Origin: Natronorubrum tibetense GA33
GTDB taxonomy: Archaea > Halobacteriota > Halobacteria > Halobacteriales > Natrialbaceae
Direction: 5' to 3'
NCBI RefSeq assembly: GCF_000383975.1
Contig: NZ_KB913017.1
Location: forward strand, 627,133 to 691,132
DNA length: 64,000 bases
Shown here: in pieces, positions 1-64,000 of the stretch
Layout of the letters: each line of letters begins with the position of its first letter
Numbering within the stretch: the first letter of the stretch is position 1
Notes under the pieces: model-generated
Told to the model about the DNA's origin: nothing
Databases searched by the model: none
What the model saw: only the letters and a program-made list of their open reading frames with translations
Position numbers and translations under genes: made by a program

Positions 1-2255
1 GGGTGGTGGGGCGACGGCGTCACGGTGTGGCCGGTCTCGAACTCCGGAATCTCCATCGACGTGGGGAGCAGGTAGTTCATAAAGTCGCCGCCAGTGACGT
101 TGCCGTTGTCGTCGAAGGTGACGTGCTCTAGCATCGCCGTCCCGATCCCCTGGGCGAGTCCGCCGTGGATCTGGCCCTCGATGATCATCGGGTTGATCCG
201 GTTGCCGCAGTCGTCGACGGCGACGAACTTCTCGAACTCGACCTCGCCCGTCTCGCGGTCGATCTCGACGATCACGATGTACGAGCCAAAGGGGTAGGTC
301 ATCTCCGGCGGATCGTAGTAGTTGACCGCCTCGAGACCCGGATCCTCGCCTGCCGGCTTGTTCATGTACGCGCCGGCGGCGATCTCGGTGATCGTGATCG
401 AGCGGTCCGGCGCGCCGGCGACGTGGAACTCACCGCTCTCGCGGTCCCACGCGATGTCCTCCTCGGCGGCCTCGAGTTCGTTGGCTGCGATCGCCTTCGC
501 CTTCTCGCGAACCTTTCGCGAGGCGACGGCCGCCGCCGCGCCGGCGACGGGGGTGCTCCGGGAGCCGTAGGTTCCCAGGCCGTACGGATCGGTGTCGGTG
601 TCGCCGTGTTCGACGGTGATGTCGTCGACGTTCATGCCGAGTTCCTCGGCGACGATCTGAGCGAACGTGGTCTCGTGACCCTGGCCCTGCGTCTGGACCC
701 CGACCCGGACCGTCGCGTTGCCCGTTGGGTGAACTCGAATCTCGGCGGAGTCGAACATCTCGACGCCCGCGATGTCGCAGGTCTTTCCGGGACCCGCGCC
801 GACGACTTCGGTAAACGAGGAGATGCCGATGCCGAGCAGTTTGTCGTCGTCCTCGTCGATCCGACGCTGTTGTTCCTCGCGGTAGTCGTCGTAGTCCGCC
901 ATTTCGAGGGCGAGATCCAGGGCCTTCTCGTAGTCACCCGAGTCGTAGTTCCACCCGGTCGAACTTTCGTAGGGGAACTGCTCGGGCTGGATGAAGTTCT
1001 TCCGTCGGATCTCGGCGGGATCCATCTCGAGTTCGTCCGCGAGGACTTTCACCATCCGTTCGATGAGGTAGACGGCTTCGGTGACGCGGAACGAACACCG
1101 ATACGCGACGCCGCCCGGGGCGGTGTTGGTGTACGCCGCTGTCAGTGAGCCATAGGCCGTGTCGATGTCGTAGGATCCGGTGAAGATGTTGAAGAACCCG
1201 GCGGGGAACTTCGACGGCTGGGCCACGGCGTTATATGCCCCGTGGTCCGCGAGTACGTCGGTTCGGACCGCCAGAATCTCACCGTCTTCGGTCGCGGCGA
1301 GTTCGCCCTGCATGTCGTAGTCGCGGGCGAACCCGGTCGACTGGATGTTCTCCGAGCGCTCCTCGACCCACTTCACCGGCTGCTCTAAGACGTACGACGC
1401 CGCGGCGGCGACGACGTAGCCCGGATAGATTGGCACCTTGTTGCCGAACCCGCCGCCCACGTCCGGGCTGACGATCCGAACCTTGTGTTCGGGGATCCCC
1501 GAGACCTGCGAGAACAGCGTCCGGTGGATGTGGGGGGCCTGCGAGGTCATGTGGACCGTTAGCTTGTCCTTGCCGGGATCGAAGTCGCCGACCGCGCCGC
1601 AGGTCTCGATCGGCGCGGGGTGGAGTCGCTGGTAGAGCATCTGCTCTTTGACCGTGACGGGGGCCTCGTCGAACGCTTCCGCGGTGGCCTCCTCGTCGCC
1701 GGTTTCCCAGTCCAGACAGTGGTTGTCCTCCTGGCCCTCGATATCGTCCCTGATCAGCGGCGCGTCGTCCTCGAGCGCCTTCTCCGCGTCGACGACCGGA
1801 TCGAGCACGTCGTAGTCGACGACAACCTTTTGCGAGCCGTCTTTCGCCGTGTACCGGTCGGTCGCGATGACCGCGGCGACCTCCTGGGACTGGAACTTCA
1901 CCTTGTCGTTGACCAGGACGTCCTGCGTGTCGTCCATCAGCGTCGGCATCGTCGCAAGATCGTACTCGAGTAAGTCCTCCGCGGTCAGGACGGCGACGAC
2001 GCCGTCGACATCCAGCGCGCGGGACTTGTCGATGTTCTCGATGCGGGCGTGGGCGTGGGGGCTGCGAACGAGTTCGCAGTGGAGCATCCCCGGCTTCTTG
2101 ATGTCGTCGACGTAGTTGCCGCGGCCGGTGATGAAGCGCTGGTCTTCCTTTCGCTTGACCTCCTCGCCCATGCCGCCACGACCGTGGCCACAGTGTTTCT
2201 CGGGCTGTGGGCCGCCGTCTTCCGCCTCCGCGAACCGTTCGGAGTCGCTGCTCAT
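1..2255 (-). CDS. coxL: Aerobic carbon monoxide dehydrogenase, large (molybdenum) subunit, form I; 3' end outside window
   Basis: Catalytic subunit of the Mo-Cu CO dehydrogenase, which oxidises CO with water to CO2 and passes electrons to the CoxS iron-sulfur and CoxM FAD subunits. About 751 codons are present. The sequence contains AYRCSFR at positions 1086-1106 (about residues 384-390), the active-site loop that separates form I CoxL from form II and from xanthine dehydrogenases. Other CoxL-like stretches are [14 protein letters not shown] near the N-terminus, [28 protein letters not shown] and, at the window edge, TVTPSPHHP. Some 60 C-terminal residues, including the GVGES region with the catalytic Glu, lie beyond position 1 and cannot be checked. 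The start ATG overlaps the coxS stop as ATGA. The N-terminus has a short acidic stretch with a KHCGHGRGG motif not usual in bacterial CoxL. Confidence 0.95.
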
Positions 2256-2914
2256 CGCGAATCACCGCCGGAATCGACACCGTGCTCACGGTCCGTCGTC
2301 GGCCCGCCACAGCAGTTCTCCGCGCCGCAGTCGAACTCGCCGTCCGAGAGGTCGTAGTCGATCGAGGCGGACGCGCTCGTCGACCCGTCGTCGACGCTCA
2401 CGCCGCCGTCAGCGGCCGCGATCTCTCCCTCCTCGAGTTCCTCGGCGGCGTACTCGATCGATCGAACGATGTTCTGGTAGCCGGTACACCGACAGAGATT
2501 GCCACTGATCGCCTCGCGGATCTCCGCCTCGCTCGGGTCCGGGTTCTCGTCGAGCAACGCCTTCCCGGCCATCAGCATGCCGGGCGTGCAGTAGCCACAC
2601 TGCAGGCCGTGTTCCTCGCGAAAGCCCTCCTGGAGCGGATGCAAGTCTCCGCGCGCTTCGGGGAGTTCTTCCATCCCCTCGACGGTCATGAGTTCGCTCC
2701 CGTCGGCTTGCGTTGCGAACATGAGACAGGACTTGATCGGTTTCCCGTCTTTGAGGACCGTACAGGCCCCGCAGTTGCCAGTGTCACAGCCGATGTGCGT
2801 ACCGGTCATGTCCAGTTCCTCTCTGATCGCGTGCACGAGCAGCTGGCGCGGTTCGACCTCGATCGTGTGTTCGGTTCCGTTGACCGTCAGCGTAATCTCT
2901 CGCGTGTCTGTCAC
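2252..2914 (-). CDS. coxS: Carbon monoxide dehydrogenase small (2x[2Fe-2S]) subunit
   Basis: Iron-sulfur subunit linking the molybdenum site of CoxL to the FAD of CoxM. The plant-type [2Fe-2S] ligands are C43, C48, C51 and C63; the second cluster uses C106, C109, C141 and C143 (CGYC...CRCTGY), the standard pattern of the xanthine oxidase family. The start is GTG at 2914, preceded by GGAGGG and overlapping the coxM stop as GTGA; no in-frame ATG is better placed. At 220 residues it is about 50 longer than typical CoxS: an acidic tail follows residue ~165 and includes three extra cysteines ([10 protein letters not shown], residues 195-204). Whether the tail binds a metal is unknown. It sits in the order coxG-coxM-coxS-coxL with overlapping genes, so translation is probably coupled. 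Confidence 0.93.
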
Positions 2915-3798
2915 TGTGATACCCTCCGTTTGACGACCCCGGCGCGTTCGGCGGCGTCGCCGAGCGCGCGCTGGGTGAGGACGTTCACCATTCGTTCCTT
3001 GTAGCCGGCGTCGCCGTGCTCGTCGGACTCGGGGTTCGACTGTTCGGCCGCCAACTCCCCGGCGCGTTTGAACAGGTCGCTGTCGGGACGTTCGCCCTCG
3101 AGGTGTTCTTCGGCGTCGGTCGCGCGGACGTTCGTGATGTCGACCGCGGTGAGGCCGATCCCCGCCCGCTCGATCCGGCCGTCCTCGTCGAAGACGAGCC
3201 GCGCGGCCGAGCCGACCATCGCGTAGTCGCCGACCTTCCGTTTTAGCTTGTGGTAGGCGCTCCCCTCGCGCGGCCCCGGCGTCGGTACGCGAATCTCGGT
3301 GACGAGTTCGTTCTCGTCGAGCGTCGTGTCGTAGGGGAGCAGGAAGAAGTCCTTCGCGGGGATGACCCGCTCGCCGTCCGGTCCGTGCGCGACGACCTCG
3401 CCGTCGTGGGCGAGCAAGACGCTTCCCCAGTCGCCCTTCGGATCCGCCTGGGCGACGCCGCCGACGACCGTTCCGCGATTGCGGATCTGCGGATCCGCGA
3501 CCAGCGGCGCCGCGTCGGCGAAGCTGCCGTAGTTCTCGTCGACCAGGTCGGAGTGCTCGACGTCGGCGTGGCGGGCGAGCGCGCCGATCTTGAGCCAACC
3601 GTCGTCCTCCTCGAGGTAGTCGAGGCTCTCGATGCGGTTGATGTCGATGACCGTCTCCGGGACCGCGAGTCGGAACCGGAGCATCGGCACCATGCTCTGC
3701 CCGCCCGAGAGGATCGCCCGGTCGTCTAAGCTCTCGAGCAGGCTTACGGCCTCCTCGACGGTCTGGGGCTCGTGCTGTTCGAACTGTGCCGGTTTCAT
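2911..3798 (-). CDS. coxM: Carbon monoxide dehydrogenase medium (FAD) subunit
   Basis: FAD-binding subunit that takes electrons from CoxS and delivers them to the respiratory chain. The protein has 295 residues, the usual length. It begins MKPAQFEQ and shows the two FAD pyrophosphate-binding segments of the family: SGGQS at residues 31-35 (equivalent to AGGHS) and a [10 protein letters not shown] stretch near residue 110 (equivalent to TIGGD). The C-terminal CO dehydrogenase flavoprotein domain follows. The ATG overlaps the coxG stop (ATGA) and the stop overlaps the coxS GTG, placing it in the middle of the cox operon. The start at 3798 is preferred over upstream in-frame codons because the MKPA N-terminus is family-typical and the overlap fits the rest of the operon. 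Confidence 0.93.
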
Positions 3799-4391
3799 AA
3801 CATTCCGCGGATCCGGTCTGTGATACCCGAATCCGTCTCCTCGTCCACGTCGGTCATCTGCTGTTCGATGTCGCTGAAGAAGTTGCCGACGATCTTGTTG
3901 GCAACGGGTTCGATCACGCGCGAGCCGAGTTGCGCGATCCGGCCCGAAATGTCGGCCTCGGTCCACCACTCGATTCGCGAGCCCTCACCGTCCTCGAGCG
4001 GGTAGATCTGCATTCCCGAGTTCATGCTGAAGCTGCTCCCGCTCGCGGTTCCGCTCCCGGTGGCGGTCATAGTAAAGTCTTCTTCGTCGCGTTCCTGGAT
4101 CATCACGGAGGTCTCGAACCGTGGCTTGACGCTCCCGACGCCAACCTGCATCAACGCGGCGTACTCTTTGCCCTCGACGAACGCGCGTTCGGCGACGTCC
4201 TCCGCATCGGCCTCGGGCAACGTCTCGAGATCCTCGTCGGCCTCGTAGTCGTCGAAGCTGAAGTCGTCGTCCATCGGGGTGATGTACGTACAGCCCTTCA
4301 GCGAGTTCCTGACCGCGACCGGGTCCGAGAGGACGATCCACGCCTTCTCTGGCGGGACCTCCTCGAGTTCGAATTCGCCGTCAAACTCCAT
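3795..4391 (-). CDS. coxG: CoxG-family (SRPBCC) carbon monoxide dehydrogenase accessory protein
   Basis: First gene of the cox operon, 198 residues. The N-terminus [10 protein letters not shown] and the following [13 protein letters not shown] stretch are characteristic of CoxG, a START/SRPBCC-fold protein thought from work in bacteria to help anchor or recruit CO dehydrogenase at the membrane. The C-terminal ~40 residues ([20 protein letters not shown]) match the end of the SRPBCC domain, and a short acidic tail follows. A GTG six codons upstream (4409) is possible, but ATG 4391 gives the conserved N-terminus. The stop overlaps the coxM ATG. A TATA-like TTATAAAA lies about 55 bp upstream, so this is the likely leading gene of the transcript. 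Confidence 0.88.
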
Positions 4392-4442
4392 TAGGACCAC
4401 CCGTTCCACAGTCGTGGTTGTGGTTCTCTCTCACCCATCATC

Positions 4443-4450
4443 TTTTATAA
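4443..4450 (-). promoter_or_regulatory. Probable TATA box of the cox operon
   Basis: On the minus strand this reads TTATAAAA, a good archaeal TATA element. It predicts transcription starting near 4420 and a leader of about 30 nt before the coxG ATG. It is the only strong TATA-like element between coxG and moeA on this strand. Confidence 0.6.
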
Positions 4451-4453
4451 CCC

Positions 4454-4466
4454 TGCACTATGTGCA
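4454..4466. promoter_or_regulatory. Perfect palindrome next to the cox TATA box (candidate operator)
   Basis: TGCACTATGTGCA is a perfect TGCAC-N3-GTGCA palindrome placed directly upstream of the cox TATA box, where haloarchaeal activators or repressors commonly bind. A further GTGCA half-site lies at 4481-4485. It is in the divergent region shared with moeA-mocA. The regulator is not identifiable here. Confidence 0.45.
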
Positions 4467-4555
4467 TACTATTTACCACAGTGCATGTTATCTCGTACCA
4501 CTCCAATAAACGTTAGTGTTAGTCTCGGGTCGGGTCGATCCAATCAGTTGCGACT

Positions 4556-5785
4556 ATGACGAGGGAGATATCGCACGACGGTGACGACCTGATCGATCTC
4601 GACGATGCGGCCGACCGAATGCGAACGCTCCGTTCGACGTGGTTGGCCGGCCGGAGGACCGAGCGCGTGTCGCTCGAGCGATCCGCCGGACGGGTGCTCG
4701 CGGAGTCGATCCGCGCACCCGTCGACGTTCCCGCGCGGAGCCACGCGACGATGGACGGCTTCGCCTTCGACGCAACCGACGAGTATCCGCTCGAGGTGGT
4801 CGACCGGTCGGTGTTTCCGGAAGACGACCCGGGAGCGCTCGCCGACGGCACGGCAGTCCGGATCGCCACCGGGTCGCCACTTCCACCGTCGGCCAACGCG
4901 GTACTGAAACGGGAGGAGGCGTCCGTCGACGACGGCCGACTAACGGGGCCGACGTTAGAGCCTGGAACCTACGTCTACGAACGAGGCAGCAACGTCGCCG
5001 AGGGAGAGCAACTGTTCGAGGCGAACGAACGGCTCGGCGCGAAGGATGCGCTGTTGCTCGGCGATCTCGAAATCGACGAGGTGACGGTTTTCGAACCGCT
5101 CTCCGTCGGACTGCTCGCCACGGGGACGGAGATCCACGAGGGCCGCCACCGCGACCTCGACTCGCCGATGCTCGCCGGACTCGTCCGTTCGTGGGGCCAC
5201 GAGGCGACCTACGAGGGCTCCGTGCCCGACGAGAGCGATCGGGTTGCGTCGCGGATCGACGAACTGGCTCGCGAGCACGACGTCGTCGTTACGACCGGCG
5301 GCACCAGTGTCGGCGACAAGGACTACGTCGTTCGGTCGCTCGCCGCACTCGGCGATGTGCTCTTTCACCGCGTGCGGCTTCGACCGGGGAAACCGATCGC
5401 CGTCGCGCGCCTTCCCGACCACGACGCGGTCGCGATCGCGATTCCGGGAAAACCCGTCGGCGCACACCTGGTGACGGCGCTCGTCACCCGGCCGTTTTTC
5501 ACCGGCGACGACGCGCTGCCGACGGTGTCCGCGCGGCTGGCTCGAGCCGTCGACATCGCGACACCCGGGTTCACGTACGCCGTTCCGGTCACGCTCGAGG
5601 ATGAGGTCGCGATGCCACTCGGCCACGTCGACTCGGCGCTCTCGATCTACGACGGAACGTTCGACCCGAGCGTCCTCTCCTCGAGTACGCGCGCGAGTCG
5701 CGCGGACGGAGTCGTCCTGACAGAGGCGGGTCTCGACGCTGACGAACGGGTCGCGGTCGTTCCCCATACCGTCCTCGAGCGATGA
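4556..5785 (+). CDS. moeA: Molybdopterin molybdotransferase (MoeA)
   Basis: Inserts molybdate into adenylylated molybdopterin to form the molybdenum cofactor. The 409-residue protein shows the MoeA marks: SHATMDGFAF (about residues 62-71) in the N-terminal domain, RIATGSPLPP, and the MPT-binding GGTSVGDKDYV near residue 247 followed by RPGKPIAVA and PGKPVGAH. The C-terminal domain is shorter than in some MoeA proteins but no motif is missing. It is divergent from coxGMSL and overlaps mocA by ATGA, so it is probably a dedicated copy supplying cofactor to CO dehydrogenase rather than the cell's only MoeA; that is inference. The ATG at 4556 is taken as the start, and an AATAAA-like element sits ~50 bp upstream. 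Confidence 0.92.
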   Translation: MTREISHDGDDLIDLDDAADRMRTLRSTWLAGRRTERVSLERSAGRVLAESIRAPVDVPARSHATMDGFAFDATDEYPLEVVDRSVFPEDDPGALADGTAVRIATGSPLPPSANAVLKREEASVDDGRLTGPTLEPGTYVYERGSNVAEGEQLFEANERLGAKDALLLGDLEIDEVTVFEPLSVGLLATGTEIHEGRHRDLDSPMLAGLVRSWGHEATYEGSVPDESDRVASRIDELAREHDVVVTTGGTSVGDKDYVVRSLAALGDVLFHRVRLRPGKPIAVARLPDHDAVAIAIPGKPVGAHLVTALVTRPFFTGDDALPTVSARLARAVDIATPGFTYAVPVTLEDEVAMPLGHVDSALSIYDGTFDPSVLSSSTRASRADGVVLTEAGLDADERVAVVPHTVLER

Positions 5786-6522
5786 CCGAAATGACCGAGA
5801 ACGCTCCCGACGAAAAACGGGAGCCACCCCCGTCGGAGACGCTCCCGGTGGTCGACGTGGATCGACACTCGAGGCCGGCGAATCGGGGACACACCGGCGA
5901 CGACCGCGACGATCGCGGCGATCACGACGGCTCTTCCCCCGACCAGCCGGCGGTTGCGGGAGTACTCCTCGCTGCCGGGACGAGCAGCCGGTTCGGGAGC
6001 GAGAACAAACTCCTGACGACGGTTGACGGCGAGGCGGTCGTTCGTCGCGCCGCGCGAACGCTCCTCGAGAGCGACGTCGATCCGGTCGTCGCGGTGCTCG
6101 GTTACGAAGCCGATCGGGTTCGGGCCGCACTCGAGGGCCTCCCGGTCGAAACTGTTGTCAACGAGGCGTACGAGACCGGGCAGGCCTCGTCGCTGCGGAC
6201 GGGTATTCGAGCGATTCGGGACCGCAAGGAGGAGTGTGAGGCCGCGCTCGTCGCGCTCGGCGACATGCCGTTCGTCGCGCCGACGACCGTGAACGCGCTA
6301 CTGACGGCGTACGCCGAAAACGCCGGCGACGCGATCGCACCGGCGTTCGAGGGCGTCCGCGGCAACCCGGTGCTGTTCGACGAGCGGTTCTTCGACGCGC
6401 TCGCCGATGTCGACGGCGATATCGGTGGACGTGAGATTCTGCTCGAGAGCGACGCGAGCGTGCTCGTGTCTGTCGACGATCCAGGCGTGCGTCGCGACAT
6501 CGATCGTCCCGCGGATCTGTAA
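5782..6522 (+). CDS. mocA: MocA/MobA-like nucleotidyltransferase, probable molybdenum cofactor cytidylyltransferase
   Basis: GT-A-fold NTP transferase of the MobA/MocA group. VLLAAGTSSRFG (about residues 60-71) followed by NKLL is the nucleotide-binding signature; ALGDMPFVAP holds the metal-binding Asp; NEAYETGQASSLRTGI and GVRGNPVLFD are typical of the MocA branch, which links CMP to the cofactor. CO dehydrogenase uses the cytosine-dinucleotide form, so the link to moeA (4-nt overlap) and to the divergent cox operon is coherent. The first ~55 residues form an unusual Asp/His/Pro-rich acidic extension before the catalytic domain. The overlap with moeA supports this ATG, but a later start cannot be excluded. 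CTP specificity is inferred from context. Confidence 0.88.
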   Translation: MTEMTENAPDEKREPPPSETLPVVDVDRHSRPANRGHTGDDRDDRGDHDGSSPDQPAVAGVLLAAGTSSRFGSENKLLTTVDGEAVVRRAARTLLESDVDPVVAVLGYEADRVRAALEGLPVETVVNEAYETGQASSLRTGIRAIRDRKEECEAALVALGDMPFVAPTTVNALLTAYAENAGDAIAPAFEGVRGNPVLFDERFFDALADVDGDIGGREILLESDASVLVSVDDPGVRRDIDRPADL

Positions 6523-6584
6523 GCACCTCCACTTCGGCCCGCGATGTCGATTGCGGCGTTTTCGGCCCTCGACACGTCGCAGTG

Positions 6585-6737
6585 CTACTCGGACTCGAGT
6601 TTCTTTACGACGATCTTACCGTCCTCGACGTGCCACTCGACTCGGTCTCCGGCACCGACATCCAGAAAGTTGCGGACCGGTTTTGGCACCGTCGTCAGGT
6701 TCTTCTCGGAGATTTTCGTATCAGTAAGGTTTCCCAT
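6585..6737 (-). CDS. AbrB/SpoVT-like DNA-binding protein
   Basis: About 50 residues starting MGNLTDTKISEKNLTTVPKP. The pattern (short strand, T/V-P-K-x-V-R-x-x-L, then GAGDRVEWHVEDGKIVVKK) is the swapped-hairpin AbrB fold seen in archaeal transition-state regulators and in many antitoxins. An upstream ATG at 6767 would add ten residues but lies too close to the TATA-like sequence around 6777. It is followed upstream by a small winged-helix-like gene on the same strand. No toxin domain such as PIN is next to it, so an antitoxin role is not supported. Confidence 0.75.
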   Translation of the reverse strand: MGNLTDTKISEKNLTTVPKPVRNFLDVGAGDRVEWHVEDGKIVVKKLESE

Positions 6738-6797
6738 CGGCGTATGGTTGAGCCGTAGTCCGTACATAGGTTACGCTATACTGATAGACGGGTCCGA

Positions 6798-7091
6798 TTA
6801 GCCGCTCGAGTGCCATCGGTGCGCTCCGCCGTCGGAGGCCTTCGTGAAGTCGAGATCGTATCGATCGGATTCGATGAGAACTTTTCCGGGCACGTACCGG
6901 TCTTCTGCTCCGTCGACCGGCTCGAGGAGGTTTCGGTCCGCCATCGTCGAGAGAACGTCCCGAACCGTCCCTTCGCGGCCGGGGATCAGATTTGCCTCTT
7001 CCATCACGCCATCGACGTCGACCTGCCCCCGAAGGAATGCCAGCCGGATCGCCGACACCCACGCCGGCTCGCGCTTCGTTTCCCGACACAT
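6798..7091 (-). CDS. Small winged-helix-like haloarchaeal protein, function unknown
   Basis: 97 residues starting MCRETKREPAWVSAIRLAFL. A helical segment, VRDVLSTMADRNLLEPV and then RYVPGKVLI look like the recognition helix and wing of a winged-helix domain. Longer in-frame extension upstream exists, but ACTATAAC is centred ~25 bp before ATG 7091, which fits a leaderless transcript starting at this codon. It shares its strand with the AbrB-like gene 60 bp downstream and the two may be co-transcribed. The family was not recognised with confidence. Confidence 0.65.
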   Translation of the reverse strand: MCRETKREPAWVSAIRLAFLRGQVDVDGVMEEANLIPGREGTVRDVLSTMADRNLLEPVDGAEDRYVPGKVLIESDRYDLDFTKASDGGAHRWHSSG

Positions 7092-7109
7092 GAAGGAATA
7101 GTTGTGAGG

Positions 7110-7118
7110 GATGCTGTT
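7110..7118 (-). promoter_or_regulatory. TATA box for a leaderless transcript
   Basis: On the minus strand the sequence reads ACTATAACA, about 25 bp upstream of the ATG at 7091, the spacing expected for archaeal leaderless mRNA. Confidence 0.45.
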
Positions 7119-7269
7119 ATAGTTTCTGACGGGACTGTGCAAGCGATTGGTCGGTGGCGGTCCAAGAAACGGCCGAAGCGACCGCGGTTCGCCGAGGCCG
7201 TTGCGGTCGGTTCGCCGGGTGAGGACGGCGGCACGGTGATTTTTATCAACGCGGTGAATAATCGCGCAC

Positions 7270-7719
7270 ATGGTCGCTCGCTACAGCCGCCGAACGCTGC
7301 TCGGCGCGGGACTCGGCGGTATCGCCACCCTTCTCACCGGCGGATACGCGTGGACGCGGTACCGAACGCGGCACACGGTTCGCATTCGCCCGCTCGATAT
7401 CGTCACCGAGTCCGACGAGTCCGTCACGGTGGAACTGACCCTTACCGACGAAGCGGGTCATCGCGAGGAGAACCGAACGGTACAGTTGGACCCCGCCAGC
7501 GGAGATGACGAGGCGCGACGGTTTGGGCCCTGGATGAAGTACGCCGGCGAGTGGCGCATCGACGCGGTATTCGAGGAGCACCGACTCGAACTCACGGCCG
7601 CAGAACTCACGGACCGACTCGAGGGATCGGGCTGGGGCGTCGACTGTGCGCACATTACGATCGTGGTGACGGCCGACGGCGGACTCGAGAGCCATGTGGA
7701 TCCCTCCGACGCGTGTTGA
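7270..7719 (+). CDS. Tat-signal-bearing hypothetical exported protein
   Basis: 149 residues. The N-terminus SRRTLLGAGLGGIATLL is a twin-arginine signal followed by a hydrophobic core without an obvious lipobox Cys, so the protein is probably exported and may stay anchored by its N-terminal helix. The remainder (VRIRPLDIVTESDESVTVEL..., EWRIDAVFEEHRLELTAAEL) looks like a small beta-sandwich, common in haloarchaeal surface proteins. It is isolated between the winged-helix gene and the convergent squalene synthase gene. No function can be assigned. Confidence 0.72.
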   Translation: MVARYSRRTLLGAGLGGIATLLTGGYAWTRYRTRHTVRIRPLDIVTESDESVTVELTLTDEAGHREENRTVQLDPASGDDEARRFGPWMKYAGEWRIDAVFEEHRLELTAAELTDRLEGSGWGVDCAHITIVVTADGGLESHVDPSDAC

Positions 7720-7803
7720 ATCGGTCGTCAACGTACCGTCTCGAGCGGGTATCCGTGAAAAATAATCGACGGACCGTTCTCGTCGGGCCAGCGAGAGAAC
7801 GAA

Positions 7804-8850
7804 CTACTGGTGAAGCGGTTTCTCGGCCATTTCCTGTCGGAGTTCGGCCAGCGCCGCTCGAGAGACGTTCCCCTCGAACGTCTGGAGGAGCGCGTACACC
7901 TCCGCTCGAGAGACCTTGACATCGCCTTCGCGGACGACGTCCTCCGGGCGTTCGCGGAGTTCGCGCATCGTGCCGACGGCGAGTAGGTACGGAATCGCCC
8001 ACGCCGAGAGCCGGTTGCCGTGGGTTTCGGGGACGACCTCGAGGTAACGGTGGGCGTCGTCGAGGTAGGTTTCGGCTCGTCCGGTGACCCGCTTGATGAC
8101 GTTGGTGACGCCGCGCTGGTTGGACTCGTCGGTGACCGCCTCGAGGTCGACGTCTTCCTCCTCGAGCCACTCAGCGGGGAGGTAGACGTTGTTCTCCTCG
8201 TGGTAGTCCGACTCGACGTCTTTGGCGATGTTGACCAGTTGCAGGAGTAACGCGAAGGAACGGGCGTTGTTCCGCATCTCCTCGGCACGGTCAGGCGACG
8301 CACCCCGGGCAACCAGTCCGGTGATGAGCGTGCCGACGGTGCCGGCGGCGTACCAGCAGTACTCCTCGAGTTCCTCGAGCGTCTGTAAGCGGAGTCCACC
8401 TTCGTCCGCGTACCGACTCGTGAACATCGCCATTCCGTCGACGAGTTCCCGGACGGGTTCGCGCATGATCTCGCGGGGCTCCTCGTCGAGCGATTCGAAC
8501 GTCCGCAGGACGCGTGGGGTCTCGGCGACGACGTTCCAGTCGTCGGTTCGCTCGTCCGGAATCCACGGCTCGACCTCGTCCATGAACGCCGAGACTGTCT
8601 GGTCGGCGTCCGGGTTGAGCAACTGGTCGTACGCCGTCAGCAGGTCGCTCTGGGCCTCCGGGGGAATGTGGCCCGCGTCTTCGATCGTATCCGCGACGCG
8701 ACAGAGGAGGTAGCCGAGACAGATGTGCTTCGCCATCGGCTCCTCGAGCCGATCAATAGTGATCGAAAAGGTCCGCGAAACGTCGTGAACCGCGTCGTAA
8801 CACCACTCCAGGTCGGCGTCGGTCGGCGGTTCGGGCTGGCCCGTGGTCAT
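7804..8850 (-). CDS. Squalene/phytoene synthase family protein, likely squalene synthase
   Basis: Condenses two prenyl diphosphates head to head. The 348-residue protein has the two Mg-diphosphate-binding Asp-rich motifs: DTIED at residues 54-58 and DVESD around residue 211, plus SRTFSITIDRL near the N-terminus and YCWYAAGTVGTLI in the middle. The DTIED motif and the LLCRVADTIED context resemble farnesyl-diphosphate farnesyltransferase (squalene synthase) more than CrtB-type phytoene synthases, and haloarchaea make squalene for their membranes, so squalene is favoured; phytoene remains possible. It is monocistronic with no carotenoid or hopanoid genes nearby. Confidence 0.85.
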   Translation of the reverse strand: MTTGQPEPPTDADLEWCYDAVHDVSRTFSITIDRLEEPMAKHICLGYLLCRVADTIEDAGHIPPEAQSDLLTAYDQLLNPDADQTVSAFMDEVEPWIPDERTDDWNVVAETPRVLRTFESLDEEPREIMREPVRELVDGMAMFTSRYADEGGLRLQTLEELEEYCWYAAGTVGTLITGLVARGASPDRAEEMRNNARSFALLLQLVNIAKDVESDYHEENNVYLPAEWLEEEDVDLEAVTDESNQRGVTNVIKRVTGRAETYLDDAHRYLEVVPETHGNRLSAWAIPYLLAVGTMRELRERPEDVVREGDVKVSRAEVYALLQTFEGNVSRAALAELRQEMAEKPLHQ

Positions 8851-9128
8851 CTACTCTGTGAGAGTTTGTTCCCACCCCGGAAAAACACCGCGGTCTCGGC
8901 GGAATGTTCCGTTCGATACTCGCAGCACCGATCCTGTGTGTCCGATCGACGCCCGTGCTGGCGATCTGCATCGGCGTCAGCCGATACCGTCGGGCATCGC
9001 GATCGACGACCTGTCGAGTTTGCTGAACGTTTTGTTGGTGTACGTACGACCGCCCGCATCTTCGCCACAACGATCACCCCGGCGTATTCCGACCCGACGG
9101 CTATGGCGAACGCTTCCGAAACACGAGC

Positions 9129-9773
9129 GTGACTCAAACCGTACTCATCGCGGGCGCTCACGGACAAGTCGGACAGCACGTGACAGCCATTCTCGGCGAG
9201 AGCGACCACGAGGGCAGGGCGATGGTCCGGGACGACGATCAGGTCGAAGAGATGGAGTCCCAGGGGGCCGACAAGACGGTCGTCGCCGACCTCACCGAGG
9301 ACGTCTCCCACGCGGTCGAGGGCTGTGATGCGATCGTCTTCGCCGCGGGCTCCGGCGGCGACGACGTCTACGGCGTCGACCGCGACGGCGCGATCAACCT
9401 GATCGAGACCGCCGAGGAGGCGGGCGTCGACCGGTTCGTCATGCTCAGTTCCATGGGAGCCGACGATCCCGAGTCGGGTCCCGACTCGCTCGAGGACTAC
9501 CTGACGGCCAAGGCCGAAGCCGACGAGTACCTCCGCCGGAGCGGCCTCGAGTACACGATCGTCCGGCCCGGCGAACTGACGAACGAGTCCGGGGTCGGAA
9601 CGATCGAAGTTGGGGACGATATCGGGCTGGACGCCGGCGATATTCCCCGCGAGGACGTGGCGCGGACGCTCGTGATCGCACTCGAGCACGACGCCCTCGT
9701 GGGAGAGACGTTCGAGATCCTCTCGGGCGACGAGCCGATCGAGGAGGCCCTGGAGACGATCGCCGCGAACTGA
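9129..9773 (+). CDS. NAD(P)-binding atypical SDR (NAD(P)H-binding/NmrA-like) protein
   Basis: 214 residues starting at GTG. The N-terminal VLIAGAHGQVGQHV is a GxxGxxG Rossmann nucleotide-binding motif of the atypical short-chain dehydrogenases; VVADLTEDVSHAVEGCDAIVFAAG and RFVMLSSMGA follow in the expected order, and YTIVRPGELT is typical of this group. The classical YxxxK catalytic pair is not evident, so it may be a sensor, flavin reductase-like or epimerase-like protein. It stands alone between the squalene synthase gene (divergent) and the acyl-CoA dehydrogenase gene. Substrate unknown. Confidence 0.82.
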   Translation: MTQTVLIAGAHGQVGQHVTAILGESDHEGRAMVRDDDQVEEMESQGADKTVVADLTEDVSHAVEGCDAIVFAAGSGGDDVYGVDRDGAINLIETAEEAGVDRFVMLSSMGADDPESGPDSLEDYLTAKAEADEYLRRSGLEYTIVRPGELTNESGVGTIEVGDDIGLDAGDIPREDVARTLVIALEHDALVGETFEILSGDEPIEEALETIAAN

Positions 9774-9800
9774 TCGCTACTCCTCGCAGCTGACCCGCGT

Positions 9801-9833
9801 TCGTCTCTCGCTCGTCTCTCGCTCGTCTCTCGT
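9801..9833. repeat. 11-bp tandem repeat, three copies
   Basis: The unit TCGTCTCTCGC occurs three times in a row (last base of the third differs) downstream of the SDR gene. It is non-coding and may be a replication-slippage product. Confidence 0.6.
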
Positions 9834-9934
9834 TCGTTTCGGACGCTCCCACCCACTATTTTTCCGCCCATCAGAGACCGAAACTGCCGTGCGTAGCAAC
9901 AACAATAACAATACATCGTCCCGATACCTCGAGC

Positions 9935-11083
9935 ATGGACTTCGCGCTCTCAGCCGAGCAACAGCAGATCCGTGATATGGTATCCGAGTTCGTCGACGAA
10001 GAGGTCGTCCCCGTCGCGGACGAGATCGATCACGCGGACGAGTTTCCCGCCGATCTCGTAAGCGAGATGGCCGAACTGGGCCTGATGGGGATGCCGTTCC
10101 CCGAGGAGTACGGCGGTGCCGGGCTCGACTACCACTCCTACGCGATCGGCCTCGAGGAGATCTCGCGCGGTTCGGGCGGTCTGGGAACGATCGTCGCCGC
10201 TCACACCTCGCTCGCGGGCAACATGCTCTACGAGTTCGGCGACGAGGCCCAGAAGGAAGAGTACCTGACGCCGCTGGCTGCGGGTGAGGATATTGGTGCG
10301 TTCGCGCTCTCCGAGGCCGGCGCGGGCAGCGACGTGCCGGCGATGGAGACCACTGCGGAAAAGGACGGAAACGAGTACGTGATCAACGGCGGCAAACTCT
10401 GGATCTCCAACGGTTCCGTGGCCGATACGGTAACGGTCTTCGCCAAAACGGATCCCGAGGCTGGCAACAAGGGGATCTCCTCGTTCGTCGTCAAACCCGG
10501 GGCGGACGATGGCTTCATCGTCGAGGGGACGGAGGAGAAACTCGGCGACAAGGGCTGTCCGACCGCCGAACTCCGGTTCGACGACCTCCGCATCCCCGAG
10601 GACCGCCTGCTGGGCGAGGAAGGCGACGGCTTCGTCCACGCCCTCAAAACGCTCAACGGGGGCCGAATCACCATCGCTGCCCGCGGCGTCGGCATCGCCC
10701 GCGCGGCCTTCGAGGAGGCCCGCGACTACGCGAACGAACGCGAGCAGTTCGGCCAGCCCATCGGCGAGTTCCAGTCGATCAAGCACAAACTGGCCGACAT
10801 GGACACGAAGATCCAGGCCGCCAGCATGCTGATGCACAAGGCCGCGGACAAGAAAATCCGCGGTGAGAACTACATCAAGGACGCCTCGCAAGCCAAGCTC
10901 TACGCCTCCGAAGTGAGCCGCGAGGTCGCCAACGAGGGGATCCAGATCCACGGCGGCTACGGCTACACGAAGGACTTCGCTGCCGAGCGATTCTACCGGG
11001 ACGCCAAACTCAACGAGATCTACGAGGGCACCAGCGAGGTGCTGCGGAACACGATCGGGGATCAGTTGCTCGACGAGGCCTGA
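9935..11083 (+). CDS. Acyl-CoA dehydrogenase
   Basis: FAD enzyme that introduces the alpha-beta double bond in acyl-CoA during fatty-acid or branched-chain amino-acid breakdown. The 382 residues are the normal length. FALSEAGAGSDV (flavin/substrate site), KLWISNG, RDYANEREQFGQPIGEFQ and IQIHGGYGYTKDFAAER are present, and the catalytic base is the Glu in NEIYEGTSEVLRNTI near the C-terminus. No ETF or other beta-oxidation genes are adjacent, so the chain-length or branched substrate cannot be told. Confidence 0.93.
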   Translation: MDFALSAEQQQIRDMVSEFVDEEVVPVADEIDHADEFPADLVSEMAELGLMGMPFPEEYGGAGLDYHSYAIGLEEISRGSGGLGTIVAAHTSLAGNMLYEFGDEAQKEEYLTPLAAGEDIGAFALSEAGAGSDVPAMETTAEKDGNEYVINGGKLWISNGSVADTVTVFAKTDPEAGNKGISSFVVKPGADDGFIVEGTEEKLGDKGCPTAELRFDDLRIPEDRLLGEEGDGFVHALKTLNGGRITIAARGVGIARAAFEEARDYANEREQFGQPIGEFQSIKHKLADMDTKIQAASMLMHKAADKKIRGENYIKDASQAKLYASEVSREVANEGIQIHGGYGYTKDFAAERFYRDAKLNEIYEGTSEVLRNTIGDQLLDEA

Positions 11084-11114
11084 ACGACCACCACCGTTCG
11101 TCGTCCGGCCTCCG

Positions 11115-11336
11115 CTATTTCCACCACAGAACGTACACCGTGATCGCGATCCCACCGACGGTGCTCAACACCACGGCCGCGATCAGTCCGAGGACGACGT
11201 CGACCTGCAGCAGGCCGATCACGAGCGCGAGAAACGCCAGTTGAAGGATCGCGAGGACGACGCCAAACCTGAACCAGCCGGTTTCGACTGCTACCGTCGA
11301 TCCGTTGCTCGGATCGTTCGCGTCTGGTGCGGACAT
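11115..11336 (-). CDS. Small two-helix membrane protein, hypothetical
   Basis: 73 residues starting MSAPDANDPSNGSTVAVETG. Two hydrophobic stretches (FGVVLAILQLAFLALVIGLL and LGLIAAVVLSTVGGIAITVYVLWW) separated by a short VDV turn give a helical hairpin with a short acidic N-terminus outside the membrane span. A TATA-like ACTATACC is about 30 bp upstream of the ATG at 11336, fitting a leaderless start. It is convergent with the acyl-CoA dehydrogenase gene. No family recognised. Confidence 0.65.
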   Translation of the reverse strand: MSAPDANDPSNGSTVAVETGWFRFGVVLAILQLAFLALVIGLLQVDVVLGLIAAVVLSTVGGIAITVYVLWWK

Positions 11337-11400
11337 CGCTTCGCTGATCGCACGCCGCGGGTTGGTATAGTTCTCCGCACCGAAGATTGGCGGTCGTGAC

Positions 11401-11700
11401 CTACTCCCCGCCTTCGTGGCCCTCGAGACACTCCCGAACCCAGTTGTAGTGTTCGCGCACTCGCCGCTCGCCGCCCTCGGTGAGCGCGTAGACGTCGTAG
11501 ATCCCCTCCGTTCGTTTCTCGACGAACCCCGCATCCACCAGCGCCGACAGCGAACCGTAGAACGCCTTCGGCTCGAGGTGGTCGTCGTAGTGAGACTCGA
11601 GGTGGGATTTGAGCTGTTGGCCGCGCAGTTCGCCCTCGTCCGCGGCGGCGAGCAGGAAACAGATGTCCCGGCGGCGACCGCTCCGGAGCCACTTGGTCAT
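11401..11700 (-). CDS. PadR-like winged-helix transcriptional regulator
   Basis: 99 residues starting MTKWLRSGRRRDICFLLAAA. The pattern RGQQLKSHLESHYDDHLEPKAFYGSL...GFVEKRTEGIYDVYALTEGG is the PadR/winged-helix arrangement: recognition helix followed by a wing that ends in YxLTExG. The C-terminal helix RRVREHYNWVRECLEG is short, as in one-domain PadR proteins that dimerise through it. The next gene upstream on the same strand is a membrane metalloprotease (62 bp away), so the two may be co-transcribed; the target is unknown. Confidence 0.82.
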   Translation of the reverse strand: MTKWLRSGRRRDICFLLAAADEGELRGQQLKSHLESHYDDHLEPKAFYGSLSALVDAGFVEKRTEGIYDVYALTEGGERRVREHYNWVRECLEGHEGGE

Positions 11701-11761
11701 ACCCAGCCTCGAGGCGGCGGGTGCTCGAGCGTTACGGTTTCGGGCTCGTCGCCGGGACCGA

Positions 11762-12673
11762 CTATGCGGAGTCGAGCGACCGATAACAGCCGACGGCGAC
11801 CGCCCAGACGAGTCCGCCGAGCGCCCCGACGGCGAGCCACAGTGTCGCACCGATCTCGAGGTAGACGGCTCCGACGTGCGGATCGAGTTCGTGTCGGAAG
11901 AGCAGCCATCGACCGTCGGTACTGCCGAGTATGACGGTTCCCGACCCGACGGCGAGCGAGCAAAACACCGCCCCGACCAGCGCGATCGAACACACCGCGA
12001 GCGTCCCCGCGGCACCGGCAGCGGCCGTCGAAAGGAGCCACACTCCGGTCCCCCGGCCGACGGCTCGCTCGCTCGATCCGTAGATCCCAAACCCCTGTAC
12101 GTCGCCGTCGGAGAGTGGGGCGACCCGAACGTCCGCGGGGTACTGCAACAGGACCGCGGCCATCCAGAGGTCGCCGATCGAGCCGGCGGCGTTCGCCGCC
12201 AGCGGGACGACCAGCAGCGAGGACGGGTAGACGACCATCGCGGCGACACCAACAGCGGTGATGACGACGAACGGGGCCAGCAGGACGACGAGCAACTGGT
12301 TTCGGGTGTAGCTCGTCCCTGCCGTCTCCGCGTAAGCGTACGGCAAGAGGAAGTGCGAGACGCCGACACCGTAGGTTGGACGCCCCCCGTAGCGGGCCAT
12401 GAACGCGCCGTGGAGTAGCTCGTGGGGAACGACGACGAGCGCGACCAGCCCCACGGAGACGGCGATCCAGACGAGAGCGTCCGACGGCGCGAACGCCGGG
12501 ATGACGATCGGCTCGAGCGAGGTCCCTCGAATCGTTGCGAGTGCGTGTCCGAAGCCGTAGGCGAAGCCGAAGAAGCCGACCGCGGAGACGACGGCCCACT
12601 GTATTGCGACGGAACGCGTCTTGCGAAACGTCGCGACCGGTCGCGGTGACTCGTGGGACTCCGTTCGACTCAC
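11762..12673 (-). CDS. DUF3267-type integral membrane zinc metalloprotease-like protein
   Basis: 303 residues from GTG 12673. Several membrane spans surround VPHELLHGAF, an HExxH-like HELLH zinc motif placed at the end of a helix as in DUF3267 membrane proteases; GVGVSHFLLPYAYAET and a later NAAGSIGDLWMA segment (Asn-x-x-Gly-S-x-x-D, possibly the third ligand region) agree with the family. Substrate unknown. A long in-frame extension upstream is Arg/Ser-rich non-native sequence, so GTG 12673, with GGATG upstream, is preferred. It lies upstream of a PadR-like gene on the same strand. Confidence 0.75.
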   Translation of the reverse strand: MSRTESHESPRPVATFRKTRSVAIQWAVVSAVGFFGFAYGFGHALATIRGTSLEPIVIPAFAPSDALVWIAVSVGLVALVVVPHELLHGAFMARYGGRPTYGVGVSHFLLPYAYAETAGTSYTRNQLLVVLLAPFVVITAVGVAAMVVYPSSLLVVPLAANAAGSIGDLWMAAVLLQYPADVRVAPLSDGDVQGFGIYGSSERAVGRGTGVWLLSTAAAGAAGTLAVCSIALVGAVFCSLAVGSGTVILGSTDGRWLLFRHELDPHVGAVYLEIGATLWLAVGALGGLVWAVAVGCYRSLDSA

Positions 12674-12815
12674 GACAGCATCCTGTCGGGGGTCGAAAAT
12701 ATCCGTGTCGATTCCTCGCCGTCGTTGCGCGCCTCGAGTTCGCTTCCCCCTCTGGCTCGATGGGGGACTCGCCGGAACCGATAGCTTCCCGGTCTTCCGC
12801 CCGCGAGTGTCGACT

Positions 12816-13124
12816 ATGACTGACGATCGAACCGCCGAAGCGAACGGCATCACGGCGACCTATGACGAGACCGAGACGGAACGCGTCCTCGAGTTCGCGG
12901 TGACCGACAACGGGGCGGACGCTCCGCCTCGAGCCGGCGGGAGCGCCGCAATCGCCCAGAACATCGAGGGCTACGCCATGCTGAAGGTGCGACCGACGGC
13001 CGACGGCGACGAACTCGAGCGCTACTACGGATTCGATATGGCGCTCGACCATGCGGGGGAGTTGCTGGGGGTCTCCCCAAACGACCTCCCGGTCCCGGCG
13101 GCGGCCGAAGATATGGGGATGTAA
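12816..13124 (+). CDS. Conserved-looking hypothetical haloarchaeal protein
   Basis: 102 acidic residues starting MTDDRTAEANGITATYDETE. It looks soluble, with VLEFAVTDNG, IEGYAMLKVRPTADGDELERYYGFDMALDHAGELLG forming a small alpha/beta fold and no signal or membrane segment. The ATG follows a CGACT leader directly, and the frame upstream is out of character, so this start is preferred. It is divergent from the metalloprotease gene. I do not recognise a characterised family. Confidence 0.7.
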   Translation: MTDDRTAEANGITATYDETETERVLEFAVTDNGADAPPRAGGSAAIAQNIEGYAMLKVRPTADGDELERYYGFDMALDHAGELLGVSPNDLPVPAAAEDMGM

Positions 13125-13159
13125 CTCCTCGTGAGGGCAGGGCTGTACCGTCACTCGGA

Positions 13160-13440
13160 TCACGTGACGCCCGCGTACAGGGGAACGGAGAGGAACAAGA
13201 GCGCCCCGACCGCCTGAAGTCGAAACCAGCGACTGTCCGCGCCTTCGTCGGCGTACGTGCGTTCGAACGCGCCCCGTTCGCGGGTGGAGAGGACTGCGAG
13301 GGATGCTCGAGCCCGCGGTGTAGCGTCTCGAATCGCTCCGCGTGGAACGGTTGGCGGCAGTACGGACAGCGGGTGGCCGGCTCACCGCCGCGGACGACGG
13401 TTTCCGGATTGGGTCCACTGCCGGTCGTCCTCGAACGGTC
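13160..13440 (-). pseudogene. Broken C2H2 zinc-finger small membrane protein gene
   Basis: In one frame the minus strand encodes GGEPATRCPYC followed by twelve residues and HRGLEH, a C-x2-C-x12-H-x4-H zinc finger. The frame then breaks near 13290-13300; reading on in another frame gives LSTRERGAFERTYADEGA and a membrane-type end, AVGALLFLSVPLYAGVT, with a stop at 13160. The two halves read as one protein (zinc finger, linker, one membrane helix), so a small indel has split it. Upstream the zinc-finger frame runs into the 26-bp repeat array and has no start codon before a stop. Similar zinc-finger plus single-helix proteins are, to my recollection, found near heme/cytochrome oxidase genes in haloarchaea, matching the heme O synthase gene beside it. 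A sequencing error could explain the frameshift but not the missing start. Confidence 0.7.
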
Positions 13441-13443
13441 ACT

Positions 13444-13573
13444 GTTCCGATCACCATCACTGACCGCGGGTTCCGATCACCATCACTGACCGCGGGTTCC
13501 GATCACCATCACTGACCGCGGGTTCCGATCACCATCACTGACCGCGGGTTCCGATCACCATCACTGACCGCGG
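13444..13573. repeat. 26-bp tandem repeat, five perfect copies
   Basis: A 26-bp unit beginning GTTCCGATCACCATCACTGA and ending CCGCGG is repeated five times without any spacer or mismatch. It abuts the 5' end of the broken zinc-finger gene. Because the unit is not a multiple of three it cannot encode a regular peptide repeat. Perfect identity suggests recent expansion. Confidence 0.95.
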
Positions 13574-13754
13574 ACTCGTTCGTCGCGCGAGACGCTTTCG
13601 ACGGTACCACCGTGTCGGACGGTACGCGCCCATCCATCATCGTTGCTCGCCCTCGTTTCAGCGATCGTGAACGCGTCCCCTGAGTTCTAACGACCCGAAC
13701 CAGTTCGGCGAGGATACTCGTCGAAAGCCACTGGAGAGCGGGAAAAAGCGGGAC

Positions 13755-13764
13755 TCATAAATAC
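13755..13764 (+). promoter_or_regulatory. TATA box upstream of heme O synthase gene
   Basis: TCATAAATAC lies about 35 bp before the GTG start at 13796, consistent with a very short leader. Confidence 0.5.
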
Positions 13765-13795
13765 GCAGAGTCGAACGGTTCAGACGAGAACAGTC

Positions 13796-15244
13796 GTGGC
13801 AACCACATCGTCGTCGTTCCCCCGTCCGATCGGTAGCCGACAACGCTTTTCCGCGCTCCTCGCAGCGACCGCGCTCGGGGTATACCTCCTGTTAATCATC
13901 GGTGCGACGACCTCACTGACGAACGCTGCGGCGGCGTGTTCGACCTGGCCGACCTGCCACGCGCCGGCCGATCCGCTGAGTCAGACCGAACTCGTGATCG
14001 CCTGGGGCCACCGCCTCGCGGCAGTTATCGTCGGGCTGCTCGTTGCCGCCACAGCCGTCACCGCCGTCCTCGGGGATGTCTCGAGTCGCGTCCGGTGGAC
14101 GATCCTCGCAGCAGCCGCCCTCTACGTGATTCAGGTCGGCGTCGGTGCTGCGACGGCGATTTTCGGACCCGCAGCGATCGTCCCCGGGCTCCACCTCACG
14201 CTCGGGCTCGTGATCTTTACAGGCATCGTGCTCGCACTCGCCTGGGACCTCGAACTCGCGACCGGCGAGGCAAACGACACGATCGACCAGCCCGAACCAC
14301 TCGAGTCCACAGCCGTCGACGGAGAGGCTCCCGCAGCCCGCCCGCTTCCCACCGGACGGCTCGCTCGAGCGCGGCTCACCGCCTTCGCCTACTTCAAGAT
14401 GATGAAGCCACGGCTGATGTGGCTGCTCTGTCTCGTCGCCGCCGCGGGAATGGCGCTGGCCGCCGGCCCCTCGCTGACCGTCTCGACGATTGTCGCCACG
14501 CTCGGCGGCGGCGTCCTCGCCATCGGCGCGAGCGGCACATTCAATCACGTGTTAGAGCGCGATGTCGACCAGCAGATGTCACGCACGGCGGATCGGCCGC
14601 TGGCAACCGAGCTGATCCCGGTCCGGAACGCGATGGCTTTCGGCGTGTTGCTGACGATCGCCTCGCTGGCGACGTTCCTAACGATCAACCGCCTCGCGGC
14701 CGCGCTTGGACTCGCCGCGATCGTCTTCTACAGCGTGGTCTACACGCTCGTGCTCAAACCTAACACGGTCCAGAACACGGTTATTGGCGGTGCGGCCGGC
14801 GCGTTGCCGGCACTCATCGGCTGGGCCGCCGTCACGAACGAAATTGGCTGGCCGGGACTTGCGCTGGCGGGCGTGATCTTCCTCTGGACGCCAGCCCACT
14901 TCTACAACCTCGCACTTGCCTATCAGGACGACTACGCTCGCGGCGGTTTCCCGATGATGCCCGTCGTCCGCGGGGAGACGGAAACCCGGAAACACATCCT
15001 CTACTACATCGCAGCGACGCTCATCAGCACGGTCGCACTCGCCTGGATCACCGACCTCGGCGCGCTCTACGCGGCAACGGTCGCCGTCTTCGGCGGGATC
15101 TTCCTCTGGGCGGCGATCGTACTCCACTTCGAGCAGACCGAATCCGCGGCGTTCCGGGCATTCCACGCCTCGAACGCGTTCCTCGGGGCCGTCCTCGTCG
15201 CAATTCTGGTGGACGCACTCGTGCTTACCGGGGCAGTGCTCTGA
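13796..15244 (+). CDS. ctaB: Heme O synthase (protoheme IX farnesyltransferase) with N-terminal CtaA-like half
   Basis: The C-terminal ~290 residues are a UbiA-type prenyltransferase that farnesylates heme B to heme O: FKMMKPRLMWLLCL, the first motif NHVLERDVDQQMSRTADRPL and the second YQDDYARGGFPMMPVVRG are all present, with about eight membrane spans. The first ~155 residues are different: about four spans with TTSLTNAAAACSTWPTC, AWGHRLAAVIVGL and PGLHLTLGLVIFT, resembling half of a CtaA/COX15 heme A synthase with conserved His. An acidic linker (about residues 160-190) joins them. The GTG start at 13796 fits a TATA at 13755. The product feeds heme-copper oxidase assembly; the DsbA-like lipoprotein gene follows 66 bp downstream. 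Confidence 0.9.
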   Translation: MATTSSSFPRPIGSRQRFSALLAATALGVYLLLIIGATTSLTNAAAACSTWPTCHAPADPLSQTELVIAWGHRLAAVIVGLLVAATAVTAVLGDVSSRVRWTILAAAALYVIQVGVGAATAIFGPAAIVPGLHLTLGLVIFTGIVLALAWDLELATGEANDTIDQPEPLESTAVDGEAPAARPLPTGRLARARLTAFAYFKMMKPRLMWLLCLVAAAGMALAAGPSLTVSTIVATLGGGVLAIGASGTFNHVLERDVDQQMSRTADRPLATELIPVRNAMAFGVLLTIASLATFLTINRLAAALGLAAIVFYSVVYTLVLKPNTVQNTVIGGAAGALPALIGWAAVTNEIGWPGLALAGVIFLWTPAHFYNLALAYQDDYARGGFPMMPVVRGETETRKHILYYIAATLISTVALAWITDLGALYAATVAVFGGIFLWAAIVLHFEQTESAAFRAFHASNAFLGAVLVAILVDALVLTGAVL

Positions 15245-15310
15245 CCGGTCTCCGAGGCGTTCGTTCCGAAAACCGTACGCCTAACAGTGTTCGGGCCCTA
15301 GCAGCGAGCA

Positions 15311-15955
15311 ATGCACCGCCGTTCGTTTCTAACGCTCGCCGGAACGGGTGCGACGCTTTCAGTCGCCGGCTGTACGTCGCTCCTCGAGGCGTCGATCCCC
15401 GACGAACTCGAGAATGTCGAGCCTGCTAGCGATCAGCTTCCGACCCCGACGCTCGGGTCCGGCCCCGTCACCGTCGACGTCTACGAGGACTTCGGCTGTC
15501 CGGTCTGTCATGAGTTTCAGGCAGACGTATTTCCGATCCTCGAGCGCGAGTTCATCGAGTCGGACGATATCGAGTACCGCCACTACGACTTTCCGGTCGG
15601 GGCCGCCGACGAATCGGTCGCGATGGCGAACGCTGCGCGAGCCGTCCAGGATGCAACGCGCGTCGACGAGGACGAGCCGACCGGCGCGTTCTTCGAGTAC
15701 AAAGCTGCCGTAATCGATAACGACGACTGGAGCGACGAAGAACTCGCGGCGCTCGCGGCGGGAGTCGATGTCGAGCCCGACGCCGTCTCGAGCGCGCTCG
15801 AGAACGAGACCTACTATCCGACCCTCGTCGCGGACTGGGAACGCGGCGAGGACGCGGGCGTCGAGGGAACGCCGACGGTCATTGTCGACGGCGAGGAAGT
15901 CGACGACGCGCTCGACATCGACGAGATCGAACAGACGGTCGAGGACGCTACGTAG
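15311..15955 (+). CDS. DsbA-like thioredoxin-fold Tat lipoprotein
   Basis: 214 residues. The N-terminus MHRRSFLTLAGTGATLSVAGC is a Tat signal (RRSFLT) with lipobox VAGC, so Cys21 is likely lipidated and the protein is held outside the membrane. FGCPVCHEF supplies a CPVC redox pair (C63, C66), and EGTPTVIVDGEEV holds the cis-Pro of the thioredoxin fold; the helical insertion between them is DsbA-like. Likely a disulfide oxidoreductase for exported proteins. Located just after the heme O synthase gene, it could serve copper-site or cytochrome maturation; this is inference from position. Confidence 0.88.
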   Translation: MHRRSFLTLAGTGATLSVAGCTSLLEASIPDELENVEPASDQLPTPTLGSGPVTVDVYEDFGCPVCHEFQADVFPILEREFIESDDIEYRHYDFPVGAADESVAMANAARAVQDATRVDEDEPTGAFFEYKAAVIDNDDWSDEELAALAAGVDVEPDAVSSALENETYYPTLVADWERGEDAGVEGTPTVIVDGEEVDDALDIDEIEQTVEDAT

Positions 15956-16145
15956 CTACCGCAGGGAGCTGAGAGCGGGAGCAAGACCACTCGTGCGGAT
16001 CGTTGTGTCGTTTTGCCGGCGATCGTCCGACCGGGCCGGCGATCACCGGTAACGAAGTACAACAGACCGTATCAGTCCAGTTCGGAACCGGCCACGGAAT
16101 CGGTGAACTCATCGAACGCTGCTGTCGGCTCCCAGCCGGTTTGAC

Positions 16146-17774
16146 TCACCGAGAGTTGGCAATGAACCGATTGACGGTTTCGTCGCTGCCGGCGACGATG
16201 AGACCGTCGTCTCGCCGGATGGTGAACTCGGGGCCGAGGTTAGTTAGCAACTCGCCGTCCCGTTCGGCCGCGACGACCGTACACCCCAGCCGTGCACGAA
16301 TGTCGAGGTCGCCCAGCGCTTGGCCGGCGAACTCGGGTGCCGTCGTCCGGATGATCTCGAACTGCGTTTCCGGCGTCAGCACCTCCTCGTCCTCGAGCAG
16401 GATCGAGGAGAGCATCCGTCCCGTCACCGTCGACAGGGCGAGGACGTACTCGGCGCCCGCCCGGTAGAGCTTTCGTACGGTTTCAGTTTCGTTGGCTCGC
16501 GCGATCACCTCGGTCCCGGGAGCCACGTTCTCGAGGACGAGGGTCGCGTAGATAGCGGCCGTATCGTCGTCGAGTGAGAGGACGATCGACCGAGCGCTCC
16601 CGACATCCGCAGCATCGAGCGTGTCTTCGGCCGTGATGTCTCCGACGACATCGACGCCAAGGTCGTCGCGACTGTCGATAACCGTACGGGTGATCCCCTC
16701 CGCCTCGAGCGTGTCGCCGACCGTTCGGCCGACTTCCCCGTATCCGCCGATGACTACCCGAAAGGTGCGCTCTTCCGCAGGCGAGAGCGTCCGTGCGGTC
16801 AGTTCCGTAAGCGTCTCGTGAGAGCCGGCGACGAGCAGAATCGTGTGTTCGTTGATCGTCGTCTCGGGATCCGGTGCGGGGACGAATTCGCCGTTGAACC
16901 ACGCGCCGATCACGGTGATGCCCATGCGGTCGCGTATGCCCGACTCGGCGATCGTCCGACCGGCGAGATCACTGTCACGCTCGACGAGGAACTCGGTGAT
17001 CTCGAACTGCTCGCCGAGTTCGATCGTTTCCTGAAGTTCGGTGGTGACCGACATCGCCGCCTTCGCTGCGAGGCTGTTGCCGAGAACTTGTCGCGGCCGA
17101 ACGACAACGTCCGCACCGGCGTAGCGATGGTAGGTCTCGGCGTCTTCGTCCTCGGCGACGCTTACGATCTGGATCTCGTCGTCGAGTTCCCTCGCGGTGA
17201 GTATGACTTCGGGATTGGCTTCGTCGGAGATGTCGACCACGAGAGCGCGGGCGTCGTCGATGTTCGCCGCCACAAGCGTTTGTTCTTGCTCCGGATCGCC
17301 CACCATCGCCTCGATGCCGTCGTCGGTGAGGTCCGTGACGGTTCCCGGGTCGTCGTCAACGAAGACGGACGGAACGTCCGCGGCCTCGAGTTCGTCTCTG
17401 AGAACGTCTTCGCGTTCTCTGTGCGAACAAATGATGACGTGGTCGGTGAGGTCGGTCGACTCCGCTGGCTGCGTCGCAAGCGCCTGTTGAAAAAGCGGTA
17501 CGACGAACAGCGGCAGCGCGAGAAAGACGAGCAGTACGCCGCTGAGGTTCATCCCGATAACGATGAAATTCATCGGGGCGCTGTTCCAGTCATCCGTGTC
17601 GCCGCCGAATCCGGCGGTCGTCAGCGACTCGATAACGACCTGCACCGACTCGTACATCGTTCGCTCCTCGCCCTCGAACGTTAGCATCCCCCACTGATAG
17701 ATGAAGCCGTACGCGATTACGATCCCGAAAACAGCGACGAGCGACAGCACGATTCGTCGCCACCACGTGTTCAT
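16146..17774 (-). CDS. Two-RCK ion channel / TrkA-domain protein (putative K+ channel)
   Basis: 542 residues. Two N-terminal membrane helices (about residues 8-28 and 68-95) flank a pore loop whose filter reads TTAGFGGD (52-59), a variant of the TVGYGD K+ filter. After the pore come two tandem TrkA-N/TrkA-C (RCK) units: DHVIICSHREREDVLRDEL begins the first Rossmann domain, without the full GxGxxG, and VVIGGYGEVGRTVGDTLEAEG the second, with a proper GxGxxG. Each is followed by a TrkA-C domain (FLVERDSDLAGRT; APEFAGQALGDLD). This is the architecture of archaeal ligand-gated K+ channels, but the changed filter leaves ion selectivity open. Monocistronic. Confidence 0.85.
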   Translation of the reverse strand: MNTWWRRIVLSLVAVFGIVIAYGFIYQWGMLTFEGEERTMYESVQVVIESLTTAGFGGDTDDWNSAPMNFIVIGMNLSGVLLVFLALPLFVVPLFQQALATQPAESTDLTDHVIICSHREREDVLRDELEAADVPSVFVDDDPGTVTDLTDDGIEAMVGDPEQEQTLVAANIDDARALVVDISDEANPEVILTARELDDEIQIVSVAEDEDAETYHRYAGADVVVRPRQVLGNSLAAKAAMSVTTELQETIELGEQFEITEFLVERDSDLAGRTIAESGIRDRMGITVIGAWFNGEFVPAPDPETTINEHTILLVAGSHETLTELTARTLSPAEERTFRVVIGGYGEVGRTVGDTLEAEGITRTVIDSRDDLGVDVVGDITAEDTLDAADVGSARSIVLSLDDDTAAIYATLVLENVAPGTEVIARANETETVRKLYRAGAEYVLALSTVTGRMLSSILLEDEEVLTPETQFEIIRTTAPEFAGQALGDLDIRARLGCTVVAAERDGELLTNLGPEFTIRRDDGLIVAGSDETVNRFIANSR

Positions 17775-17882
17775 CGGGGTAACTGTCGCTCTTGGGGAGA
17801 ATGAAACTTACTGCCTTCCTCATTCGCTGTCCGGGTATCGCGACGATAATACGCGTCCGATGAACCCGCTCGACCGATCTAT

Positions 17883-18890
17883 CTACTCGCTCTCGTTTCG
17901 AGCCGCGTCGATGCGCTCGAACTGCTCGTCGCTCAGTTCGATCTCGACCGCACCGACGTTCTCCGCGAGTTGGTCGGCCGTGCGCGCACCCACGATCGGT
18001 GTGCAGGTGAACCGATCCTGATCCATCAGCCACCGGAGCGATACCTGTGCCGGCGTGGCGTCGACCTCGCTCGCGACGGACTCGACGGCCTCGAGGACGT
18101 CCCAGGCGCGGTCCGTTGCGTAGCGGTCTTCGAACAGGTCGTCCAGACTGGCGCGGGAGCCGTCCGGCGCTTCGACGGAGCCGTCTTCGGCCTGCTCGTA
18201 CTTGCCCGTCAGGAAGCCGCCGCCGAGCGGCGAGTACGGACAGACCGCGAGGTCCTGATCGGCACAGACGTCGAGGTAGTCGCCGACGACGTCGTAGTGG
18301 GCGGCGTTGACCATCGGCTGCGTGACGTCGAAGCGCTCGAGACCCTCGACGTCGCTGGTCCACAGCGCCTTGGCGAGCTGCCAGGCGGCCATCGTACTCG
18401 CGCCGAGGTGGTTGACTTTGCCCTCGCGGACGAGGTCCGAAAGGACCGACATCGTCTCCTCGATCGGCGTCTCCTCGTCCCAGCGGTGGATGTAGTATAG
18501 GTCGAGGTAGTCAGTCCCCAGTCTGTCGAGGGTGCCCTCGATCTGGGCGCGAATGTGTTTCCGTCCCAGTCCGGAGTCGTTGGGTCCGGGCTCGCCCCAG
18601 CCGTTGAACGGGAAGTATACCTTCGAGGCGATGACGAGGTCCTCGCGGTCGATATCGTCGCGCGCTTCGAGCCAGTCGCCGATCCACTCCTCGCTGGTGC
18701 CGTCCGGGTCGCCGTAGACGTTGGCGGTGTCGATGAAGTTGATGCCGTGATCCCAGGCCGCGTCGAGCAGTTCGTGGGCCTCCTCGCGGTCGGTCTCGAC
18801 GACTCCGCCGGTCTCGCGTCCGAATCGCCAGGTGCCGTAACAGAGTCTCGAGACGGTCGTCCCCGTGTCGCCGAGCGTGGTGTACTCCAT
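17883..18890 (-). CDS. Aldo/keto reductase
   Basis: NAD(P)H-dependent reductase of the TIM-barrel AKR superfamily, 335 residues from ATG 18890. MEYTTLGDTGTTVSRLCYGTW is the family N-terminus. The catalytic tetrad is visible: Asp in INFIDTANVYGDPDG with the Tyr of NVYG, Lys in LVIASKVYF and His in YYIHRWD. The C-terminal cofactor-binding segment is TPIVGARTADQLAENVGA. An upstream in-frame extension is Arg-rich and not native. Substrate unknown, no operon partners. Confidence 0.9.
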   Translation of the reverse strand: MEYTTLGDTGTTVSRLCYGTWRFGRETGGVVETDREEAHELLDAAWDHGINFIDTANVYGDPDGTSEEWIGDWLEARDDIDREDLVIASKVYFPFNGWGEPGPNDSGLGRKHIRAQIEGTLDRLGTDYLDLYYIHRWDEETPIEETMSVLSDLVREGKVNHLGASTMAAWQLAKALWTSDVEGLERFDVTQPMVNAAHYDVVGDYLDVCADQDLAVCPYSPLGGGFLTGKYEQAEDGSVEAPDGSRASLDDLFEDRYATDRAWDVLEAVESVASEVDATPAQVSLRWLMDQDRFTCTPIVGARTADQLAENVGAVEIELSDEQFERIDAARNESE

Positions 18891-19233
18891 GGAGCGGAGT
18901 TTCGTCCGCGAGCGGGAAAACGGTAGGGAAGCGGCGAATCGCCCCTGATCGTCGCGTTCTTCCACCGGGGCGCTTGCAGGTCCATGGCAAGATGTCCGTT
19001 GCGTGCCGCCTGCTACGTCCGACGCTGGAACTGAACGAATTGGCCGTCCGCGAACCCGGATCGGTGCAGTCACCGGACCCGGTCGTACACAGGTACGATA
19101 CCGAGACCTCCGCCAGCATGGTCGTCATCCACGCGAGCTGTACCGTCGCGAACGTCGATCCGCTCGAGCAGTTCGCGATCCTCCGGGCTCGAGTCCGGCG
19201 ACCGATTTCTCGGTCCGATGGCGGCCGACCCGA
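18891..19233. other. Intergenic, no gene seen
   Basis: This 343-bp stretch between the aldo/keto reductase and GrpB-like genes has open frames but none with haloarchaeal codon character or a recognisable motif. It would hold the promoter of the aldo/keto reductase gene. Confidence 0.5.
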
Positions 19234-19803
19234 CTACCGGTGGTCGACGGGAACCGAAAACTCAAACGCTACCGCTTCGTCCGTCCGAGCGACCTCGAGG
19301 ACGCGTTCGACGAAGGGCCTCTTTCCCGTCGAGTAGGCGACGAGTTCGTCGTGTTCGGACGCCAGATCGAACTTCAGCGTTTCGTACTCCGCGCGAATGG
19401 CAGGCGACGCCCTTAGAACGTCCCGCGTAACCACGCTGATCTTCCAGCCGTCGTCCGACGCCGCGAAGACGTGGTCGTTGAACCGCTGGCCGTTCTCCCG
19501 TCGAAACACGGGATGCCACTCGTCGCTGTTCTCGATTCGATCACCGCCGAGTTCTGATTCGAGCGTCCGCGAGACGTCGTCAACAGCGTCGTCCGCAACG
19601 ACGATATCGAGATCGACGATATCCTTCGCCGCGAGACCGGGGACGGCGGTCGAGCCGACGTGTTCGATTCGCTCGACGACGGACTCGAGCCCAGCGTCGC
19701 AAAGCGCATCCTGCACACGGTCACGTTCGGCGTCGAAGCGCTCGTGCCACGCCTCGTGTCTGGACGGAACGAGTTCGATCGGATCCTCGTTCGGATTGAC
19801 CAT
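19234..19803 (-). CDS. GrpB family protein (nucleotidyltransferase fold)
   Basis: 189 residues. RIEHVGSTAVPGLAAKDIVDLDI (about 46-68) is the GrpB signature, where the GS and paired Asp residues correspond to the nucleotidyltransferase metal site, and the C-terminal part (FNDHVF, DVLRASPAIRAEYETLKFDLA, YSTGKRPFVERVLE) is also typical. GrpB proteins belong to the same superfamily as DNA polymerase beta-like nucleotidyltransferases; their substrate is not established and some are fused to dephospho-CoA kinase. Standalone here. Confidence 0.88.
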   Translation of the reverse strand: MVNPNEDPIELVPSRHEAWHERFDAERDRVQDALCDAGLESVVERIEHVGSTAVPGLAAKDIVDLDIVVADDAVDDVSRTLESELGGDRIENSDEWHPVFRRENGQRFNDHVFAASDDGWKISVVTRDVLRASPAIRAEYETLKFDLASEHDELVAYSTGKRPFVERVLEVARTDEAVAFEFSVPVDHR

Positions 19804-19897
19804 TGTTTCTCAAACACATGTCCGGTACTTGAAAGTTCGGCTCGAGCACCTCTCGGAGCCGACCTCGAAGACGCAAAAAAGCAGCGACGAACCGATC

Positions 19898-20446
19898 CTA
19901 CTGAACCGACGGCAGCACTTCCTCCTCGTAGAACTCGATCGCCGGCTCCTGTTCGGGACCGATCTGGTGGACGTAGACGTGATCATAGCCGGCGTCGACG
20001 GCCTGCTTGATGCTGTCGATGTGGTCTTGTGGATCCGGCCTTGTGGTCGTTCCCGCATCCGCGATGTCCTCCTTTTCGACCATCTCTGCGGCCTGTTCGA
20101 AGTGTGCCGGCGTCGGTAGCTCCTGGCCCAGTTCGCCCGGCACGGAGCCGTTGGGCCAGTACTCGTAAACCGTCTCGACGGCCTCCTCCTCGGTTTCGGC
20201 ATAACAGCCGTGTAGCTGGGTGTACTTCGGTCCGTCACCGCCGGCATCCTCGTACGCTTCGATTGGCTCTTCTTTCGGGCCGGAACACCAGAGCCCGTCA
20301 CCGTTCTCGGCGGCCCACTCGGCCGTCTGCGGGCCGAACGCGCTCGCTATCGTCGTCGGCTGCTCGTTGGGACAGGTGTAGAGGCGCGCGTTCTCGACCG
20401 TGAAGTGCGTTCCGTGGTGGCTGAGGGTCTCGCCCGTCCAGAGCTT
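19898..20446 (-). pseudogene. F420-dependent LLM-class oxidoreductase, N-terminal half missing
   Basis: The frame encodes the last ~182 residues of an F420-dependent luciferase-like oxidoreductase, starting abruptly at KLWTGETLSHHGTHFTVENA and continuing through SAFGPQTAEWAAENGDGLW, PGELGQELPTPAHFEQAAE and YDHVYVHQIGPEQEPAIEF to the stop. Intact members of this family have about 320 residues, so about 140 N-terminal residues are gone. No start codon precedes the conserved part within the open frame; an ATG at 20143 would give only 81 residues. The break coincides with the start of an insertion-sequence-like block at about 20447, which best explains the truncation. Confidence 0.8.
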
Positions 20447-21012
20447 ATGCTTGACATCCTCCTGCGCCTGAAGACGTCCCCAGAACGCTCCGCGTTCTGG
20501 TGTGCGAACGAGACGCGTCGCGTCTCGTTAACGCAGGAATCCCGAGCGGTGTGAGTTTCAGGTTCGCAACCATGACTCCGCCACTTTACGGGAGCCCACA
20601 TCTAACCCAGCCATCGTGACGGTGGCTGACTGGCGGTGCCAAACCGCCGTTACTCCTATCCTCTGTGTCTTTGGCTCCCATCTGTTGTTTTTGCCAGCAG
20701 GGGGCCGCTGACACGTCGACGAACTCGGAGTTATCGTCGGGCTTGCTCGACCGACGGGCACAATGACGAACCCTTCGAGGATTCGTGTTCACCGCGTCAG
20801 CGTTTCGGATATTGCCTCGTTGGGTAGCGGGCAGGCCGCCTCCGAAGGTCGTTCGGAATCCGCTCCGTTCCGACCTGACCTTACCAGCCTATGGGGACTC
20901 TTGTAACTTGAACGTTAGAATCGGAAACTCGGCTATGCTCTTGACGGTGGAATGTGGCACTAAGTGACGGCGCGTATCCAAGGCCTGAAGGTCGTGGTAT
21001 TGCGCCTGTTCA
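20447..21012. mobile_element. Degenerate IS200/IS605-type element remnant
   Basis: A non-coding block that begins exactly where the F420 oxidoreductase gene is cut. Its left edge, ATGCTTGACATCCTCCTGCG with a nearby CGCAGGAATCCCG, resembles the hairpin end of haloarchaeal IS200/IS605 (IS1341-type, TnpB-only) elements. No complete transposase or TnpB frame remains; a short minus-strand frame (20558-20761) could be a degraded C-terminus but is not convincing. The right edge is taken near a second imperfect hairpin at 20971-21008 whose arms are GGCGC and GCGCC. The boundaries are approximate and the family assignment is from pattern memory. Confidence 0.5.
20460..20538 (+). other. Predicted three-way-junction RNA/DNA structure at the element end
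   Basis: An outer stem TCCTGCG (20460-20466) pairs with CGCAGGA (20532-20538) and encloses two perfect hairpins: CCAGAACGC/GCGTTCTGG (20480-20488 with 20492-20500) and AACGAGACGC/GCGTCTCGTT (20507-20516 with 20520-20529), each with a 3-nt loop. In TnpB elements the transposon end doubles as guide-RNA scaffold; whether this is such a scaffold or only an end hairpin is unknown. Confidence 0.6.
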
Positions 21013-21109
21013 GCGTATAAACATCCGACCGATCGACAGCGCGATTGGCGTCGCCGAGCCGACCGACGAAATCGAACCGCTTACCCGCGACGGGTGGATA
21101 GCCGGCCGT

Positions 21110-22111
21110 ATGGAAGCCGAAGCCGTGGTCGAAGCGACGGACCTCGAGAAAACCTACGGCGAGACGGTCGCGCTGTCGGGGGCGTCGCTCTCCGTCGCGG
21201 GCGGCGAGGTATTCGCACTGATCGGCCCCAACGGGGCTGGAAAGACGACGCTCGTGCGCGCGTTGACGGGGACGACCGACCCCGATTCGGGCTCGGCTCG
21301 AGTGCTCGGCGACGCGCCGACGGCCATCGACCGGGACCGCCTTGGGGTCCTCCCGCAGGACTTCTCCCCGCCGGATCGACTCAGCGCGCGCGAACTGCTT
21401 TCCTACTACGCCGGACTGTACGACGATCCGCGGGATCCCGACGCGGTGCTTGCCGACGTCGGACTCGCGGATACCGGCGACACCTGGTACGAGAATCTCT
21501 CGGGCGGCCAGCAACGGCGCGTTTGCGTCGGCTCGACGCTGGTCAACGACCCCGACGTCCTCTTTCTGGACGAACCGACGACGGGAATCGATCCCGCGGG
21601 GCGGCGAACGGTCTGGCGGCTGATCGAGGACCTCGCAGCGGACGGGACGACCGTCGTCCTCACCACCCACGACATGGCCGAAGCCGAACGGCTCGCCGAC
21701 CGCGTCGGTCTGCTCGCCGACGGCTCGCTCGTCGCTCGCGGCACGCCCGACGCGCTGGTTCGGGAACACGGCGGCTCGAGTCGTCTCACGATCGAGACGG
21801 CCGCCGATCTCGACGCCTTCGACGACCTCGAGGTCCCCGTTTCCCGCCCGGAACGGAGCCGAGTTCGGGGTCGGAACTCGGAAAGCGCGGTCGTCGTCCG
21901 CGAGATCGCACCCGCGGAGATCGGAACGATCGTCGACTACCTCGAGGATCGCGGGATCGAGTACACCAGCCTCTCGTGGGCCGAACCGGACCTCGAGAAC
22001 GTGTACCTCGCGCTGGCGGATCGGACGGAACTCGAGCACACTGATCGCGCTGGCGACGAACCTGCCGACGAGGCCGCCGCCGACCCGACTCGCGCAGGTG
22101 AGACGGCGTGA
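21110..22111 (+). CDS. ABC-2 type exporter, ATP-binding subunit
   Basis: 333 residues from ATG 21110. All nucleotide-binding elements are present: Walker A GPNGAGKTT (about residues 37-45), Q-loop in LGVLPQDFSP, signature LSGGQQRR, Walker B VLFLDEPTTGID and the H-loop TTHDMAEAE. The ~100-residue C-terminal extension after the core is typical of DrrA/NatA-like drug or ion exporters. A longer in-frame upstream extension into the insertion-sequence remnant is unlikely to be translated. It overlaps the permease gene by GTGA, so the two form one exporter. Confidence 0.93.
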   Translation: MEAEAVVEATDLEKTYGETVALSGASLSVAGGEVFALIGPNGAGKTTLVRALTGTTDPDSGSARVLGDAPTAIDRDRLGVLPQDFSPPDRLSARELLSYYAGLYDDPRDPDAVLADVGLADTGDTWYENLSGGQQRRVCVGSTLVNDPDVLFLDEPTTGIDPAGRRTVWRLIEDLAADGTTVVLTTHDMAEAERLADRVGLLADGSLVARGTPDALVREHGGSSRLTIETAADLDAFDDLEVPVSRPERSRVRGRNSESAVVVREIAPAEIGTIVDYLEDRGIEYTSLSWAEPDLENVYLALADRTELEHTDRAGDEPADEAAADPTRAGETA

Positions 22112-22881
22112 GCCGACTACGTCGCATTCGAGCCGAGACCAGCGCGGGCTGGCGCTCGTTCGTTCGTCGCCGAACCGCGGTCTTTTTCACCTTCTTTTTC
22201 CCGGTGATCCTGATCGTTATCTTCGGCGCGCTCGTGCGAACGGATCCGACGGGCGAGGGGCTGTTCACGGAGCCGCCGGCGTACTACGTGCCGGCGTATC
22301 TCGCCGTCGTCGTGCTCTTTACCCCGCTCTCGCGGATGGGGAGCGAGGTCGCGCGCCACCGCGAGGGGAACCGCTTCGAAAAACTCGCGACGACGCCGGT
22401 GACCCGCGGCGAGTGGCTGCTCGCCCAGACGCTGGTCAATGCCACCATCATCGGCCTCGCGAGCGTGCTCATCCTCGCGCTCGTGGTTGTCCTGACGGGG
22501 GCAGAGATCGCGTTCTCGCTCTGGCTCGTCCCCTATATCCTCGTCGGTGTCGTCTGTTTCTGCGGAATCGGTGCGATGCTCGGCAGCTACACCGACTCCC
22601 AGGACGGAGCCATCGCCGCGAGCAACGCCATCGGACTTCCGCTACTGTTCCTCTCGGAGACGTTCATCGCGCTCGAGCAACTCCCCGGCTGGTTCGAGCC
22701 GCTCGTGAACGTCTCGCCGCTGACGTACTTCGCTCGCGGGGTCCGTGCGGCAACGTTCCCTGAGGCTGGAACTGCTGACGTGGCTGGTATCGAGCCCGCA
22801 GTGGCGAACTTTGCGATTTTAGCCGTGCTGGCCGTCGTCGCCTTCGGCCTCGGCGCGCGGTCGATTCCGCGAACTGATTGA
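22108..22881 (+). CDS. ABC-2 type exporter, permease subunit
   Basis: 257 residues from a GTG that overlaps the ATPase stop. The protein starts with a basic amphipathic segment and the helix TAVFFTFFFPVILIVIFGALV, followed by about five more membrane spans. The middle EVARHREGNRFEKLATTPVTRGEWLLAQ is the coupling-helix region of ABC-2 membrane proteins, and ALEQLPGWFEPLVNVSPLTYFARGVRA is the family signature near the C-terminus. With the upstream ATPase it makes an exporter, perhaps as a dimer of each. Substrate unknown. Confidence 0.92.
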   Translation: MSRLRRIRAETSAGWRSFVRRRTAVFFTFFFPVILIVIFGALVRTDPTGEGLFTEPPAYYVPAYLAVVVLFTPLSRMGSEVARHREGNRFEKLATTPVTRGEWLLAQTLVNATIIGLASVLILALVVVLTGAEIAFSLWLVPYILVGVVCFCGIGAMLGSYTDSQDGAIAASNAIGLPLLFLSETFIALEQLPGWFEPLVNVSPLTYFARGVRAATFPEAGTADVAGIEPAVANFAILAVLAVVAFGLGARSIPRTD

Positions 22882-23048
22882 GGGGTGGGCGTTCTCGAGT
22901 GGTGGACATCGTTCGGAGAAGTCGCCGACGGCGGGGCTGGCTCGAGACGAAAAGTAACACTATTGTGCGGGCATCTCATATCTCGCAACTGGAGTCCCCA
23001 AGTGAACGCAGTTCTGCTGGAACTGCGAGTACTCGAGGATGAACGAGG

Positions 23049-23060
23049 AGTCCCGTGGTG
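23049..23060 (+). repeat. Partial copy of the tRNA-Gln 5' end
   Basis: AGTCCCGTGGTG here repeats the first twelve bases of the tRNA gene at 23115-23126, 66 bp upstream. Two small perfect hairpins flank it: CGCAGTTC/GAACTGCG at 23007-23027 and GCAAATCC/GGATTTGC at 23064-23083. Confidence 0.6.
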
Positions 23061-23114
23061 GTGAGCAAATCCGAACGGATTTGCGAGGTACACGGGGCTT
23101 CGAACGACGTGAGA

Positions 23115-23187
23115 AGTCCCGTGGTGTAGTGGCCAATCATATGGGCCTTTGGAGCCTATGACGGCGGTTCGAATCCGCCCGGGACTA
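23115..23187 (+). tRNA. tRNA-Gln (anticodon TTG)
   Basis: 73 nt that fold as a cloverleaf. The acceptor stem AGTCCCG pairs with CGGGACT and is followed by discriminator A. The anticodon arm TGGGC-CTTTGGA-GCCTA has one G-U pair and loop CTTTGGA, placing TTG at positions 34-36, which decodes CAA as glutamine. The T arm GGCGGTTCGAATCCGCC is perfect. No intron and no encoded CCA. The gene is flanked by partial copies of its own ends, the usual sign of a tRNA used as an attachment site. Confidence 0.93.
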
Positions 23188-23227
23188 CTTCTGCCGCGAG
23201 CAATTCCGCGAGCGGCGAATGTCCTCG

Positions 23228-23279
23228 CGGATTCGAACCAGGGAGCAGCTCCGCTGCGACCGTGGTTCGAATCCGCCCG
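23228..23279. repeat. Inverted and direct copies of the tRNA-Gln T-arm (att-like)
   Basis: GGTTCGAATCCGCCCG at 23264-23279 repeats the tRNA 3' part (23166-23181) as a 16-bp direct copy, and CGGATTCGAACC at 23228-23239 is an inverted 12-bp copy. Such a pattern next to an intact tRNA fits remnants of attachment sites left by an integrated and later lost element. Confidence 0.65.
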
Positions 23280-23292
23280 CCCAATTCTCTGA

Positions 23293-23643
23293 CGAACCGT
23301 TTCACGAGCAGTAAGCAGTCTCCGCGAGTGGATCGATGGGCTCCTCGAGGATGGGCTGAACACCGTCGTTCGCCATCGGGACGACGTGGTCGGACACGCT
23401 GTCCTGATCCCGTACGACGACATCGGTGAACTGGCGACCTTTGTCCGGCCGGCCTACCAGGCGGCGGGAGTCAGCACGCACCTCATTCGCGGGCTGCTCG
23501 GACACGGCGTGGCAAACGGGATCGACCACGTCTGGCTGACCGTCTCTCGAACCAATTGCATCGCGATGAATCTCTACCGGTCGGCCGGGTTCGAGACGAC
23601 GGCACACGACCGCGGCGAACACGAGATGGAGCGCTCCCTGTAG
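23293..23643 (+). pseudogene. 5'-truncated GNAT acetyltransferase gene
   Basis: The frame opens after a stop at 23290 and from about 23314 reads as a GNAT protein: SSLREWIDGLLEDGLNTVV, DDVVGHAVLIPYDD, then the acetyl-CoA loop region (AAGVSTHLIRGLLGHG, degenerate Q/R-x-x-G-x-G/A) and VWLTVSRTNCIAMNLYRSAGFE. The N-terminal helices that precede this in complete GNAT proteins are missing and the conserved part begins 35 bp after the att-like tRNA copy. A GTG at 23386 could give an 85-residue remnant, but it would lack the first half of the fold. Best read as a gene cut by recombination at the tRNA. Confidence 0.7.
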
Positions 23644-24025
23644 CGCCGGCAAAGCCCGCTCGCGCGCGTTTGCCCGACTCCGACTGCAGGATCTCCGTCT
23701 GAGCAGCAGAGTTCGGTGACTCAAGCGCGGTGACGGAAGGAGGTCGGACGACTGTGGGTGACTGAGAATCTCATACGATCCAAATCACGTTGGTATTATC
23801 CTTTTGCACAGTCGGTTGCATTCTCAACGTAGTAGTTGAAGAAGCAATATACCGAGTGGATCCACCACACCGCAGTACTGTCGCTACTACAGTCTTTGTC
23901 GGTCGTTTCAGATCGGATATAGCGTAAGCCCCACTTGTTTTCTTTATATCATTCAGAAATATTTCCAAGAGGTGTTCAGAACAAAAGCTTTACAACGACA
24001 TACGAACCTGCTTTGGGTGCAGACC
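23644..24025. other. AT-rich intergenic stretch, no gene seen
   Basis: The stretch 23765-24000 is clearly richer in A+T than its surroundings. It contains no convincing coding frame. Several TATA-like runs occur, including TTTACAAC at about 23987, which may serve the regulator starting at 24026. Confidence 0.5.
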
Positions 24026-24658
24026 ATGACCTCCATATCGAACCAATATCGCTGCCGCGCTGACGACCCCGCAGATTCGGTCACATCTGACCGATCGTCG
24101 CCCCTCTCCCGAGACGATATCTTTCACGTGCTACAGACGAATCGCCGTCGAGACGCGATCGCGTACCTGTTAAACAGGGACGGTCCCGTCAAGATGAGCG
24201 ACGTCGCCGAGTACGTCGCGGCGAAAGAGAACGAGACGACCGTCGCGAGTCTGACCTCCGCACAACGCCAGCGCGTCTACATCCCGCTCTATCAGTCCCA
24301 CCTCCCGAAACTCGATAAGAAAGGTATCGTCGAGTACGACCAGTCTCGCGGAATCGTCCGGTCGACCGATCGCATCGAGATCTTCCGTCCGTATCTCGAG
24401 GACATGACCGACAGTGACGATCACTCGAGTCGCGATGCTCCCCGATCGATCGTGGCGAGCGTCGTCGGCGACTATCACGTAACGTCCGCGTGTGCGAGCA
24501 CCGGACTGCTGGTCGCGACGATGGCCGGATTGTTGCAGATCCCCGAGTTGACGCTCGCCGTACTCATCGTCGGCCTCTTTACACTGGCAACGGTGGCGAC
24601 GACGATCACCGACTCGCTCGCGTCGAACGACGCCATTGACGGCCGCCCGGTCCACTGA
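24026..24658 (+). CDS. DUF7344-like winged-helix protein with C-terminal membrane helices
   Basis: 210 residues from ATG 24026 (a start at 23972 is also open). The winged-helix part is DDIFHVLQTNRRRDAIAYL...KMSDVAEYVAAKENETTVASLTSAQRQRVYIPLYQSHLPKLDKKGIVEYD, a haloarchaeal pattern in which QRQRVYIPLYQSHLPKLD forms the recognition helix area. Two hydrophobic helices (STGLLVATMAGLLQIPELTLAVLIVGLFTLATVATT) close the protein. It is closely similar to the gene at 41679-42305. Such membrane-tethered winged helices probably regulate nearby genes, but no target is shown. Confidence 0.78.
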   Translation: MTSISNQYRCRADDPADSVTSDRSSPLSRDDIFHVLQTNRRRDAIAYLLNRDGPVKMSDVAEYVAAKENETTVASLTSAQRQRVYIPLYQSHLPKLDKKGIVEYDQSRGIVRSTDRIEIFRPYLEDMTDSDDHSSRDAPRSIVASVVGDYHVTSACASTGLLVATMAGLLQIPELTLAVLIVGLFTLATVATTITDSLASNDAIDGRPVH

Positions 24659-25010
24659 TTCGAAGGCTGACCCCACACGTTGGGACCGTGGACGCGAGCC
24701 GCGTTCAAACGAAGTCTGCACGGTTCCTATTCTGCGCTTGGTGACGACTGCGAGTCGCTATCCGTGTAAGGATAACGGCACTAGTTCCTACTCGTATCGG
24801 AACGACCAGTTGATCGACGACGCCGTGGTAATAGTCGAGGATGCGATCACGGCGACCGCCTGAGCCGGACAAACCCGTCTCCGGCAGGCCAACGGCCCCA
24901 CCTCTGTACGTCGCTCACCGATCGCTGACGGTCGATTTCGACCGCTGCAACGGCCGTTACCCGCTCTATAAGTATGGGTCATCGGTCGAACCGCAGAGGA
25001 TACGGCTAGT
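24659..25010. other. Intergenic region with the promoter of the next regulator
   Basis: No supported gene. CTCTATAAGTATGG at 24962-24975 contains a TATA element about 40 bp upstream of the ATG at 25011. Confidence 0.45.
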
Positions 25011-25673
25011 ATGGGATTTATCGCCGAAGTCCACCTCGTTCACGACGACCTCGCGTTGGCCCCGACGATAGCGCGCTATCCCGACGTAACGATCAGATAC
25101 GAGTACGAGGCGACGACTACCGATCGAACGCTGCAGTTCGTCTCCGTCTTTAGCGACGAGTATGCCCACCTCGAGCGAGCGATGGACGAGGACCCCACGG
25201 TCTCGAACCCGACGCGAGTCGCGACCTTCGAGAATCGGGCGATCTACCGCGTGACGGTCGAGACCGCCGTCGAGATCGTTCCCGATCGGTGTGCGGAGAG
25301 CGGGCTGTTCGTGTTCACGATGACGAGCGCCGAACGGGGCTGGATCGCACGAGTGCATCTGCCGGACCGTGATGCACTGACCGCGTTCCGAACGTGGAGT
25401 CGCGACCGCGGCGTTTCGTTTCGGGTCACGCAGCTGTACGACCTCTCGGTCTCCGACAACGGGACGTACTTCCTGACCGAGCAACAACACGAGATTCTCC
25501 TGATGGCGTACTACGCCGGCTACTTCGATATTCCGCGCGGAATTACCCAGGACGGGCTCGCCGACCGACTCGAGATTTCGGACTCCGCGGTCTCACAGCG
25601 GATCCGACGCGCCGTCTCGGAGCTGATCGCCGCCACGCTCGAGAACGACCGCACGCCGAGCAACTGGGCCTGA
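25011..25673 (+). CDS. Bacterio-opsin-activator-type HTH (HTH_10) transcriptional regulator
   Basis: 220 residues. The C-terminus LTEQQHEILLMAYYAGYFDIPRGITQDGLADRLEISDSAVSQRIRRAVSELI is the HTH_10 domain found at the end of Bat and related haloarchaeal regulators: the 'GYFDIPR' turn and 'S-x-S-x-V-S-Q-R-x-R' recognition helix are diagnostic. The N-terminal ~150 residues resemble the usual small sensory alpha/beta domain (FIAEVHLVHDDLALAPTI; RVTVETAVEIVPDRC). No PAS or GAF domain is present. Isolated; targets unknown. Confidence 0.88.
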   Translation: MGFIAEVHLVHDDLALAPTIARYPDVTIRYEYEATTTDRTLQFVSVFSDEYAHLERAMDEDPTVSNPTRVATFENRAIYRVTVETAVEIVPDRCAESGLFVFTMTSAERGWIARVHLPDRDALTAFRTWSRDRGVSFRVTQLYDLSVSDNGTYFLTEQQHEILLMAYYAGYFDIPRGITQDGLADRLEISDSAVSQRIRRAVSELIAATLENDRTPSNWA

Positions 25674-26050
25674 CAGCCCTCCAATCTGACCCATCCCAGT
25701 ACAGCCCCGCCTCGGAGGCGGGGTCGAGAATTCGGTTCGAATACACTATTCTCGTCCGCGGTGCCGTCCAGTCCCCACTCGGGACACCGTAGCGTCCCTG
25801 CGTCTCGCGAAAGCTCTCGCAGCCACAGCGGTTGCACCGTTTTCCACGTGCCGTACTCCTCGGTCAATGGCACGTCGATACCTGCGCCGTGGGTTGTGCT
25901 CGATGTAGCTGAGCAGGCGGGGAACGGCATCCTATGGCTCGTGTCGTTGATGTCTCGCCCGTTGTCGTTGTTCTTGTAGATATCGTCGAAAACCTGCGAC
26001 GATGACCGCGTTGCGTTCCACGATCTGCTGGCCCCGTCGGTTTCGGCCTA
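25674..26050. mobile_element. Probable insertion-sequence remnant (TnpB-type end)
   Basis: A perfect hairpin CCCCGCCT/AGGCGGGG (25705-25712 with 25716-25723) resembles the end hairpin of IS200/IS605-type elements, and the adjoining minus-strand frame up to about 25930 (GIDVPLTEEYGTWKTVQPLW, SRPRLRGGAV running through the hairpin) looks like a decayed C-terminus without start or catalytic motifs. No intact transposase. The assignment is tentative. Confidence 0.35.
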
Positions 26051-26378
26051 GCCGATGGACGTTCGCTTCCCTACTGCTGTCACTCCGTTCACCGATCGTC
26101 GACCGATCACGACCGTATCCCATAGGGTATGCCCATACCGATATCCGTATCGGTGACTGATAATTGTGTTCTTAGATAGGTAATAACTCGCCACCCGTAC
26201 ACGCTCGAATACGATTGTTTTCGGACCTGTATCGGTTACTTGCACGAAGTGAAATCGTCTGTAGCAGTTACTAATGTTCCCCGAGTGATAGCTACAAGAT
26301 TCGATCTCGAACTTAAAAGCTTGCTATCCGAATCCATAGATACTGAACCCCATCATTACTCAAAACGAATGACTATCA
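26051..26378. other. AT-rich intergenic stretch
   Basis: No coding frame is supported. The sequence is AT-richer than the genes on both sides and holds several TATA-like words (for example CTTAAAAG near 26311). It marks the left edge of the polysaccharide island. Confidence 0.5.
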
Positions 26379-28013
26379 ATGTCGGAACGAAGTGGTATGC
26401 AGCGTTCGAATCGGAAGGATTCTCTGCGAACTCGATCCGCCCGTTGGGATGACGGTCACGAATCGAGAGATTCCCGAACACGACGAACGTTTTTACGTGG
26501 TGTTGCGGCCACCGGGGCCGCTGGAATCGGTTTGACGTCGACCGCCGGAGCGGCCTCGGAACCGTACGCTCAGTACGACGACGACTACCGAAACGTCGTC
26601 GACGTCGTCGACGCAGGTGCAGACAACACCGGCGAGGAACCGATCACCCCCGTTCTCGAGGAGCTACGAGCCGACGACACACTGCTCGTATTCCCGGAAG
26701 GGCGGTACTACATGGACGAACAGTTCCGGTTCAGCGGATTCGACAACTTCGGCGTCGTGGGTGACGATGCGACGCTGGTCCCGGCGAACTATTACGACTT
26801 CGCCGGCCCGCAGTACAGGCTGTTTCGGCTCGGCGTCTCGTACAGTCCCGGCGGTCACCTCCGATTCGAGGGGTTCGATGTCGATCAACGCGCTCCCGAC
26901 ACGGGAATTCGGGTCATCGAAGCCAACGCCGCCGACCGACTCGAGGTACGTGACGTAACCGTCTACGGCCAACACGACAGCGGTACGTGGGGTCCCGGGC
27001 TGTTCAACATCACCGATTCCGACGGCTGGGGGATCGTCGAACGCTTCCGCGCGCCGGACGGCGGCGCTTGGATCAACGACACGCCCAACGCCGGCAACCG
27101 CTGGCGCGGTCCCATCGGTATCGAGGCCAATCAGAACGCGGGCACGCTCGAATTCAGGCGCTGCTGGCTCGGCGCCTTCCCGAACAACGGCCTGTACGCG
27201 GCAGGTGGCGACGGATCGATCGTCGTTCACGGCGGACTCTATGAAAATAGCAACGGCGCGAACGTCCGCGTCGGTGGACAGGGCAGCGAGATTCGGTGGC
27301 CGACAGTCAAAGTCGACGACACGCGTCCGGAAGACAAAACGCAGCGCGGAATTCGGGTCGAGAACGGGGAGAACGTAAAGATCCACGGCGCCGCCGTCGA
27401 GATCTCATCGCCGAAACCAACCAGTCACGCGATTTCGGTGATGAACTCCTGTGAGAGCGCCCGGATCGAGAATACGCGACTCGAACTGCGCGGTTCGGAC
27501 GTCAATCACGGTATCGTCCTCTCGCCGGAGTGCGGAGAGACCGTGATCGCCTCCACCAAGATCAGCCACGAGACGGCAGGCGGCTATCCGCTGTGGATCC
27601 GCGACAGCGATCGGACCGAGTCGGTCCTCGCCGAGAACCTCACGATTTCGGGCGAAGCGGGCGACGCCAGCGGCCTTCGAGACGGCATTCGCTGTGAGCG
27701 AGACAACTGTCGGTTCAGCCACGTCGACATCAGTCAGCACGGTCGCGACGGCGTCGATCGGAACGCGATCGTCAACACGGGCGACGATGTGACCGTCTAC
27801 CGGAGCGACCTGCGTGCCAGCCAGTATCCCTTCGTCGACCTGGGAGCTGACACGCTCGTTCGCGACTCCGACCTCGAGTCGTCGGGCGACGACGAGGCCG
27901 TCTGTCTCTACGCGTCCGCGGAGAATCCGACGTTCAAGAAGAACCGACTGGTCGACGGGATTCGAGACCTCGGTGCGAGCGGGGTTACGACCTGGGAGAA
28001 CAGCTACGAGTAG
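26379..28013 (+). CDS. Tat-exported right-handed beta-helix (pectate-lyase-like) protein
   Basis: 544 residues. TRRTFLRGVAATGAAGIGLT (about residues 35-54) is a Tat signal, placed after a ~30-residue Arg/Ser-rich N-terminal stretch; later ATGs are possible starts. The mature part begins with DVVDAGADNTGEEPITPVLE, the opening of pectate-lyase/polygalacturonase-type helices, and continues with many short parallel-strand repeats such as RLEVRDVTVYGQHDSG, SIVVHGGLYENSNGANVRVG, ARIENTRLELRGSDVNHGIV and DDVTVYRSDLRASQYPFVDL. No catalytic set could be assigned. It is the first gene of the glycan island and probably binds or cuts polysaccharide outside the cell. Confidence 0.82.
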   Translation: MSERSGMQRSNRKDSLRTRSARWDDGHESRDSRTRRTFLRGVAATGAAGIGLTSTAGAASEPYAQYDDDYRNVVDVVDAGADNTGEEPITPVLEELRADDTLLVFPEGRYYMDEQFRFSGFDNFGVVGDDATLVPANYYDFAGPQYRLFRLGVSYSPGGHLRFEGFDVDQRAPDTGIRVIEANAADRLEVRDVTVYGQHDSGTWGPGLFNITDSDGWGIVERFRAPDGGAWINDTPNAGNRWRGPIGIEANQNAGTLEFRRCWLGAFPNNGLYAAGGDGSIVVHGGLYENSNGANVRVGGQGSEIRWPTVKVDDTRPEDKTQRGIRVENGENVKIHGAAVEISSPKPTSHAISVMNSCESARIENTRLELRGSDVNHGIVLSPECGETVIASTKISHETAGGYPLWIRDSDRTESVLAENLTISGEAGDASGLRDGIRCERDNCRFSHVDISQHGRDGVDRNAIVNTGDDVTVYRSDLRASQYPFVDLGADTLVRDSDLESSGDDEAVCLYASAENPTFKKNRLVDGIRDLGASGVTTWENSYE

Positions 28014-28183
28014 ATCGATACGGCTGGAGAAAGTGCCAATAACGCTCTCGAGAGGCCATTTAACACCCGTATAATAACGCCTCGCAGTCGCCACCGTACT
28101 GATACTGTGAGCACGGTGGACGCTGAACGACCGTCGGCGAGGGGGGCCGTCGACTCTCGGCTCGAACGCTCCCGAGGGATCGC

Positions 28184-29815
28184 GTGAACCGAAGCATCGC
28201 GAGCGGCGTCTTCTCGGTCGTCAGCGCGAAGGTCGTCGTACTCGTCCTCACCGCGATTTCGACGCCGTTGCTGTACCGGTTTCTCGGTGCGTCGGGGTAC
28301 GGCGAGTACGCCTTCTTGATGTCCGTCTTCGCGATCTACATGATCTTCGTGAGTTCCGGGATTACCGACGGTGTCCGGAAGTTCCTCGCCGAGGACCGCA
28401 ACGCGACGAACTGGAGCGAACACGTCGTCGGCTTCTACTTTCGGCTGGCGGTCGGTCTCGCCGCCGTCGGTGCCGTGTTACTGGTACTCGCCGCCCAGTT
28501 CGGCGTCGTCAGCATCGCTTTCGGCGAGGAGTTCACGATATACTTCTACGTTCTGGCCGTCCTCGTCGTGACGGCGCAGTTTCGGGACTACGCCCGAAAG
28601 ACGCTCATGGGGTTCGGACTCGAGCGATACTCCGAGCCGCTGAAGATCCTCGACAAGGTCGGGTTCGTCGCCGTCGCGCTTCCGCTCGCGTACGTGTTCG
28701 GCGTGATGGGCGCACTCGCGGGCCACCTGGCCGCGAGCCTGCTCGTGGCCGTCGCCGGACTGATCATCGTCCACCGTCGGATCTCGCTGTCGTGTATTTA
28801 CAGCAAGCCGACGGAGCGATTCCCGCGTACGAAGATGCTCACGTTCAACTCGATGAGCATCGTCCTCGTCTTTCTGCTGATGTCGCTCTACCACATCGAC
28901 ATCGTGATGCTCCAGCACTTCCGGGAGAGCGCGGACGTGGGCAACTACCGGGCGGCGCTGGTGCTCGCCGAATTCCTCTGGTTCGTCCCGCTGGCGATCC
29001 AGACCGTCTTCGTCCACTCGACTTCCGAACTCTGGTCGCAGAACCGCCACCGGAAGATCTCGGAACTCGCGTCGAAGGCGACGCGGTACACGTTCCTGTT
29101 GACGGCCGTCATGGCGGTCGGGCTCGCGGCGCTGGCCGACGTGGCCGTGCCGATCTATTTCGGCTCGGAGGCGACGCCGGCGATCGCTCCCCTCCTGTTG
29201 TTGCTCCCCGGCGCGCTCGGTTTCGCGCTCGCGCGGCCGATTCTGGCGGTCTCGCAAGGCGAAGGGACGCTTCGATACCCGGTCGCGGCCACCGCTGCGG
29301 CGGCGCTGATCAACGTCGTCCTCAACGTCGCGCTCATCCCGCGCTACGGGATGCACGGCGCGGCCGTCGCGACCAGCGTCGGCTACGGGACGATGTTCGT
29401 CTTCCACTGTTGGGCCGCCCGACACGTCGGCTTCGATCCGCTCGCGGACGCTCGAATCGGTCGAGTGGCGCTGACGACAGTCCTCGCTGGCGCCCCCATC
29501 GTCGCCCTCGCGACGGCGATCTCGAGTCCGTGGCTTGCCCTCGCCGTCGTCCCGCCCGTCGGCTTTGCCATCTTCGTCGCCTTCGCGCTCCTCGTCGGCG
29601 CGCTCGATCCGGCGGAGCCGTTCGAGGTGCTGTCGATCTTCCCCGATCCGATCGGCTCGATGGCCGCGTCAATCCAGGGGCGACTCGAAGGGGACGGCGA
29701 CGGCCAGCCGCGCAGTTGGTACCAACACCTGCTGTTCGTCGCCGGCCTGTCGCTGCTCGTCTCGGGGCTCGCGCTGGGGGTGCTGGAAACGGATGCGCTG
29801 TTGGTCTCTCCCTGA
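28184..29815 (+). CDS. Polysaccharide/oligosaccharide flippase (Wzx/MATE-like)
   Basis: 543 residues from GTG 28184, with GAGGGA just upstream as ribosome-binding site. About 12-14 membrane helices follow the MOP-superfamily pattern: an N-terminal NRSIASGVFSVVSAKVVVLVLT helix, GASGYGEYAFLMSVFAIYMIF, and the typical central DIVMLQHFRESADVGNYRAALVLAEF segment. Such proteins move lipid-linked sugars across the membrane. The last ~60 residues carry an acidic cytoplasmic linker and one further helix. It lies next to glycosyltransferases and gives the island its export step. A TATA-like CCGTATAATAAC is at about 28070. Confidence 0.88.
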   Translation: MNRSIASGVFSVVSAKVVVLVLTAISTPLLYRFLGASGYGEYAFLMSVFAIYMIFVSSGITDGVRKFLAEDRNATNWSEHVVGFYFRLAVGLAAVGAVLLVLAAQFGVVSIAFGEEFTIYFYVLAVLVVTAQFRDYARKTLMGFGLERYSEPLKILDKVGFVAVALPLAYVFGVMGALAGHLAASLLVAVAGLIIVHRRISLSCIYSKPTERFPRTKMLTFNSMSIVLVFLLMSLYHIDIVMLQHFRESADVGNYRAALVLAEFLWFVPLAIQTVFVHSTSELWSQNRHRKISELASKATRYTFLLTAVMAVGLAALADVAVPIYFGSEATPAIAPLLLLLPGALGFALARPILAVSQGEGTLRYPVAATAAAALINVVLNVALIPRYGMHGAAVATSVGYGTMFVFHCWAARHVGFDPLADARIGRVALTTVLAGAPIVALATAISSPWLALAVVPPVGFAIFVAFALLVGALDPAEPFEVLSIFPDPIGSMAASIQGRLEGDGDGQPRSWYQHLLFVAGLSLLVSGLALGVLETDALLVSP

Positions 29816-30048
29816 GGTGGCTGGGACCCCGTTCGGGGTCGCACTCGAGCGTCGGATCGAACGGTCAGGAGTAGACGGGGGATGGTGTTGGCTCGAGCGT
29901 TACACTCGAAGTCGCTGCGGTCGGAGTGCGTGGGCGAACTGATCGCCGGAACGGCTGTCGGGGCGAACAGTTGCGGGCGAGTCGTGCTGACCGAGACCCG
30001 CCTCGAACGAGAAAGCCTATACAGGGACGATTCACAGCAGGGGGTGTA

Positions 30049-30252
30049 ATGAACGAGAATCGGACCGTCGTCGATATTCTCGAGCGTGTACGAGCGTCGC
30101 GTCGCCGGAAGCGTTGTCCCGACTGCGATGCTACCGTTTCCATCCGCGGGTTCGACGGTGAATACCGCTGGAAGTGTTTGAACTGCGATGCGCTCGGCAT
30201 CGGATACAGAACCCGTTCAGCCGCTTTAGAGGGAGTAACGCAACGACAGTAA
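30049..30252 (+). CDS. Small zinc-ribbon protein
   Basis: 67 residues starting MNENRTVVDILERVRASRRRK. CPDC and CLNC, 22 residues apart with an SIRGFDGEYRWK strand between, form a two-knuckle zinc ribbon. The basic N-terminal helix could contact nucleic acid. A TATA-like CCTATACAGG lies ~30 bp upstream of the ATG. Haloarchaea have many such small zinc proteins, most with no known role. Confidence 0.72.
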   Translation: MNENRTVVDILERVRASRRRKRCPDCDATVSIRGFDGEYRWKCLNCDALGIGYRTRSAALEGVTQRQ

Positions 30253-30568
30253 TCCTCTCGATGGAGAATAATAGGAGCCATTGCAAGTCAGTGCACACCT
30301 GATCGCCAACTGTGTCGGCGATCAGTGTGCGGGTCCTCTCGAGGGCCGACGCGACGGGACCTGGCGGAAGTCGACCGAAGTGACGGGAGCGGCCCGTCGA
30401 AGGAGCAGACGGTAGTGGCTTTCATCCCGACTGGGGCGACCAGTCACGAACTGTAAAGCCGACACTCACTTCGTGTGCGTTCGCCCCGTCAATCTGAGTG
30501 ATAATCACGATTATCTGGCGGTACGGTATGGGTTTATACACGTGTTGGTGGGACGGCAATGCGGGTTC
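30253..30568. other. Intergenic region with a long hairpin and a promoter
   Basis: No gene is supported. It holds the hairpin at 30293-30330 and the TATA element GGGTTTATACAC (about 30530-30541) for the CBS gene. Confidence 0.5.
30293..30330 (+). other. Strong hairpin, 14 bp with one bulge
   Basis: GCACACCTGATCGCC (30293-30307) pairs with GGCGATCAGTGTGC (30317-30330) leaving a single bulged base and a 9-nt loop. It sits 40 bp after the zinc-ribbon gene. It has no U-run, so it is not a classic terminator; it could be a processing or regulatory structure. Confidence 0.55.
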
Positions 30569-30991
30569 ATGCCGCTAGAAAACCTCGCTCGAACTGATGT
30601 AGTAACGGCACAAGAAGACGAGTCCGTTCAAGAACTCGCGACACGCATGGACGACTCTCACGTCGGCAGCGTCGTCATCACGGACGGCGACGAGCCGACT
30701 GGGATCGTCACCGATCGCGACCTCGCGACACGCGTGCTCGGCGAAGGAATGGATCCAGCGGAGACGACGGCTGCCGACGTAATGTCCGACGATCCGACGA
30801 CCGTCGACGAGACTGCCGGGTTCTACGAGGCGACCGAGCTGATGAGCGAGCACGGTATCCGACGACTCCCCGTCTGTAACGACAGCAACGAACTGGTCGG
30901 GATCATCACGTCCGACGACCTCAACGAACTCCTCGCCGACGAGCACATGCAACTCTCGGACGTGATCCGGGCCCAGAGACCCGAGTACTGA
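30569..30991 (+). CDS. Two-CBS-domain protein
   Basis: 140 residues. Two CBS repeats follow one another: TDVVTAQEDESVQELATRM...GSVVITDGDEPTGIVTDRDLATRVL and MSDDPTTVDETAGFYEATELMSEHGIRRLPVCNDSNELVGIITSDDLNEL. The paired GIVTDRD and GIITSDD motifs carry the Asp residues that bind the ribose of adenine nucleotides in such Bateman modules. No other domain is fused, so it acts as a separate energy-sensing subunit or partner. The ATG at 30569 lies ~30 bp after TTTATAC, giving a very short leader. Confidence 0.88.
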   Translation: MPLENLARTDVVTAQEDESVQELATRMDDSHVGSVVITDGDEPTGIVTDRDLATRVLGEGMDPAETTAADVMSDDPTTVDETAGFYEATELMSEHGIRRLPVCNDSNELVGIITSDDLNELLADEHMQLSDVIRAQRPEY

Positions 30992-31154
30992 CTCCCTCGT
31001 CGGCAGCCGAGCTATCGTTTTTTCCACCATCTACGGATTCGACCGACGACCGACGAGATCGGTCACCGATCTGGTATCGGCTTGTTCTGTACTGATCGGG
31101 GAGTGGTCCTCCACGCTGACGCCGTATTCCCGTCGACTGCCATCCGACGCGCCG

Positions 31155-32243
31155 CTACTGCACTTGCATCTCGAGGTGCTCGCTCTCGGCCATGTCGAAC
31201 ACCATCGCGAACAGCAGGAACGCGATACCGGCGACGAGCAAGAGCACGGTCGTCGATCCCCCGACAAGCGCGCCGAGACTCGAGACCGCGGCGAGCAGCG
31301 TTGTGCCGGTAGCGAGGACGCCCGCGCCCGCCAACCCGGCGCCCACGAGGTAGAACAGCGCGAGCGGGTGGAAATCCAGCGCGAGGTACTTTGTCTTCAG
31401 CCGCCAGAGAAAATTCTGAAGCAGCATCGTCGACACCTTTGGGATGTAACTCGAGTACTGGATGCTCGATTCCTCGTCGCCGTAGACGGCCGGCATCGCG
31501 ACGTCTGCGACCCGCATGCCGTGGACGTTCAGCTTCACCAGCAGGTCGTTGCAGTAGCCGTAGTACTCATAGAGGTTCTCGAGGTCGACCGCCTCGAGCG
31601 CGTCGTTCGAGATGGCCGTGTAGCCGTTCTGGGGGTCCATCGTCTTCCAGTAGCCCGAGGCGATCTTCGTCAGGAAGGTCAGAATCGCGTTGCCGACGAA
31701 CCGAAATCGCGGCATCGCGGCCCGGTATTCCCGTGAGAGGAGTCGGTTCCCCTTCGCGTAGTCTGCCTCGCCGTCGGCGATCGGATCGAGGAGTCGCGTC
31801 ATCTGGGAGAGGTCCATCTGACCGTCCGCGTCGACGGTGACCGTCGCGTCCACGCCGTCCTCGAGGGCCGCGAGGTAGCCGGTCTTGATCGCTCCGCCGG
31901 CACCGAGGTTCTCTCGGTGTCGAATGGGGACGACGCGGCCGATGGGGTCGCGTACCGACGCTCGTTTGGCGAGCGCGGAGATGTCGCCGTCGAGCGTCGC
32001 TCGTTTCCCCGAGAATCCGCCGTCGGCAACGAGTCGCTCCTCCCTGCTCGAGTCGGACGACCCGTCGGAATCCGCGTCCGCTCGGGCCGCCTCGAGGATC
32101 TCGTCCCAGGTGCCATCGGTTGACTGGTCGTCGATGGCGTAGATCCGGTCGACGTAGTCGGGCATCTCGCGGATCACGTCGCCGACGAACCCCTCCTCGT
32201 TGTAGGCGGGCATCACGACGCCGACGCTCGCGTCTCGATACAT
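31155..32243 (-). CDS. Family 2 glycosyltransferase, DPM/GtrB-like, with two C-terminal membrane helices
   Basis: 362 residues. SVGVVMPAYNEEGFVGDVI starts the GT-A fold, YAIDDQSTDGT is the nucleotide-sugar binding motif and VTVDADGQMD is the metal-binding DxD region. An acidic insertion of about 45 residues lies after the first domain (about 55-100). Two long hydrophobic helices (LALFYLVGAGLAGAGVLATG; VLLLVAGIAFLLFAMVF) end the protein, as in dolichyl-phosphate sugar synthases, so it probably loads a sugar onto a lipid phosphate. Its ATG overlaps the stop of the deacetylase-like gene upstream (TGATG), linking the two translationally. Confidence 0.87.
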   Translation of the reverse strand: MYRDASVGVVMPAYNEEGFVGDVIREMPDYVDRIYAIDDQSTDGTWDEILEAARADADSDGSSDSSREERLVADGGFSGKRATLDGDISALAKRASVRDPIGRVVPIRHRENLGAGGAIKTGYLAALEDGVDATVTVDADGQMDLSQMTRLLDPIADGEADYAKGNRLLSREYRAAMPRFRFVGNAILTFLTKIASGYWKTMDPQNGYTAISNDALEAVDLENLYEYYGYCNDLLVKLNVHGMRVADVAMPAVYGDEESSIQYSSYIPKVSTMLLQNFLWRLKTKYLALDFHPLALFYLVGAGLAGAGVLATGTTLLAAVSSLGALVGGSTTVLLLVAGIAFLLFAMVFDMAESEHLEMQVQ

Positions 32244-33502
32244 CAGCTCCCCTCCAGGAGCTCCGAGGCGGTCACGACCTCGACGTCGGCGTCGTCGACG
32301 TGCTCGAGGAGCTCCTCGAAGTCGTCCGTCGATAGCCCGTCCTCGCCGATGTGTTCGAAGTGCAAGACGGCGAGTTGGCCGTACTCGGCGGCGCGGTCGA
32401 TGTACCGTTTCGTCGTCTCGCCGTCGCTGCCGGAGAAGACGCCGACGTTGTGCGGGTCCGAAAGCGGGAGGGCGTTCGGCCCGCCGCCGTAGCGGAACGC
32501 TTGCTCGTGGTACTCCCGGACGAGGTCGATCGTCTCCGGGCCGAGGACGTTCCGCGGCGTGACGAAGTGTCGTGCGCCGTCCTCGAAGCCGCGATTCTCG
32601 AGGAACGCCTTCGTTCGCCTGATCGCCCCCTCCTGTTCCGCCGGCGAGTAGTCGTGGAGGAACTGCGCGCCGGTTCGCGGCCGCGCCGCCATATCCCAGC
32701 CGGCGGCGTCTAACTCCTCGAGCTGGTCGATCGTGAGCCGATCGGACTCCCCCAGCGCCTCGTAGATTACGGCCTCGACGCCGGCGAAGTCGTACGCGGC
32801 CATCGGCTCGAGCGCGTGCTCGTAGTGGCTCTCGAGCGTGCCGTCGAACAACAGCATCACCTTCCCCGTCTCGGGTCGGTCGACGGCCCGGAGGTCGTCG
32901 ATCCGACAGTCGATCGAGCCGGACTGATCGCCCCGACGACGAGCCGTCAGGCGGATCTCGCGGACGTCCGTGAGGTCGGGATCGCCGTCGACGTCGCTGG
33001 TACCGAAGTCGACGCGCACCCAGCGATCGGTCGGCCCGGTGAGGGTACGCTCCATCGCGTACGCGTTCCGGGAGTTCGGGGCGTGCAACTCGAGGGTGAG
33101 GTGTAGCTGGTCGCGACCGCTGAAGTTGACGGCCAGCGAGAGGTTTCGGGCGGTCAGATCTACTCCGTCAGAGCGCACCTGATAGACGGCCGCCCGCTCG
33201 GTGTCTTCGGTCGCGCGGAGGCGAGCCGACTGCGACCCGGCGTAGGGGTCGTCCGTCTCGGTCTCGAGCGTCCCGGCATCGATCATCGACGCCCAGCTGT
33301 CGAGATCCTCGAAGTCCTCGATCGTCTCGCCCGGGAGGTCGAGGGACCCGTCACCGCCGTTCTCCTCGGGCGACCGTGCTTCGGCCGTCGGCTCGCTGCC
33401 ATCGTCGCGCCACTCGCGGACGGTCGAGAGACAGCCGGCGAGACCGATTGCCCCGGCCGTGCCGACGGCAGTCACGAACGATCGTCGGTTTCGATTCATC
33501 AT
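32243..33502 (-). CDS. Tat lipoprotein related to polysaccharide deacetylases, active site altered
   Basis: 419 residues. MMNRNRRSFVTAVGTAGAIGLAGC is a Tat signal with lipobox LAGC. After an acidic linker comes a beta-sandwich region (ARNLSLAVNFSGRDQLHLTLEL) and then a deacetylase-like NodB barrel starting KVMLLFDGTLESHYEHALEP. Compared with its relative at 37688-39019, the DDG metal motif is reduced to FDG and the HGTHTPIH metal His pair is replaced by a stretch with ARPRTG, so catalysis is doubtful. It may act as a binding or structural protein. It is translationally coupled to the downstream glycosyltransferase. Confidence 0.8.
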   Translation of the reverse strand: MMNRNRRSFVTAVGTAGAIGLAGCLSTVREWRDDGSEPTAEARSPEENGGDGSLDLPGETIEDFEDLDSWASMIDAGTLETETDDPYAGSQSARLRATEDTERAAVYQVRSDGVDLTARNLSLAVNFSGRDQLHLTLELHAPNSRNAYAMERTLTGPTDRWVRVDFGTSDVDGDPDLTDVREIRLTARRRGDQSGSIDCRIDDLRAVDRPETGKVMLLFDGTLESHYEHALEPMAAYDFAGVEAVIYEALGESDRLTIDQLEELDAAGWDMAARPRTGAQFLHDYSPAEQEGAIRRTKAFLENRGFEDGARHFVTPRNVLGPETIDLVREYHEQAFRYGGGPNALPLSDPHNVGVFSGSDGETTKRYIDRAAEYGQLAVLHFEHIGEDGLSTDDFEELLEHVDDADVEVVTASELLEGS

Positions 33503-33694
33503 TGGCGGGGTCGACGAACCGTTCGGTCTTTCTTATAGAGTTGTTAGGCCCGTAACGTCCCGGTCCGCGTCGTTCGGCCAGTCTCGCCACGCGTCCGTTG
33601 CGACGATCGGTCGGCTCGTGAGACCGGCCGGAACGCTCCGTCGCGGCGTTTATCGACTCGATAATAATGCGACGCGAACGGCTAGCCCCGGAAA

Positions 33695-34684
33695 ATGACT
33701 CGCGTCAGCGTCATCATCCCGACGTACAACAGAGCGACGACGCTTCCACGGGCGATCGACAGCGCACTCGCACAGACGGTCGACGACCTCGAGGTCGTCG
33801 TCGTCGACGACGGCTCGACCGACGACACCGACTCGGTGCTCGCCGAGTACGACGACCCGCGAGTTCGGCCGGTCGTCCACGCGACCAACCAAGGGGCGAA
33901 CGTCGCCCGGAACACGGGGATCGACCACGCCCGCGGCGAGTACGTCGCCTTCCTCGACTCCGACGACGAGTGGCGTTCCGAGAAGCTCGAGCGACAGCTC
34001 GAGACCCTCGAGGATCGCTCGGACGAGTGGATCGGCGTCTACTGCGACGCGGTGTTCGAGCTGTCGGGGACGGACGGCTGGTTCCGATCGACGGCCGCAA
34101 CCGTCCTCGCTCGCGGGGACGACCGACCAACGATGGAGGGCGGCGAGGAACTGATCGGCGAGATCCTGGCGGACAACGTCCAGCCGGGTGCCGGCTCGAC
34201 ATTGGTCGTTCGAACCGATGTCGCCCGTGATATCGGTGGGTGGGACGAACAACTCGACCGGTTTCAGGACCCCGAGTTCTGCCTGCGGGTGCTCGAGGCG
34301 GGCAACCTCGCGTACGTCGACGAGGAACTCGTCGTCCGCGAAGAGACGGCCATCCCGCCAGCGGATGTCATCAAAAACGCGGACGAACAGTACCTGTCGA
34401 TGTACGACGAGACGGTCGAGCGCTTCGAGAGCGAGGGCTACGAGATTCGCTCGAGCCACCAGCTCATCCTCGCGAAGTGTTACTTCTCGGAGGGGCGACT
34501 CCTCCGCGGCCTCTGGCACCTCCGGAAGGCTGCGCCGTCGCGGCGGCAGTATCCGGGACTCTGCTGGGCCGCCGGCGTCGGCGTTCGACAGCGACCGGTT
34601 CCGATCGTCGCGACGGTCGCATTCGTTCTTGTAGCGATCATCCTGACGCAGACGTGCGTCGCTCGTCGCGTGTTCACCGACTAG
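33695..34684 (+). CDS. Family 2 glycosyltransferase
   Basis: 329 residues. The GT-A fold is clear: RVSVIIPTYNRATTLPRAI, VVVDDGSTDDT, NTGIDHARGEYVAFLDSDDEW (DxD in LDSDD). GGWDEQLDRFQDPEFCLRVL supplies the acceptor-side catalytic region. A C-terminal hydrophobic helix (PIVATVAFVLVAIILTQT) may tether it to the membrane. It starts the plus-strand run with the ATP-grasp gene. Donor and acceptor sugars are unknown. Confidence 0.88.
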   Translation: MTRVSVIIPTYNRATTLPRAIDSALAQTVDDLEVVVVDDGSTDDTDSVLAEYDDPRVRPVVHATNQGANVARNTGIDHARGEYVAFLDSDDEWRSEKLERQLETLEDRSDEWIGVYCDAVFELSGTDGWFRSTAATVLARGDDRPTMEGGEELIGEILADNVQPGAGSTLVVRTDVARDIGGWDEQLDRFQDPEFCLRVLEAGNLAYVDEELVVREETAIPPADVIKNADEQYLSMYDETVERFESEGYEIRSSHQLILAKCYFSEGRLLRGLWHLRKAAPSRRQYPGLCWAAGVGVRQRPVPIVATVAFVLVAIILTQTCVARRVFTD

Positions 34685-34834
34685 CGCTGTCCTGCCGACA
34701 CGAGTACGTGTCGCCGTTAGACAATGACGTAGTATCCGTTGTTTTACTGGCTGAAACGATACGGAGATCACTCTCGAGCGTGCAACGGTCTTGCCGAATC
34801 GATAACTAACCCGCTCTCTCCGGCAGGGTGTGAC

Positions 34835-36046
34835 GTGAACGTCAGAACACTCTACCACACGGCCAGAGGGCTACAGGACCTCGCAGCGACCGAACGCGAG
34901 TCGGCCGCCTCGCCATCGCTTCGGCGTCGGCTCTGGCTCTGGCGGCGGGGCTTTCTGAGCCGCTCCGACGCCGTCTACGATCTCGACGAGTCGACGTATC
35001 GGGACTACCTGAACGACTATCGGCGATTCGTCCGAACCAAGCAGATCAACGGCACGTGGTCGATCGCGCTGTCGAACAAACTCCTCTTCCACCGCGTGAT
35101 GCAGCCGTTCGACGACCACCGAATGGGCGTCTACGGCATGATCCGCAACGGTTCGTTCCACAGCGTCGACGGGGGCGATAGCCGACGCGAGGTGACCGAC
35201 GGTGGCGCGGTCGTCCCGACCGAAAGCGAGAGTGAGGGCGAAACCGATTCGCGGGAAGCTGCCGCGCGTCGGAACGCGAACGTTGCCGAGCGACGGGACT
35301 CGAATCATCCTGATCCGCGCTCGTCCGCGGAAACCCGCAACGCCGCCCAGCGCGTCGTCGAACGACTCGAGAGCGACGGTCGGCTGGTCCTCAAATGGGT
35401 TCGCGGCGGTGGCGGGAACAACGTCCTCCTGTGTGAACGCACGGACGACGGCTACCGGGTGAACGGCGACTGCTACGCGGAGGTCGAGTTCAGATCGCTG
35501 GTCTCGGACCTCGAGGAGTACCTCGTCTGTGAGTACGTCGAACAGGGTTCGTTTGCGGACGGCCTCTACGCGGAGACGCCGAACACGATCCGAATCATCA
35601 CGATGTACGACGAGGAGCGCGACGAGCCGTTCATCGCCGCGGCGATCCAGCGGATCGGGACGGCGGACTCCGCGCCGCTGGATAACTTCACGCAGGGCGG
35701 TCTCTCCGCGGAGATCGACCTCGAGACGGGCGAACTCGGTCCCGGCGTGAGCCCGCCCGGCGACGGCGACCTCGAGTGGCACGCGGTCCACCCCGAGACG
35801 AAGACGCCCGTCGAGGGCGCCCACATTCCCGGCTGGAGCGAGATCCGCGAGCGAGTTCTCGAGATGGCAGATACCTGTTCGTTCGTCCCCTACGTCGGTT
35901 GGGACATCATCGTCACGGGCGACGACGGCGAGTTCTCGGTGATCGAGGCGAACAGCTACCCCGGACTCAAGTCGATCCAGGTTCACGGGCCGTTGCTGAC
36001 GGACGACCGAGTTAGGCGGTTTTACGAGCGCCACGGCGTCCGGTGA
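34835..36046 (+). CDS. Sugar-transfer-associated ATP-grasp protein
   Basis: 403 residues from GTG 34835 (a start at 34739 is open but encodes an untypical N-terminus). RRLWLWRRGFLSRSDAVYDL and SNKLLFHRVMQPF are typical of the sugar-transfer-associated ATP-grasp family. The ATP-grasp core is visible as RLVLKWVRGGGGNNVLLCE (Lys and Gly-rich loop), YLVCEYVEQ, NTIRIITMYD and the metal-binding end VIEANSYPGLKSIQ. A ~60-residue polar insertion (about 115-180) separates the N-terminal part from the core. These enzymes are found in polysaccharide clusters and probably form an amide or ester between a carboxylate and a sugar component, but the reaction is not established. Confidence 0.82.
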   Translation: MNVRTLYHTARGLQDLAATERESAASPSLRRRLWLWRRGFLSRSDAVYDLDESTYRDYLNDYRRFVRTKQINGTWSIALSNKLLFHRVMQPFDDHRMGVYGMIRNGSFHSVDGGDSRREVTDGGAVVPTESESEGETDSREAAARRNANVAERRDSNHPDPRSSAETRNAAQRVVERLESDGRLVLKWVRGGGGNNVLLCERTDDGYRVNGDCYAEVEFRSLVSDLEEYLVCEYVEQGSFADGLYAETPNTIRIITMYDEERDEPFIAAAIQRIGTADSAPLDNFTQGGLSAEIDLETGELGPGVSPPGDGDLEWHAVHPETKTPVEGAHIPGWSEIRERVLEMADTCSFVPYVGWDIIVTGDDGEFSVIEANSYPGLKSIQVHGPLLTDDRVRRFYERHGVR

Positions 36047-36222
36047 ACTGTCCCGGCCTGTGCCGCCTGTAGACCGGCCGTTCGCGTGTCGGTTGGCGAA
36101 CCGTTTGCTGCGCTGGGACGATCGATCGCGTTGCCACGACAACCATTGCGAGCGTGATAATAGCTGTATTCGCGAGTTATTCTCGCGATAGTAAACACCG
36201 GTTCTCCCGAATCGGGGACCGG

Positions 36223-37503
36223 ATGCAACGGAACTCACTTTCACGACGGACAGCACTGTCACTTACGGCCGGTTCCGTCCTCGCGGGTATCGGTGCCACC
36301 ACGGCGAGCAGCGAGACCGACGAGGGGGTCTCACGGGAGTCGTTCGAGATACTCGAGGGAACGGACCACGAGACGACAGTACACGTCACGACCGCGCAAG
36401 CAGACGGCCCGACGGTCGTCGTCGTCGGCGGCGTCCACGGTAACGAGGTCGCCGGCTACGTCGCCGCGCACGAGATCGCCGACTGGACGATCGAGGCTGG
36501 CACGCTCGTCACGATTCCCGAGGCGGACGCCGTCGCGGTCGATCGCGGAATACGGACGGGCGAGGAGGGAGTCGACCTGAATCGCCAGTTCTCCGAAGGC
36601 AGCGAGCCGGAGACGAAACTCGCGCGAGCGCTGTGGGACGTCGTCGCGGAATCCGATCCCGACGTGGTCCTCGACCTCCACGAGTCGACAGGGATCTACG
36701 CGGGCAACCCCGTCGATGGCGTCGGACAGGCGATCTTCCACTCGGACGGCGACGGCGCTCCGGCTACAGCGGCGGAGGCCGCTGACTACGTTACGCGGAA
36801 CTACGTGGACGATCCCGATCTCGCGTTCCAGACCGGTCGGTTTTCCGGACCCAACAACGATCCACAGGGGCTTCTCGTCCACAAGGCCGCTCGAGACCTG
36901 GACGCCGACGCGTACCTCGTCGAGACGCTGTCGACCGATGTCGACCTCGAGACCCGCGTTCGGTGGCACTCGGTGATCGCCGAGCGACTCGTCGAAGACG
37001 AGTTGTTCCCCGAGGAGGTGCCCGAAAACGGCCACGTTCCCGACGATTCCGACGATGACGCCGAGGAGCCGGTAAACGACCCGGATGATGAATCCCCGGA
37101 CGAAACGGACGACGAACCCGAGGAGACGGACGACTCTGACGAGCCGGTCGAAGAGCAGCCCAACGACGAAACGCCGGACGAAGCGGACGACGCGCCGGAC
37201 GACGAGACCGACGCGCCGGACCGTGACTCGCTAACCGCGACGATCACGACCGATCCGAGCAACGCGGACGAGCTGTCGCTCGAGTCCGGCCAGACAATCG
37301 TCCTCGACGGCTCGCGTTCGTGCGTGCCGGGTGGCGAAATCGTCTGCTACGAGTGGGACGTCGGCCACGATGGCTGCTTCGACGCGACCGGTGAGACGCT
37401 TGAGGTGACGATTAGTGCGAACGGCGAGCACACAGTCGTGTTGCGCGTAACCGACGATACCGGGGCGACTGCCGGGGAGGCGATCACGTTCTCGGCGAGT
37501 TGA
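36223..37503 (+). CDS. Tat-exported M14 (AstE/AspA-type) deacylase with acidic linker and PKD domain
   Basis: 426 residues from ATG 36223. SRRTALSLTAGSVLAGIGATTAS is a Tat signal. The catalytic domain has the zinc motif GGVHGNE (H72, E75), the substrate-binding DLNRQF (~residue 116) and DLHES (~151) with the third zinc ligand, the set found in succinylglutamate desuccinylase/aspartoacylase enzymes. An Asp/Glu/Pro-rich linker (about 268-335) joins it to a PKD-like beta domain (EIVCYEWDVGHDG, HTVVLRVTDDTGATAGE), a domain often used for binding at the cell surface. Family members are normally cytoplasmic, so export with a PKD domain is unusual. Role inferred: removing N-acyl groups or hydrolysing amides outside the cell. 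Confidence 0.82.
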   Translation: MQRNSLSRRTALSLTAGSVLAGIGATTASSETDEGVSRESFEILEGTDHETTVHVTTAQADGPTVVVVGGVHGNEVAGYVAAHEIADWTIEAGTLVTIPEADAVAVDRGIRTGEEGVDLNRQFSEGSEPETKLARALWDVVAESDPDVVLDLHESTGIYAGNPVDGVGQAIFHSDGDGAPATAAEAADYVTRNYVDDPDLAFQTGRFSGPNNDPQGLLVHKAARDLDADAYLVETLSTDVDLETRVRWHSVIAERLVEDELFPEEVPENGHVPDDSDDDAEEPVNDPDDESPDETDDEPEETDDSDEPVEEQPNDETPDEADDAPDDETDAPDRDSLTATITTDPSNADELSLESGQTIVLDGSRSCVPGGEIVCYEWDVGHDGCFDATGETLEVTISANGEHTVVLRVTDDTGATAGEAITFSAS

Positions 37504-37687
37504 GCGGTCGTCCGCACCTGACCATGTTCCACGGTCGCTGCGCTGTGGACGAAACGGGACGAGGGGAGACGAACGGTACTTTTGGGACGACCACTGCGGT
37601 CGCAGCGAATCAGTGGCACGCGAAGAACGGATCAGATTCGGTACTGAGCGACGGGACGCACGCTACGGCTTCGGCTAACGTGGGGCG

Positions 37688-39019
37688 TTACTCGTAGTGC
37701 TGTTCGGTCCGCAGCTCCCAGAGATCGTCGAACGTGATGACCTCGACATCCGCATCGTTGATGTACTCGATGAGGTCCTCGTAGTCGTCTTCCGGCATGG
37801 TGTTGTTCGCTTCGAACTCGTGGAAGTTCAGGATCGAACACTGGTTGTGTTCGGCGGCGAGATCGACACAGCGCTTCGAGATGTCTATGTCGTGGCCGAT
37901 GGTTCGGGGCAGCGCCAGCGGATCGAAGCCGTAGACGCTCGTCGTGTTGACGTTGCCCGCCTGGTTGAAGCCGCCGCAGTAGTGGTACGCCGTCTTCTGC
38001 TCGAGGCTCGAGCGGTCGTAGCTGTTGTGCGGGTAGACGATGTAGTCGGCGCCCTCGAACCCGTTGTTGATGAACCACTGCTTGTCGTTTCGGAGCCTGT
38101 TCTCGATCTCCTCGTCGTCGTCGTACTCGTGAATGGGCGTATGCGTGCCGTGGACGACGATCTGGTCACCCTCCTCCTGGCGCTCCTTGAGCTCCGAGAT
38201 CGACATGACGCCCTCTCGGCCCTGTTCGGTCCACCGCGGAACCGGGGCCTGAACCGCCGGGAAATCGTACTCGTCGTGCAGCGGTGAGGCCGTCTCGTAG
38301 TAGTCGCTAGTGCCGTCGTCCCAGACCAGCATGACGTAGCCTTGATCGGGCTTTTCGTGGGTACGTAGGTCGTCGATCCAGACCTCCGCTTCGTCCATCG
38401 AGTGGAGAACCTGGATCTCGAGGCGGTCGAGCGAATCCATCGCGGGCTCGTACTCGCTCTCCTGGAAGACCCCGGGGCTCGAGCGGAACCAGCCGACATC
38501 GGGGGCGCGGTATGTAATTTCGCGGAGCGAGTACACTCGCTCGCTGCCGAACTGGTCGACGAGACGCAGGTTGATCGTGATGTTCTGTGGCGTCGACGTT
38601 CGGATCGCAAAGGAGAGGTCGGTTTCGGAGAGGTCTTCGCCGCTGAGATCTCGCTGGGCGACGACGTTCTCGCTGCCGTCGGACTCCAGTTTGAAGCTCT
38701 GATCGCCGTCGAAGACGACATCCTCGTCCGGCTCCCCGGAGCCTTGGACGACCTCCCAGGCGTCGAGGTCCTCGAAGTCGTCGAGGGACGCCCCCGGCTG
38801 CTGGTACTGTTCGCGGCTGTTGTACTCGGTCTCGAGCGACGGAACGCCGTCCGCGAGCGCCGCCGCACGCTCGGTGGTTTCTCCCTCTTCCGAGGGGTCG
38901 TCGCCGTCGGAACTGCCGGTAAGTGACTCGAGACGATCGGTACACCCTGCGAGACCAGCGGCCGCGGTTGCACCGGACAGTGCAAGGATTCGTCGTCGCG
39001 TCGGTCGGTCGGATGTCAT
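37688..39019 (-). CDS. Tat lipoprotein, polysaccharide deacetylase-like with metal ligands kept
   Basis: 443 residues from ATG 39019. PTRRRILALSGATAAAGLAGC is a Tat signal with lipobox LAGC. A beta-sandwich region (SFAIRTSTPQNITINLRLVD) precedes the NodB-like barrel: MLVWDDGTSDYYE (~residue 233) keeps the DDG motif, VVHGTHTPIHEY (~289) keeps the metal His pair, and SILNFHEFE near the end resembles the catalytic His motif. It could deacetylate a surface polysaccharide. The domain order matches its relative at 32243-33502. Convergent with the M14 gene; monocistronic on its strand. Confidence 0.83.
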   Translation of the reverse strand: MTSDRPTRRRILALSGATAAAGLAGCTDRLESLTGSSDGDDPSEEGETTERAAALADGVPSLETEYNSREQYQQPGASLDDFEDLDAWEVVQGSGEPDEDVVFDGDQSFKLESDGSENVVAQRDLSGEDLSETDLSFAIRTSTPQNITINLRLVDQFGSERVYSLREITYRAPDVGWFRSSPGVFQESEYEPAMDSLDRLEIQVLHSMDEAEVWIDDLRTHEKPDQGYVMLVWDDGTSDYYETASPLHDEYDFPAVQAPVPRWTEQGREGVMSISELKERQEEGDQIVVHGTHTPIHEYDDDEEIENRLRNDKQWFINNGFEGADYIVYPHNSYDRSSLEQKTAYHYCGGFNQAGNVNTTSVYGFDPLALPRTIGHDIDISKRCVDLAAEHNQCSILNFHEFEANNTMPEDDYEDLIEYINDADVEVITFDDLWELRTEQHYE

Positions 39020-39239
39020 GTACGGGTCGAAGGTATCGACAGTGACTCCATTATTATAGAGACGATAGCTCCCGATCACCCACCGTTCAGATCACCGCTG
39101 TGGGGCCACCTCGGAGCTTAACAATGGCATAGTTAACGACCGCAGGTCCGGAGGTGGAACCAATCAGGCGTACGTGCGTGGCGATCGATCGAACGGATCG
39201 GTCGTTGTCTCTCGTACGTCGGCAAAGTGATCTTCGACG

Positions 39240-40934
39240 ATGAACAGGGAACTCTTCGGCGTATTTGGGAGTATCGAGACGTTCGACCGATTCAGATCCA
39301 GCGACGAGTTCGACGAGGTGCTCGCCGGCTCGACCATTACGGTCGGGATCAGGGACTCCGATCTCGGAACCCACGGCTGGAGCGCGCGATACGCCGGCGA
39401 CGACGGCTACTGCGTCATCTGGGGTGAAGTATACGTCCCCGGGGACGCCTCGAACGCCGCGCAGTGGCTCCTCGAGCGCTACGAGGCGGACGGCCGCGAA
39501 GCGCTCTCGGAACTCAACGGCTCGTACGTCGCCGTGCTCGACTCCGCGGCCGCCGACGAAGCGATCGTCGCGACCGACGTGGTTCGTTCCCGGGAGTGTT
39601 TCTACACCGACGATCCCGGCGTTCGCCTCTTCGGAACCGACCCCGCCGAGGTTAGCCGTCCCATCACGGACCCGAGGCTCGATCGAAACGGCATCCTCGA
39701 GTTTCTGCATCTGGGCGTGACCCTCGGTGAGAAAACCGGTGTAGGCGAACTGAGCCGGCTCCCGATAGACAGCGCGCTGACGGTTGATTCAGTCGACTCG
39801 CTCGAGCGGTTCGTCTATCAGCCACAAGAGTTCGACTACGCGACCGAACTCGCGGAGCGTCTCGAGCGCGCGCTTCGACGGCGGTCGTCGCTCCCGGGGA
39901 CCAAAGGGGTACTCCTCTCGGCAGGGTACGATTCGCGGATCATCCTCTCGCAGGTGTCCGACGTCGACCACAGCTATACGGTCGGCTCGCCGGACGCACA
40001 GGAGGTACAGGGCGCGAAGCGACTCGCCGACCAGTACGATGCGAGCCACACCGCGTTCCCGCCGGACGAGCGCTATCTCCGCGCAGACGAGTCGAAGATC
40101 CGGTACTCACAGGGGATCAAAGAATCGTTGCACATCCACCACGCGGGCTACACGGACGAGATGGAAGTCGACACGATGTACCACGGACTCCTCTGTGACA
40201 CGTTCTTCCGGGGTCACTTCACCGCACAGGACAGCGTCGATGTCTTCGGTAAACGCGTCCCGATCTCCCGGCTCGACCCGGATCCGGACCCCATCGAGTC
40301 GCTGCTCGAAAAGTTCGGCTACAGCCGTGGGGCCAGTCTCGAACTCGCCGAGCGGACGTCGTTCGACGTGGACCCGGAGTCGTTCGTCAGGGAGGCGATC
40401 GACGCCGAGTTCGACGCAAGAGGTGATCGCGCGCGGACGGTACAGAACACGCTCACCTGCGTCGGTATCGCCAACCAGCCGTCGATTCCGTTCCACAACC
40501 ACCTCTCGGATCAGTTCGTGACATCGTTTCTGGCGACCGACCGCGAACTCGTCGATTGGCACCTCCGGACACCACCGGAACACCGGACGACGGAGACGTT
40601 TCTCCAGGCGTGCAAACAGCTCGACGGCGACATCTTGCGACACAGGCCGCCTGACCGTCCGTACGATACGATGCTGTTCAACGAGATCGAGCGATTCGTC
40701 CGTCGGAAGACGCCGTTGCTCTCGTCGTTCCAGCCACCCTGGCCCGACCGGAGGACCCTCTTCGAACGCCACGACTTCGACCGGCAGCTGCTTGCCGACG
40801 CCGAGCACGTCCACGACCTCCCCGCCAGACACAAGCTTCGGCTGATCGATCTTCGCGGGTGGCTCGAGTGCTGGACCGGCTCGAGAGGCCGATCGATTCC
40901 GTGGCTGTCGCCACCGCAGTCGACGATCGGATGA
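39240..40934 (+). CDS. Asparagine-synthase-like protein lacking the N-terminal Cys
   Basis: 564 residues. The C-terminal half is an asparagine synthase-type PP-loop ATPase: TKGVLLSAGYDSRIILSQV (about residues 220-238; SAGYDS in place of SGGxDS), followed by HTAFPPDERYLRADE. The N-terminal half has the class II glutaminase-like fold (GDDGYCVIWGEVYVPGDASN, ELNGSYVAVLDS, LFGTDPAEVS) but begins MNRELFGVFGSI, with no Cys at position 2, so it cannot take ammonia from glutamine in the usual way. It may use free ammonia, or another amine, to modify a carboxyl group. In glycan clusters such proteins are suspected of amidating uronic acids; that is inference. Confidence 0.82.
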   Translation: MNRELFGVFGSIETFDRFRSSDEFDEVLAGSTITVGIRDSDLGTHGWSARYAGDDGYCVIWGEVYVPGDASNAAQWLLERYEADGREALSELNGSYVAVLDSAAADEAIVATDVVRSRECFYTDDPGVRLFGTDPAEVSRPITDPRLDRNGILEFLHLGVTLGEKTGVGELSRLPIDSALTVDSVDSLERFVYQPQEFDYATELAERLERALRRRSSLPGTKGVLLSAGYDSRIILSQVSDVDHSYTVGSPDAQEVQGAKRLADQYDASHTAFPPDERYLRADESKIRYSQGIKESLHIHHAGYTDEMEVDTMYHGLLCDTFFRGHFTAQDSVDVFGKRVPISRLDPDPDPIESLLEKFGYSRGASLELAERTSFDVDPESFVREAIDAEFDARGDRARTVQNTLTCVGIANQPSIPFHNHLSDQFVTSFLATDRELVDWHLRTPPEHRTTETFLQACKQLDGDILRHRPPDRPYDTMLFNEIERFVRRKTPLLSSFQPPWPDRRTLFERHDFDRQLLADAEHVHDLPARHKLRLIDLRGWLECWTGSRGRSIPWLSPPQSTIG

Positions 40935-41041
40935 TGTGTGTACTGGTGATCGCCCGCCGTGGATACGGTTCGGCGAAATAGAACCCCGACGAAACCCGTC
41001 TAATGACGGGATAGATCTGTTGCAGCCGTCAAACCGAGACA

Positions 41042-41050
41042 ATACTTATA
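41042..41050 (+). promoter_or_regulatory. TATA box for a leaderless transcript
   Basis: AATACTTATATG spans this position, about 28 bp before the ATG at 41075, the standard spacing for archaeal transcription starting at or next to the start codon. Confidence 0.5.
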
Positions 41051-41074
41051 TGTCACGCAGTTTTAGCGCGAGAT

Positions 41075-41608
41075 ATGCGTCTGACGCCGCCTTGGTTTCG
41101 CTCCTCGTCGGAAGATCCTCCCGGAGAGGAATCCGACGGTGATCCCGACACCAGCGCCGGAGTGACGATCTATCACTCCCCGCCGAGCGATCTTTCAGAG
41201 GAGTCGTCCGTGTCCAGCAGACGAGCAGCGCACTTCGTTCCGGACTCCGACACCGCGCTGGTGGTCGAACTCGACGAGATGAGTACACCGGTGACCGTCG
41301 ACGAGGTCGCCGATCAGCTGATCTCGCCCGCGGATCCGCCGGTCGAAACCTGGGCGGCCGTCCACGAACGGTTGCACCGGGATCGGCTTCCAGCACTCGA
41401 CGCCTCGGGCGACATCGTGTTCGACGAGTCCCAGGGGGTCGTCGAGCGGCCGCCACGGGCTCGAGCTGGCACACAGAACGGTGTCGCGGTCGCCTCTTCG
41501 GCCGCCTCGAGAACGGCTCCGCTTACGCCTTCGCGTGTGTTTCTCGCGGTTCTTTCACTCGCGCTGCTGAGCGCGGCTATTTTCGTCGTGATAACAGTTG
41601 TCGTCTAA
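41075..41608 (+). CDS. DUF7344-like protein with C-terminal membrane helix
   Basis: 177 residues. The region ALVVELDEMSTPVTVDEVADQL, VHERLHRDRLPALDASGDIVFDESQGVVE matches the winged-helix pattern of short haloarchaeal DUF7344-type proteins ('VHExLHxxxLPxLDxxGxIxxD'). A single C-terminal helix (PSRVFLAVLSLALLSAAIFVVITVVV) anchors it, with the winged helix on the cytoplasmic side. A TATA ~28 bp upstream suggests leaderless mRNA. The last 34 bases and stop are part of a 46-bp tandem duplication. Possibly a membrane-tethered regulator of the surrounding glycan genes. Confidence 0.72.
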   Translation: MRLTPPWFRSSSEDPPGEESDGDPDTSAGVTIYHSPPSDLSEESSVSSRRAAHFVPDSDTALVVELDEMSTPVTVDEVADQLISPADPPVETWAAVHERLHRDRLPALDASGDIVFDESQGVVERPPRARAGTQNGVAVASSAASRTAPLTPSRVFLAVLSLALLSAAIFVVITVVV

Positions 41609-41666
41609 CAGGTACACCACGGCTATTTTCGTCGTGATAACAGTTGTCGTCTAACAGGTACACCAC
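41575..41666. repeat. 46-bp perfect tandem duplication
   Basis: A 46-bp unit beginning GGCTATTTTCGTCGTGATAA is repeated exactly twice (41575-41620, 41621-41666). The first copy contains the end and stop of the plus-strand gene; the second is non-coding, between two convergent genes. The identity suggests a recent event. Confidence 0.95.
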
Positions 41667-41678
41667 GGCGATTAGCCG

Positions 41679-42305
41679 TTACCGGTTGATGAGTCGGCTA
41701 ACGGTCAACACCGAAAAGAGGAGCAGAATCAACGCGCTCAACGCGATCCCCGAGAGGAACGAAGTGAACGGCAACTCGACGACGGCACCGACCAGAAGGA
41801 CGTAACAGAGGACCGTCGCGCCGATGTAGTAGTCGTCCCAGTTTTCGTCGGTCGCCTGCTCGGCCTCTGACTCGTCGCTCGGCTCGATCTGAAGGTACTG
41901 ATCGACCTGTTCTGCGAGCGGCTTGCGTTCGACGATGCCGCGGTTTTTCTGGTAGTCGATAATACCCGCCTCGTCGAGTTTCGACAGGTGAGACTGATAG
42001 AGCGGGATGTAGACGCGCTGGCGCTGTGTGGACGTGAGTTGCTCGACCGTCGTATCGTGTTCCCACGCCGCGACCTGTTCTGCAATATCACGCATGCGTA
42101 CCGGTCCCTCGGTGCCACGAAGGTATCGAAGAACCATTCGGCGACGTTCATTCTGCAGCAGGTGGAAAATTTCGTCCTTCGAAAATGCAGACGTTTCCGA
42201 TGGCTGGTCGACCTCACCGTCCATAGGCGCTTCCGATGGCTGGTCGACGTCACCGTCCGTCTCCTGCTCACCGTGTTCTTTTTCGCTGATATATGTCGCG
42301 TTCAT
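41679..42305 (-). CDS. DUF7344-like winged-helix protein with two C-terminal membrane helices
   Basis: 208 residues. DEIFHLLQNERRRMVLRYL, VRMRDIAEQVAAWEHDTTVEQLTSTQRQRVYIPLYQSHLSKLDEAGIIDYQKNRGIVE matches the regulator at 24026-24658 almost word for word, and both end with two membrane helices (here YYIGATVLCYVLLVGAVVEL and SFLSGIALSALILLLFSVLT). The N-terminus has a 12-residue repeat (DVDQPSEAPMDG / EVDQPSETS) from a 36-bp period duplication at 42195-42258. The gene lies inside the glycan island and probably regulates genes near it. Confidence 0.8.
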   Translation of the reverse strand: MNATYISEKEHGEQETDGDVDQPSEAPMDGEVDQPSETSAFSKDEIFHLLQNERRRMVLRYLRGTEGPVRMRDIAEQVAAWEHDTTVEQLTSTQRQRVYIPLYQSHLSKLDEAGIIDYQKNRGIVERKPLAEQVDQYLQIEPSDESEAEQATDENWDDYYIGATVLCYVLLVGAVVELPFTSFLSGIALSALILLLFSVLTVSRLINR

Positions 42306-42693
42306 CGCACCAATATCCCGTAAACAGAAGGGGGTAATAAAGCATTGGAACTGTAAATTGTCAACGCAGAATTTTTAAATGGATTCACGAACATTGCTTG
42401 CGTTTCTAGTGATTTTATAACTCCTATAGAGTCGCTCTTCTGCGCACTCATTCGGGTATTAGAATATCGTGGCTGTTTTTAATTTCTTGACTAGAGGTAG
42501 AAATATTGTGGGTTATCTATCCGAATATGGGACTATTGTATCTCGTAGGATCGTTCAGAACCGCCGAAAAACCTCTACGCAGAATCAGTATCTGGTTTGT
42601 GATGTATTGGCGTCAGACGGCCGGCAGACATACCCCTCAGTCGCCCGCTTACCGTGCCGATAATAAACCAGCCACCGTCCCATCGGCTACCTC
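42306..42693. other. AT-rich divergent promoter region, no gene seen
   Basis: Nearly 390 bp of markedly lower GC than its surroundings between two divergent genes. It contains TATA-like runs (for example TTTTTAAATGG near 42371 and TTTTATAACTCC near 42413) but no credible coding frame. Probably promoter and regulator-binding sequence, perhaps recently acquired. Confidence 0.55.
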
Positions 42694-43692
42694 ATGAGCG
42701 ACAATCACTGGTGGTTTTTCGACCTCGCAGTCGTCATCGCGATCACTGGCGCAGTGACGTTCGGGATATTTTCCGGCGTCGGTGGCGTTGTCCGAACGGT
42801 GTTGCTTGTTCCGCTCGTCTGCTTTCTACCGGGCTATGCGTTCGTCTCTGCACTGTTTCCGGACGAGCCGACCGACGAGTATCAGCCGTTCGACGACGAG
42901 AAGACGGCGCTCGGAACCCCGCTCGTTATCACCGGCGGGCTCGAGTCGGTCGAGCGAACGATACTGTCAGTCGTCTTTAGCATCGCGACCGTTCCGCTGA
43001 TTGCCCTTCTCTCGTCCGCAACCCCTGGGGGTTTGACGCTCGAAACCGTGCTCTCCGGACTTGCGATGTTCACGGTCGTGTTATCGGTGCTCGCGATCGG
43101 TTCTCGCTATCGGTGTCCACCCGACCGCCGATTCGCGCCGTCGCTCTCTTCCGTGTCACTTTTCCACACACCGGCTCGACCGACCGCGTACTCGCGAACG
43201 AACACCCGACCGTACAACGTGGCGATCGTCGTCGCGCTGGTCCTGTTAGTCGCGACTGCGGGCTTCGCGATCGCGAATCCGCCCCAACACGACGGATTCA
43301 CCGAATTCGCCGTCGAGACCGAGACCGTAAGCGGCGATATCGACACGATGTATCAGTCGACGTACGCTGCCGGTGAGACTGACGAGCTCGCCGTGTCGAT
43401 CACCAACCAAGAACACGAAGAACGCAGCTACACAACCGTAGTGTTGCTCGAGCGGGTCGGCGATGGCGACGGCAACGATAGCGATGCGACCGTCACGGAA
43501 GCGGCCGAACTCGATAGACAGTCGGGGACGGTCCCCTACGGCGACACACACGAGCAGACGCTCGAGATCACGCCGTCGATGCACGGGGAAGATCTCCGGC
43601 TGACGCTGTTGCTCTACGAGGACGAACCGCCGTCGGAGCCGACGAGTGAAAACGCCTATCGAGCGATCCACCTTCCGATCGAGGTCGAATAG
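42694..43692 (+). CDS. DUF1616 membrane protein
   Basis: 332 residues. Four membrane helices in the N-terminal half: WFFDLAVVIAITGAVTFGIF, VRTVLLVPLVCFLPGYAFVSALFP (the 'LPGY' hallmark of DUF1616), ILSVVFSIATVPLIALL and a fourth near 105-125, then one more (VAIVVALVLLVATAGFAIA) and an extracellular beta domain rich in Asp/Thr (TDELAVSITNQEHEERSYTTVVLLERV). The DUF1616 family is common next to glycan clusters in archaea; role unknown. Its stop abuts the ATG of the next gene. Confidence 0.82.
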   Translation: MSDNHWWFFDLAVVIAITGAVTFGIFSGVGGVVRTVLLVPLVCFLPGYAFVSALFPDEPTDEYQPFDDEKTALGTPLVITGGLESVERTILSVVFSIATVPLIALLSSATPGGLTLETVLSGLAMFTVVLSVLAIGSRYRCPPDRRFAPSLSSVSLFHTPARPTAYSRTNTRPYNVAIVVALVLLVATAGFAIANPPQHDGFTEFAVETETVSGDIDTMYQSTYAAGETDELAVSITNQEHEERSYTTVVLLERVGDGDGNDSDATVTEAAELDRQSGTVPYGDTHEQTLEITPSMHGEDLRLTLLLYEDEPPSEPTSENAYRAIHLPIEVE

Positions 43693-44271
43693 ATGTTTCC
43701 GTGGGAGCACCTCGCCTTCGCGTACGTCCTGTACTCACTGTTTGCGAATGCTGTCCTCAGACGGGCACCCACGAGTCGTGAGACGGTCGCTGTCGTCATC
43801 GGCTCACAGCTCCCGGATCTCGTCGATAAACCCCTCGCCTGGACGTTCGGGATCACGGAAACCGGCTACTCCGTCGGTCACTCGATCTTCGTCGCCCCGA
43901 TCGTCTGTCTCGCAGTGTACGCGGTGGCCGCTCGCCGAGACGATCGACTGGTCGCCGGTGCGTTCACGCTCGCCTACGGCTCACACCTCGTGATCGACGT
44001 CTACGACCCGCTGCGAGAAAGTTCGAGATTCGAGCCACGGGTTGTCCTCTGGCCACTCGAGTCGCCCCCGTCGGGCGATCATGGCGGATTTCTGGATCAC
44101 TTCGCGCTCTACTTCGTCCGGTACGTAAACGAGTTGCTCACCGGCGGCGTGACGCCGTCGGTCGCCCTCCAGCTCGGGCTCGGCCTCGCCGTCGTGGCGC
44201 TCTGGCTGGTCGACGGTGCGCCGATCGCCGCCGACGGCTACCGGTGGCTCCGGGCTCGTTTGCGGGCGTGA
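43693..44271 (+). CDS. Membrane-bound YdjM/DUF457-like metal-dependent hydrolase
   Basis: 192 residues. MFPWEHLAFAYVLYSL, IGSQLPDLVDKPLAW, GYSVGHSIFV and YGSHLVIDVYDPL carry the conserved His/Asp residues of the YdjM-type membrane hydrolase family (H6, D48, H66, H98/D102). Four to five hydrophobic segments. The start codon follows directly on the stop of the DUF1616 gene, so they are co-transcribed. Substrate unknown. Confidence 0.82.
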   Translation: MFPWEHLAFAYVLYSLFANAVLRRAPTSRETVAVVIGSQLPDLVDKPLAWTFGITETGYSVGHSIFVAPIVCLAVYAVAARRDDRLVAGAFTLAYGSHLVIDVYDPLRESSRFEPRVVLWPLESPPSGDHGGFLDHFALYFVRYVNELLTGGVTPSVALQLGLGLAVVALWLVDGAPIAADGYRWLRARLRA

Positions 44272-44434
44272 GCCGGAGTTTGTCATGCGGCCTACCTTTG
44301 TCGGGAGTCGATCGGTCGGCCTCGAACGGTCGCCGACACGATTCCCGTCGAACGCTCGCTGTGCTACAGGACGGAGGGTCCTCCGTAAATTCGAACGAAT
44401 CGGTGATCGCGACGATCGCAGCCCTCCTCGTCGA

Positions 44435-45040
44435 CTACTCCCAATCGAGGATATCGGGGAGCTCAGCGAATCCGCCGCCCGAGTATCGGCACGCGGTCCA
44501 TCCGGCGTTTATCGCGCCGTCGACATCCGAATCGTCGTCGCCCACCATCGCGTAGGCTCGTGCGGGGAGCCACGCTTCGGCGAGTCGGTAGGGAGCTTCG
44601 CACGGCTTGTGCGCGCCGGCCCGATAGGAGGCGACGACCGTCTCGAAGTGCTGTTCGAGGTCGTGTTCGCGAAGCTTGTACCGCTGCCAGTCCTCGAAGC
44701 CGTTGGTCAACACGCCGAGCCGATAGCCGTCCGACAGGCGGTCCAGATCCTCGTGGACGGAGTCGGGTGGTTCACAGGCCGCCGCCTCCCGGCTACGGAG
44801 TTCTTCCATCAACAGGTCCGGTTCCGAACAGGCGTCGATACTGGCGAACGCCCGCCGGACCGGATTCGGCTCGTACGCCTCGAACAGCTCATAGAAGACG
44901 TCATTGTACCGTTCGATCCACACCTCCCGGGCCTCCCCTTCGACCGTTTCGAAGGTCGCCGTCAGTATCTCGGAGTACGCCTGACGATGCTCGAGCAGCG
45001 TTCCGTCCAGGTCGAAAAAGATCGCCTTCGCGTTCGTCAT
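44435..45040 (-). CDS. HAD-superfamily hydrolase
   Basis: 201 residues from ATG 45040. Motif I FFDLDGTLLEHR holds the catalytic Asp pair, motif II is the Thr of LGVLTNGFEDW, motif III the Lys of AGAHKPCEAPY and motif IV DDDSDVDGAINAGW. A helical cap (about residues 20-95) fits subfamily I phosphatases such as phosphoglycolate phosphatase-like enzymes. It is the last gene of a minus-strand run of glycan genes, 118 bp after the GT-C gene, and could dephosphorylate a sugar phosphate; that is inference from position. Confidence 0.88.
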   Translation of the reverse strand: MTNAKAIFFDLDGTLLEHRQAYSEILTATFETVEGEAREVWIERYNDVFYELFEAYEPNPVRRAFASIDACSEPDLLMEELRSREAAACEPPDSVHEDLDRLSDGYRLGVLTNGFEDWQRYKLREHDLEQHFETVVASYRAGAHKPCEAPYRLAEAWLPARAYAMVGDDDSDVDGAINAGWTACRYSGGGFAELPDILDWE

Positions 45041-45158
45041 CGTCTCACGGAGTACGGAAACCGAACCTAAAGGGATTTCTCTGGACTGAACCGGCGGGAC
45101 ATCCCACTCGGGCTCCGAGGTCGAATCGAAACTGAGCGTCTCGGCGACGAGTCGACGA

Positions 45159-47141
45159 TTATCCGGATCCGGGTCCGGCCGCACACATCGTCACGTCACC
45201 GTTCGTGTAGACCGTGGCCTGATCCGGCCGGCAGAGTTGCGGCTGGTCGATCTGCTCGATCCGTCCGTTTCCGTCGGCGTCGGTGAAGTAGACCGCATCG
45301 GTCGACTGCGTCGAGCGGTAGACCGTGTACTCGTGGTCGGCGACGCCGTCGTCCGGAACGGTCGCAGTGCCTATTCCCGACCGCGGATAGGCCCCGGTAC
45401 GCCAGAACAACGTCTGGTACGGATGATCCGTGTGGATTCGCTGATCCTCCCGGATCTCGCTTCCAGTTTGAGAGCCGGTTAACTCGCCGATCGAGTCGAC
45501 CGCGGCGAGCTCCGCTTCGTTGTACGCCAGCTGCTCGTGGTGATCGTCGAAGACCGGATTTTCGGAGTTACTCTCCACTGCCAGTATCATCGCTCCCGGA
45601 TAGACGAGGACGAAGATCAAGAGCACGGAGACGACGATTCGAGGCTCGAGCCCCTGAACCATCGTTCGCAGGCCGATCGCACCGAGAATAGCCATCGGCG
45701 CGAAGAGGAACGCGAACCACCGAGTCGGGATGAAGTTACGGATGCCGAACATCGGCAGCCCGAGGACGAAGACGAGCATGAACGCCGCCGCTAACAGGAG
45801 CGTGAACACCGACTGTTCGGCGCGTCGCCGGTGGACGACGTACAGACAGCCGACGAACGTGACGCCGAGCAGGAACAGGAAGCCGAGGGCGTCCACGTAG
45901 GGGACGAGCTGATCGAGCAGCGTCGTCGTCGCTTGGGCCGCTTCGTCAGGATCGGCGTCGCCCGTGTCGCTCGCGATGTTGAGGAACCCGGCGCTCTCCT
46001 CTACCGTCTGGCTGAAGAAGCTCATCACGGTCGCGAGGAACGACTGGTTGCCGTAGGGCGTCAGCGACCAGACGAAGATCGTCAGCCCGAAGTTGAAGAC
46101 GACGAGCCCGATGAGATTGACCGGCTTTTTCGACCGGAAGACGCTCGTGTCGACGCGTGTCAGCCCGAGCGGATCGATCTCGAAGACGAGCTGTGCGAGA
46201 AATGCCGCCAGCAACAATACCAGCATGATGAACGTCGACACCTGGTGAGTGAGGATGACGGCGATGCTAAACAGGACCAGCAACGCAAAGTCGCGGGTCG
46301 TGTACTCGATGCGCATGACGCGGAGCAGCGAGTACAGCATCGCGAGGAAGAAGACCAGCCCGAGACTGGTCGGAATGAGGTGCATCCCCCACATCGAAAC
46401 GTGGCTGGCGAGGGCGAAGAGGGCCGTCGCCAACGTCGCCCACCGTGCCGACACGAGCAGGTTCGCCGTGGCGTAGACGAGCAGGACCGACAGCGGCATC
46501 GCGATGCCGACGGAGAGATACAGCGCCGTCCGCAGCGACACGTCGTACAGCACCGACGAGGACGCGACTAACAGGTGGTAAAACGGCGACGCGTAGTGTT
46601 TGTCGTGAGAGATGCCGCCGACGGACCGGTCGTCGAGGATCGCTTGTGTGAGCTCCGTGTGGGTCCAGATGTCGATCCCGATGTATCCCGGCGTCGCGTA
46701 GAGCGCAGTGAATCGGAAGACGAACGCGAAAGCGATGATCTGGAGCAGCAAGATTCCGGGATGCAACTCGCGGTCGTTCACGAAGAGGATCTGCCCGATT
46801 ACGAGCGTCCCGAGGACGCTCGCCACCCCGAAGAAAAGCGGCGTCCGCGCACCCTGTATCACTGTCAGTACCACGAGCGCCGAGAGTCCGGCCAGAACGA
46901 TGCTCGGAAGCGCCATCGCCACTCTCGATGGAAGCGTCGGGAGGCTCGTCGAGTTCGTCCCCTGATAGAGAGAGACGAGGTACAGGACGCAGGCGGTCCC
47001 GAGGATCAACGGGACGGTCTCGAGATACAGCTGCGACGCGAAGAACCGAAGCGGCAGCAGCGCCAGCGCGAGCGCGAGACCGACGATCGCCGCGACGGTG
47101 TCGAGCCGTAACGGTCGCAGCTCAGACAGCCTGCTATACAC
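45159..47141 (-). CDS. Multi-span membrane protein, probable GT-C-type glycosyltransferase
   Basis: About 660 residues with 12-13 predicted membrane helices in the first ~490 residues and a soluble C-terminal domain that ends with an acidic QIDQPQLCRPDQATVYTNGD region. GYIGIDIWTHTELTQAILDD, in a loop after a membrane helix, resembles the acidic catalytic loop of GT-C transferases, and GMHLIPTSLGLVFF is also family-like. The start is taken as GTG 47141: GGAGGTGG lies 7 nt upstream, and the overlap with the upstream gene is then only 8 nt; an ATG at 47195 is an alternative. Probably transfers a lipid-linked sugar outside the cell. Confidence 0.78.
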   Translation of the reverse strand: MYSRLSELRPLRLDTVAAIVGLALALALLPLRFFASQLYLETVPLILGTACVLYLVSLYQGTNSTSLPTLPSRVAMALPSIVLAGLSALVVLTVIQGARTPLFFGVASVLGTLVIGQILFVNDRELHPGILLLQIIAFAFVFRFTALYATPGYIGIDIWTHTELTQAILDDRSVGGISHDKHYASPFYHLLVASSSVLYDVSLRTALYLSVGIAMPLSVLLVYATANLLVSARWATLATALFALASHVSMWGMHLIPTSLGLVFFLAMLYSLLRVMRIEYTTRDFALLVLFSIAVILTHQVSTFIMLVLLLAAFLAQLVFEIDPLGLTRVDTSVFRSKKPVNLIGLVVFNFGLTIFVWSLTPYGNQSFLATVMSFFSQTVEESAGFLNIASDTGDADPDEAAQATTTLLDQLVPYVDALGFLFLLGVTFVGCLYVVHRRRAEQSVFTLLLAAAFMLVFVLGLPMFGIRNFIPTRWFAFLFAPMAILGAIGLRTMVQGLEPRIVVSVLLIFVLVYPGAMILAVESNSENPVFDDHHEQLAYNEAELAAVDSIGELTGSQTGSEIREDQRIHTDHPYQTLFWRTGAYPRSGIGTATVPDDGVADHEYTVYRSTQSTDAVYFTDADGNGRIEQIDQPQLCRPDQATVYTNGDVTMCAAGPGSG

Positions 47142-48096
47142 CGTGGTCCACCTCCGTTCGACGGCCCGCCGGCCCGTCTCGCTCGAGTACGTCACGGTAG
47201 ACGTCGAGGAGGCGGTCGCCCAGCGCGTCGAGACTCAGCCCGTCGATCGTCTCGCGGCCGTCGGATCGGCGGCGAGCGTCGGCGACGCACTCGAGCCCCT
47301 CGGTCAGGGCCTCGTCGTCGTCGCTGACGATGCAGTCGGTCACGTCTGCGACCGTCTCGCGGACGAAACCGACGTCGGTCGAGACGATCGGTAGGTTGCA
47401 TGCAGCCGCCTCCTTGACGACCATCGGACCGCTCTCCCGCTCCGAGGTCACGAGGAGGATATCGCTCGCGTTCATGTAGTACGGAATCTCCTCGTGGTCG
47501 ACGCCGGTGACCGTCCGCAGTTCGATATCGGCGTCGGCTCGTTCGACCAGCCGGCGCGCTCGCGGGTAGTCCTTGACGGCCCGTGTCCGATCGTACGGAA
47601 AGAGCGCGATCGGCCGGTCGGTCTCCCAGCCGATGCGTTCGCGGGCCTCCACCTGCGGTACCGGTCGAAACAGGTCGGTGTCGACGCCGAACGGGACCAG
47701 TTCGTGCTCGGTCTCGAGTACGCTCGACATGGCTCGACTCGGGACGATTGCCGCGTTCGCACGGCGGGCACCGAATCGGCTGACCGAGCGGAGCCAGTCG
47801 TGATCGCTCATCAAATCCGTCCCCCACAGGGTCAGAACGACTGGACGGGTCGGCTGGGCGAGCGCGAACGGCGCGACGAGCCCGTAGTTCGCGTGGACCA
47901 GGTCGTAATCGTTCGATCGGAGTTCCGAGAGGATCCGCGGATAGTATCGCGCGTAGTCCGTCGGCGACCGACTCGAGTCACCGCCGTGTGTGCCGGGGAC
48001 TTCGAGGACGGTACAGTCGACGCCCCGATCCTCGAGCACCGACACCTGCTGGTCGAAAAACGGTCGCGGGGACGTGACCAACTGAAGTACGTTCAT
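47134..48096 (-). CDS. Family 4 glycosyltransferase (GT-B)
   Basis: 320 residues from ATG 48096. MNVLQLVTSPRPFFDQQVSVLEDRG opens the GT-B fold, DYDLVHANYGLVAPFALAQ and VVLTLWGTDLM are typical of the first domain, and SERESGPMVVKEAAACNLPIVSTDVGFVRETV supplies the E-x7-E nucleotide-sugar motif of family 4. LVPFGVDTDLFRP joins the domains. It lies between the DUF354 gene (7 nt away) and the overlapping GT-C gene in one operon. Sugar not identifiable. Confidence 0.88.
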   Translation of the reverse strand: MNVLQLVTSPRPFFDQQVSVLEDRGVDCTVLEVPGTHGGDSSRSPTDYARYYPRILSELRSNDYDLVHANYGLVAPFALAQPTRPVVLTLWGTDLMSDHDWLRSVSRFGARRANAAIVPSRAMSSVLETEHELVPFGVDTDLFRPVPQVEARERIGWETDRPIALFPYDRTRAVKDYPRARRLVERADADIELRTVTGVDHEEIPYYMNASDILLVTSERESGPMVVKEAAACNLPIVSTDVGFVRETVADVTDCIVSDDDEALTEGLECVADARRRSDGRETIDGLSLDALGDRLLDVYRDVLERDGPAGRRTEVDHGV

Positions 48097-48103
48097 GAGT
48101 AGG

Positions 48104-49168
48104 TTAGCGTAGCGTCGTCGCCGGCGTCGGATTCGCTTCGCGTGCACGCGCGTGAGATTCAATCTGCTCTACGACGAACGCCGTCACGTCGATCCGCTCC
48201 TCGAGCAGACGTTCGCGTCGTTCGGCCCACGTTTCGGCGGACGCCGCGAGGACGTCGTCGATCGCCTCGAGCGCTCGAGCGTGGCGGTCGTCGCCGTTGC
48301 AGCCGAACAGCAGTCCGTACTCGGCTTCGAGTTCGGCGGTGTAGCCGAGCGAGAGCGGGTTGACGTACACAGCCGGCGTACCGAGCACCGCGGCCTCGGT
48401 CGCGGTCGTCGCGCCCTCGCTAACGACGATCTCGGCGTGGGCGAGCAGATCGTGCAACCGTTCCGGTCGCGTCGAGAACTGGTAGGGTTCGAGGTCGGCC
48501 GGTGGCTCGCCCTCCGCCGAGAGCAACACCTCGAGACCGCTTTCCTCGAGTCGATCGATCGCCTCGCGCGGATCGTCGAAGCCGCCGTGGCCGACGTCGT
48601 GGGAGGCCTCCCAGCTACTGAGTCGAACGACGGCGAACGAGTCGTCCGGATCGAGGCCGACCGACTCGAGGACGGCTGGATCGGGATCGAACCGATTCGG
48701 GTGGAGGTAGGCGAGTTCGTGATACCCGGGATAGCGAACCTGGCTCGAACCGACGTCGTCACGGTAGCACGCCGGCGTACAGATCGCGTCCGCGAACGGG
48801 TAGGCGAGTTTCGTGATGAGTGTCGCGTGTTCGGTGTCGTAGAAGACGACGCTCTTCGTTCGCAAGACGGACGCGACGTGGGCGGCGGCAACGCCGCCGA
48901 TAGCCGTGATGACGTCCGGATCGATCCGTCGCGCCCGGGCCAGCAGCCGCGTCTCGTAGGTCGCCTGCACGGTGGCCAGCGAGAGCAGCGAGTCGGACTC
49001 GCCGGCGAGCACCTCGTGGTCGATATCGTACGCCTCGAGCAGCGCGATGGCTACGTCGCTCTCGCGAGCGAAGACGTGGACCTCGTGTCCTCGAGCGTCC
49101 AGTTCCTCGATCGGGTTCCGGAAGAAATGGACGTGCCCGGGGTGTTGAATCGTAATCACGACTCGCAT
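48104..49168 (-). CDS. DUF354 (GT-B-like) protein
   Basis: 354 residues. MRVVITIQHPGHVHFFRNPI and the conserved YDTEHATLITKLAYPFAD, VRLSSWEASHDVGH and SEGATTATEAAVLGTPAVYVNPLS are hallmarks of DUF354, a family with the fold of UDP-GlcNAc 2-epimerases and family 4 transferases. It may act as a glycosyltransferase or an epimerase. It starts 6 nt after the nucleotide-sugar dehydrogenase gene and is followed by the family 4 transferase gene, so it belongs to the same transcript. Confidence 0.85.
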   Translation of the reverse strand: MRVVITIQHPGHVHFFRNPIEELDARGHEVHVFARESDVAIALLEAYDIDHEVLAGESDSLLSLATVQATYETRLLARARRIDPDVITAIGGVAAAHVASVLRTKSVVFYDTEHATLITKLAYPFADAICTPACYRDDVGSSQVRYPGYHELAYLHPNRFDPDPAVLESVGLDPDDSFAVVRLSSWEASHDVGHGGFDDPREAIDRLEESGLEVLLSAEGEPPADLEPYQFSTRPERLHDLLAHAEIVVSEGATTATEAAVLGTPAVYVNPLSLGYTAELEAEYGLLFGCNGDDRHARALEAIDDVLAASAETWAERRERLLEERIDVTAFVVEQIESHARAREANPTPATTLR

Positions 49169-49174
49169 TGGCGA

Positions 49175-50575
<1,401 letters not shown>

Positions 50576-50907
50576 AGATGATACGTGGTCGCTGGGCCGT
50601 CACGCGCGGTCGTGTGACGGTCTCGTCCGGCTCGGTGCCGTTCGCGTTCCTCATCCATGCCAAGACAGTTCGGGCGGTTTACTATAGCCAGAATAAACGG
50701 TTGCACCACGCCCATCCGCTCGTGAGGGGGTCTGCTGTGGGTGAGTCGGCGGTTCAGAAGGTCCGCGTCGATATCGCGGACAGCGGCTTATACTGGTGTT
50801 AAACGGGGCTATACGGACTCATAATGAAGGGGGCGTCGGTCCGATGATTCATGCGGTCAGTTCGATTACGAACGCCGTGATCGGGACCCACCGACCGCAT
50901 CAGAACC
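50576..50907. other. Divergent intergenic region
   Basis: No gene is supported. Minus-strand GGCTATAGTAAACC near 50677-50690 may be the TATA of the dehydrogenase operon; plus-strand GGCTTATACTGG (about 50784-50795) and GGGCTATACGG (about 50806-50816) may serve the regulator. Confidence 0.45.
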
Positions 50908-51558
50908 GTGAAACACATGGTTTCAACTTCCCAGATCGAACTCGGACCCGCGTTCGCCTCGATACACGCCAGCGTGTCCTCGAGTACGGGTTCGGTGCCG
51001 ATTCGTCGACTCGACGTCCAGACGTTCGCATCGGTAACCCCCACCGATAGCGATCAGTTGGGTGGACCGGTATCCTGGCTGTCGATGCTACGCGGCGCGT
51101 CGGGCTGGGAAGCGGCGATGATCGCGGTTCTGTTCTTACTGATCAGCGGACTCGTCGGCATCCGCCTGCGAGAACTGCTGTCGAACCGCGAGGTCCAACT
51201 CGCTACGCACTCGCTGCTCGGTCAGTCAGCGGACGAGTCGGGTGAGATAACAGGCTCACCCACCGACGATCACCGACCCTACGAACAGTATCTCTCACCC
51301 GAGACACCGACCGAACTCCTGAGCGACAAGGGAGAAGTGGTTCGACTGCTCGTCGCAAATCACGGCCGCATTCGCCAACACCAGATCGCCGACGAAACGG
51401 GCTGGTCGAAGTCGAAAGTGAGCCGAATCTGCTCGCAGATGCACACCGACGGCACGATCGAGAAGACCTCGGTCGGCCGAGAGAATCTCATCACCCTGTC
51501 CGATCGAGAGCCGGAGACGGAAACGCAGCGTACCGACACCGAAAAACCGCTTCAGTGA
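50908..51558 (+). CDS. Membrane-anchored helix-turn-helix regulator
   Basis: 216 residues from GTG 50908 (ATG 50917 is equally possible). A ~60-residue extracytoplasmic N-terminus, a single helix (AAMIAVLFLLISGLVGIRL, about residues 69-87), then a linker and a winged-helix: LSDKGEVVRLLVANHGRIRQHQIADETGWSKSKVSRICSQMHTDGTIEKTSVGRENLITL. This arrangement is common in haloarchaeal membrane regulators. Divergent from the nucleotide-sugar dehydrogenase operon, so control of that operon is a plausible but unproven role. Confidence 0.8.
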   Translation: MKHMVSTSQIELGPAFASIHASVSSSTGSVPIRRLDVQTFASVTPTDSDQLGGPVSWLSMLRGASGWEAAMIAVLFLLISGLVGIRLRELLSNREVQLATHSLLGQSADESGEITGSPTDDHRPYEQYLSPETPTELLSDKGEVVRLLVANHGRIRQHQIADETGWSKSKVSRICSQMHTDGTIEKTSVGRENLITLSDREPETETQRTDTEKPLQ

Positions 51559-52332
51559 GCACGCACCACACTCTCGCACCACTCTCGTACTGACTGAAAC
51601 GGTTCGCGTACCGATCGCACGACGACCGTGCGATCGGCTCTCTTCGGCTTTCGCTGCGACGATAGTTCGGATTCACGGTGCCAGACGGCGGTTGTCCGAA
51701 CCGAGGGCACCGACACCGATCTCTTTCATTCCATCGTCCTGTACCACGCAGCCAGCTAACGCAACGTGGCGGTGCCATCGACATCACGCTCGTCTAGCGA
51801 GAAGTCTTTTCGACGTCGAACCGAAGCTGTCCGGAATCGAGATCCACAACTCATCGGCGTTACCGGCGCTCGAAACCAGCTACGAGCGATCGTCGGAACC
51901 GCTGCCGTAGACGCGCTCGACGCGTCGGACTGATTCCGTCTCGTTGCCACCGTCCGGTTCGACGGGGGACGAGCGCTCCGGCACGAACTGCGTCGGTCCC
52001 GCCGTAGCGCTCTCGAACCCGCGGCGACGTGACGAAAAACGGCTCGTTTGCAGTTCGTGCAAACGAATTTCGCATTATACAGACGATAGCGCTCAGCTTA
52101 TTCGTGGTATAGTAATGGCCGCTGTCGAACTTGGTGTCAGTAACGACCCGCCCCGTCTCGCAGCCGACGGGTGCAGGTAGGTGATATCAATGATACACAA
52201 CCGCACTGTACGTCAGGCAGCCTCCTCGAACCGACTGGGTACGACTGTCCCGAACGCGGCACGTCTCGTTGCACATCGTCTGGCAAACGCGACGAACTCG
52301 ACGCCGGCCGCTCGAGCGGAGGTGAGCAGCTG
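51559..52332. other. Long intergenic region upstream of glmS, no gene seen
   Basis: 774 bp without a frame that I can support on either strand. It contains a perfect 11-bp hairpin (51611-51637), TATA-like GCATTATACAG at 52070-52080 and GGTATAGTAATGG at about 52104-52116, and a possible long glmS leader. The gene start is set by GGAGGTGA at about 52318-52325. Confidence 0.5.
51611..51637 (+). terminator. Perfect 11-bp hairpin downstream of the HTH gene (terminator candidate)
   Basis: CCGATCGCACG pairs with CGTGCGATCGG around loop ACGAC, 53 nt after the stop of the membrane-anchored regulator. No T-run follows, so a termination role is only a guess; protein binding is an alternative. Confidence 0.35.
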
Positions 52333-54141
52333 ATGTGCGGCATCATCGCGCGTATCGGTCACGGTGACGCCGCGGAGACGCTCCTGTCGGGACTCGAGAA
52401 TCTCGAGTACCGCGGCTACGACTCGGCGGGAATCGCCGTTCAGAACGGCTCCGGCGTCAAGGTCCACAAGTGCTCGGGCGAGGTTGACGACCTCAAATCC
52501 TCGCTCGAGAGTCAGCCCCACGGCAACATGGGGATCGGCCACACGCGCTGGAGCACCCACGGCCCGCCGACCGACGCGAACGCACACCCGCACACGGACA
52601 CGGCCGGTGACGTCGCGGTCGTCCACAACGGCGTCATCGACAACTACGACGAGCTTCGGGCTGAGCTTCAGGCGAAGGGCCACGAGTTCGAGAGCGACAC
52701 CGACACGGAAGTCATCCCCCACCTCATCGACGAGTACCGGACGGAAACCGGCGACAGCGAGCAGGCGGTCCGCCGCGCCGTCGAGACGCTCGAGGGCAGC
52801 TACGCGATCGCCGCGATCGTCGACGGCGAGGAGGCGGTCTACGCCGCGCGGAAGGGCTCGCCGCTCGTCCTCGGACTCGACGACGAGGAGTGGTACCTCG
52901 CCAGCGACGTCCCAGCCTTTCTCGACCACACCGACGAAGTGATTTACCTCGAGGACGGCGACATCGTCGTTCTCGACCGCGACTCTTACCGGATCACCGA
53001 TCTCGCGGGTACCCCCGTCGATCGCTCGACCGACACCGTCGAGTGGGACCCGGAGGACGCGGGGAAAGGCGAGTACGACCACTACATGCTCAAGGAGATC
53101 AACAACCAGCCGACGTCGCTCTCGAACACGATCGAGGGCCGGATCGACGACGGCGACGTCGCGCTCGAGGAGCTTCCGGCGGGCACGTTCGAAGACGTCG
53201 AGACCGTCCAGTTCGTCGCCTGCGGAACGTCCTATCACGCGGCGATGTACGGCGCTAACCTGCTTCGTTCGGCGGGGATCAGCACGGAGGTCGTTCGCGC
53301 GAGCGAGTATGCGTCGATGTCTGGACCCGTAGACGAGGGGACGCTCGTCGTCGCGGTGACCCAGAGCGGCGAGACCGCCGACACGCTCGAGGCCGTTCGC
53401 GAGGCGACCGCACGCGGTGCCCGATCGCTTGCCGTCACTAACGTCGTGGGATCGACGGCCGCACGGGAGGCCGACGACGCGGTCTACATCCGCGCCGGCC
53501 CGGAGGTCGGCGTCGCCGCGACGAAGACCTTCTCGTCGCAGGCGGTCACGCTCGCATTGCTCACCCAACGGCTCGCGGCCGACGTTCCGGACGCGACCCC
53601 CGCAGCGGACCGCGAGACGATGCTCGAGGAGCTGAAAGATCTCCCGGAACACGTTGAGCAAGTCCTCGAAACGACCGACGCGGAGACGCTCGCCCGGGAC
53701 ACCGTCGACAGCAAGTCGTACTTCTTCATCGGCAACGGCCTCGGCCACTCGGTGGCACTCGAGGGCGCGTTGAAGTTCAAGGAGATCACGTACGAACACG
53801 CCGAAGGGTTCGCCGCCGGGGAGCTCAAACACGGCCCGCTCGCGCTGGTGACCGACGAGTCGCCGGTGTTCGCGGTCGCCACCGGCAGTGGCGACGGGAA
53901 GACGAAGACGAACGCGATCGAAGCCCAGACCCGCGGCGCACCGATCGTCGCCGTCAGTCCGGACGACCATCCGCTGACCGACGTCGCCGAGGTGCACCTG
54001 TCGATCCCCGACACCCATCCCGTCTGGGCCGGCCTGCTCGCGAACGTTCAGCTTCAGCTGGTCTCCTATCACGCCGCGGATCTGCTCGAGCGACCGATCG
54101 ACAAGCCGCGCAACTTAGCGAAGAGCGTGACGGTCGAGTGA
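52333..54141 (+). CDS. glmS: Glutamine-fructose-6-phosphate transaminase (isomerizing)
   Basis: Makes glucosamine-6-phosphate from fructose-6-phosphate and glutamine, the entry to UDP-GlcNAc. The 602 residues start MCGIIARIGHG, exposing the catalytic Cys after Met removal; RGYDSAGIA, HTRWSTHGPPT and the ENLEYRGYDS region are the glutaminase domain. The two SIS domains show ACGTSYHAAMYG, TQSGETADT and GNGLGHSVALEGALKFKEITYEHAEGF, and the C-terminus is RNLAKSVTVE. GGAGGTGA 7-15 nt upstream fixes the start; an open extension to 52171 is not needed. Its place in the glycan island suggests a supply role for amino sugars. Confidence 0.95.
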   Translation: MCGIIARIGHGDAAETLLSGLENLEYRGYDSAGIAVQNGSGVKVHKCSGEVDDLKSSLESQPHGNMGIGHTRWSTHGPPTDANAHPHTDTAGDVAVVHNGVIDNYDELRAELQAKGHEFESDTDTEVIPHLIDEYRTETGDSEQAVRRAVETLEGSYAIAAIVDGEEAVYAARKGSPLVLGLDDEEWYLASDVPAFLDHTDEVIYLEDGDIVVLDRDSYRITDLAGTPVDRSTDTVEWDPEDAGKGEYDHYMLKEINNQPTSLSNTIEGRIDDGDVALEELPAGTFEDVETVQFVACGTSYHAAMYGANLLRSAGISTEVVRASEYASMSGPVDEGTLVVAVTQSGETADTLEAVREATARGARSLAVTNVVGSTAAREADDAVYIRAGPEVGVAATKTFSSQAVTLALLTQRLAADVPDATPAADRETMLEELKDLPEHVEQVLETTDAETLARDTVDSKSYFFIGNGLGHSVALEGALKFKEITYEHAEGFAAGELKHGPLALVTDESPVFAVATGSGDGKTKTNAIEAQTRGAPIVAVSPDDHPLTDVAEVHLSIPDTHPVWAGLLANVQLQLVSYHAADLLERPIDKPRNLAKSVTVE

Positions 54142-54406
54142 TCGAGTCGCCGCGATACTGACTGATTTTCGCCGGTTCCGTTCGGTCCGTTCTCTGGCTT
54201 CTCGAGTGCACGAGCGAGCACGACTGCTGTCACGTCTACTACTGTCTTCGTGCGGTTTCACCCGGTAGCTGTCCACTCTCGCCGATTGAGATCTCGATTA
54301 AGCGTCCTCGCCGTCGTCCGAGTGGCTGGGTCAAGATTTAGTCGTCCGACTATATTGTCTCTGGAATAGCGGGTCGCTGAAGAGTACGTATTTGACAGTC
54401 GTGTCG

Positions 54407-54661
54407 TCATCCCCCGCCGATCATCGCATTCGGACGGGTAAAAGAATATCCGATGGCATACAACAGAAGGGCAATTATCATCGCGATCGGTGTAATGACT
54501 ACCGCAGGAAGAGAACTCAGGAGGCACAAGAGCTGACCGTGGCTATTGGCGTCTAGACGTAGCCCGCTCCAACAGCGCGAACCAACAGCTCGAGGATGTA
54601 GCTTCTCGAGCCACGTCGGTCTCGCAGGATCGGTGTTAGTTTCATCTGAATCGCGATCCAT
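54407..54661 (-). CDS. Small hypothetical membrane protein
   Basis: 84 residues from ATG 54661 (GTG 54667 also possible). Acidic N-terminus (MDRDSDETNTDPARPTWLEK), then two hydrophobic segments close together (LLCLLSSLPAVVITPIAMIIALLLYAIGYSF) and a short Gly-rich tail. A minus-strand TATA-like GATATTTTGCC lies about 30 bp upstream, suggesting a leaderless transcript. No family recognised. Confidence 0.55.
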   Translation of the reverse strand: MDRDSDETNTDPARPTWLEKLHPRAVGSRCWSGLRLDANSHGQLLCLLSSLPAVVITPIAMIIALLLYAIGYSFTRPNAMIGGG

Positions 54662-54755
54662 ACTCACAGTCCCTTACCGAACGGCAAAATATCATCGAGA
54701 TATCACGTCTCGGTATCCGTGTTCTCTGTACTGACCGCAACCGGATCTGAGTATG

Positions 54756-55070
54756 TTATCTACTGCGGATTCCAATAGAGCTGTTCGAGTCAGTGTCGCC
54801 CTTCTCGGACTCGTATACCATTTCGACACCTTCGAGGACATTCCCCGAGTGCCGCTCCGCGTTGTTCCTCGGGACGTCTACCTCGAAATCGTACGCGTCG
54901 AAACCGACGCTGTCGTCGACCCCGATGTCTTGTGCATCCGATTCGTCCTCGGAATCGGTTTCGTTCCCAGTGTCGTCGTTCCCATCGGTCGGTAACGTAT
55001 CAAGACAGCCTGCGAGACCAATCCAACCAGCGTGCGTCGAGAGTGACTGTCGGGAGAGCCGGCTCGGCAC
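54756..55070 (-). CDS. Possible lipoprotein, perhaps degraded
   Basis: 104 residues from GTG 55070. SRLSRQSLSTHAGWIGLAGC has the form of a Tat lipoprotein signal with lipobox LAGC (Cys22), but the twin arginine reads RQ and the hydrophobic core is weakened by His and Trp. An acidic linker (DGNDDTGNETDSEDESDAQD) follows, then DAYDFEVDVPRNNAERHSGN and an untypical C-terminus, as if the frame had decayed. It may be a dying gene or a short real lipoprotein. Confidence 0.4.
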   Translation of the reverse strand: MPSRLSRQSLSTHAGWIGLAGCLDTLPTDGNDDTGNETDSEDESDAQDIGVDDSVGFDAYDFEVDVPRNNAERHSGNVLEGVEMVYESEKGDTDSNSSIGIRSR

Positions 55071-55190
55071 GGATTTAGCCTCTCGAGCGGACGCGAACCG
55101 TGTTCGCAGCGTAAGACCGATCAGATCGTCCGAATAACGCGCGCCCGAAAACGAGGCTACGGGAGCTGCGACACCAGCGCAGTGAGCCGA

Positions 55191-56102
55191 TCAGTCCTCT
55201 TCGAGCACCAGCGTAACCGTCTCGTCGTCGCCATCTATCTCGATGTCTACTTCGTCGTCTTCGTAGCCGTCCGCACTCGCGGTGACCGTGTAGTCGCCGT
55301 CTTCGACATCGAACTCGGCTTCGCCATCGTCGGCGTCCTGTTCCTCGCTCGAGCCGAAGAGATCGGACTCCTCGAGTTTGACGGTAGCGTCGTCGATCGA
55401 ATCGCCGTCCTCGTCCTCGACGATCGCCGTCAGGGTGTGGGTCTCGTCGTCACCGTCGTCTTCCTCGAGTTCCAGCGTGACCGTTTCGTCGTCGCCGTCG
55501 ATCTCGACGTCCGTTTCGGCGTCTTCGTAACCATCCGCGCTCGCGGTGACCGTATAATCGCCGTCCTCGAGTTCGAACTCGGCCTCGCCGTCGTCGGCCG
55601 CTTGCTCCTCGCTCGAGCCGATATCGCCGTCCACCTCGACTGTGGCATCGTCGATCTCGTCGCCGTCCTCGTCCTCCACGATCGCGGTCAGGGTGTGAGT
55701 CTCGTCGTCGTCCTGATCGTCGTCGCCATTCTGATCGTCATCGTCGTCTTGCTCGTCATCGTCATCGGCGTCCTGGTCGTCTCCGTCGCCTCCGTCACCG
55801 CTATCGGAATCCCCGTCGTCCGTGTCGGAGCCGTCGTCACCGTCTCCGCCGGTCTCGTCTTCGTCGCCGTTTTCGTCGTCGGACTCCGAACCGTTGTCGT
55901 CCGAGTCGATGTCGTCGGCAGATCCTTCGGTGTCTCCCCACTCGTCGTTGACCGCACCGAGCGCGCTACCGAGAGAGGCACCGCTGGCGGCGAGTGCGAG
56001 CCCGGCCACCAGGAAGAGGATCCCGCTGACGGTGAGCAGTACCTGTACGCCGCGCTGGGCGGACCGCGTCCGTGTCGGTTGCTGGTTGACGTTGGGGCAC
56101 AT
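55191..56102 (-). CDS. Acidic membrane-anchored protein with two PEGA-like repeats
   Basis: 303 residues. An N-terminal basic stretch and one helix (GVQVLLTVSGILFLVAGLALAASGASLG) lead into a ~110-residue Asp/Glu/Gly/Ser stalk, then two ~75-residue beta domains that are near copies of each other: each begins DDETHTLTAIVEDEDGD and ends DGDDETVTL with DGDYTVTASADGYED inside, the PEGA/carboxypeptidase-regulatory-like pattern. The stalk and repeated domains point to a surface-exposed adhesive or structural role. The internal duplication is evident at DNA level too. Located between glmS and a glycosyltransferase gene. Confidence 0.82.
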   Translation of the reverse strand: MCPNVNQQPTRTRSAQRGVQVLLTVSGILFLVAGLALAASGASLGSALGAVNDEWGDTEGSADDIDSDDNGSESDDENGDEDETGGDGDDGSDTDDGDSDSGDGGDGDDQDADDDDEQDDDDDQNGDDDQDDDETHTLTAIVEDEDGDEIDDATVEVDGDIGSSEEQAADDGEAEFELEDGDYTVTASADGYEDAETDVEIDGDDETVTLELEEDDGDDETHTLTAIVEDEDGDSIDDATVKLEESDLFGSSEEQDADDGEAEFDVEDGDYTVTASADGYEDDEVDIEIDGDDETVTLVLEED

Positions 56103-56736
56103 TGTTGAAAGTAGATGAAAGTCTGAATTACGTGCTCGTCGAGTCGTCCGTTCGTGATGTCTCCGACCGCTTCACAGCCAGTCGTCGTCGGCTTGTCGTC
56201 CGACTGAGAGCCGTGCTTGCGAACTGGTTCGGTGGCGTGACTGCGGGTTGATTCGCCGAAAAGCGAACCGGAGGGGCGGTCTGTGCACGCCGGTGAGCGG
56301 AATACCCACCGCGTACGAGAGAGATGACGTTCACTACCCGTTCGTTTCGTCTTTTGGGGGTTCACTATACCGCAGATAAGACCGTTTCGTCGGGTGAAAC
56401 AGTCCGTAACGGTACTGAAGCAAGCGGAACAACGCAGGACGATATCGTCATTGGGACGGTACTCGAGGGCCGACACGCCGGCGAGGTCTCCGTCTATAGC
56501 GGCCGGGACACCGATCGACGTGGCGTCACACCGAACGTGTCGACGTGTTGTCGTCGAGCGGATCCGTCGATCCGAATGCATGAGTGGCGCTCCGCCTCGT
56601 GCGGCCCTCGAGCGGATTACGGTCGGTCAGGCCGAGGCGATCGATTTCGAATCAGGGCTGCTCTATGGCGATTATACAGAGGATAACGGTCACGGTGGAC
56701 CCGACGTGTCGCGTGGATGAGCCGTGGAGCGCGTTC
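56103..56736. other. Intergenic, no gene seen
   Basis: 634 bp between two minus-strand genes. Several short frames are open but show no haloarchaeal protein character. CTATACCGC near 56366 is TATA-like. Confidence 0.45.
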
Positions 56737-57720
56737 CTATTTCGCGAGTCGGTGGTCGTTCACCCGGTCGAACTGGGTATGAGTGATCGTGTCACGAACG
56801 GATCGAACCAGGCCGAGTGCTGACGTGCCAAGAACGGCGAAACAGCAGATCGCGAGGCTGGTGGGCGACGGGCGGTTTTTCGTGGCCTCCCACCCGTACC
56901 GAAGTGCCCGCCGTCGGTTGTCGCGCTCGATCTCCGTCCACCCCCAGGAGAGGTGTCGGTCGTACCGCAGTTGCCGTTCGATTTCTGGGTGGCGGTCGAT
57001 CTCCTCGCGGTACTTCGACCAGATCTGCCCGAAGATATCCGCGGTCCCGTCGAGTTCGAGTTGCAGGCGATCCGTCCGCTCGATCGCGGCCGCCGCCGAC
57101 ACGTTCGAGTCATGGAAGTGCCGAACGACCAGTGGCTCGTCTACGTACTCGTACTCGTACTCGCGGGCGATCCGAATCGCGTGATCCCAGTCTTCTCCGC
57201 AATCGAAATTCGTATCGTAGTCTCCGACCGTCTCGAAACAGTCGGCGCGGATCATATGACTCGAGTAGGGTTTGAGATCGAACTGCGCGAGGATCTCCGG
57301 ATAGATATCGCCGCGGATCGACGGCGTGTAGGTACCAACTGTTCGGTCGTTCTGGCGGACGAGACCACCGGTGTAGACGACGCCGCAGTCCGAATTAGCC
57401 TCCATGACGGCGAGCTGTTTTTCGACCTTCCGGGGGTCCCAGCGATCGTCGTCGTCCAGAATACAGACGTACTCGCCGTGGGCCCGCTCTATCGCTAGGT
57501 TTCTGCTCGCCGCGATTCCGAGTCGCTCGTCGTTGTAGAACGGCCGAACGCGGTCGTCGTCGTCGTACTGCTCGAGGACGGCCCGCGTCTCTTCGACGGG
57601 CGGATCGCAGACGATCACGACTTCGATCTCGTCGTGGGTCTGGGCGAGCGCTGTTTCGATTGCACCCTCGACGAACGAGTGGCGGTCGTAGGTGGGAATA
57701 ATCACGCTGACGAGCGTCAC
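56737..57720 (-). CDS. Family 2 glycosyltransferase
   Basis: 327 residues. LVSVIIPTYDRHSFVEGAI and VVIVCDPPVEETRAVL start the GT-A fold, SRNLAIERAHGEYVCILDDDDRWD holds the DxD motif, and DYDTNFDCGEDWDHAIRIAREYEYEYVDEPLVVRHFHDSN is the acceptor region. Hydrophobic stretch SLAICCFAVLGTSALGLV near the C-terminus may contact the membrane. The acidic motif and Trp-rich part match others in this island. Monocistronic; sugar unknown. Confidence 0.88.
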   Translation of the reverse strand: MTLVSVIIPTYDRHSFVEGAIETALAQTHDEIEVVIVCDPPVEETRAVLEQYDDDDRVRPFYNDERLGIAASRNLAIERAHGEYVCILDDDDRWDPRKVEKQLAVMEANSDCGVVYTGGLVRQNDRTVGTYTPSIRGDIYPEILAQFDLKPYSSHMIRADCFETVGDYDTNFDCGEDWDHAIRIAREYEYEYVDEPLVVRHFHDSNVSAAAAIERTDRLQLELDGTADIFGQIWSKYREEIDRHPEIERQLRYDRHLSWGWTEIERDNRRRALRYGWEATKNRPSPTSLAICCFAVLGTSALGLVRSVRDTITHTQFDRVNDHRLAK

Positions 57721-58069
57721 GACCGTGACTCACCCGTCGAACGTCGCTGGTGGAGAGCGGTGTGCCTACGCGCAACTGAACACATATCATGAACCATCGT
57801 CCAGGAATACTTATCCGTGAACGTGATTCTCAGGAGGTGATGAGACCTTGCTGTGGGTATCGTTCGATTTATGAACAAAGTCGGGCTAATCGACCATAAT
57901 TCGGGCGGGGACGGGACGGGACGGCCGTTCGTAGCGGGACTGCGAAACCGTCTCGAGCCAGCTACTGTGCGTCTCCGGTGACGGTCGTCTGCAGAATGCT
58001 GTCCCTACTTTTTGCGGTTCGTCCTAACTGACTGAACAACGGTCGAGACTGACATCATTTCCGATCACT
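57721..58069. other. Divergent promoter region between two glycosyltransferase genes
   Basis: No gene seen. TATA-like runs occur near 57808 (minus strand, GATAAGTATT) and several AT-rich words follow to 57900. Confidence 0.45.
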
Positions 58070-59056
58070 ATGAACGGACACAACACACACGGTGAGCCGC
58101 GAGGAAATGGCGCGGAGGGCGGGAAGTGGGCTATAGATGCGGGCGAGTGGCCGCAGGTGTCGGTCGTCGTCCCCGTCTACAACGATCCGACGGGGCTCCG
58201 GGATACGCTCGATTCGCTGGTCGAACAGACGTATCCGACCGACGCCCACGAGGTGCTCGTCGTCGACAACGGTTCGACGGACGAAACGCCGACCGTCGCG
58301 AGGGAGTTCGCAGACGAGTACGAACAGATAACCGCTCTCGCTGAGGACGAGGTCCAGAGCTCCTACGCGGCGCGAAACAAGGGCATCGAGCACGCGAGCG
58401 GTGAGATCCTCGCGTTCGTCGACGCGGACATGACCGCCGGGGACGAGTGGCTCGTCGACGCCGTCGACGCGTTCGAACGGGCCGATGCCGAGTACGTGGG
58501 CTGTAACGTCGAGATGGTGCCCTCCGAGGACGGCGACTCGCTGGCGGAACGGTACAACTTGCAGACCGGGTTTCCCATCGATCACTTCGTCGAGAATCTC
58601 GGGTTCGCACCGACGTGTTGCCTACTCGTCCACCGATCCGTGATCGACGACGTCGGACCGTTCGACTCGCGGCTGCTCTCCGGCGGAGACCGGGAGTTCG
58701 GTCACCGAGTTCGCGACTCCGGCCGAGAGCTCCAGTTCGCACCGGACGCGACGATCTACCACCCGACGCGGTCGACGGCCGACGCAATTTTGCGAAAGTC
58801 GCGACGCGTCGGCCGCGGCGTCTACCAGCTACGCGCGTTCCACCCCGATCGATACGACAGTGCGGTTCCGGTCGCGCTCAATCCCGTTCCGTACCTTCCG
58901 CCGCGACCCGACCGAGTCCGCAGCGTCGACGGCTGGAACGAACTCTCTCGCCGGGAAAAAGCGGGCTTTTACCTGCTGTCCTACGCACGCGGGATCTGCA
59001 ACGGGTTAGGTCGGCTCGAGGAGACGGCCCGGAGACGCGCGAGCGCGTTGCGGTGA
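58070..59056 (+). CDS. Family 2 glycosyltransferase
   Basis: 328 residues. VSVVVPVYNDPTGLRDTLDSL, VLVVDNGSTDETPTVARE and ILAFVDADMTAGDEWL (DxD in VDADM) are the GT-A core; GPFDSRLLSGGDREFGHRVRDSG is the catalytic acceptor region. The N-terminal ~27 residues are a variable leader. The C-terminal part (PRPDRVRSVDGWNELSRREKAGFYLLSYARGICNGLGRLE) is a helical extension typical of polysaccharide-synthesis transferases. Convergent with the FkbM gene. Confidence 0.88.
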   Translation: MNGHNTHGEPRGNGAEGGKWAIDAGEWPQVSVVVPVYNDPTGLRDTLDSLVEQTYPTDAHEVLVVDNGSTDETPTVAREFADEYEQITALAEDEVQSSYAARNKGIEHASGEILAFVDADMTAGDEWLVDAVDAFERADAEYVGCNVEMVPSEDGDSLAERYNLQTGFPIDHFVENLGFAPTCCLLVHRSVIDDVGPFDSRLLSGGDREFGHRVRDSGRELQFAPDATIYHPTRSTADAILRKSRRVGRGVYQLRAFHPDRYDSAVPVALNPVPYLPPRPDRVRSVDGWNELSRREKAGFYLLSYARGICNGLGRLEETARRRASALR

Positions 59057-59153
59057 GTTCGGGCCGAGGCTCGAACGCCACTCACGTCGATTGGTGTGTA
59101 CCGTCGCCTCGCGGCGATTCCTCGACGCGAGCGTACTCGAAGAGATCGTCGAC

Positions 59154-60227
59154 TTACTTCCGTGCGATTAGTTCGATCGAGTGATCGCTCTCGGCCATCG
59201 CCCGTCGAAGGTCGTCGAAGGTCTCGACGCCGCACTCGAGGCCGTGCCAGCGTCGCGCGTCCGACACCCCGGCGGCGGCGTCCGTCCGAACCGCCGAGAC
59301 GACCTCGAACCCGTTCGCTGCGAAGCGTTCGACGACCGCCGCCTTCGATTCCGGCGAGAGATCGAGCGGGTGCAGTTCGACGTAGACGACCGTCGGCCCT
59401 GGCGCTTCCAGGACGTCGGTCAGGCCCTCGAGCACCGCGGACTCGTACCCCTCGACGTCGAACCGGACGACGTTGATCGAGGCGGGCTCGATGTCGCAGT
59501 CAGTGAGATACCGATTTCCGGTGGTCTGTTCGACCGAGATCGTCTCGCGCTCGGCGTCCTCGAGCGTCGTTGTCGACGAGGCGCTGTCCGCTGCCGACGA
59601 AACGCCGTCCGCCGCTGCGGAGCTTGCGCGAACCTGGTGTTGGTTCGAGTGCGTACTCAACTCCATCTCGACTGTCCGCTGCTCGTCGCCGAAGGCGAGT
59701 TGATCGACATCCGCGAGGTGGGCGTACCCGTTACGCTCGAGATTATGCTCGAGGAGGGCGACGTTCGACGGAATCGGTTCGACCGCGTGGATCCGCGCCC
59801 GGTCGCCGAGGATTCCGGCTTCCATGGTACTGAAGTAGCCGATGTTCGCGCCCACCTCGAGGACGCAAACGGGGCCGTCGACGGTCGCCGCGAGGCGCTC
59901 GAGTTCGCGCTCGAAGACCGTCGACGAGCGGTACTCGTGGACGCCGTAGGCGAGCAGCGTCCGCGAGATGCCGGCGTCGGTGGTGTCGACGACCAGCTCG
60001 TGATCACCGACTGAAAGGGCCTGGTAGCGTCGGTCCTCGAGTCGGAACGCATAGTAGGGGTTTCGTCCGGTCGCCAGTTCTGCCACCGAGCCGACGGCCG
60101 CACCGATTCGACCGGTGCGCAGGAGGCGGCCCAGCTTTCGGGCTTCCAGACCCAGATACTGTGCGATCTGCGGTGCGTCGTCGAGCACCGACCGGACGCG
60201 TTTCGCGGACGTACGTGTCGCAGTCAT
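59154..60227 (-). CDS. FkbM-family SAM-dependent methyltransferase
   Basis: 357 residues. VCVLEVGANIGYFSTMEAG is the SAM-binding motif I, HAVEPIPSNVALLEHNLERNG motif II, and INVVRFDVEGYESAVLEGL the FkbM signature with the acidic residue of the active site. VVYVELHPLDLS and CGVETFDDLRRAM complete the domain. An N-terminal ~100-residue helical part precedes the catalytic domain. FkbM enzymes O-methylate sugars and polyketides; here the setting suggests a glycan hydroxyl. Confidence 0.88.
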   Translation of the reverse strand: MTATRTSAKRVRSVLDDAPQIAQYLGLEARKLGRLLRTGRIGAAVGSVAELATGRNPYYAFRLEDRRYQALSVGDHELVVDTTDAGISRTLLAYGVHEYRSSTVFERELERLAATVDGPVCVLEVGANIGYFSTMEAGILGDRARIHAVEPIPSNVALLEHNLERNGYAHLADVDQLAFGDEQRTVEMELSTHSNQHQVRASSAAADGVSSAADSASSTTTLEDAERETISVEQTTGNRYLTDCDIEPASINVVRFDVEGYESAVLEGLTDVLEAPGPTVVYVELHPLDLSPESKAAVVERFAANGFEVVSAVRTDAAAGVSDARRWHGLECGVETFDDLRRAMAESDHSIELIARK

Positions 60228-60453
60228 CGGTCCAGTGGGGCAGGTTGCCGCGTCGGTCGAGTACCCGTTCCTGAGTCACCCATCACTAGTTCGATCTAGT
60301 TCACGAACGCGGATAAGTCTCGAGACGGCTTTCGGTTCGTGAGAGTGGCTCTCGATCGGACTCGAGAGCGACTCAGCGACCGCTCGGCACACAACCCGAA
60401 GCGGAGAACAGCTACGCGAACCGCGACGATAGTCTGTTGAGCCTGATCGATTA

Positions 60454-61152
60454 TCAGTCGTCGAACGGCCCGCCATCGTCGAACGGCCCGCCATCGTCGA
60501 ACGGACTGTCTGGTCCGTCATCATCGAACGGCCCGCCATCGTCGAACGGACTGTCTGGTCCGTCATCGTCGAAGGGGCCGCCGTCGTCGAAGGGGCCGCC
60601 ATCGTCATCGGCGTCGTCGGGAACGTCGTCCCCACCGCCCCCACCATCGGTACCGTCGTCACCGGTATCGTCGTTGGCGTCGTCCTCACCTTCGACATCG
60701 TCGAACGGACTTTCGGGTTCGTCGGGCCCGTCATCGTCATCCTGTCCGGGCGGGCCGTCGTCGTCCTGTCCAGGCGGCCCGTCACCGCCCGGCCCCGGTG
60801 GATCGTCATCGTCGTCCGAATCGTCTGGCGATTCGGCCTCGTTCGGTTCGTCCGCATTCGACTCGTCGTCGGATTCGAGGTCCGAATCGGTCGACTCGTT
60901 GTCGGCCGATTCGTTGTCATCGGAGTCATCGTCGGGATTGAGATCGGTCGACGGCGTCTCGGTAGTCGAGTCGTTCACCGGCGACTCCTCCGAGGATTCC
61001 TCACCCGGGCCGAGCATTCCCGGACCCATGCTGGGAATGAACACCATCGCGAGCGCTCCGAACGTGAGCAAAACGATGAGGACGGTCACGAGCAACGTCG
61101 ACGCTGGCGGTATCGAATCATCGTCCGGGGCCGGATCGTCTGAACGAGCCAT
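60454..61152 (-). CDS. Membrane-anchored, extremely acidic repeat protein
   Basis: 232 residues from ATG 61152. A short N-terminal acidic stretch and one helix (STLLVTVLIVLLTFGALAMVF) precede ~190 residues almost entirely of Asp, Glu, Gly, Ser and Pro. The C-terminus is made of repeats: GGPFDD hexads and a 15-residue unit (GPFDDDGPDSPFDDG) present twice, both visible as 18- and 45-nt tandem repeats in the DNA (60457-60612). Low-complexity acidic tails may bind cations or hold water at the cell surface. Divergent from leuS. Confidence 0.78.
   Translation of the reverse strand: MARSDDPAPDDDSIPPASTLLVTVLIVLLTFGALAMVFIPSMGPGMLGPGEESSEESPVNDSTTETPSTDLNPDDDSDDNESADNESTDSDLESDDESNADEPNEAESPDDSDDDDDPPGPGGDGPPGQDDDGPPGQDDDDGPDEPESPFDDVEGEDDANDDTGDDGTDGGGGGDDVPDDADDDGGPFDDGGPFDDDGPDSPFDDGGPFDDDGPDSPFDDGGPFDDGGPFDD
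60457..60612. repeat. In-frame tandem repeats (18- and 45-nt units)
   Basis: The 3' end of the acidic protein gene consists of an 18-nt unit (GTCGAACGGCCCGCCATC) and a 45-nt unit present twice. Both are multiples of three, so copy number can change without breaking the frame. Confidence 0.85.
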
Positions 61153-61371
61153 TCGATCGTTTCTTTTCAGCCCGACAGGCTTTGTTAATCCCAGCCCACA
61201 TCGATTGTCGACGGCCCGTGCGATCAGTATCGAAAGGATTCGATCCTCGCGAGAACGCGACAGCGGGTGCTGGCGAAAGGCTCGCACTGCCGCGCGGGTG
61301 GACGGTCGGTCTCGATGGCCGAACAATGATATAGCCGGCTCACCCACTATTCGCCAAGAACGCCCGCTACA

Positions 61372-64000
61372 ATGACGAAACACTACGATCACGCGCAGGT
61401 CCAGGAGTTCTGGCAGTACGTCTGGGAGCGCGACGACGTTTACACGTTGGCCGAGAACGCCGAAGACCCGACCTACGTGCTCGGGATGTTTCCGTACACC
61501 TCCGGGACGCTCCACATGGGGCACGTTCGAAACTACGCGATCACTGACGCCTACGCTCGGTATCGCCGGATGCAGGGCGACGATGTCCTCCATCCGATGG
61601 GGTGGGACGCGTTCGGTCTCCCCGCAGAAAACGCCGCGTTCGAGCGCAAGACCGATCCTCGATCGTGGACCGAGGCGTGTATTCGTCGCATGCGCGAGGA
61701 ACTCGAGACCATGGGCTTTGGCTACGACTGGTCCCGAGAGATCACCACCTGCGAGCCGGACTACTACCGGTGGAATCAGTGGCTGTTCAAGCGCCTCTAC
61801 GAGGCGGGCTTCGTCGAGTACGAGGCCGCGTCGGTCAACTGGTGTCCCGACTGCGAGACGGTGCTTGCGGAGGCTCAGGTCGAGGAACACGAGGTCGAAC
61901 GAAGTGAGACCTCGGGAAGAGCGAGCGGCGAAGCCGCGAGCCGCGAGCACCAACGGAGTGAGACCTCGGAAATAGCGGGCGATGAGGGCTCGAGTCACGA
62001 CCACGAGCGAGTCTGCTGGCGCTGTGAGACCCCCGTCGACCGGCGCGAACTCGACCAGTGGTTCTTTACGATCACCGACTACGCCGAGGAGCTTCACGAC
62101 GATCTCGAGGACCTCGAGGGATGGCCCGACGGCGTCCGCGAGATCCAGCGCAACTGGATCGGCCGTCAGGAAGGGTGTCGGATCACGTTCGAAGTCGACG
62201 ACTACACTGGGGGATCGGTCGACGTCTTCAGCACCCGACCGGAGACGGTCTATGGCGCCACGTATCTCGCCGTCTCGCCGGGCCACGACCTCGCGCGGGA
62301 ACTCGCCGAGACGGACGACGCCGTCGCGGAGTACGTCGACACGGTTCGCGAACAGGATCCCAGCGAGGTCGGGTTCGCCGGCGTCGAGACGGACGCGACG
62401 GCGATCCATCCGCTCACCGACGAGGAACTGCCAGTTTACGTCGCCGGCTACGTCCTCGAGGACGTCGGCACCGGGGCCGTGATGGGCGTCCCCGCACACA
62501 ACGAGCGCGACCACACGTTCGCCGCGGAGCACGACCTCCCGATCGAACGGGTCGTCCTTCCCAGTACCCCGGACAAACGTACCAGCCTCGAGGACGGCCC
62601 CTACACCGACGACGGTATTCTCGAGCACAGCGGCGAGTACGACGGGCTCGAGAGCGAGGTCGTCCGCGAACGGGTCGTCGCCGAGCACGACGCGCTAACA
62701 GAAGACGTCACCTACCGCCTGCGCGACTGGCTGATCTCCCGGCAGCGCTACTGGGGGACGCCGATCCCGGTCGTCCACTGCGAGGACTGCGGACACGTCC
62801 TCGTGCCCGACGAGGAACTGCCGGTCGAACTGCCCGAGTTTGTCCGGACGACGGGGAACCCGCTCGAGGCCCACGACTCATTCCGCAAAGCGGAGTGTCC
62901 CGACTGCGGCGGGCCGGCCCGGCGCGAGACGGACACGATGGACACGTTCGTCGACTCCTCGTGGTACTTCCTGCGATTTCTCTCGCCGCACCTCGAGGAC
63001 GCCCCCTTCGACACCGATCTGGCCGACGAGTGGCTGCCGGTCGATGTCTATGTCGGCGGCGAGGAACACGCCATTCTCCACCTGCTCTACACGCGATTCT
63101 TCACGAAAGCGCTGGCCGATCTGGACCTGCTCGATCGGCGCGAACCGATTACGGAACTCAAGAGTCAGGGGACGGTGTTGTACGACGGCGAGAAGATGTC
63201 CAGTTCGAAGGGGAACGTCGTCGCCCCACAGGAGTACGGCGCGGAGACGACGCGGCTGTTCGTTCTCTCGGCGGCCCACCCCGAACAGGACTTCGAGTGG
63301 ACCGCGAACAACGTCCGCGGCGCCTACGATCTCCAGCAGACGCTGTACGGCATGGCTACCGCGTTCGTCGAGGAGGGCGACACGCGGGTCGAGCGGTTGG
63401 ATCACGACGAGTACATCGCCCGCGAGATTGACCGAACGATCGCCGCGGTCACCGAGGAGTACGACCGATTCCGGTTTCACCGGGCGGCCACGGAGATCCA
63501 GGAACTGGCTCGAGTGCTTCGACGGTACCGCGAGTACGACAGACCACACGGCGAGGTCTACCGCCGCGGGCTGTTGGCACTGGCCGCGCTGATCGCGCCG
63601 ATGGCACCGCACCTCGGCGAGGAGTGCTGGAACAAACTCCGAGGCGACGGGCTGGTCGTCGAAGCCGATTGGCCCGAACCCGCGGACGACCTTGAGGAGT
63701 ACCGGCGTGAACGCCAACTCGTCGAGACCACTCTTGCGGACGTTCGGGATATCGTCGATACCGCGGCGATCGACGATCCGGAGCGAATCGAACTCGTCGT
63801 CGCTCCGGCGTGGAAGTACGAGGTGCTCCGGATCGCGGCCGACCGCGCCGACGATGAGCGCGCGGACGGCGATTCCGGGTCGCTCGTCGATCAGGTCCTC
63901 GAGACCGACGCCGTAGCCGAACTCGAGGTCGACCGCGAAACCGTCGCGACGTTCGTCGCCGATTTGGCCGGCCGCGACGACCGAGCGGATTTCGAGTACG
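61372..64000 (+). CDS. leuS: Leucyl-tRNA synthetase, bacterial-type; 3' end outside window
   Basis: Charges tRNA-Leu. The first 876 codons are present. The N-terminus MFPYTSGTLHMGHVRNYAITDAYARY is the class I HIGH region (HMGH at 48-51) in its bacterial LeuRS form, continued by MGWDAFGLPAENAAFERKTDP. KMSSSKGN (608-615) is the KMSKS loop. The editing domain (STRPETVYGATYLAVSPGHDL; YVLEDVGTGAVMGVPAHNERD) is present. The first zinc knuckles (NWCPDCETVLAEAQV, CWRCETPV) are separated by an insertion of about 40 residues (about 170-213) with a repeated RSETS motif. Haloarchaea are known to carry bacterial-type LeuRS; some have two copies. The insertion is unusual for the family. Confidence 0.93.
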   Translation, partial: MTKHYDHAQVQEFWQYVWERDDVYTLAENAEDPTYVLGMFPYTSGTLHMGHVRNYAITDAYARYRRMQGDDVLHPMGWDAFGLPAENAAFERKTDPRSWTEACIRRMREELETMGFGYDWSREITTCEPDYYRWNQWLFKRLYEAGFVEYEAASVNWCPDCETVLAEAQVEEHEVERSETSGRASGEAASREHQRSETSEIAGDEGSSHDHERVCWRCETPVDRRELDQWFFTITDYAEELHDDLEDLEGWPDGVREIQRNWIGRQEGCRITFEVDDYTGGSVDVFSTRPETVYGATYLAVSPGHDLARELAETDDAVAEYVDTVREQDPSEVGFAGVETDATAIHPLTDEELPVYVAGYVLEDVGTGAVMGVPAHNERDHTFAAEHDLPIERVVLPSTPDKRTSLEDGPYTDDGILEHSGEYDGLESEVVRERVVAEHDALTEDVTYRLRDWLISRQRYWGTPIPVVHCEDCGHVLVPDEELPVELPEFVRTTGNPLEAHDSFRKAECPDCGGPARRETDTMDTFVDSSWYFLRFLSPHLEDAPFDTDLADEWLPVDVYVGGEEHAILHLLYTRFFTKALADLDLLDRREPITELKSQGTVLYDGEKMSSSKGNVVAPQEYGAETTRLFVLSAAHPEQDFEWTANNVRGAYDLQQTLYGMATAFVEEGDTRVERLDHDEYIAREIDRTIAAVTEEYDRFRFHRAATEIQELARVLRRYREYDRPHGEVYRRGLLALAALIAPMAPHLGEECWNKLRGDGLVVEADWPEPADDLEEYRRERQLVETTLADVRDIVDTAAIDDPERIELVVAPAWKYEVLRIAADRADDERADGDSGSLVDQVLETDAVAELEVDRETVATFVADLAGRDDRADFEY

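What the first reader, a model, noticed from the sequence alone, without database searches (positions are those of the whole stretch)
26379..60227. Large haloarchaeal glycan island with an unusual set of modifying enzymes
Over ~34 kb there are a flippase, at least five glycosyltransferases (three GT2, a DPM-like GT2, a GT4), a GT-C membrane protein, a DUF354 protein, a nucleotide-sugar dehydrogenase, GlmS, an FkbM methyltransferase, a sugar-associated ATP-grasp, an asparagine-synthase-like protein, two deacetylase-like lipoproteins, an exported deacylase and a beta-helix protein. The combination of carboxylate-activating enzymes (ATP-grasp, AsnB-like) with an exported deacylase suggests an amidated or aminoacylated uronic-acid/amino-sugar polymer not obviously matching known N-glycosylation (agl) clusters.
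Basis: partly seen in the sequence, partly recalled or inferred. Interest (0 to 1): 0.65.

Follow-up and report, generated by a model that had tools for sequence, protein, structure and literature searches.

The report
Conserved haloarchaeal surface-sugar gene locus
A block of about 15 genes for building a cell-surface sugar polymer recurs, largely intact, in about a third of salt-loving archaea, and its unusual amide-forming enzymes predict a chemically modified sugar acid that nobody appears to have looked for.

Summary
The gene list is real. The window is from Natronorubrum (Natrialbaceae). The island is not a strain-specific oddity. Most of 25-54 kb is syntenic across the family, and a core (dehydrogenase, DPM-like GT2, DUF354, GT4, GT-C, GlmS, AsnB-like, plus flippase, DUF1616 and beta-helix) recurs in Haloferax, Haloarcula, Halalkalicoccus and others. 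In 322 class genomes, all 95 with the AsnB-like protein also carry the GT-C protein, 80 of them within 15 kb. The only STT3/AglB is 2.3 Mb away, so this is not an aglB-linked cluster.

The carboxylate-activating idea is partly supported. The AsnB-like protein has the AsnB/beta-lactam-synthetase fold and an intact ATP loop, but no glutaminase cysteine in any of 64 orthologs, so it probably uses ammonia or an amine. The ATP-grasp is accessory (12 of 33 Natrialbaceae loci), but ATP-grasp enzymes are found near AsnB in several lineages, and Haloferax uses a different ATP-grasp family. The exported hydrolase is accessory too, and one of the two "deacetylases" has lost its motifs.

Best reading: an uncharacterised, class-wide pathway for a hexosaminuronic-acid surface glycan carrying amide substituents. 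The polymer and the exact amide chemistry are inferred.

The parts
25011..25673 (+). HTH_10/BAT-type regulator; conserved left neighbour of the island
   Evidence: Pfam PF04967 + PF15915; lies next to bh in most Natrialbaceae stretches that reach it
26379..28013 (+). Tat-exported right-handed beta-helix protein (candidate uronan lyase or epimerase)
   Evidence: Pfam PF13229; twin-arginine leader; homologs in the Haloferax mediterranei locus 36-39%
28184..29815 (+). Wzx-type polysaccharide flippase
   Evidence: Pfam PF01943/PF13440; 30/33 Natrialbaceae loci, median identity 77%
31155..32243 (-). DPM-like GT2 with C-terminal membrane helices; candidate dolichyl-phosphate-sugar synthase
   Evidence: Pfam PF00535; best NCBIfam AglJ, below cut-off; DADGQ motif; only 22-25% identical to AepG
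32243..33502 (-). Tat lipoprotein, degenerate NodB-type paralogue
   Evidence: 30% identical to the 37688 protein; FDG instead of DDG and no HTxxH motif
33695..34684 (+). GT2 glycosyltransferase (gt2a)
   Evidence: Pfam PF00535; 33/33 Natrialbaceae loci
34739..36046 (+). ATP-grasp ligase of the sugar-transfer-associated type, accessory; ATP-grasp residues intact
   Evidence: PF14397 E=8e-32; K219, D389, E403, N405 invariant in 11 homologs; 12/33 Natrialbaceae loci
36223..37503 (+). Tat-exported AstE/AspA-type zinc hydrolase with C-terminal PKD domain, accessory
   Evidence: PF24827, PF18911; HGNE and DLHE motifs in 19/19; 20/33 Natrialbaceae loci and Haloferax
37688..39079 (-). Tat lipoprotein, NodB-type polysaccharide deacetylase with DDG motif
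   Evidence: PF01522 E=1.5e-10; DDG in 33/33; 32/33 Natrialbaceae loci
39240..40934 (+). AsnB-like ATP-dependent amide synthetase without glutaminase cysteine
   Evidence: AlphaFold pLDDT 84; Foldseek to AsnB, beta-lactam and carbapenam synthetases, TsnB9; 0/64 with Cys2, 64/64 with PP-loop
41679..42305 (-). DUF7344 winged-helix regulator
   Evidence: PF24035; 33/33 Natrialbaceae loci
42694..43692 (+). DUF1616 membrane protein
   Evidence: PF07760; 32/33 Natrialbaceae loci, also Haloferax
43693..44271 (+). YdjM-type membrane metal-dependent hydrolase
   Evidence: PF04307; also Haloferax
45159..47141 (-). GT-C (GT39-like) membrane glycosyltransferase
   Evidence: Foldseek to AftA, STT3/AglB, DPY19, ArnT; invariant D157-x-W-x-H, D-x-W-[TS]-H in 46/46
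47134..48162 (-). GT4 glycosyltransferase
   Evidence: PF00534/PF13439
48104..49168 (-). DUF354, GT-B-like glycosyltransferase
   Evidence: PF04007
49175..50575 (-). NDP-sugar dehydrogenase of UDP-HexNAc type
   Evidence: TIGR03026 above cut-off; TviB model 362 bits vs AglM 192; PDB best Cap5O and ManNAcA dehydrogenase; GGHCIPVDP catalytic Cys
50908..51558 (+). DUF7343 MarR-like regulator
   Evidence: PF24034
52333..54141 (+). GlmS, extra pathway copy (another copy in the genome at 3.17 Mb)
   Evidence: TIGR01135 715 bits; G000 has 3 matches, best at C1:3166970
56737..57720 (-). GT2 glycosyltransferase, variable right flank
   Evidence: PF00535; at this place only in G005, G006, G028
58070..59056 (+). 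GT2 glycosyltransferase, variable right flank
   Evidence: PF00535; at this place only in G005, G006, G028
59154..60227 (-). FkbM methyltransferase, variable right flank
   Evidence: TIGR01444 67.9 bits, above cut-off; at this place only in G005, G006, G028

Best explanation
The island is a conserved haloarchaeal locus for a cell-surface glycan that contains an N-acetylhexosaminuronic acid with amide substituents. Proposed route: a dedicated GlmS feeds UDP-GlcNAc, and the dehydrogenase oxidises UDP-HexNAc to UDP-HexNAcA. The DPM-like GT2 loads a sugar on dolichyl phosphate. DUF354, GT4 and GT2 enzymes build a lipid-linked oligosaccharide in the cytoplasm, and the flippase exports it. The GT-C protein then adds or polymerises dolichyl-phosphate-sugar units outside the membrane. 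The AsnB-like protein adenylates a carboxylate, most likely that of the uronic acid, and joins it to ammonia or to an amine without using glutamine, because its glutaminase site is gone. The ATP-grasp in some strains (a different ATP-grasp family in Haloferax) adds a further amino-acid-type amide. The exported AstE/AspA-type zinc hydrolase and the NodB lipoprotein trim amides or N-acetyls outside. Shown: gene content, synteny, co-inheritance, folds and conserved motifs. Inferred: substrates, order of steps, polymer identity.
For: Families and motifs. Synteny in Natrialbaceae and the core in other families. Co-inheritance: all 95 AsnB genomes have GT-C, 80 within 15 kb, and 0 of 203 genomes without GT-C have AsnB. 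The dehydrogenase is closer to TviB, Cap5O and ManNAcA dehydrogenases than to UDP-glucose dehydrogenase. GT-C fold. AsnB/beta-lactam-synthetase fold. ATP-grasp and AsnB are neighbours in 25 genomes against about 0.9 expected. A non-homologous ATP-grasp sits in the Haloferax locus together with AsnB and AspA. Precedent: an AsnB-type WbpS makes the uronamide of an amino-uronic acid (PMC7468200).
Against: No product has been analysed. The dehydrogenase passes only the subfamily cut-off, not an equivalog one. Haloferax gibbonsii ATCC 33959 carries the cassette (L129), yet its secreted EPS is neutral (PMC3191746), so either the product is another glycan or the locus is silent there. The AsnB-like protein might act on something other than the sugar. 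At the position of the AS-B Glu348 motif the conserved sequence differs (HGLLCDTFFRG); this comparison rests on recalled AS-B motifs. The Fisher P value ignores shared ancestry.
Confidence: 0.6

Rival explanations
1. The locus makes a lipid-linked glycan used for protein glycosylation (an agl-type pathway for a second N- or O-glycan), with the final transfer done by AglB encoded elsewhere or by the GT-C protein itself.
For: DPM-like GT2, GT-C, flippase and GT4 are the same enzyme classes as in agl pathways. The GT-C fold search finds STT3/AglB among its top hits.
Against: The only STT3 match in the genome is 2.3 Mb away. The GT-C protein does not match the STT3 Pfam model. Exported polysaccharide-modifying enzymes fit a polymer better. 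In Haloarcula hispanica the DPM-like AepG, encoded beside aglB, was shown to serve EPS and not N-glycosylation (PMC9943897).
Confidence: 0.2
2. The AsnB-like and ATP-grasp proteins do not modify the glycan. They make a small amide-containing metabolite or are catalytically inactive scaffolds, and only the glycosyltransferase genes matter.
For: No substrate can be read from sequence. The glutaminase half is inactive. The ATP-grasp is often absent. One Natronorubrum genome has a TAG inside asnB (G001).
Against: PP-loop intact in 64/64, ATP-grasp residues invariant, and AsnB is never found without GT-C. A dispensable scaffold would not be expected to attract ATP-grasp neighbours in separate lineages.
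Confidence: 0.15
3. The locus makes a rigid wall-like heteropolysaccharide with amino-acid bridges, comparable to the Halococcus wall, where N-glycyl-glucosamine links glycan strands; ATP-grasp and AsnB-like enzymes would make the two amide bonds.
For: The Halococcus wall contains glucosamine, uronic acids and N-glycyl-glucosaminyl bridges (PMC4187196). GlmS, a uronic-acid dehydrogenase, NodB-type lipoproteins and two amide-forming enzyme types are all present here.
Against: No Halococcus locus was identified: the genome first suspected to be Halococcus proved to be Halalkalicoccus jeotgali. Natronorubrum is not known for a wall of this kind (own knowledge). The ATP-grasp is optional.
Confidence: 0.1
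4. It is an ordinary strain-specific EPS island whose gene content is a random collection.
For: Accessory genes and the right flank do vary.
Against: The same order and set recur across genera and families, and AsnB and GT-C are co-inherited.
Confidence: 0.03

Closest known systems
Haloferax mediterranei ATCC 33500 megaplasmid pHME505 locus, 446-471 kb (L216); same in Hfx. gibbonsii LR2-5 pHGLR2 (L217)
   Same: Orthologous beta-helix proteins (36-39%), DPM-like GT2 52%, DUF1616, YdjM, dehydrogenase 56%, DUF354 49%, GT-C 45%, GlmS 60%, AsnB-like 45%, AspA-type hydrolase 41%
   Different: ATP-grasp is of another family (PF15632 with PylC-like N domain); second dehydrogenase, glmU and acyltransferase present; no NodB lipoproteins matched in the distant loci. 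H. mediterranei EPS contains GlcNAcA (PMC3191746), but I could not establish whether this locus makes it.
WbpA/WbpS pathway of bacterial amino-uronamides (Porphyromonas gingivalis, Pseudomonas aeruginosa, E. coli O121 WbqG)
   Same: UDP-HexNAc dehydrogenase plus AsnB-type enzyme making a uronamide (PMC7468200)
   Different: The haloarchaeal enzyme matches TIGR01536 weakly and not TIGR03108 and lacks the glutaminase Cys; no WbpB/D/E-type genes found in the island
Beta-lactam and carbapenam synthetases, TsnB9 hydroxyamidotransferase
   Same: Same two-domain fold as the AsnB-like protein. Beta-lactam and carbapenam synthetases form amides by adenylation without glutamine hydrolysis (own knowledge).
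   Different: 12-14% identity; natural-product substrates, not glycans
AepG / acidic EPS of Haloarcula hispanica
   Same: DPM-like GT2 making a dolichyl-phosphate uronic acid for an acidic EPS (PMC9943897)
   Different: The island's DPM-like protein is only 22-25% identical to AepG, and AepG lies in an aglB cluster
Campylobacter jejuni HS:2 capsule (amidated glucuronic acid)
   Same: A capsule whose uronic acid carries amides (abstract of PMC11800379)
   Different: Bacterial capsule; no homology tested
Halococcus cell-wall heteropolysaccharide
   Same: Amino sugars, uronic acids and N-glycyl-glucosamine (PMC4187196)
   Different: No shared genes demonstrated

Membership tests
Glutamine-dependent AsnB/WbpS amidotransferases | N-terminal catalytic Cys2 (glutaminase) | tested here: not met
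   0 of 64 orthologs have Cys2; Asn2 invariant in the 28-sequence alignment
Glutamine-dependent AsnB/WbpS amidotransferases | Synthetase PP-loop (SGGxDS) | tested here: met
   [SG][SAG]GxDSR in 64/64; fold match to AsnB and beta-lactam synthetase
Glutamine-dependent AsnB/WbpS amidotransferases | Match to TIGR03108 or TIGR01536 above cut-off | tested here: not met
   TIGR01536 34 bits against cut-off 267; TIGR03108 not hit
N-glycosylation (agl) cluster | aglB/STT3 oligosaccharyltransferase in or near the cluster | tested here: not met
   Single STT3 match at 2.985 Mb, island at 0.65-0.69 Mb
N-glycosylation (agl) cluster | AglJ, AglG or AglM orthologs | tested here: not met
   All below their NCBIfam cut-offs
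GT-C glycosyltransferases | GT-C multi-helix fold with acidic residue in the first external loop | tested here: met
   Foldseek E 3e-7 to AftA, plus STT3/AglB, DPY19 and ArnT; invariant D157. Model pLDDT is only 69
UDP-HexNAc 6-dehydrogenases (TviB/WbpA/WecC-like) | Closer to UDP-HexNAc than to UDP-Glc dehydrogenases, with catalytic Cys motif | tested here: met
   TviB 362 bits, AglM 192 bits; PDB best hits Cap5O and ManNAcA dehydrogenase; GGHCIPVDP present
UDP-HexNAc 6-dehydrogenases (TviB/WbpA/WecC-like) | Equivalog score above curated cut-off | tested here: not met
   TviB cut-off 592, score 362
Sugar-transfer-associated ATP-grasp (PF14397) | Pfam gathering score and intact ATP-grasp residues | tested here: met
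   111 bits against 31.4; invariant K219, D389, E403, N405
AstE/AspA (M14-like) zinc hydrolases | HxxE...H zinc ligands | tested here: met
   HGNE and DLHE in 19/19; PF24827 38 bits against 25
NodB polysaccharide deacetylases | DDG motif and H[ST]xxH motif | tested here: inconclusive
   37688 protein: DDG in 33/33 but HTxxH in 11/33 by a strict pattern; 32243 protein: FDG in 22/28, no HTxxH
AepG dolichyl-phosphate glucuronosyltransferase | Orthology to HAH_1206 | tested here: not met
   22-25% identity; AepG scores as high or higher against the island's gt2c

The most novel reading that the evidence does not exclude
A previously unrecognised archaeal glycan pathway in which an AsnB/beta-lactam-synthetase-fold enzyme that has lost glutaminase activity joins a (lipid- or nucleotide-linked) hexosaminuronic acid directly to an amine. 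ATP-grasp ligases of two unrelated families were recruited repeatedly to extend this, giving an aminoacylated or cross-linked surface polymer in about a third of haloarchaea.
Probability: 0.25. Interest if true: 0.75.

Novelty: new variant of a known kind. Interest (0 to 1): 0.52.

Why it matters
Little is known about how archaea make surface polysaccharides other than N-glycans. The locus defines a candidate pathway shared by about 30% of sampled haloarchaea (95 of 322 genomes have AsnB plus GT-C). It gives a testable chemical prediction, an amidated or amine-substituted hexosaminuronic acid. It also points to a well-studied host, Haloferax mediterranei, for which gene knockouts and an EPS structure already exist. 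If confirmed, it would add a glutamine-independent AsnB-type enzyme to glycan biosynthesis and help explain how haloarchaea tune surface charge in brine.

Tried and rejected
- Halococcus link: I suspected genome G049 was Halococcus because of its size and family. Megablast of its contigs showed it is Halalkalicoccus jeotgali B3, so the Halococcus wall analogy stays an untested analogy.
- AepG orthology: I found AepG in Haloarcula through the published primer sequence. It is not an ortholog.
- PDB sequence searches with the AsnB-like, GT-C and ATP-grasp profiles gave nothing meaningful (the RecA and GPCR hits are fusion or chance). Fold search was needed.
- Whether the Haloferax mediterranei EPS deletion strain removes this locus could not be settled from held papers.
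- Literature searches for this gene set in haloarchaea found no description.
- Considered and rejected: a random EPS island; an aglB-linked N-glycosylation cluster; a 2,3-diacetamido-uronic acid pathway (no WbpB/D/E-type genes in the island).
Full report
**What is there.** The window lies in a 4.93-Mb Natronorubrum genome, nearest to N. texcoconense (96% identity for the AsnB-like protein). The only STT3/AglB match in the genome is at 2.985 Mb, against 0.627-0.691 Mb for the window.

**Conservation in the family.** I fetched 20-kb stretches around the ATP-grasp gene in relatives and mapped all window proteins onto them. The order regulator, beta-helix, flippase, DPM-like, lipoprotein, GT2, [ATP-grasp], [AspA-type], NodB, AsnB-like, DUF7344, DUF1616, [YdjM], GT-C, GT4, DUF354, dehydrogenase, DUF7343, GlmS recurs in Natronorubrum and other genera at 55-82% identity. 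Brackets mark genes that come and go. In 33 named Natrialbaceae loci (+/-10 kb around the AsnB-like gene), AsnB-like, GT2 and DUF7344 are in 33, GT-C, DUF1616, DPM-like and NodB in 32, and GT4 and DUF354 in 31. The ATP-grasp is in only 12 and the AspA-type protein in 20; ten loci have neither. Genes at the outer ends are undercounted because the stretches stop at 10 kb. The right flank (two GT2 and FkbM, 56.7-60.2 kb) was found in place only in G005, G006 and G028.

**Conservation across the class.** In Haloarcula pellucida, Halomicroarcula, Halovivax, Halobellus and several Haloferax, the AsnB-like gene sits with GlmS and, in most, with the dehydrogenase, DUF354 and GT-C. In some of them the DPM-like gene is inside that operon. 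Larger stretches in two further genomes (G057, G168) and in Halalkalicoccus jeotgali carry nearly the whole set (identity of Halalkalicoccus). In a sample of 322 class genomes, GT-C orthologs occur in 119 and full AsnB-like orthologs in 95. All 95 also have GT-C, and 80 have the two genes within 15 kb. No genome without GT-C has the AsnB-like gene (0 of 203). The Fisher P value (about 3e-59) ignores shared ancestry, so I rely on the pattern, not the number. GlmS is not exclusive to the pathway: 301 of 322 genomes have one. The window's genome has three matches, so the island copy is an extra.

**Enzymes.** The AsnB-like model (pLDDT 84) matches AsnB, beta-lactam synthetase, carbapenam synthetase and TsnB9 over both domains. 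Position 2 is never Cys in 64 orthologs, while the ATP loop is intact in all. I therefore infer an adenylating amide synthetase that does not use glutamine. The GT-C model is weaker (pLDDT 69), but its best fold matches are all GT-C enzymes (AftA, STT3/AglB, DPY19, ArnT). D157 is invariant in 21 diverse sequences. The dehydrogenase scores best on TviB (362 bits) and worse on AglM (192), and its best PDB relatives are Cap5O and a ManNAcA dehydrogenase. This points to a UDP-HexNAc substrate, not UDP-glucose. The ATP-grasp keeps its expected residues. The AspA-type protein keeps its zinc motifs. Of the two lipoproteins, the one at 32243-33502 lacks the NodB metal motifs and is probably not a deacetylase; the two are paralogs (30%).

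**Does the amide chemistry hold together?** The ATP-grasp gene is accessory, but its association with AsnB is not chance. It lies within 25 kb of a full AsnB-like gene in 25 genomes, where random placement would give about one. Eight of these are outside the syntenic slot of the window, in several families. On the Haloferax mediterranei megaplasmid the homologous locus also has an ATP-grasp, between DUF354 and GT-C, but of another family (PF15632 with a PylC-like N domain), next to AsnB-like, GlmU and an AspA-type hydrolase. Hfx. gibbonsii LR2-5 has the same arrangement. It does not tell which carboxylate or amine is used.

**Best explanation and its limits.** I propose a surface glycan with an N-acetylhexosaminuronic acid, built on lipid carriers, extended outside by the GT-C protein from a dolichyl-phosphate sugar, and carrying an amide made by the AsnB-like enzyme. 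A bacterial precedent is WbpS, needed for the uronamide of an amino-uronic acid (PMC7468200). The DPM-like protein is not AepG, the known dolichyl-phosphate glucuronosyltransferase (22-25%), so its sugar is unknown. H. mediterranei EPS contains GlcNAcA (PMC3191746), which fits. However, Hfx. gibbonsii ATCC 33959, which carries the cassette (L129), secretes a neutral EPS, so the product may be a cell-bound glycan. I could not establish whether the published EPS deletion in H. mediterranei removes this locus.

But the set is widespread, not unusual to this strain, and two of the highlighted enzymes are accessory.

Noticed in passing
   Followed up: partly
30473-30991: A CBS-domain gene sits between the flippase and the DPM-like gene but is absent from all 33 Natrialbaceae loci examined: a local insertion.
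   Followed up: partly
44435-45040: The HAD hydrolase is found at this place only in N. texcoconense among the named Natrialbaceae loci, although a HAD homolog (41%) sits beside GT-C in the distant genome G057.
   Followed up: partly
55191-56102: Very acidic exported protein with two CarboxypepD_reg/PEGA repeats, next to the glycan locus and patchily conserved.
   Followed up: no
60454-61089: Strongly acidic protein with a repetitive PFDDGGPFDD tail, no family match.
   Followed up: no
L048 (G001) 13925-15664: The AsnB-like gene of one Natronorubrum genome has an in-frame TAG although its island is otherwise intact: pseudogene or sequencing error.
   Followed up: no
L074 (G004) and L091 (Halobiforma): Short remnants of the ATP-grasp gene (18% and 9% of its length) remain in the slot, showing repeated loss.
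   Followed up: partly
L216 and plasmid records: AsnB-like homologs lie on megaplasmids in Haloferax, Haladaptatus, Halorussus, Halomicrococcus and others, so the pathway may be mobile.
   Followed up: partly
L113, L114, L115, L125: A second, distant AsnB-like paralogue (23-26%) lies near the ortholog in Halogranum, Halocatena and Haloglomus.
   Followed up: no
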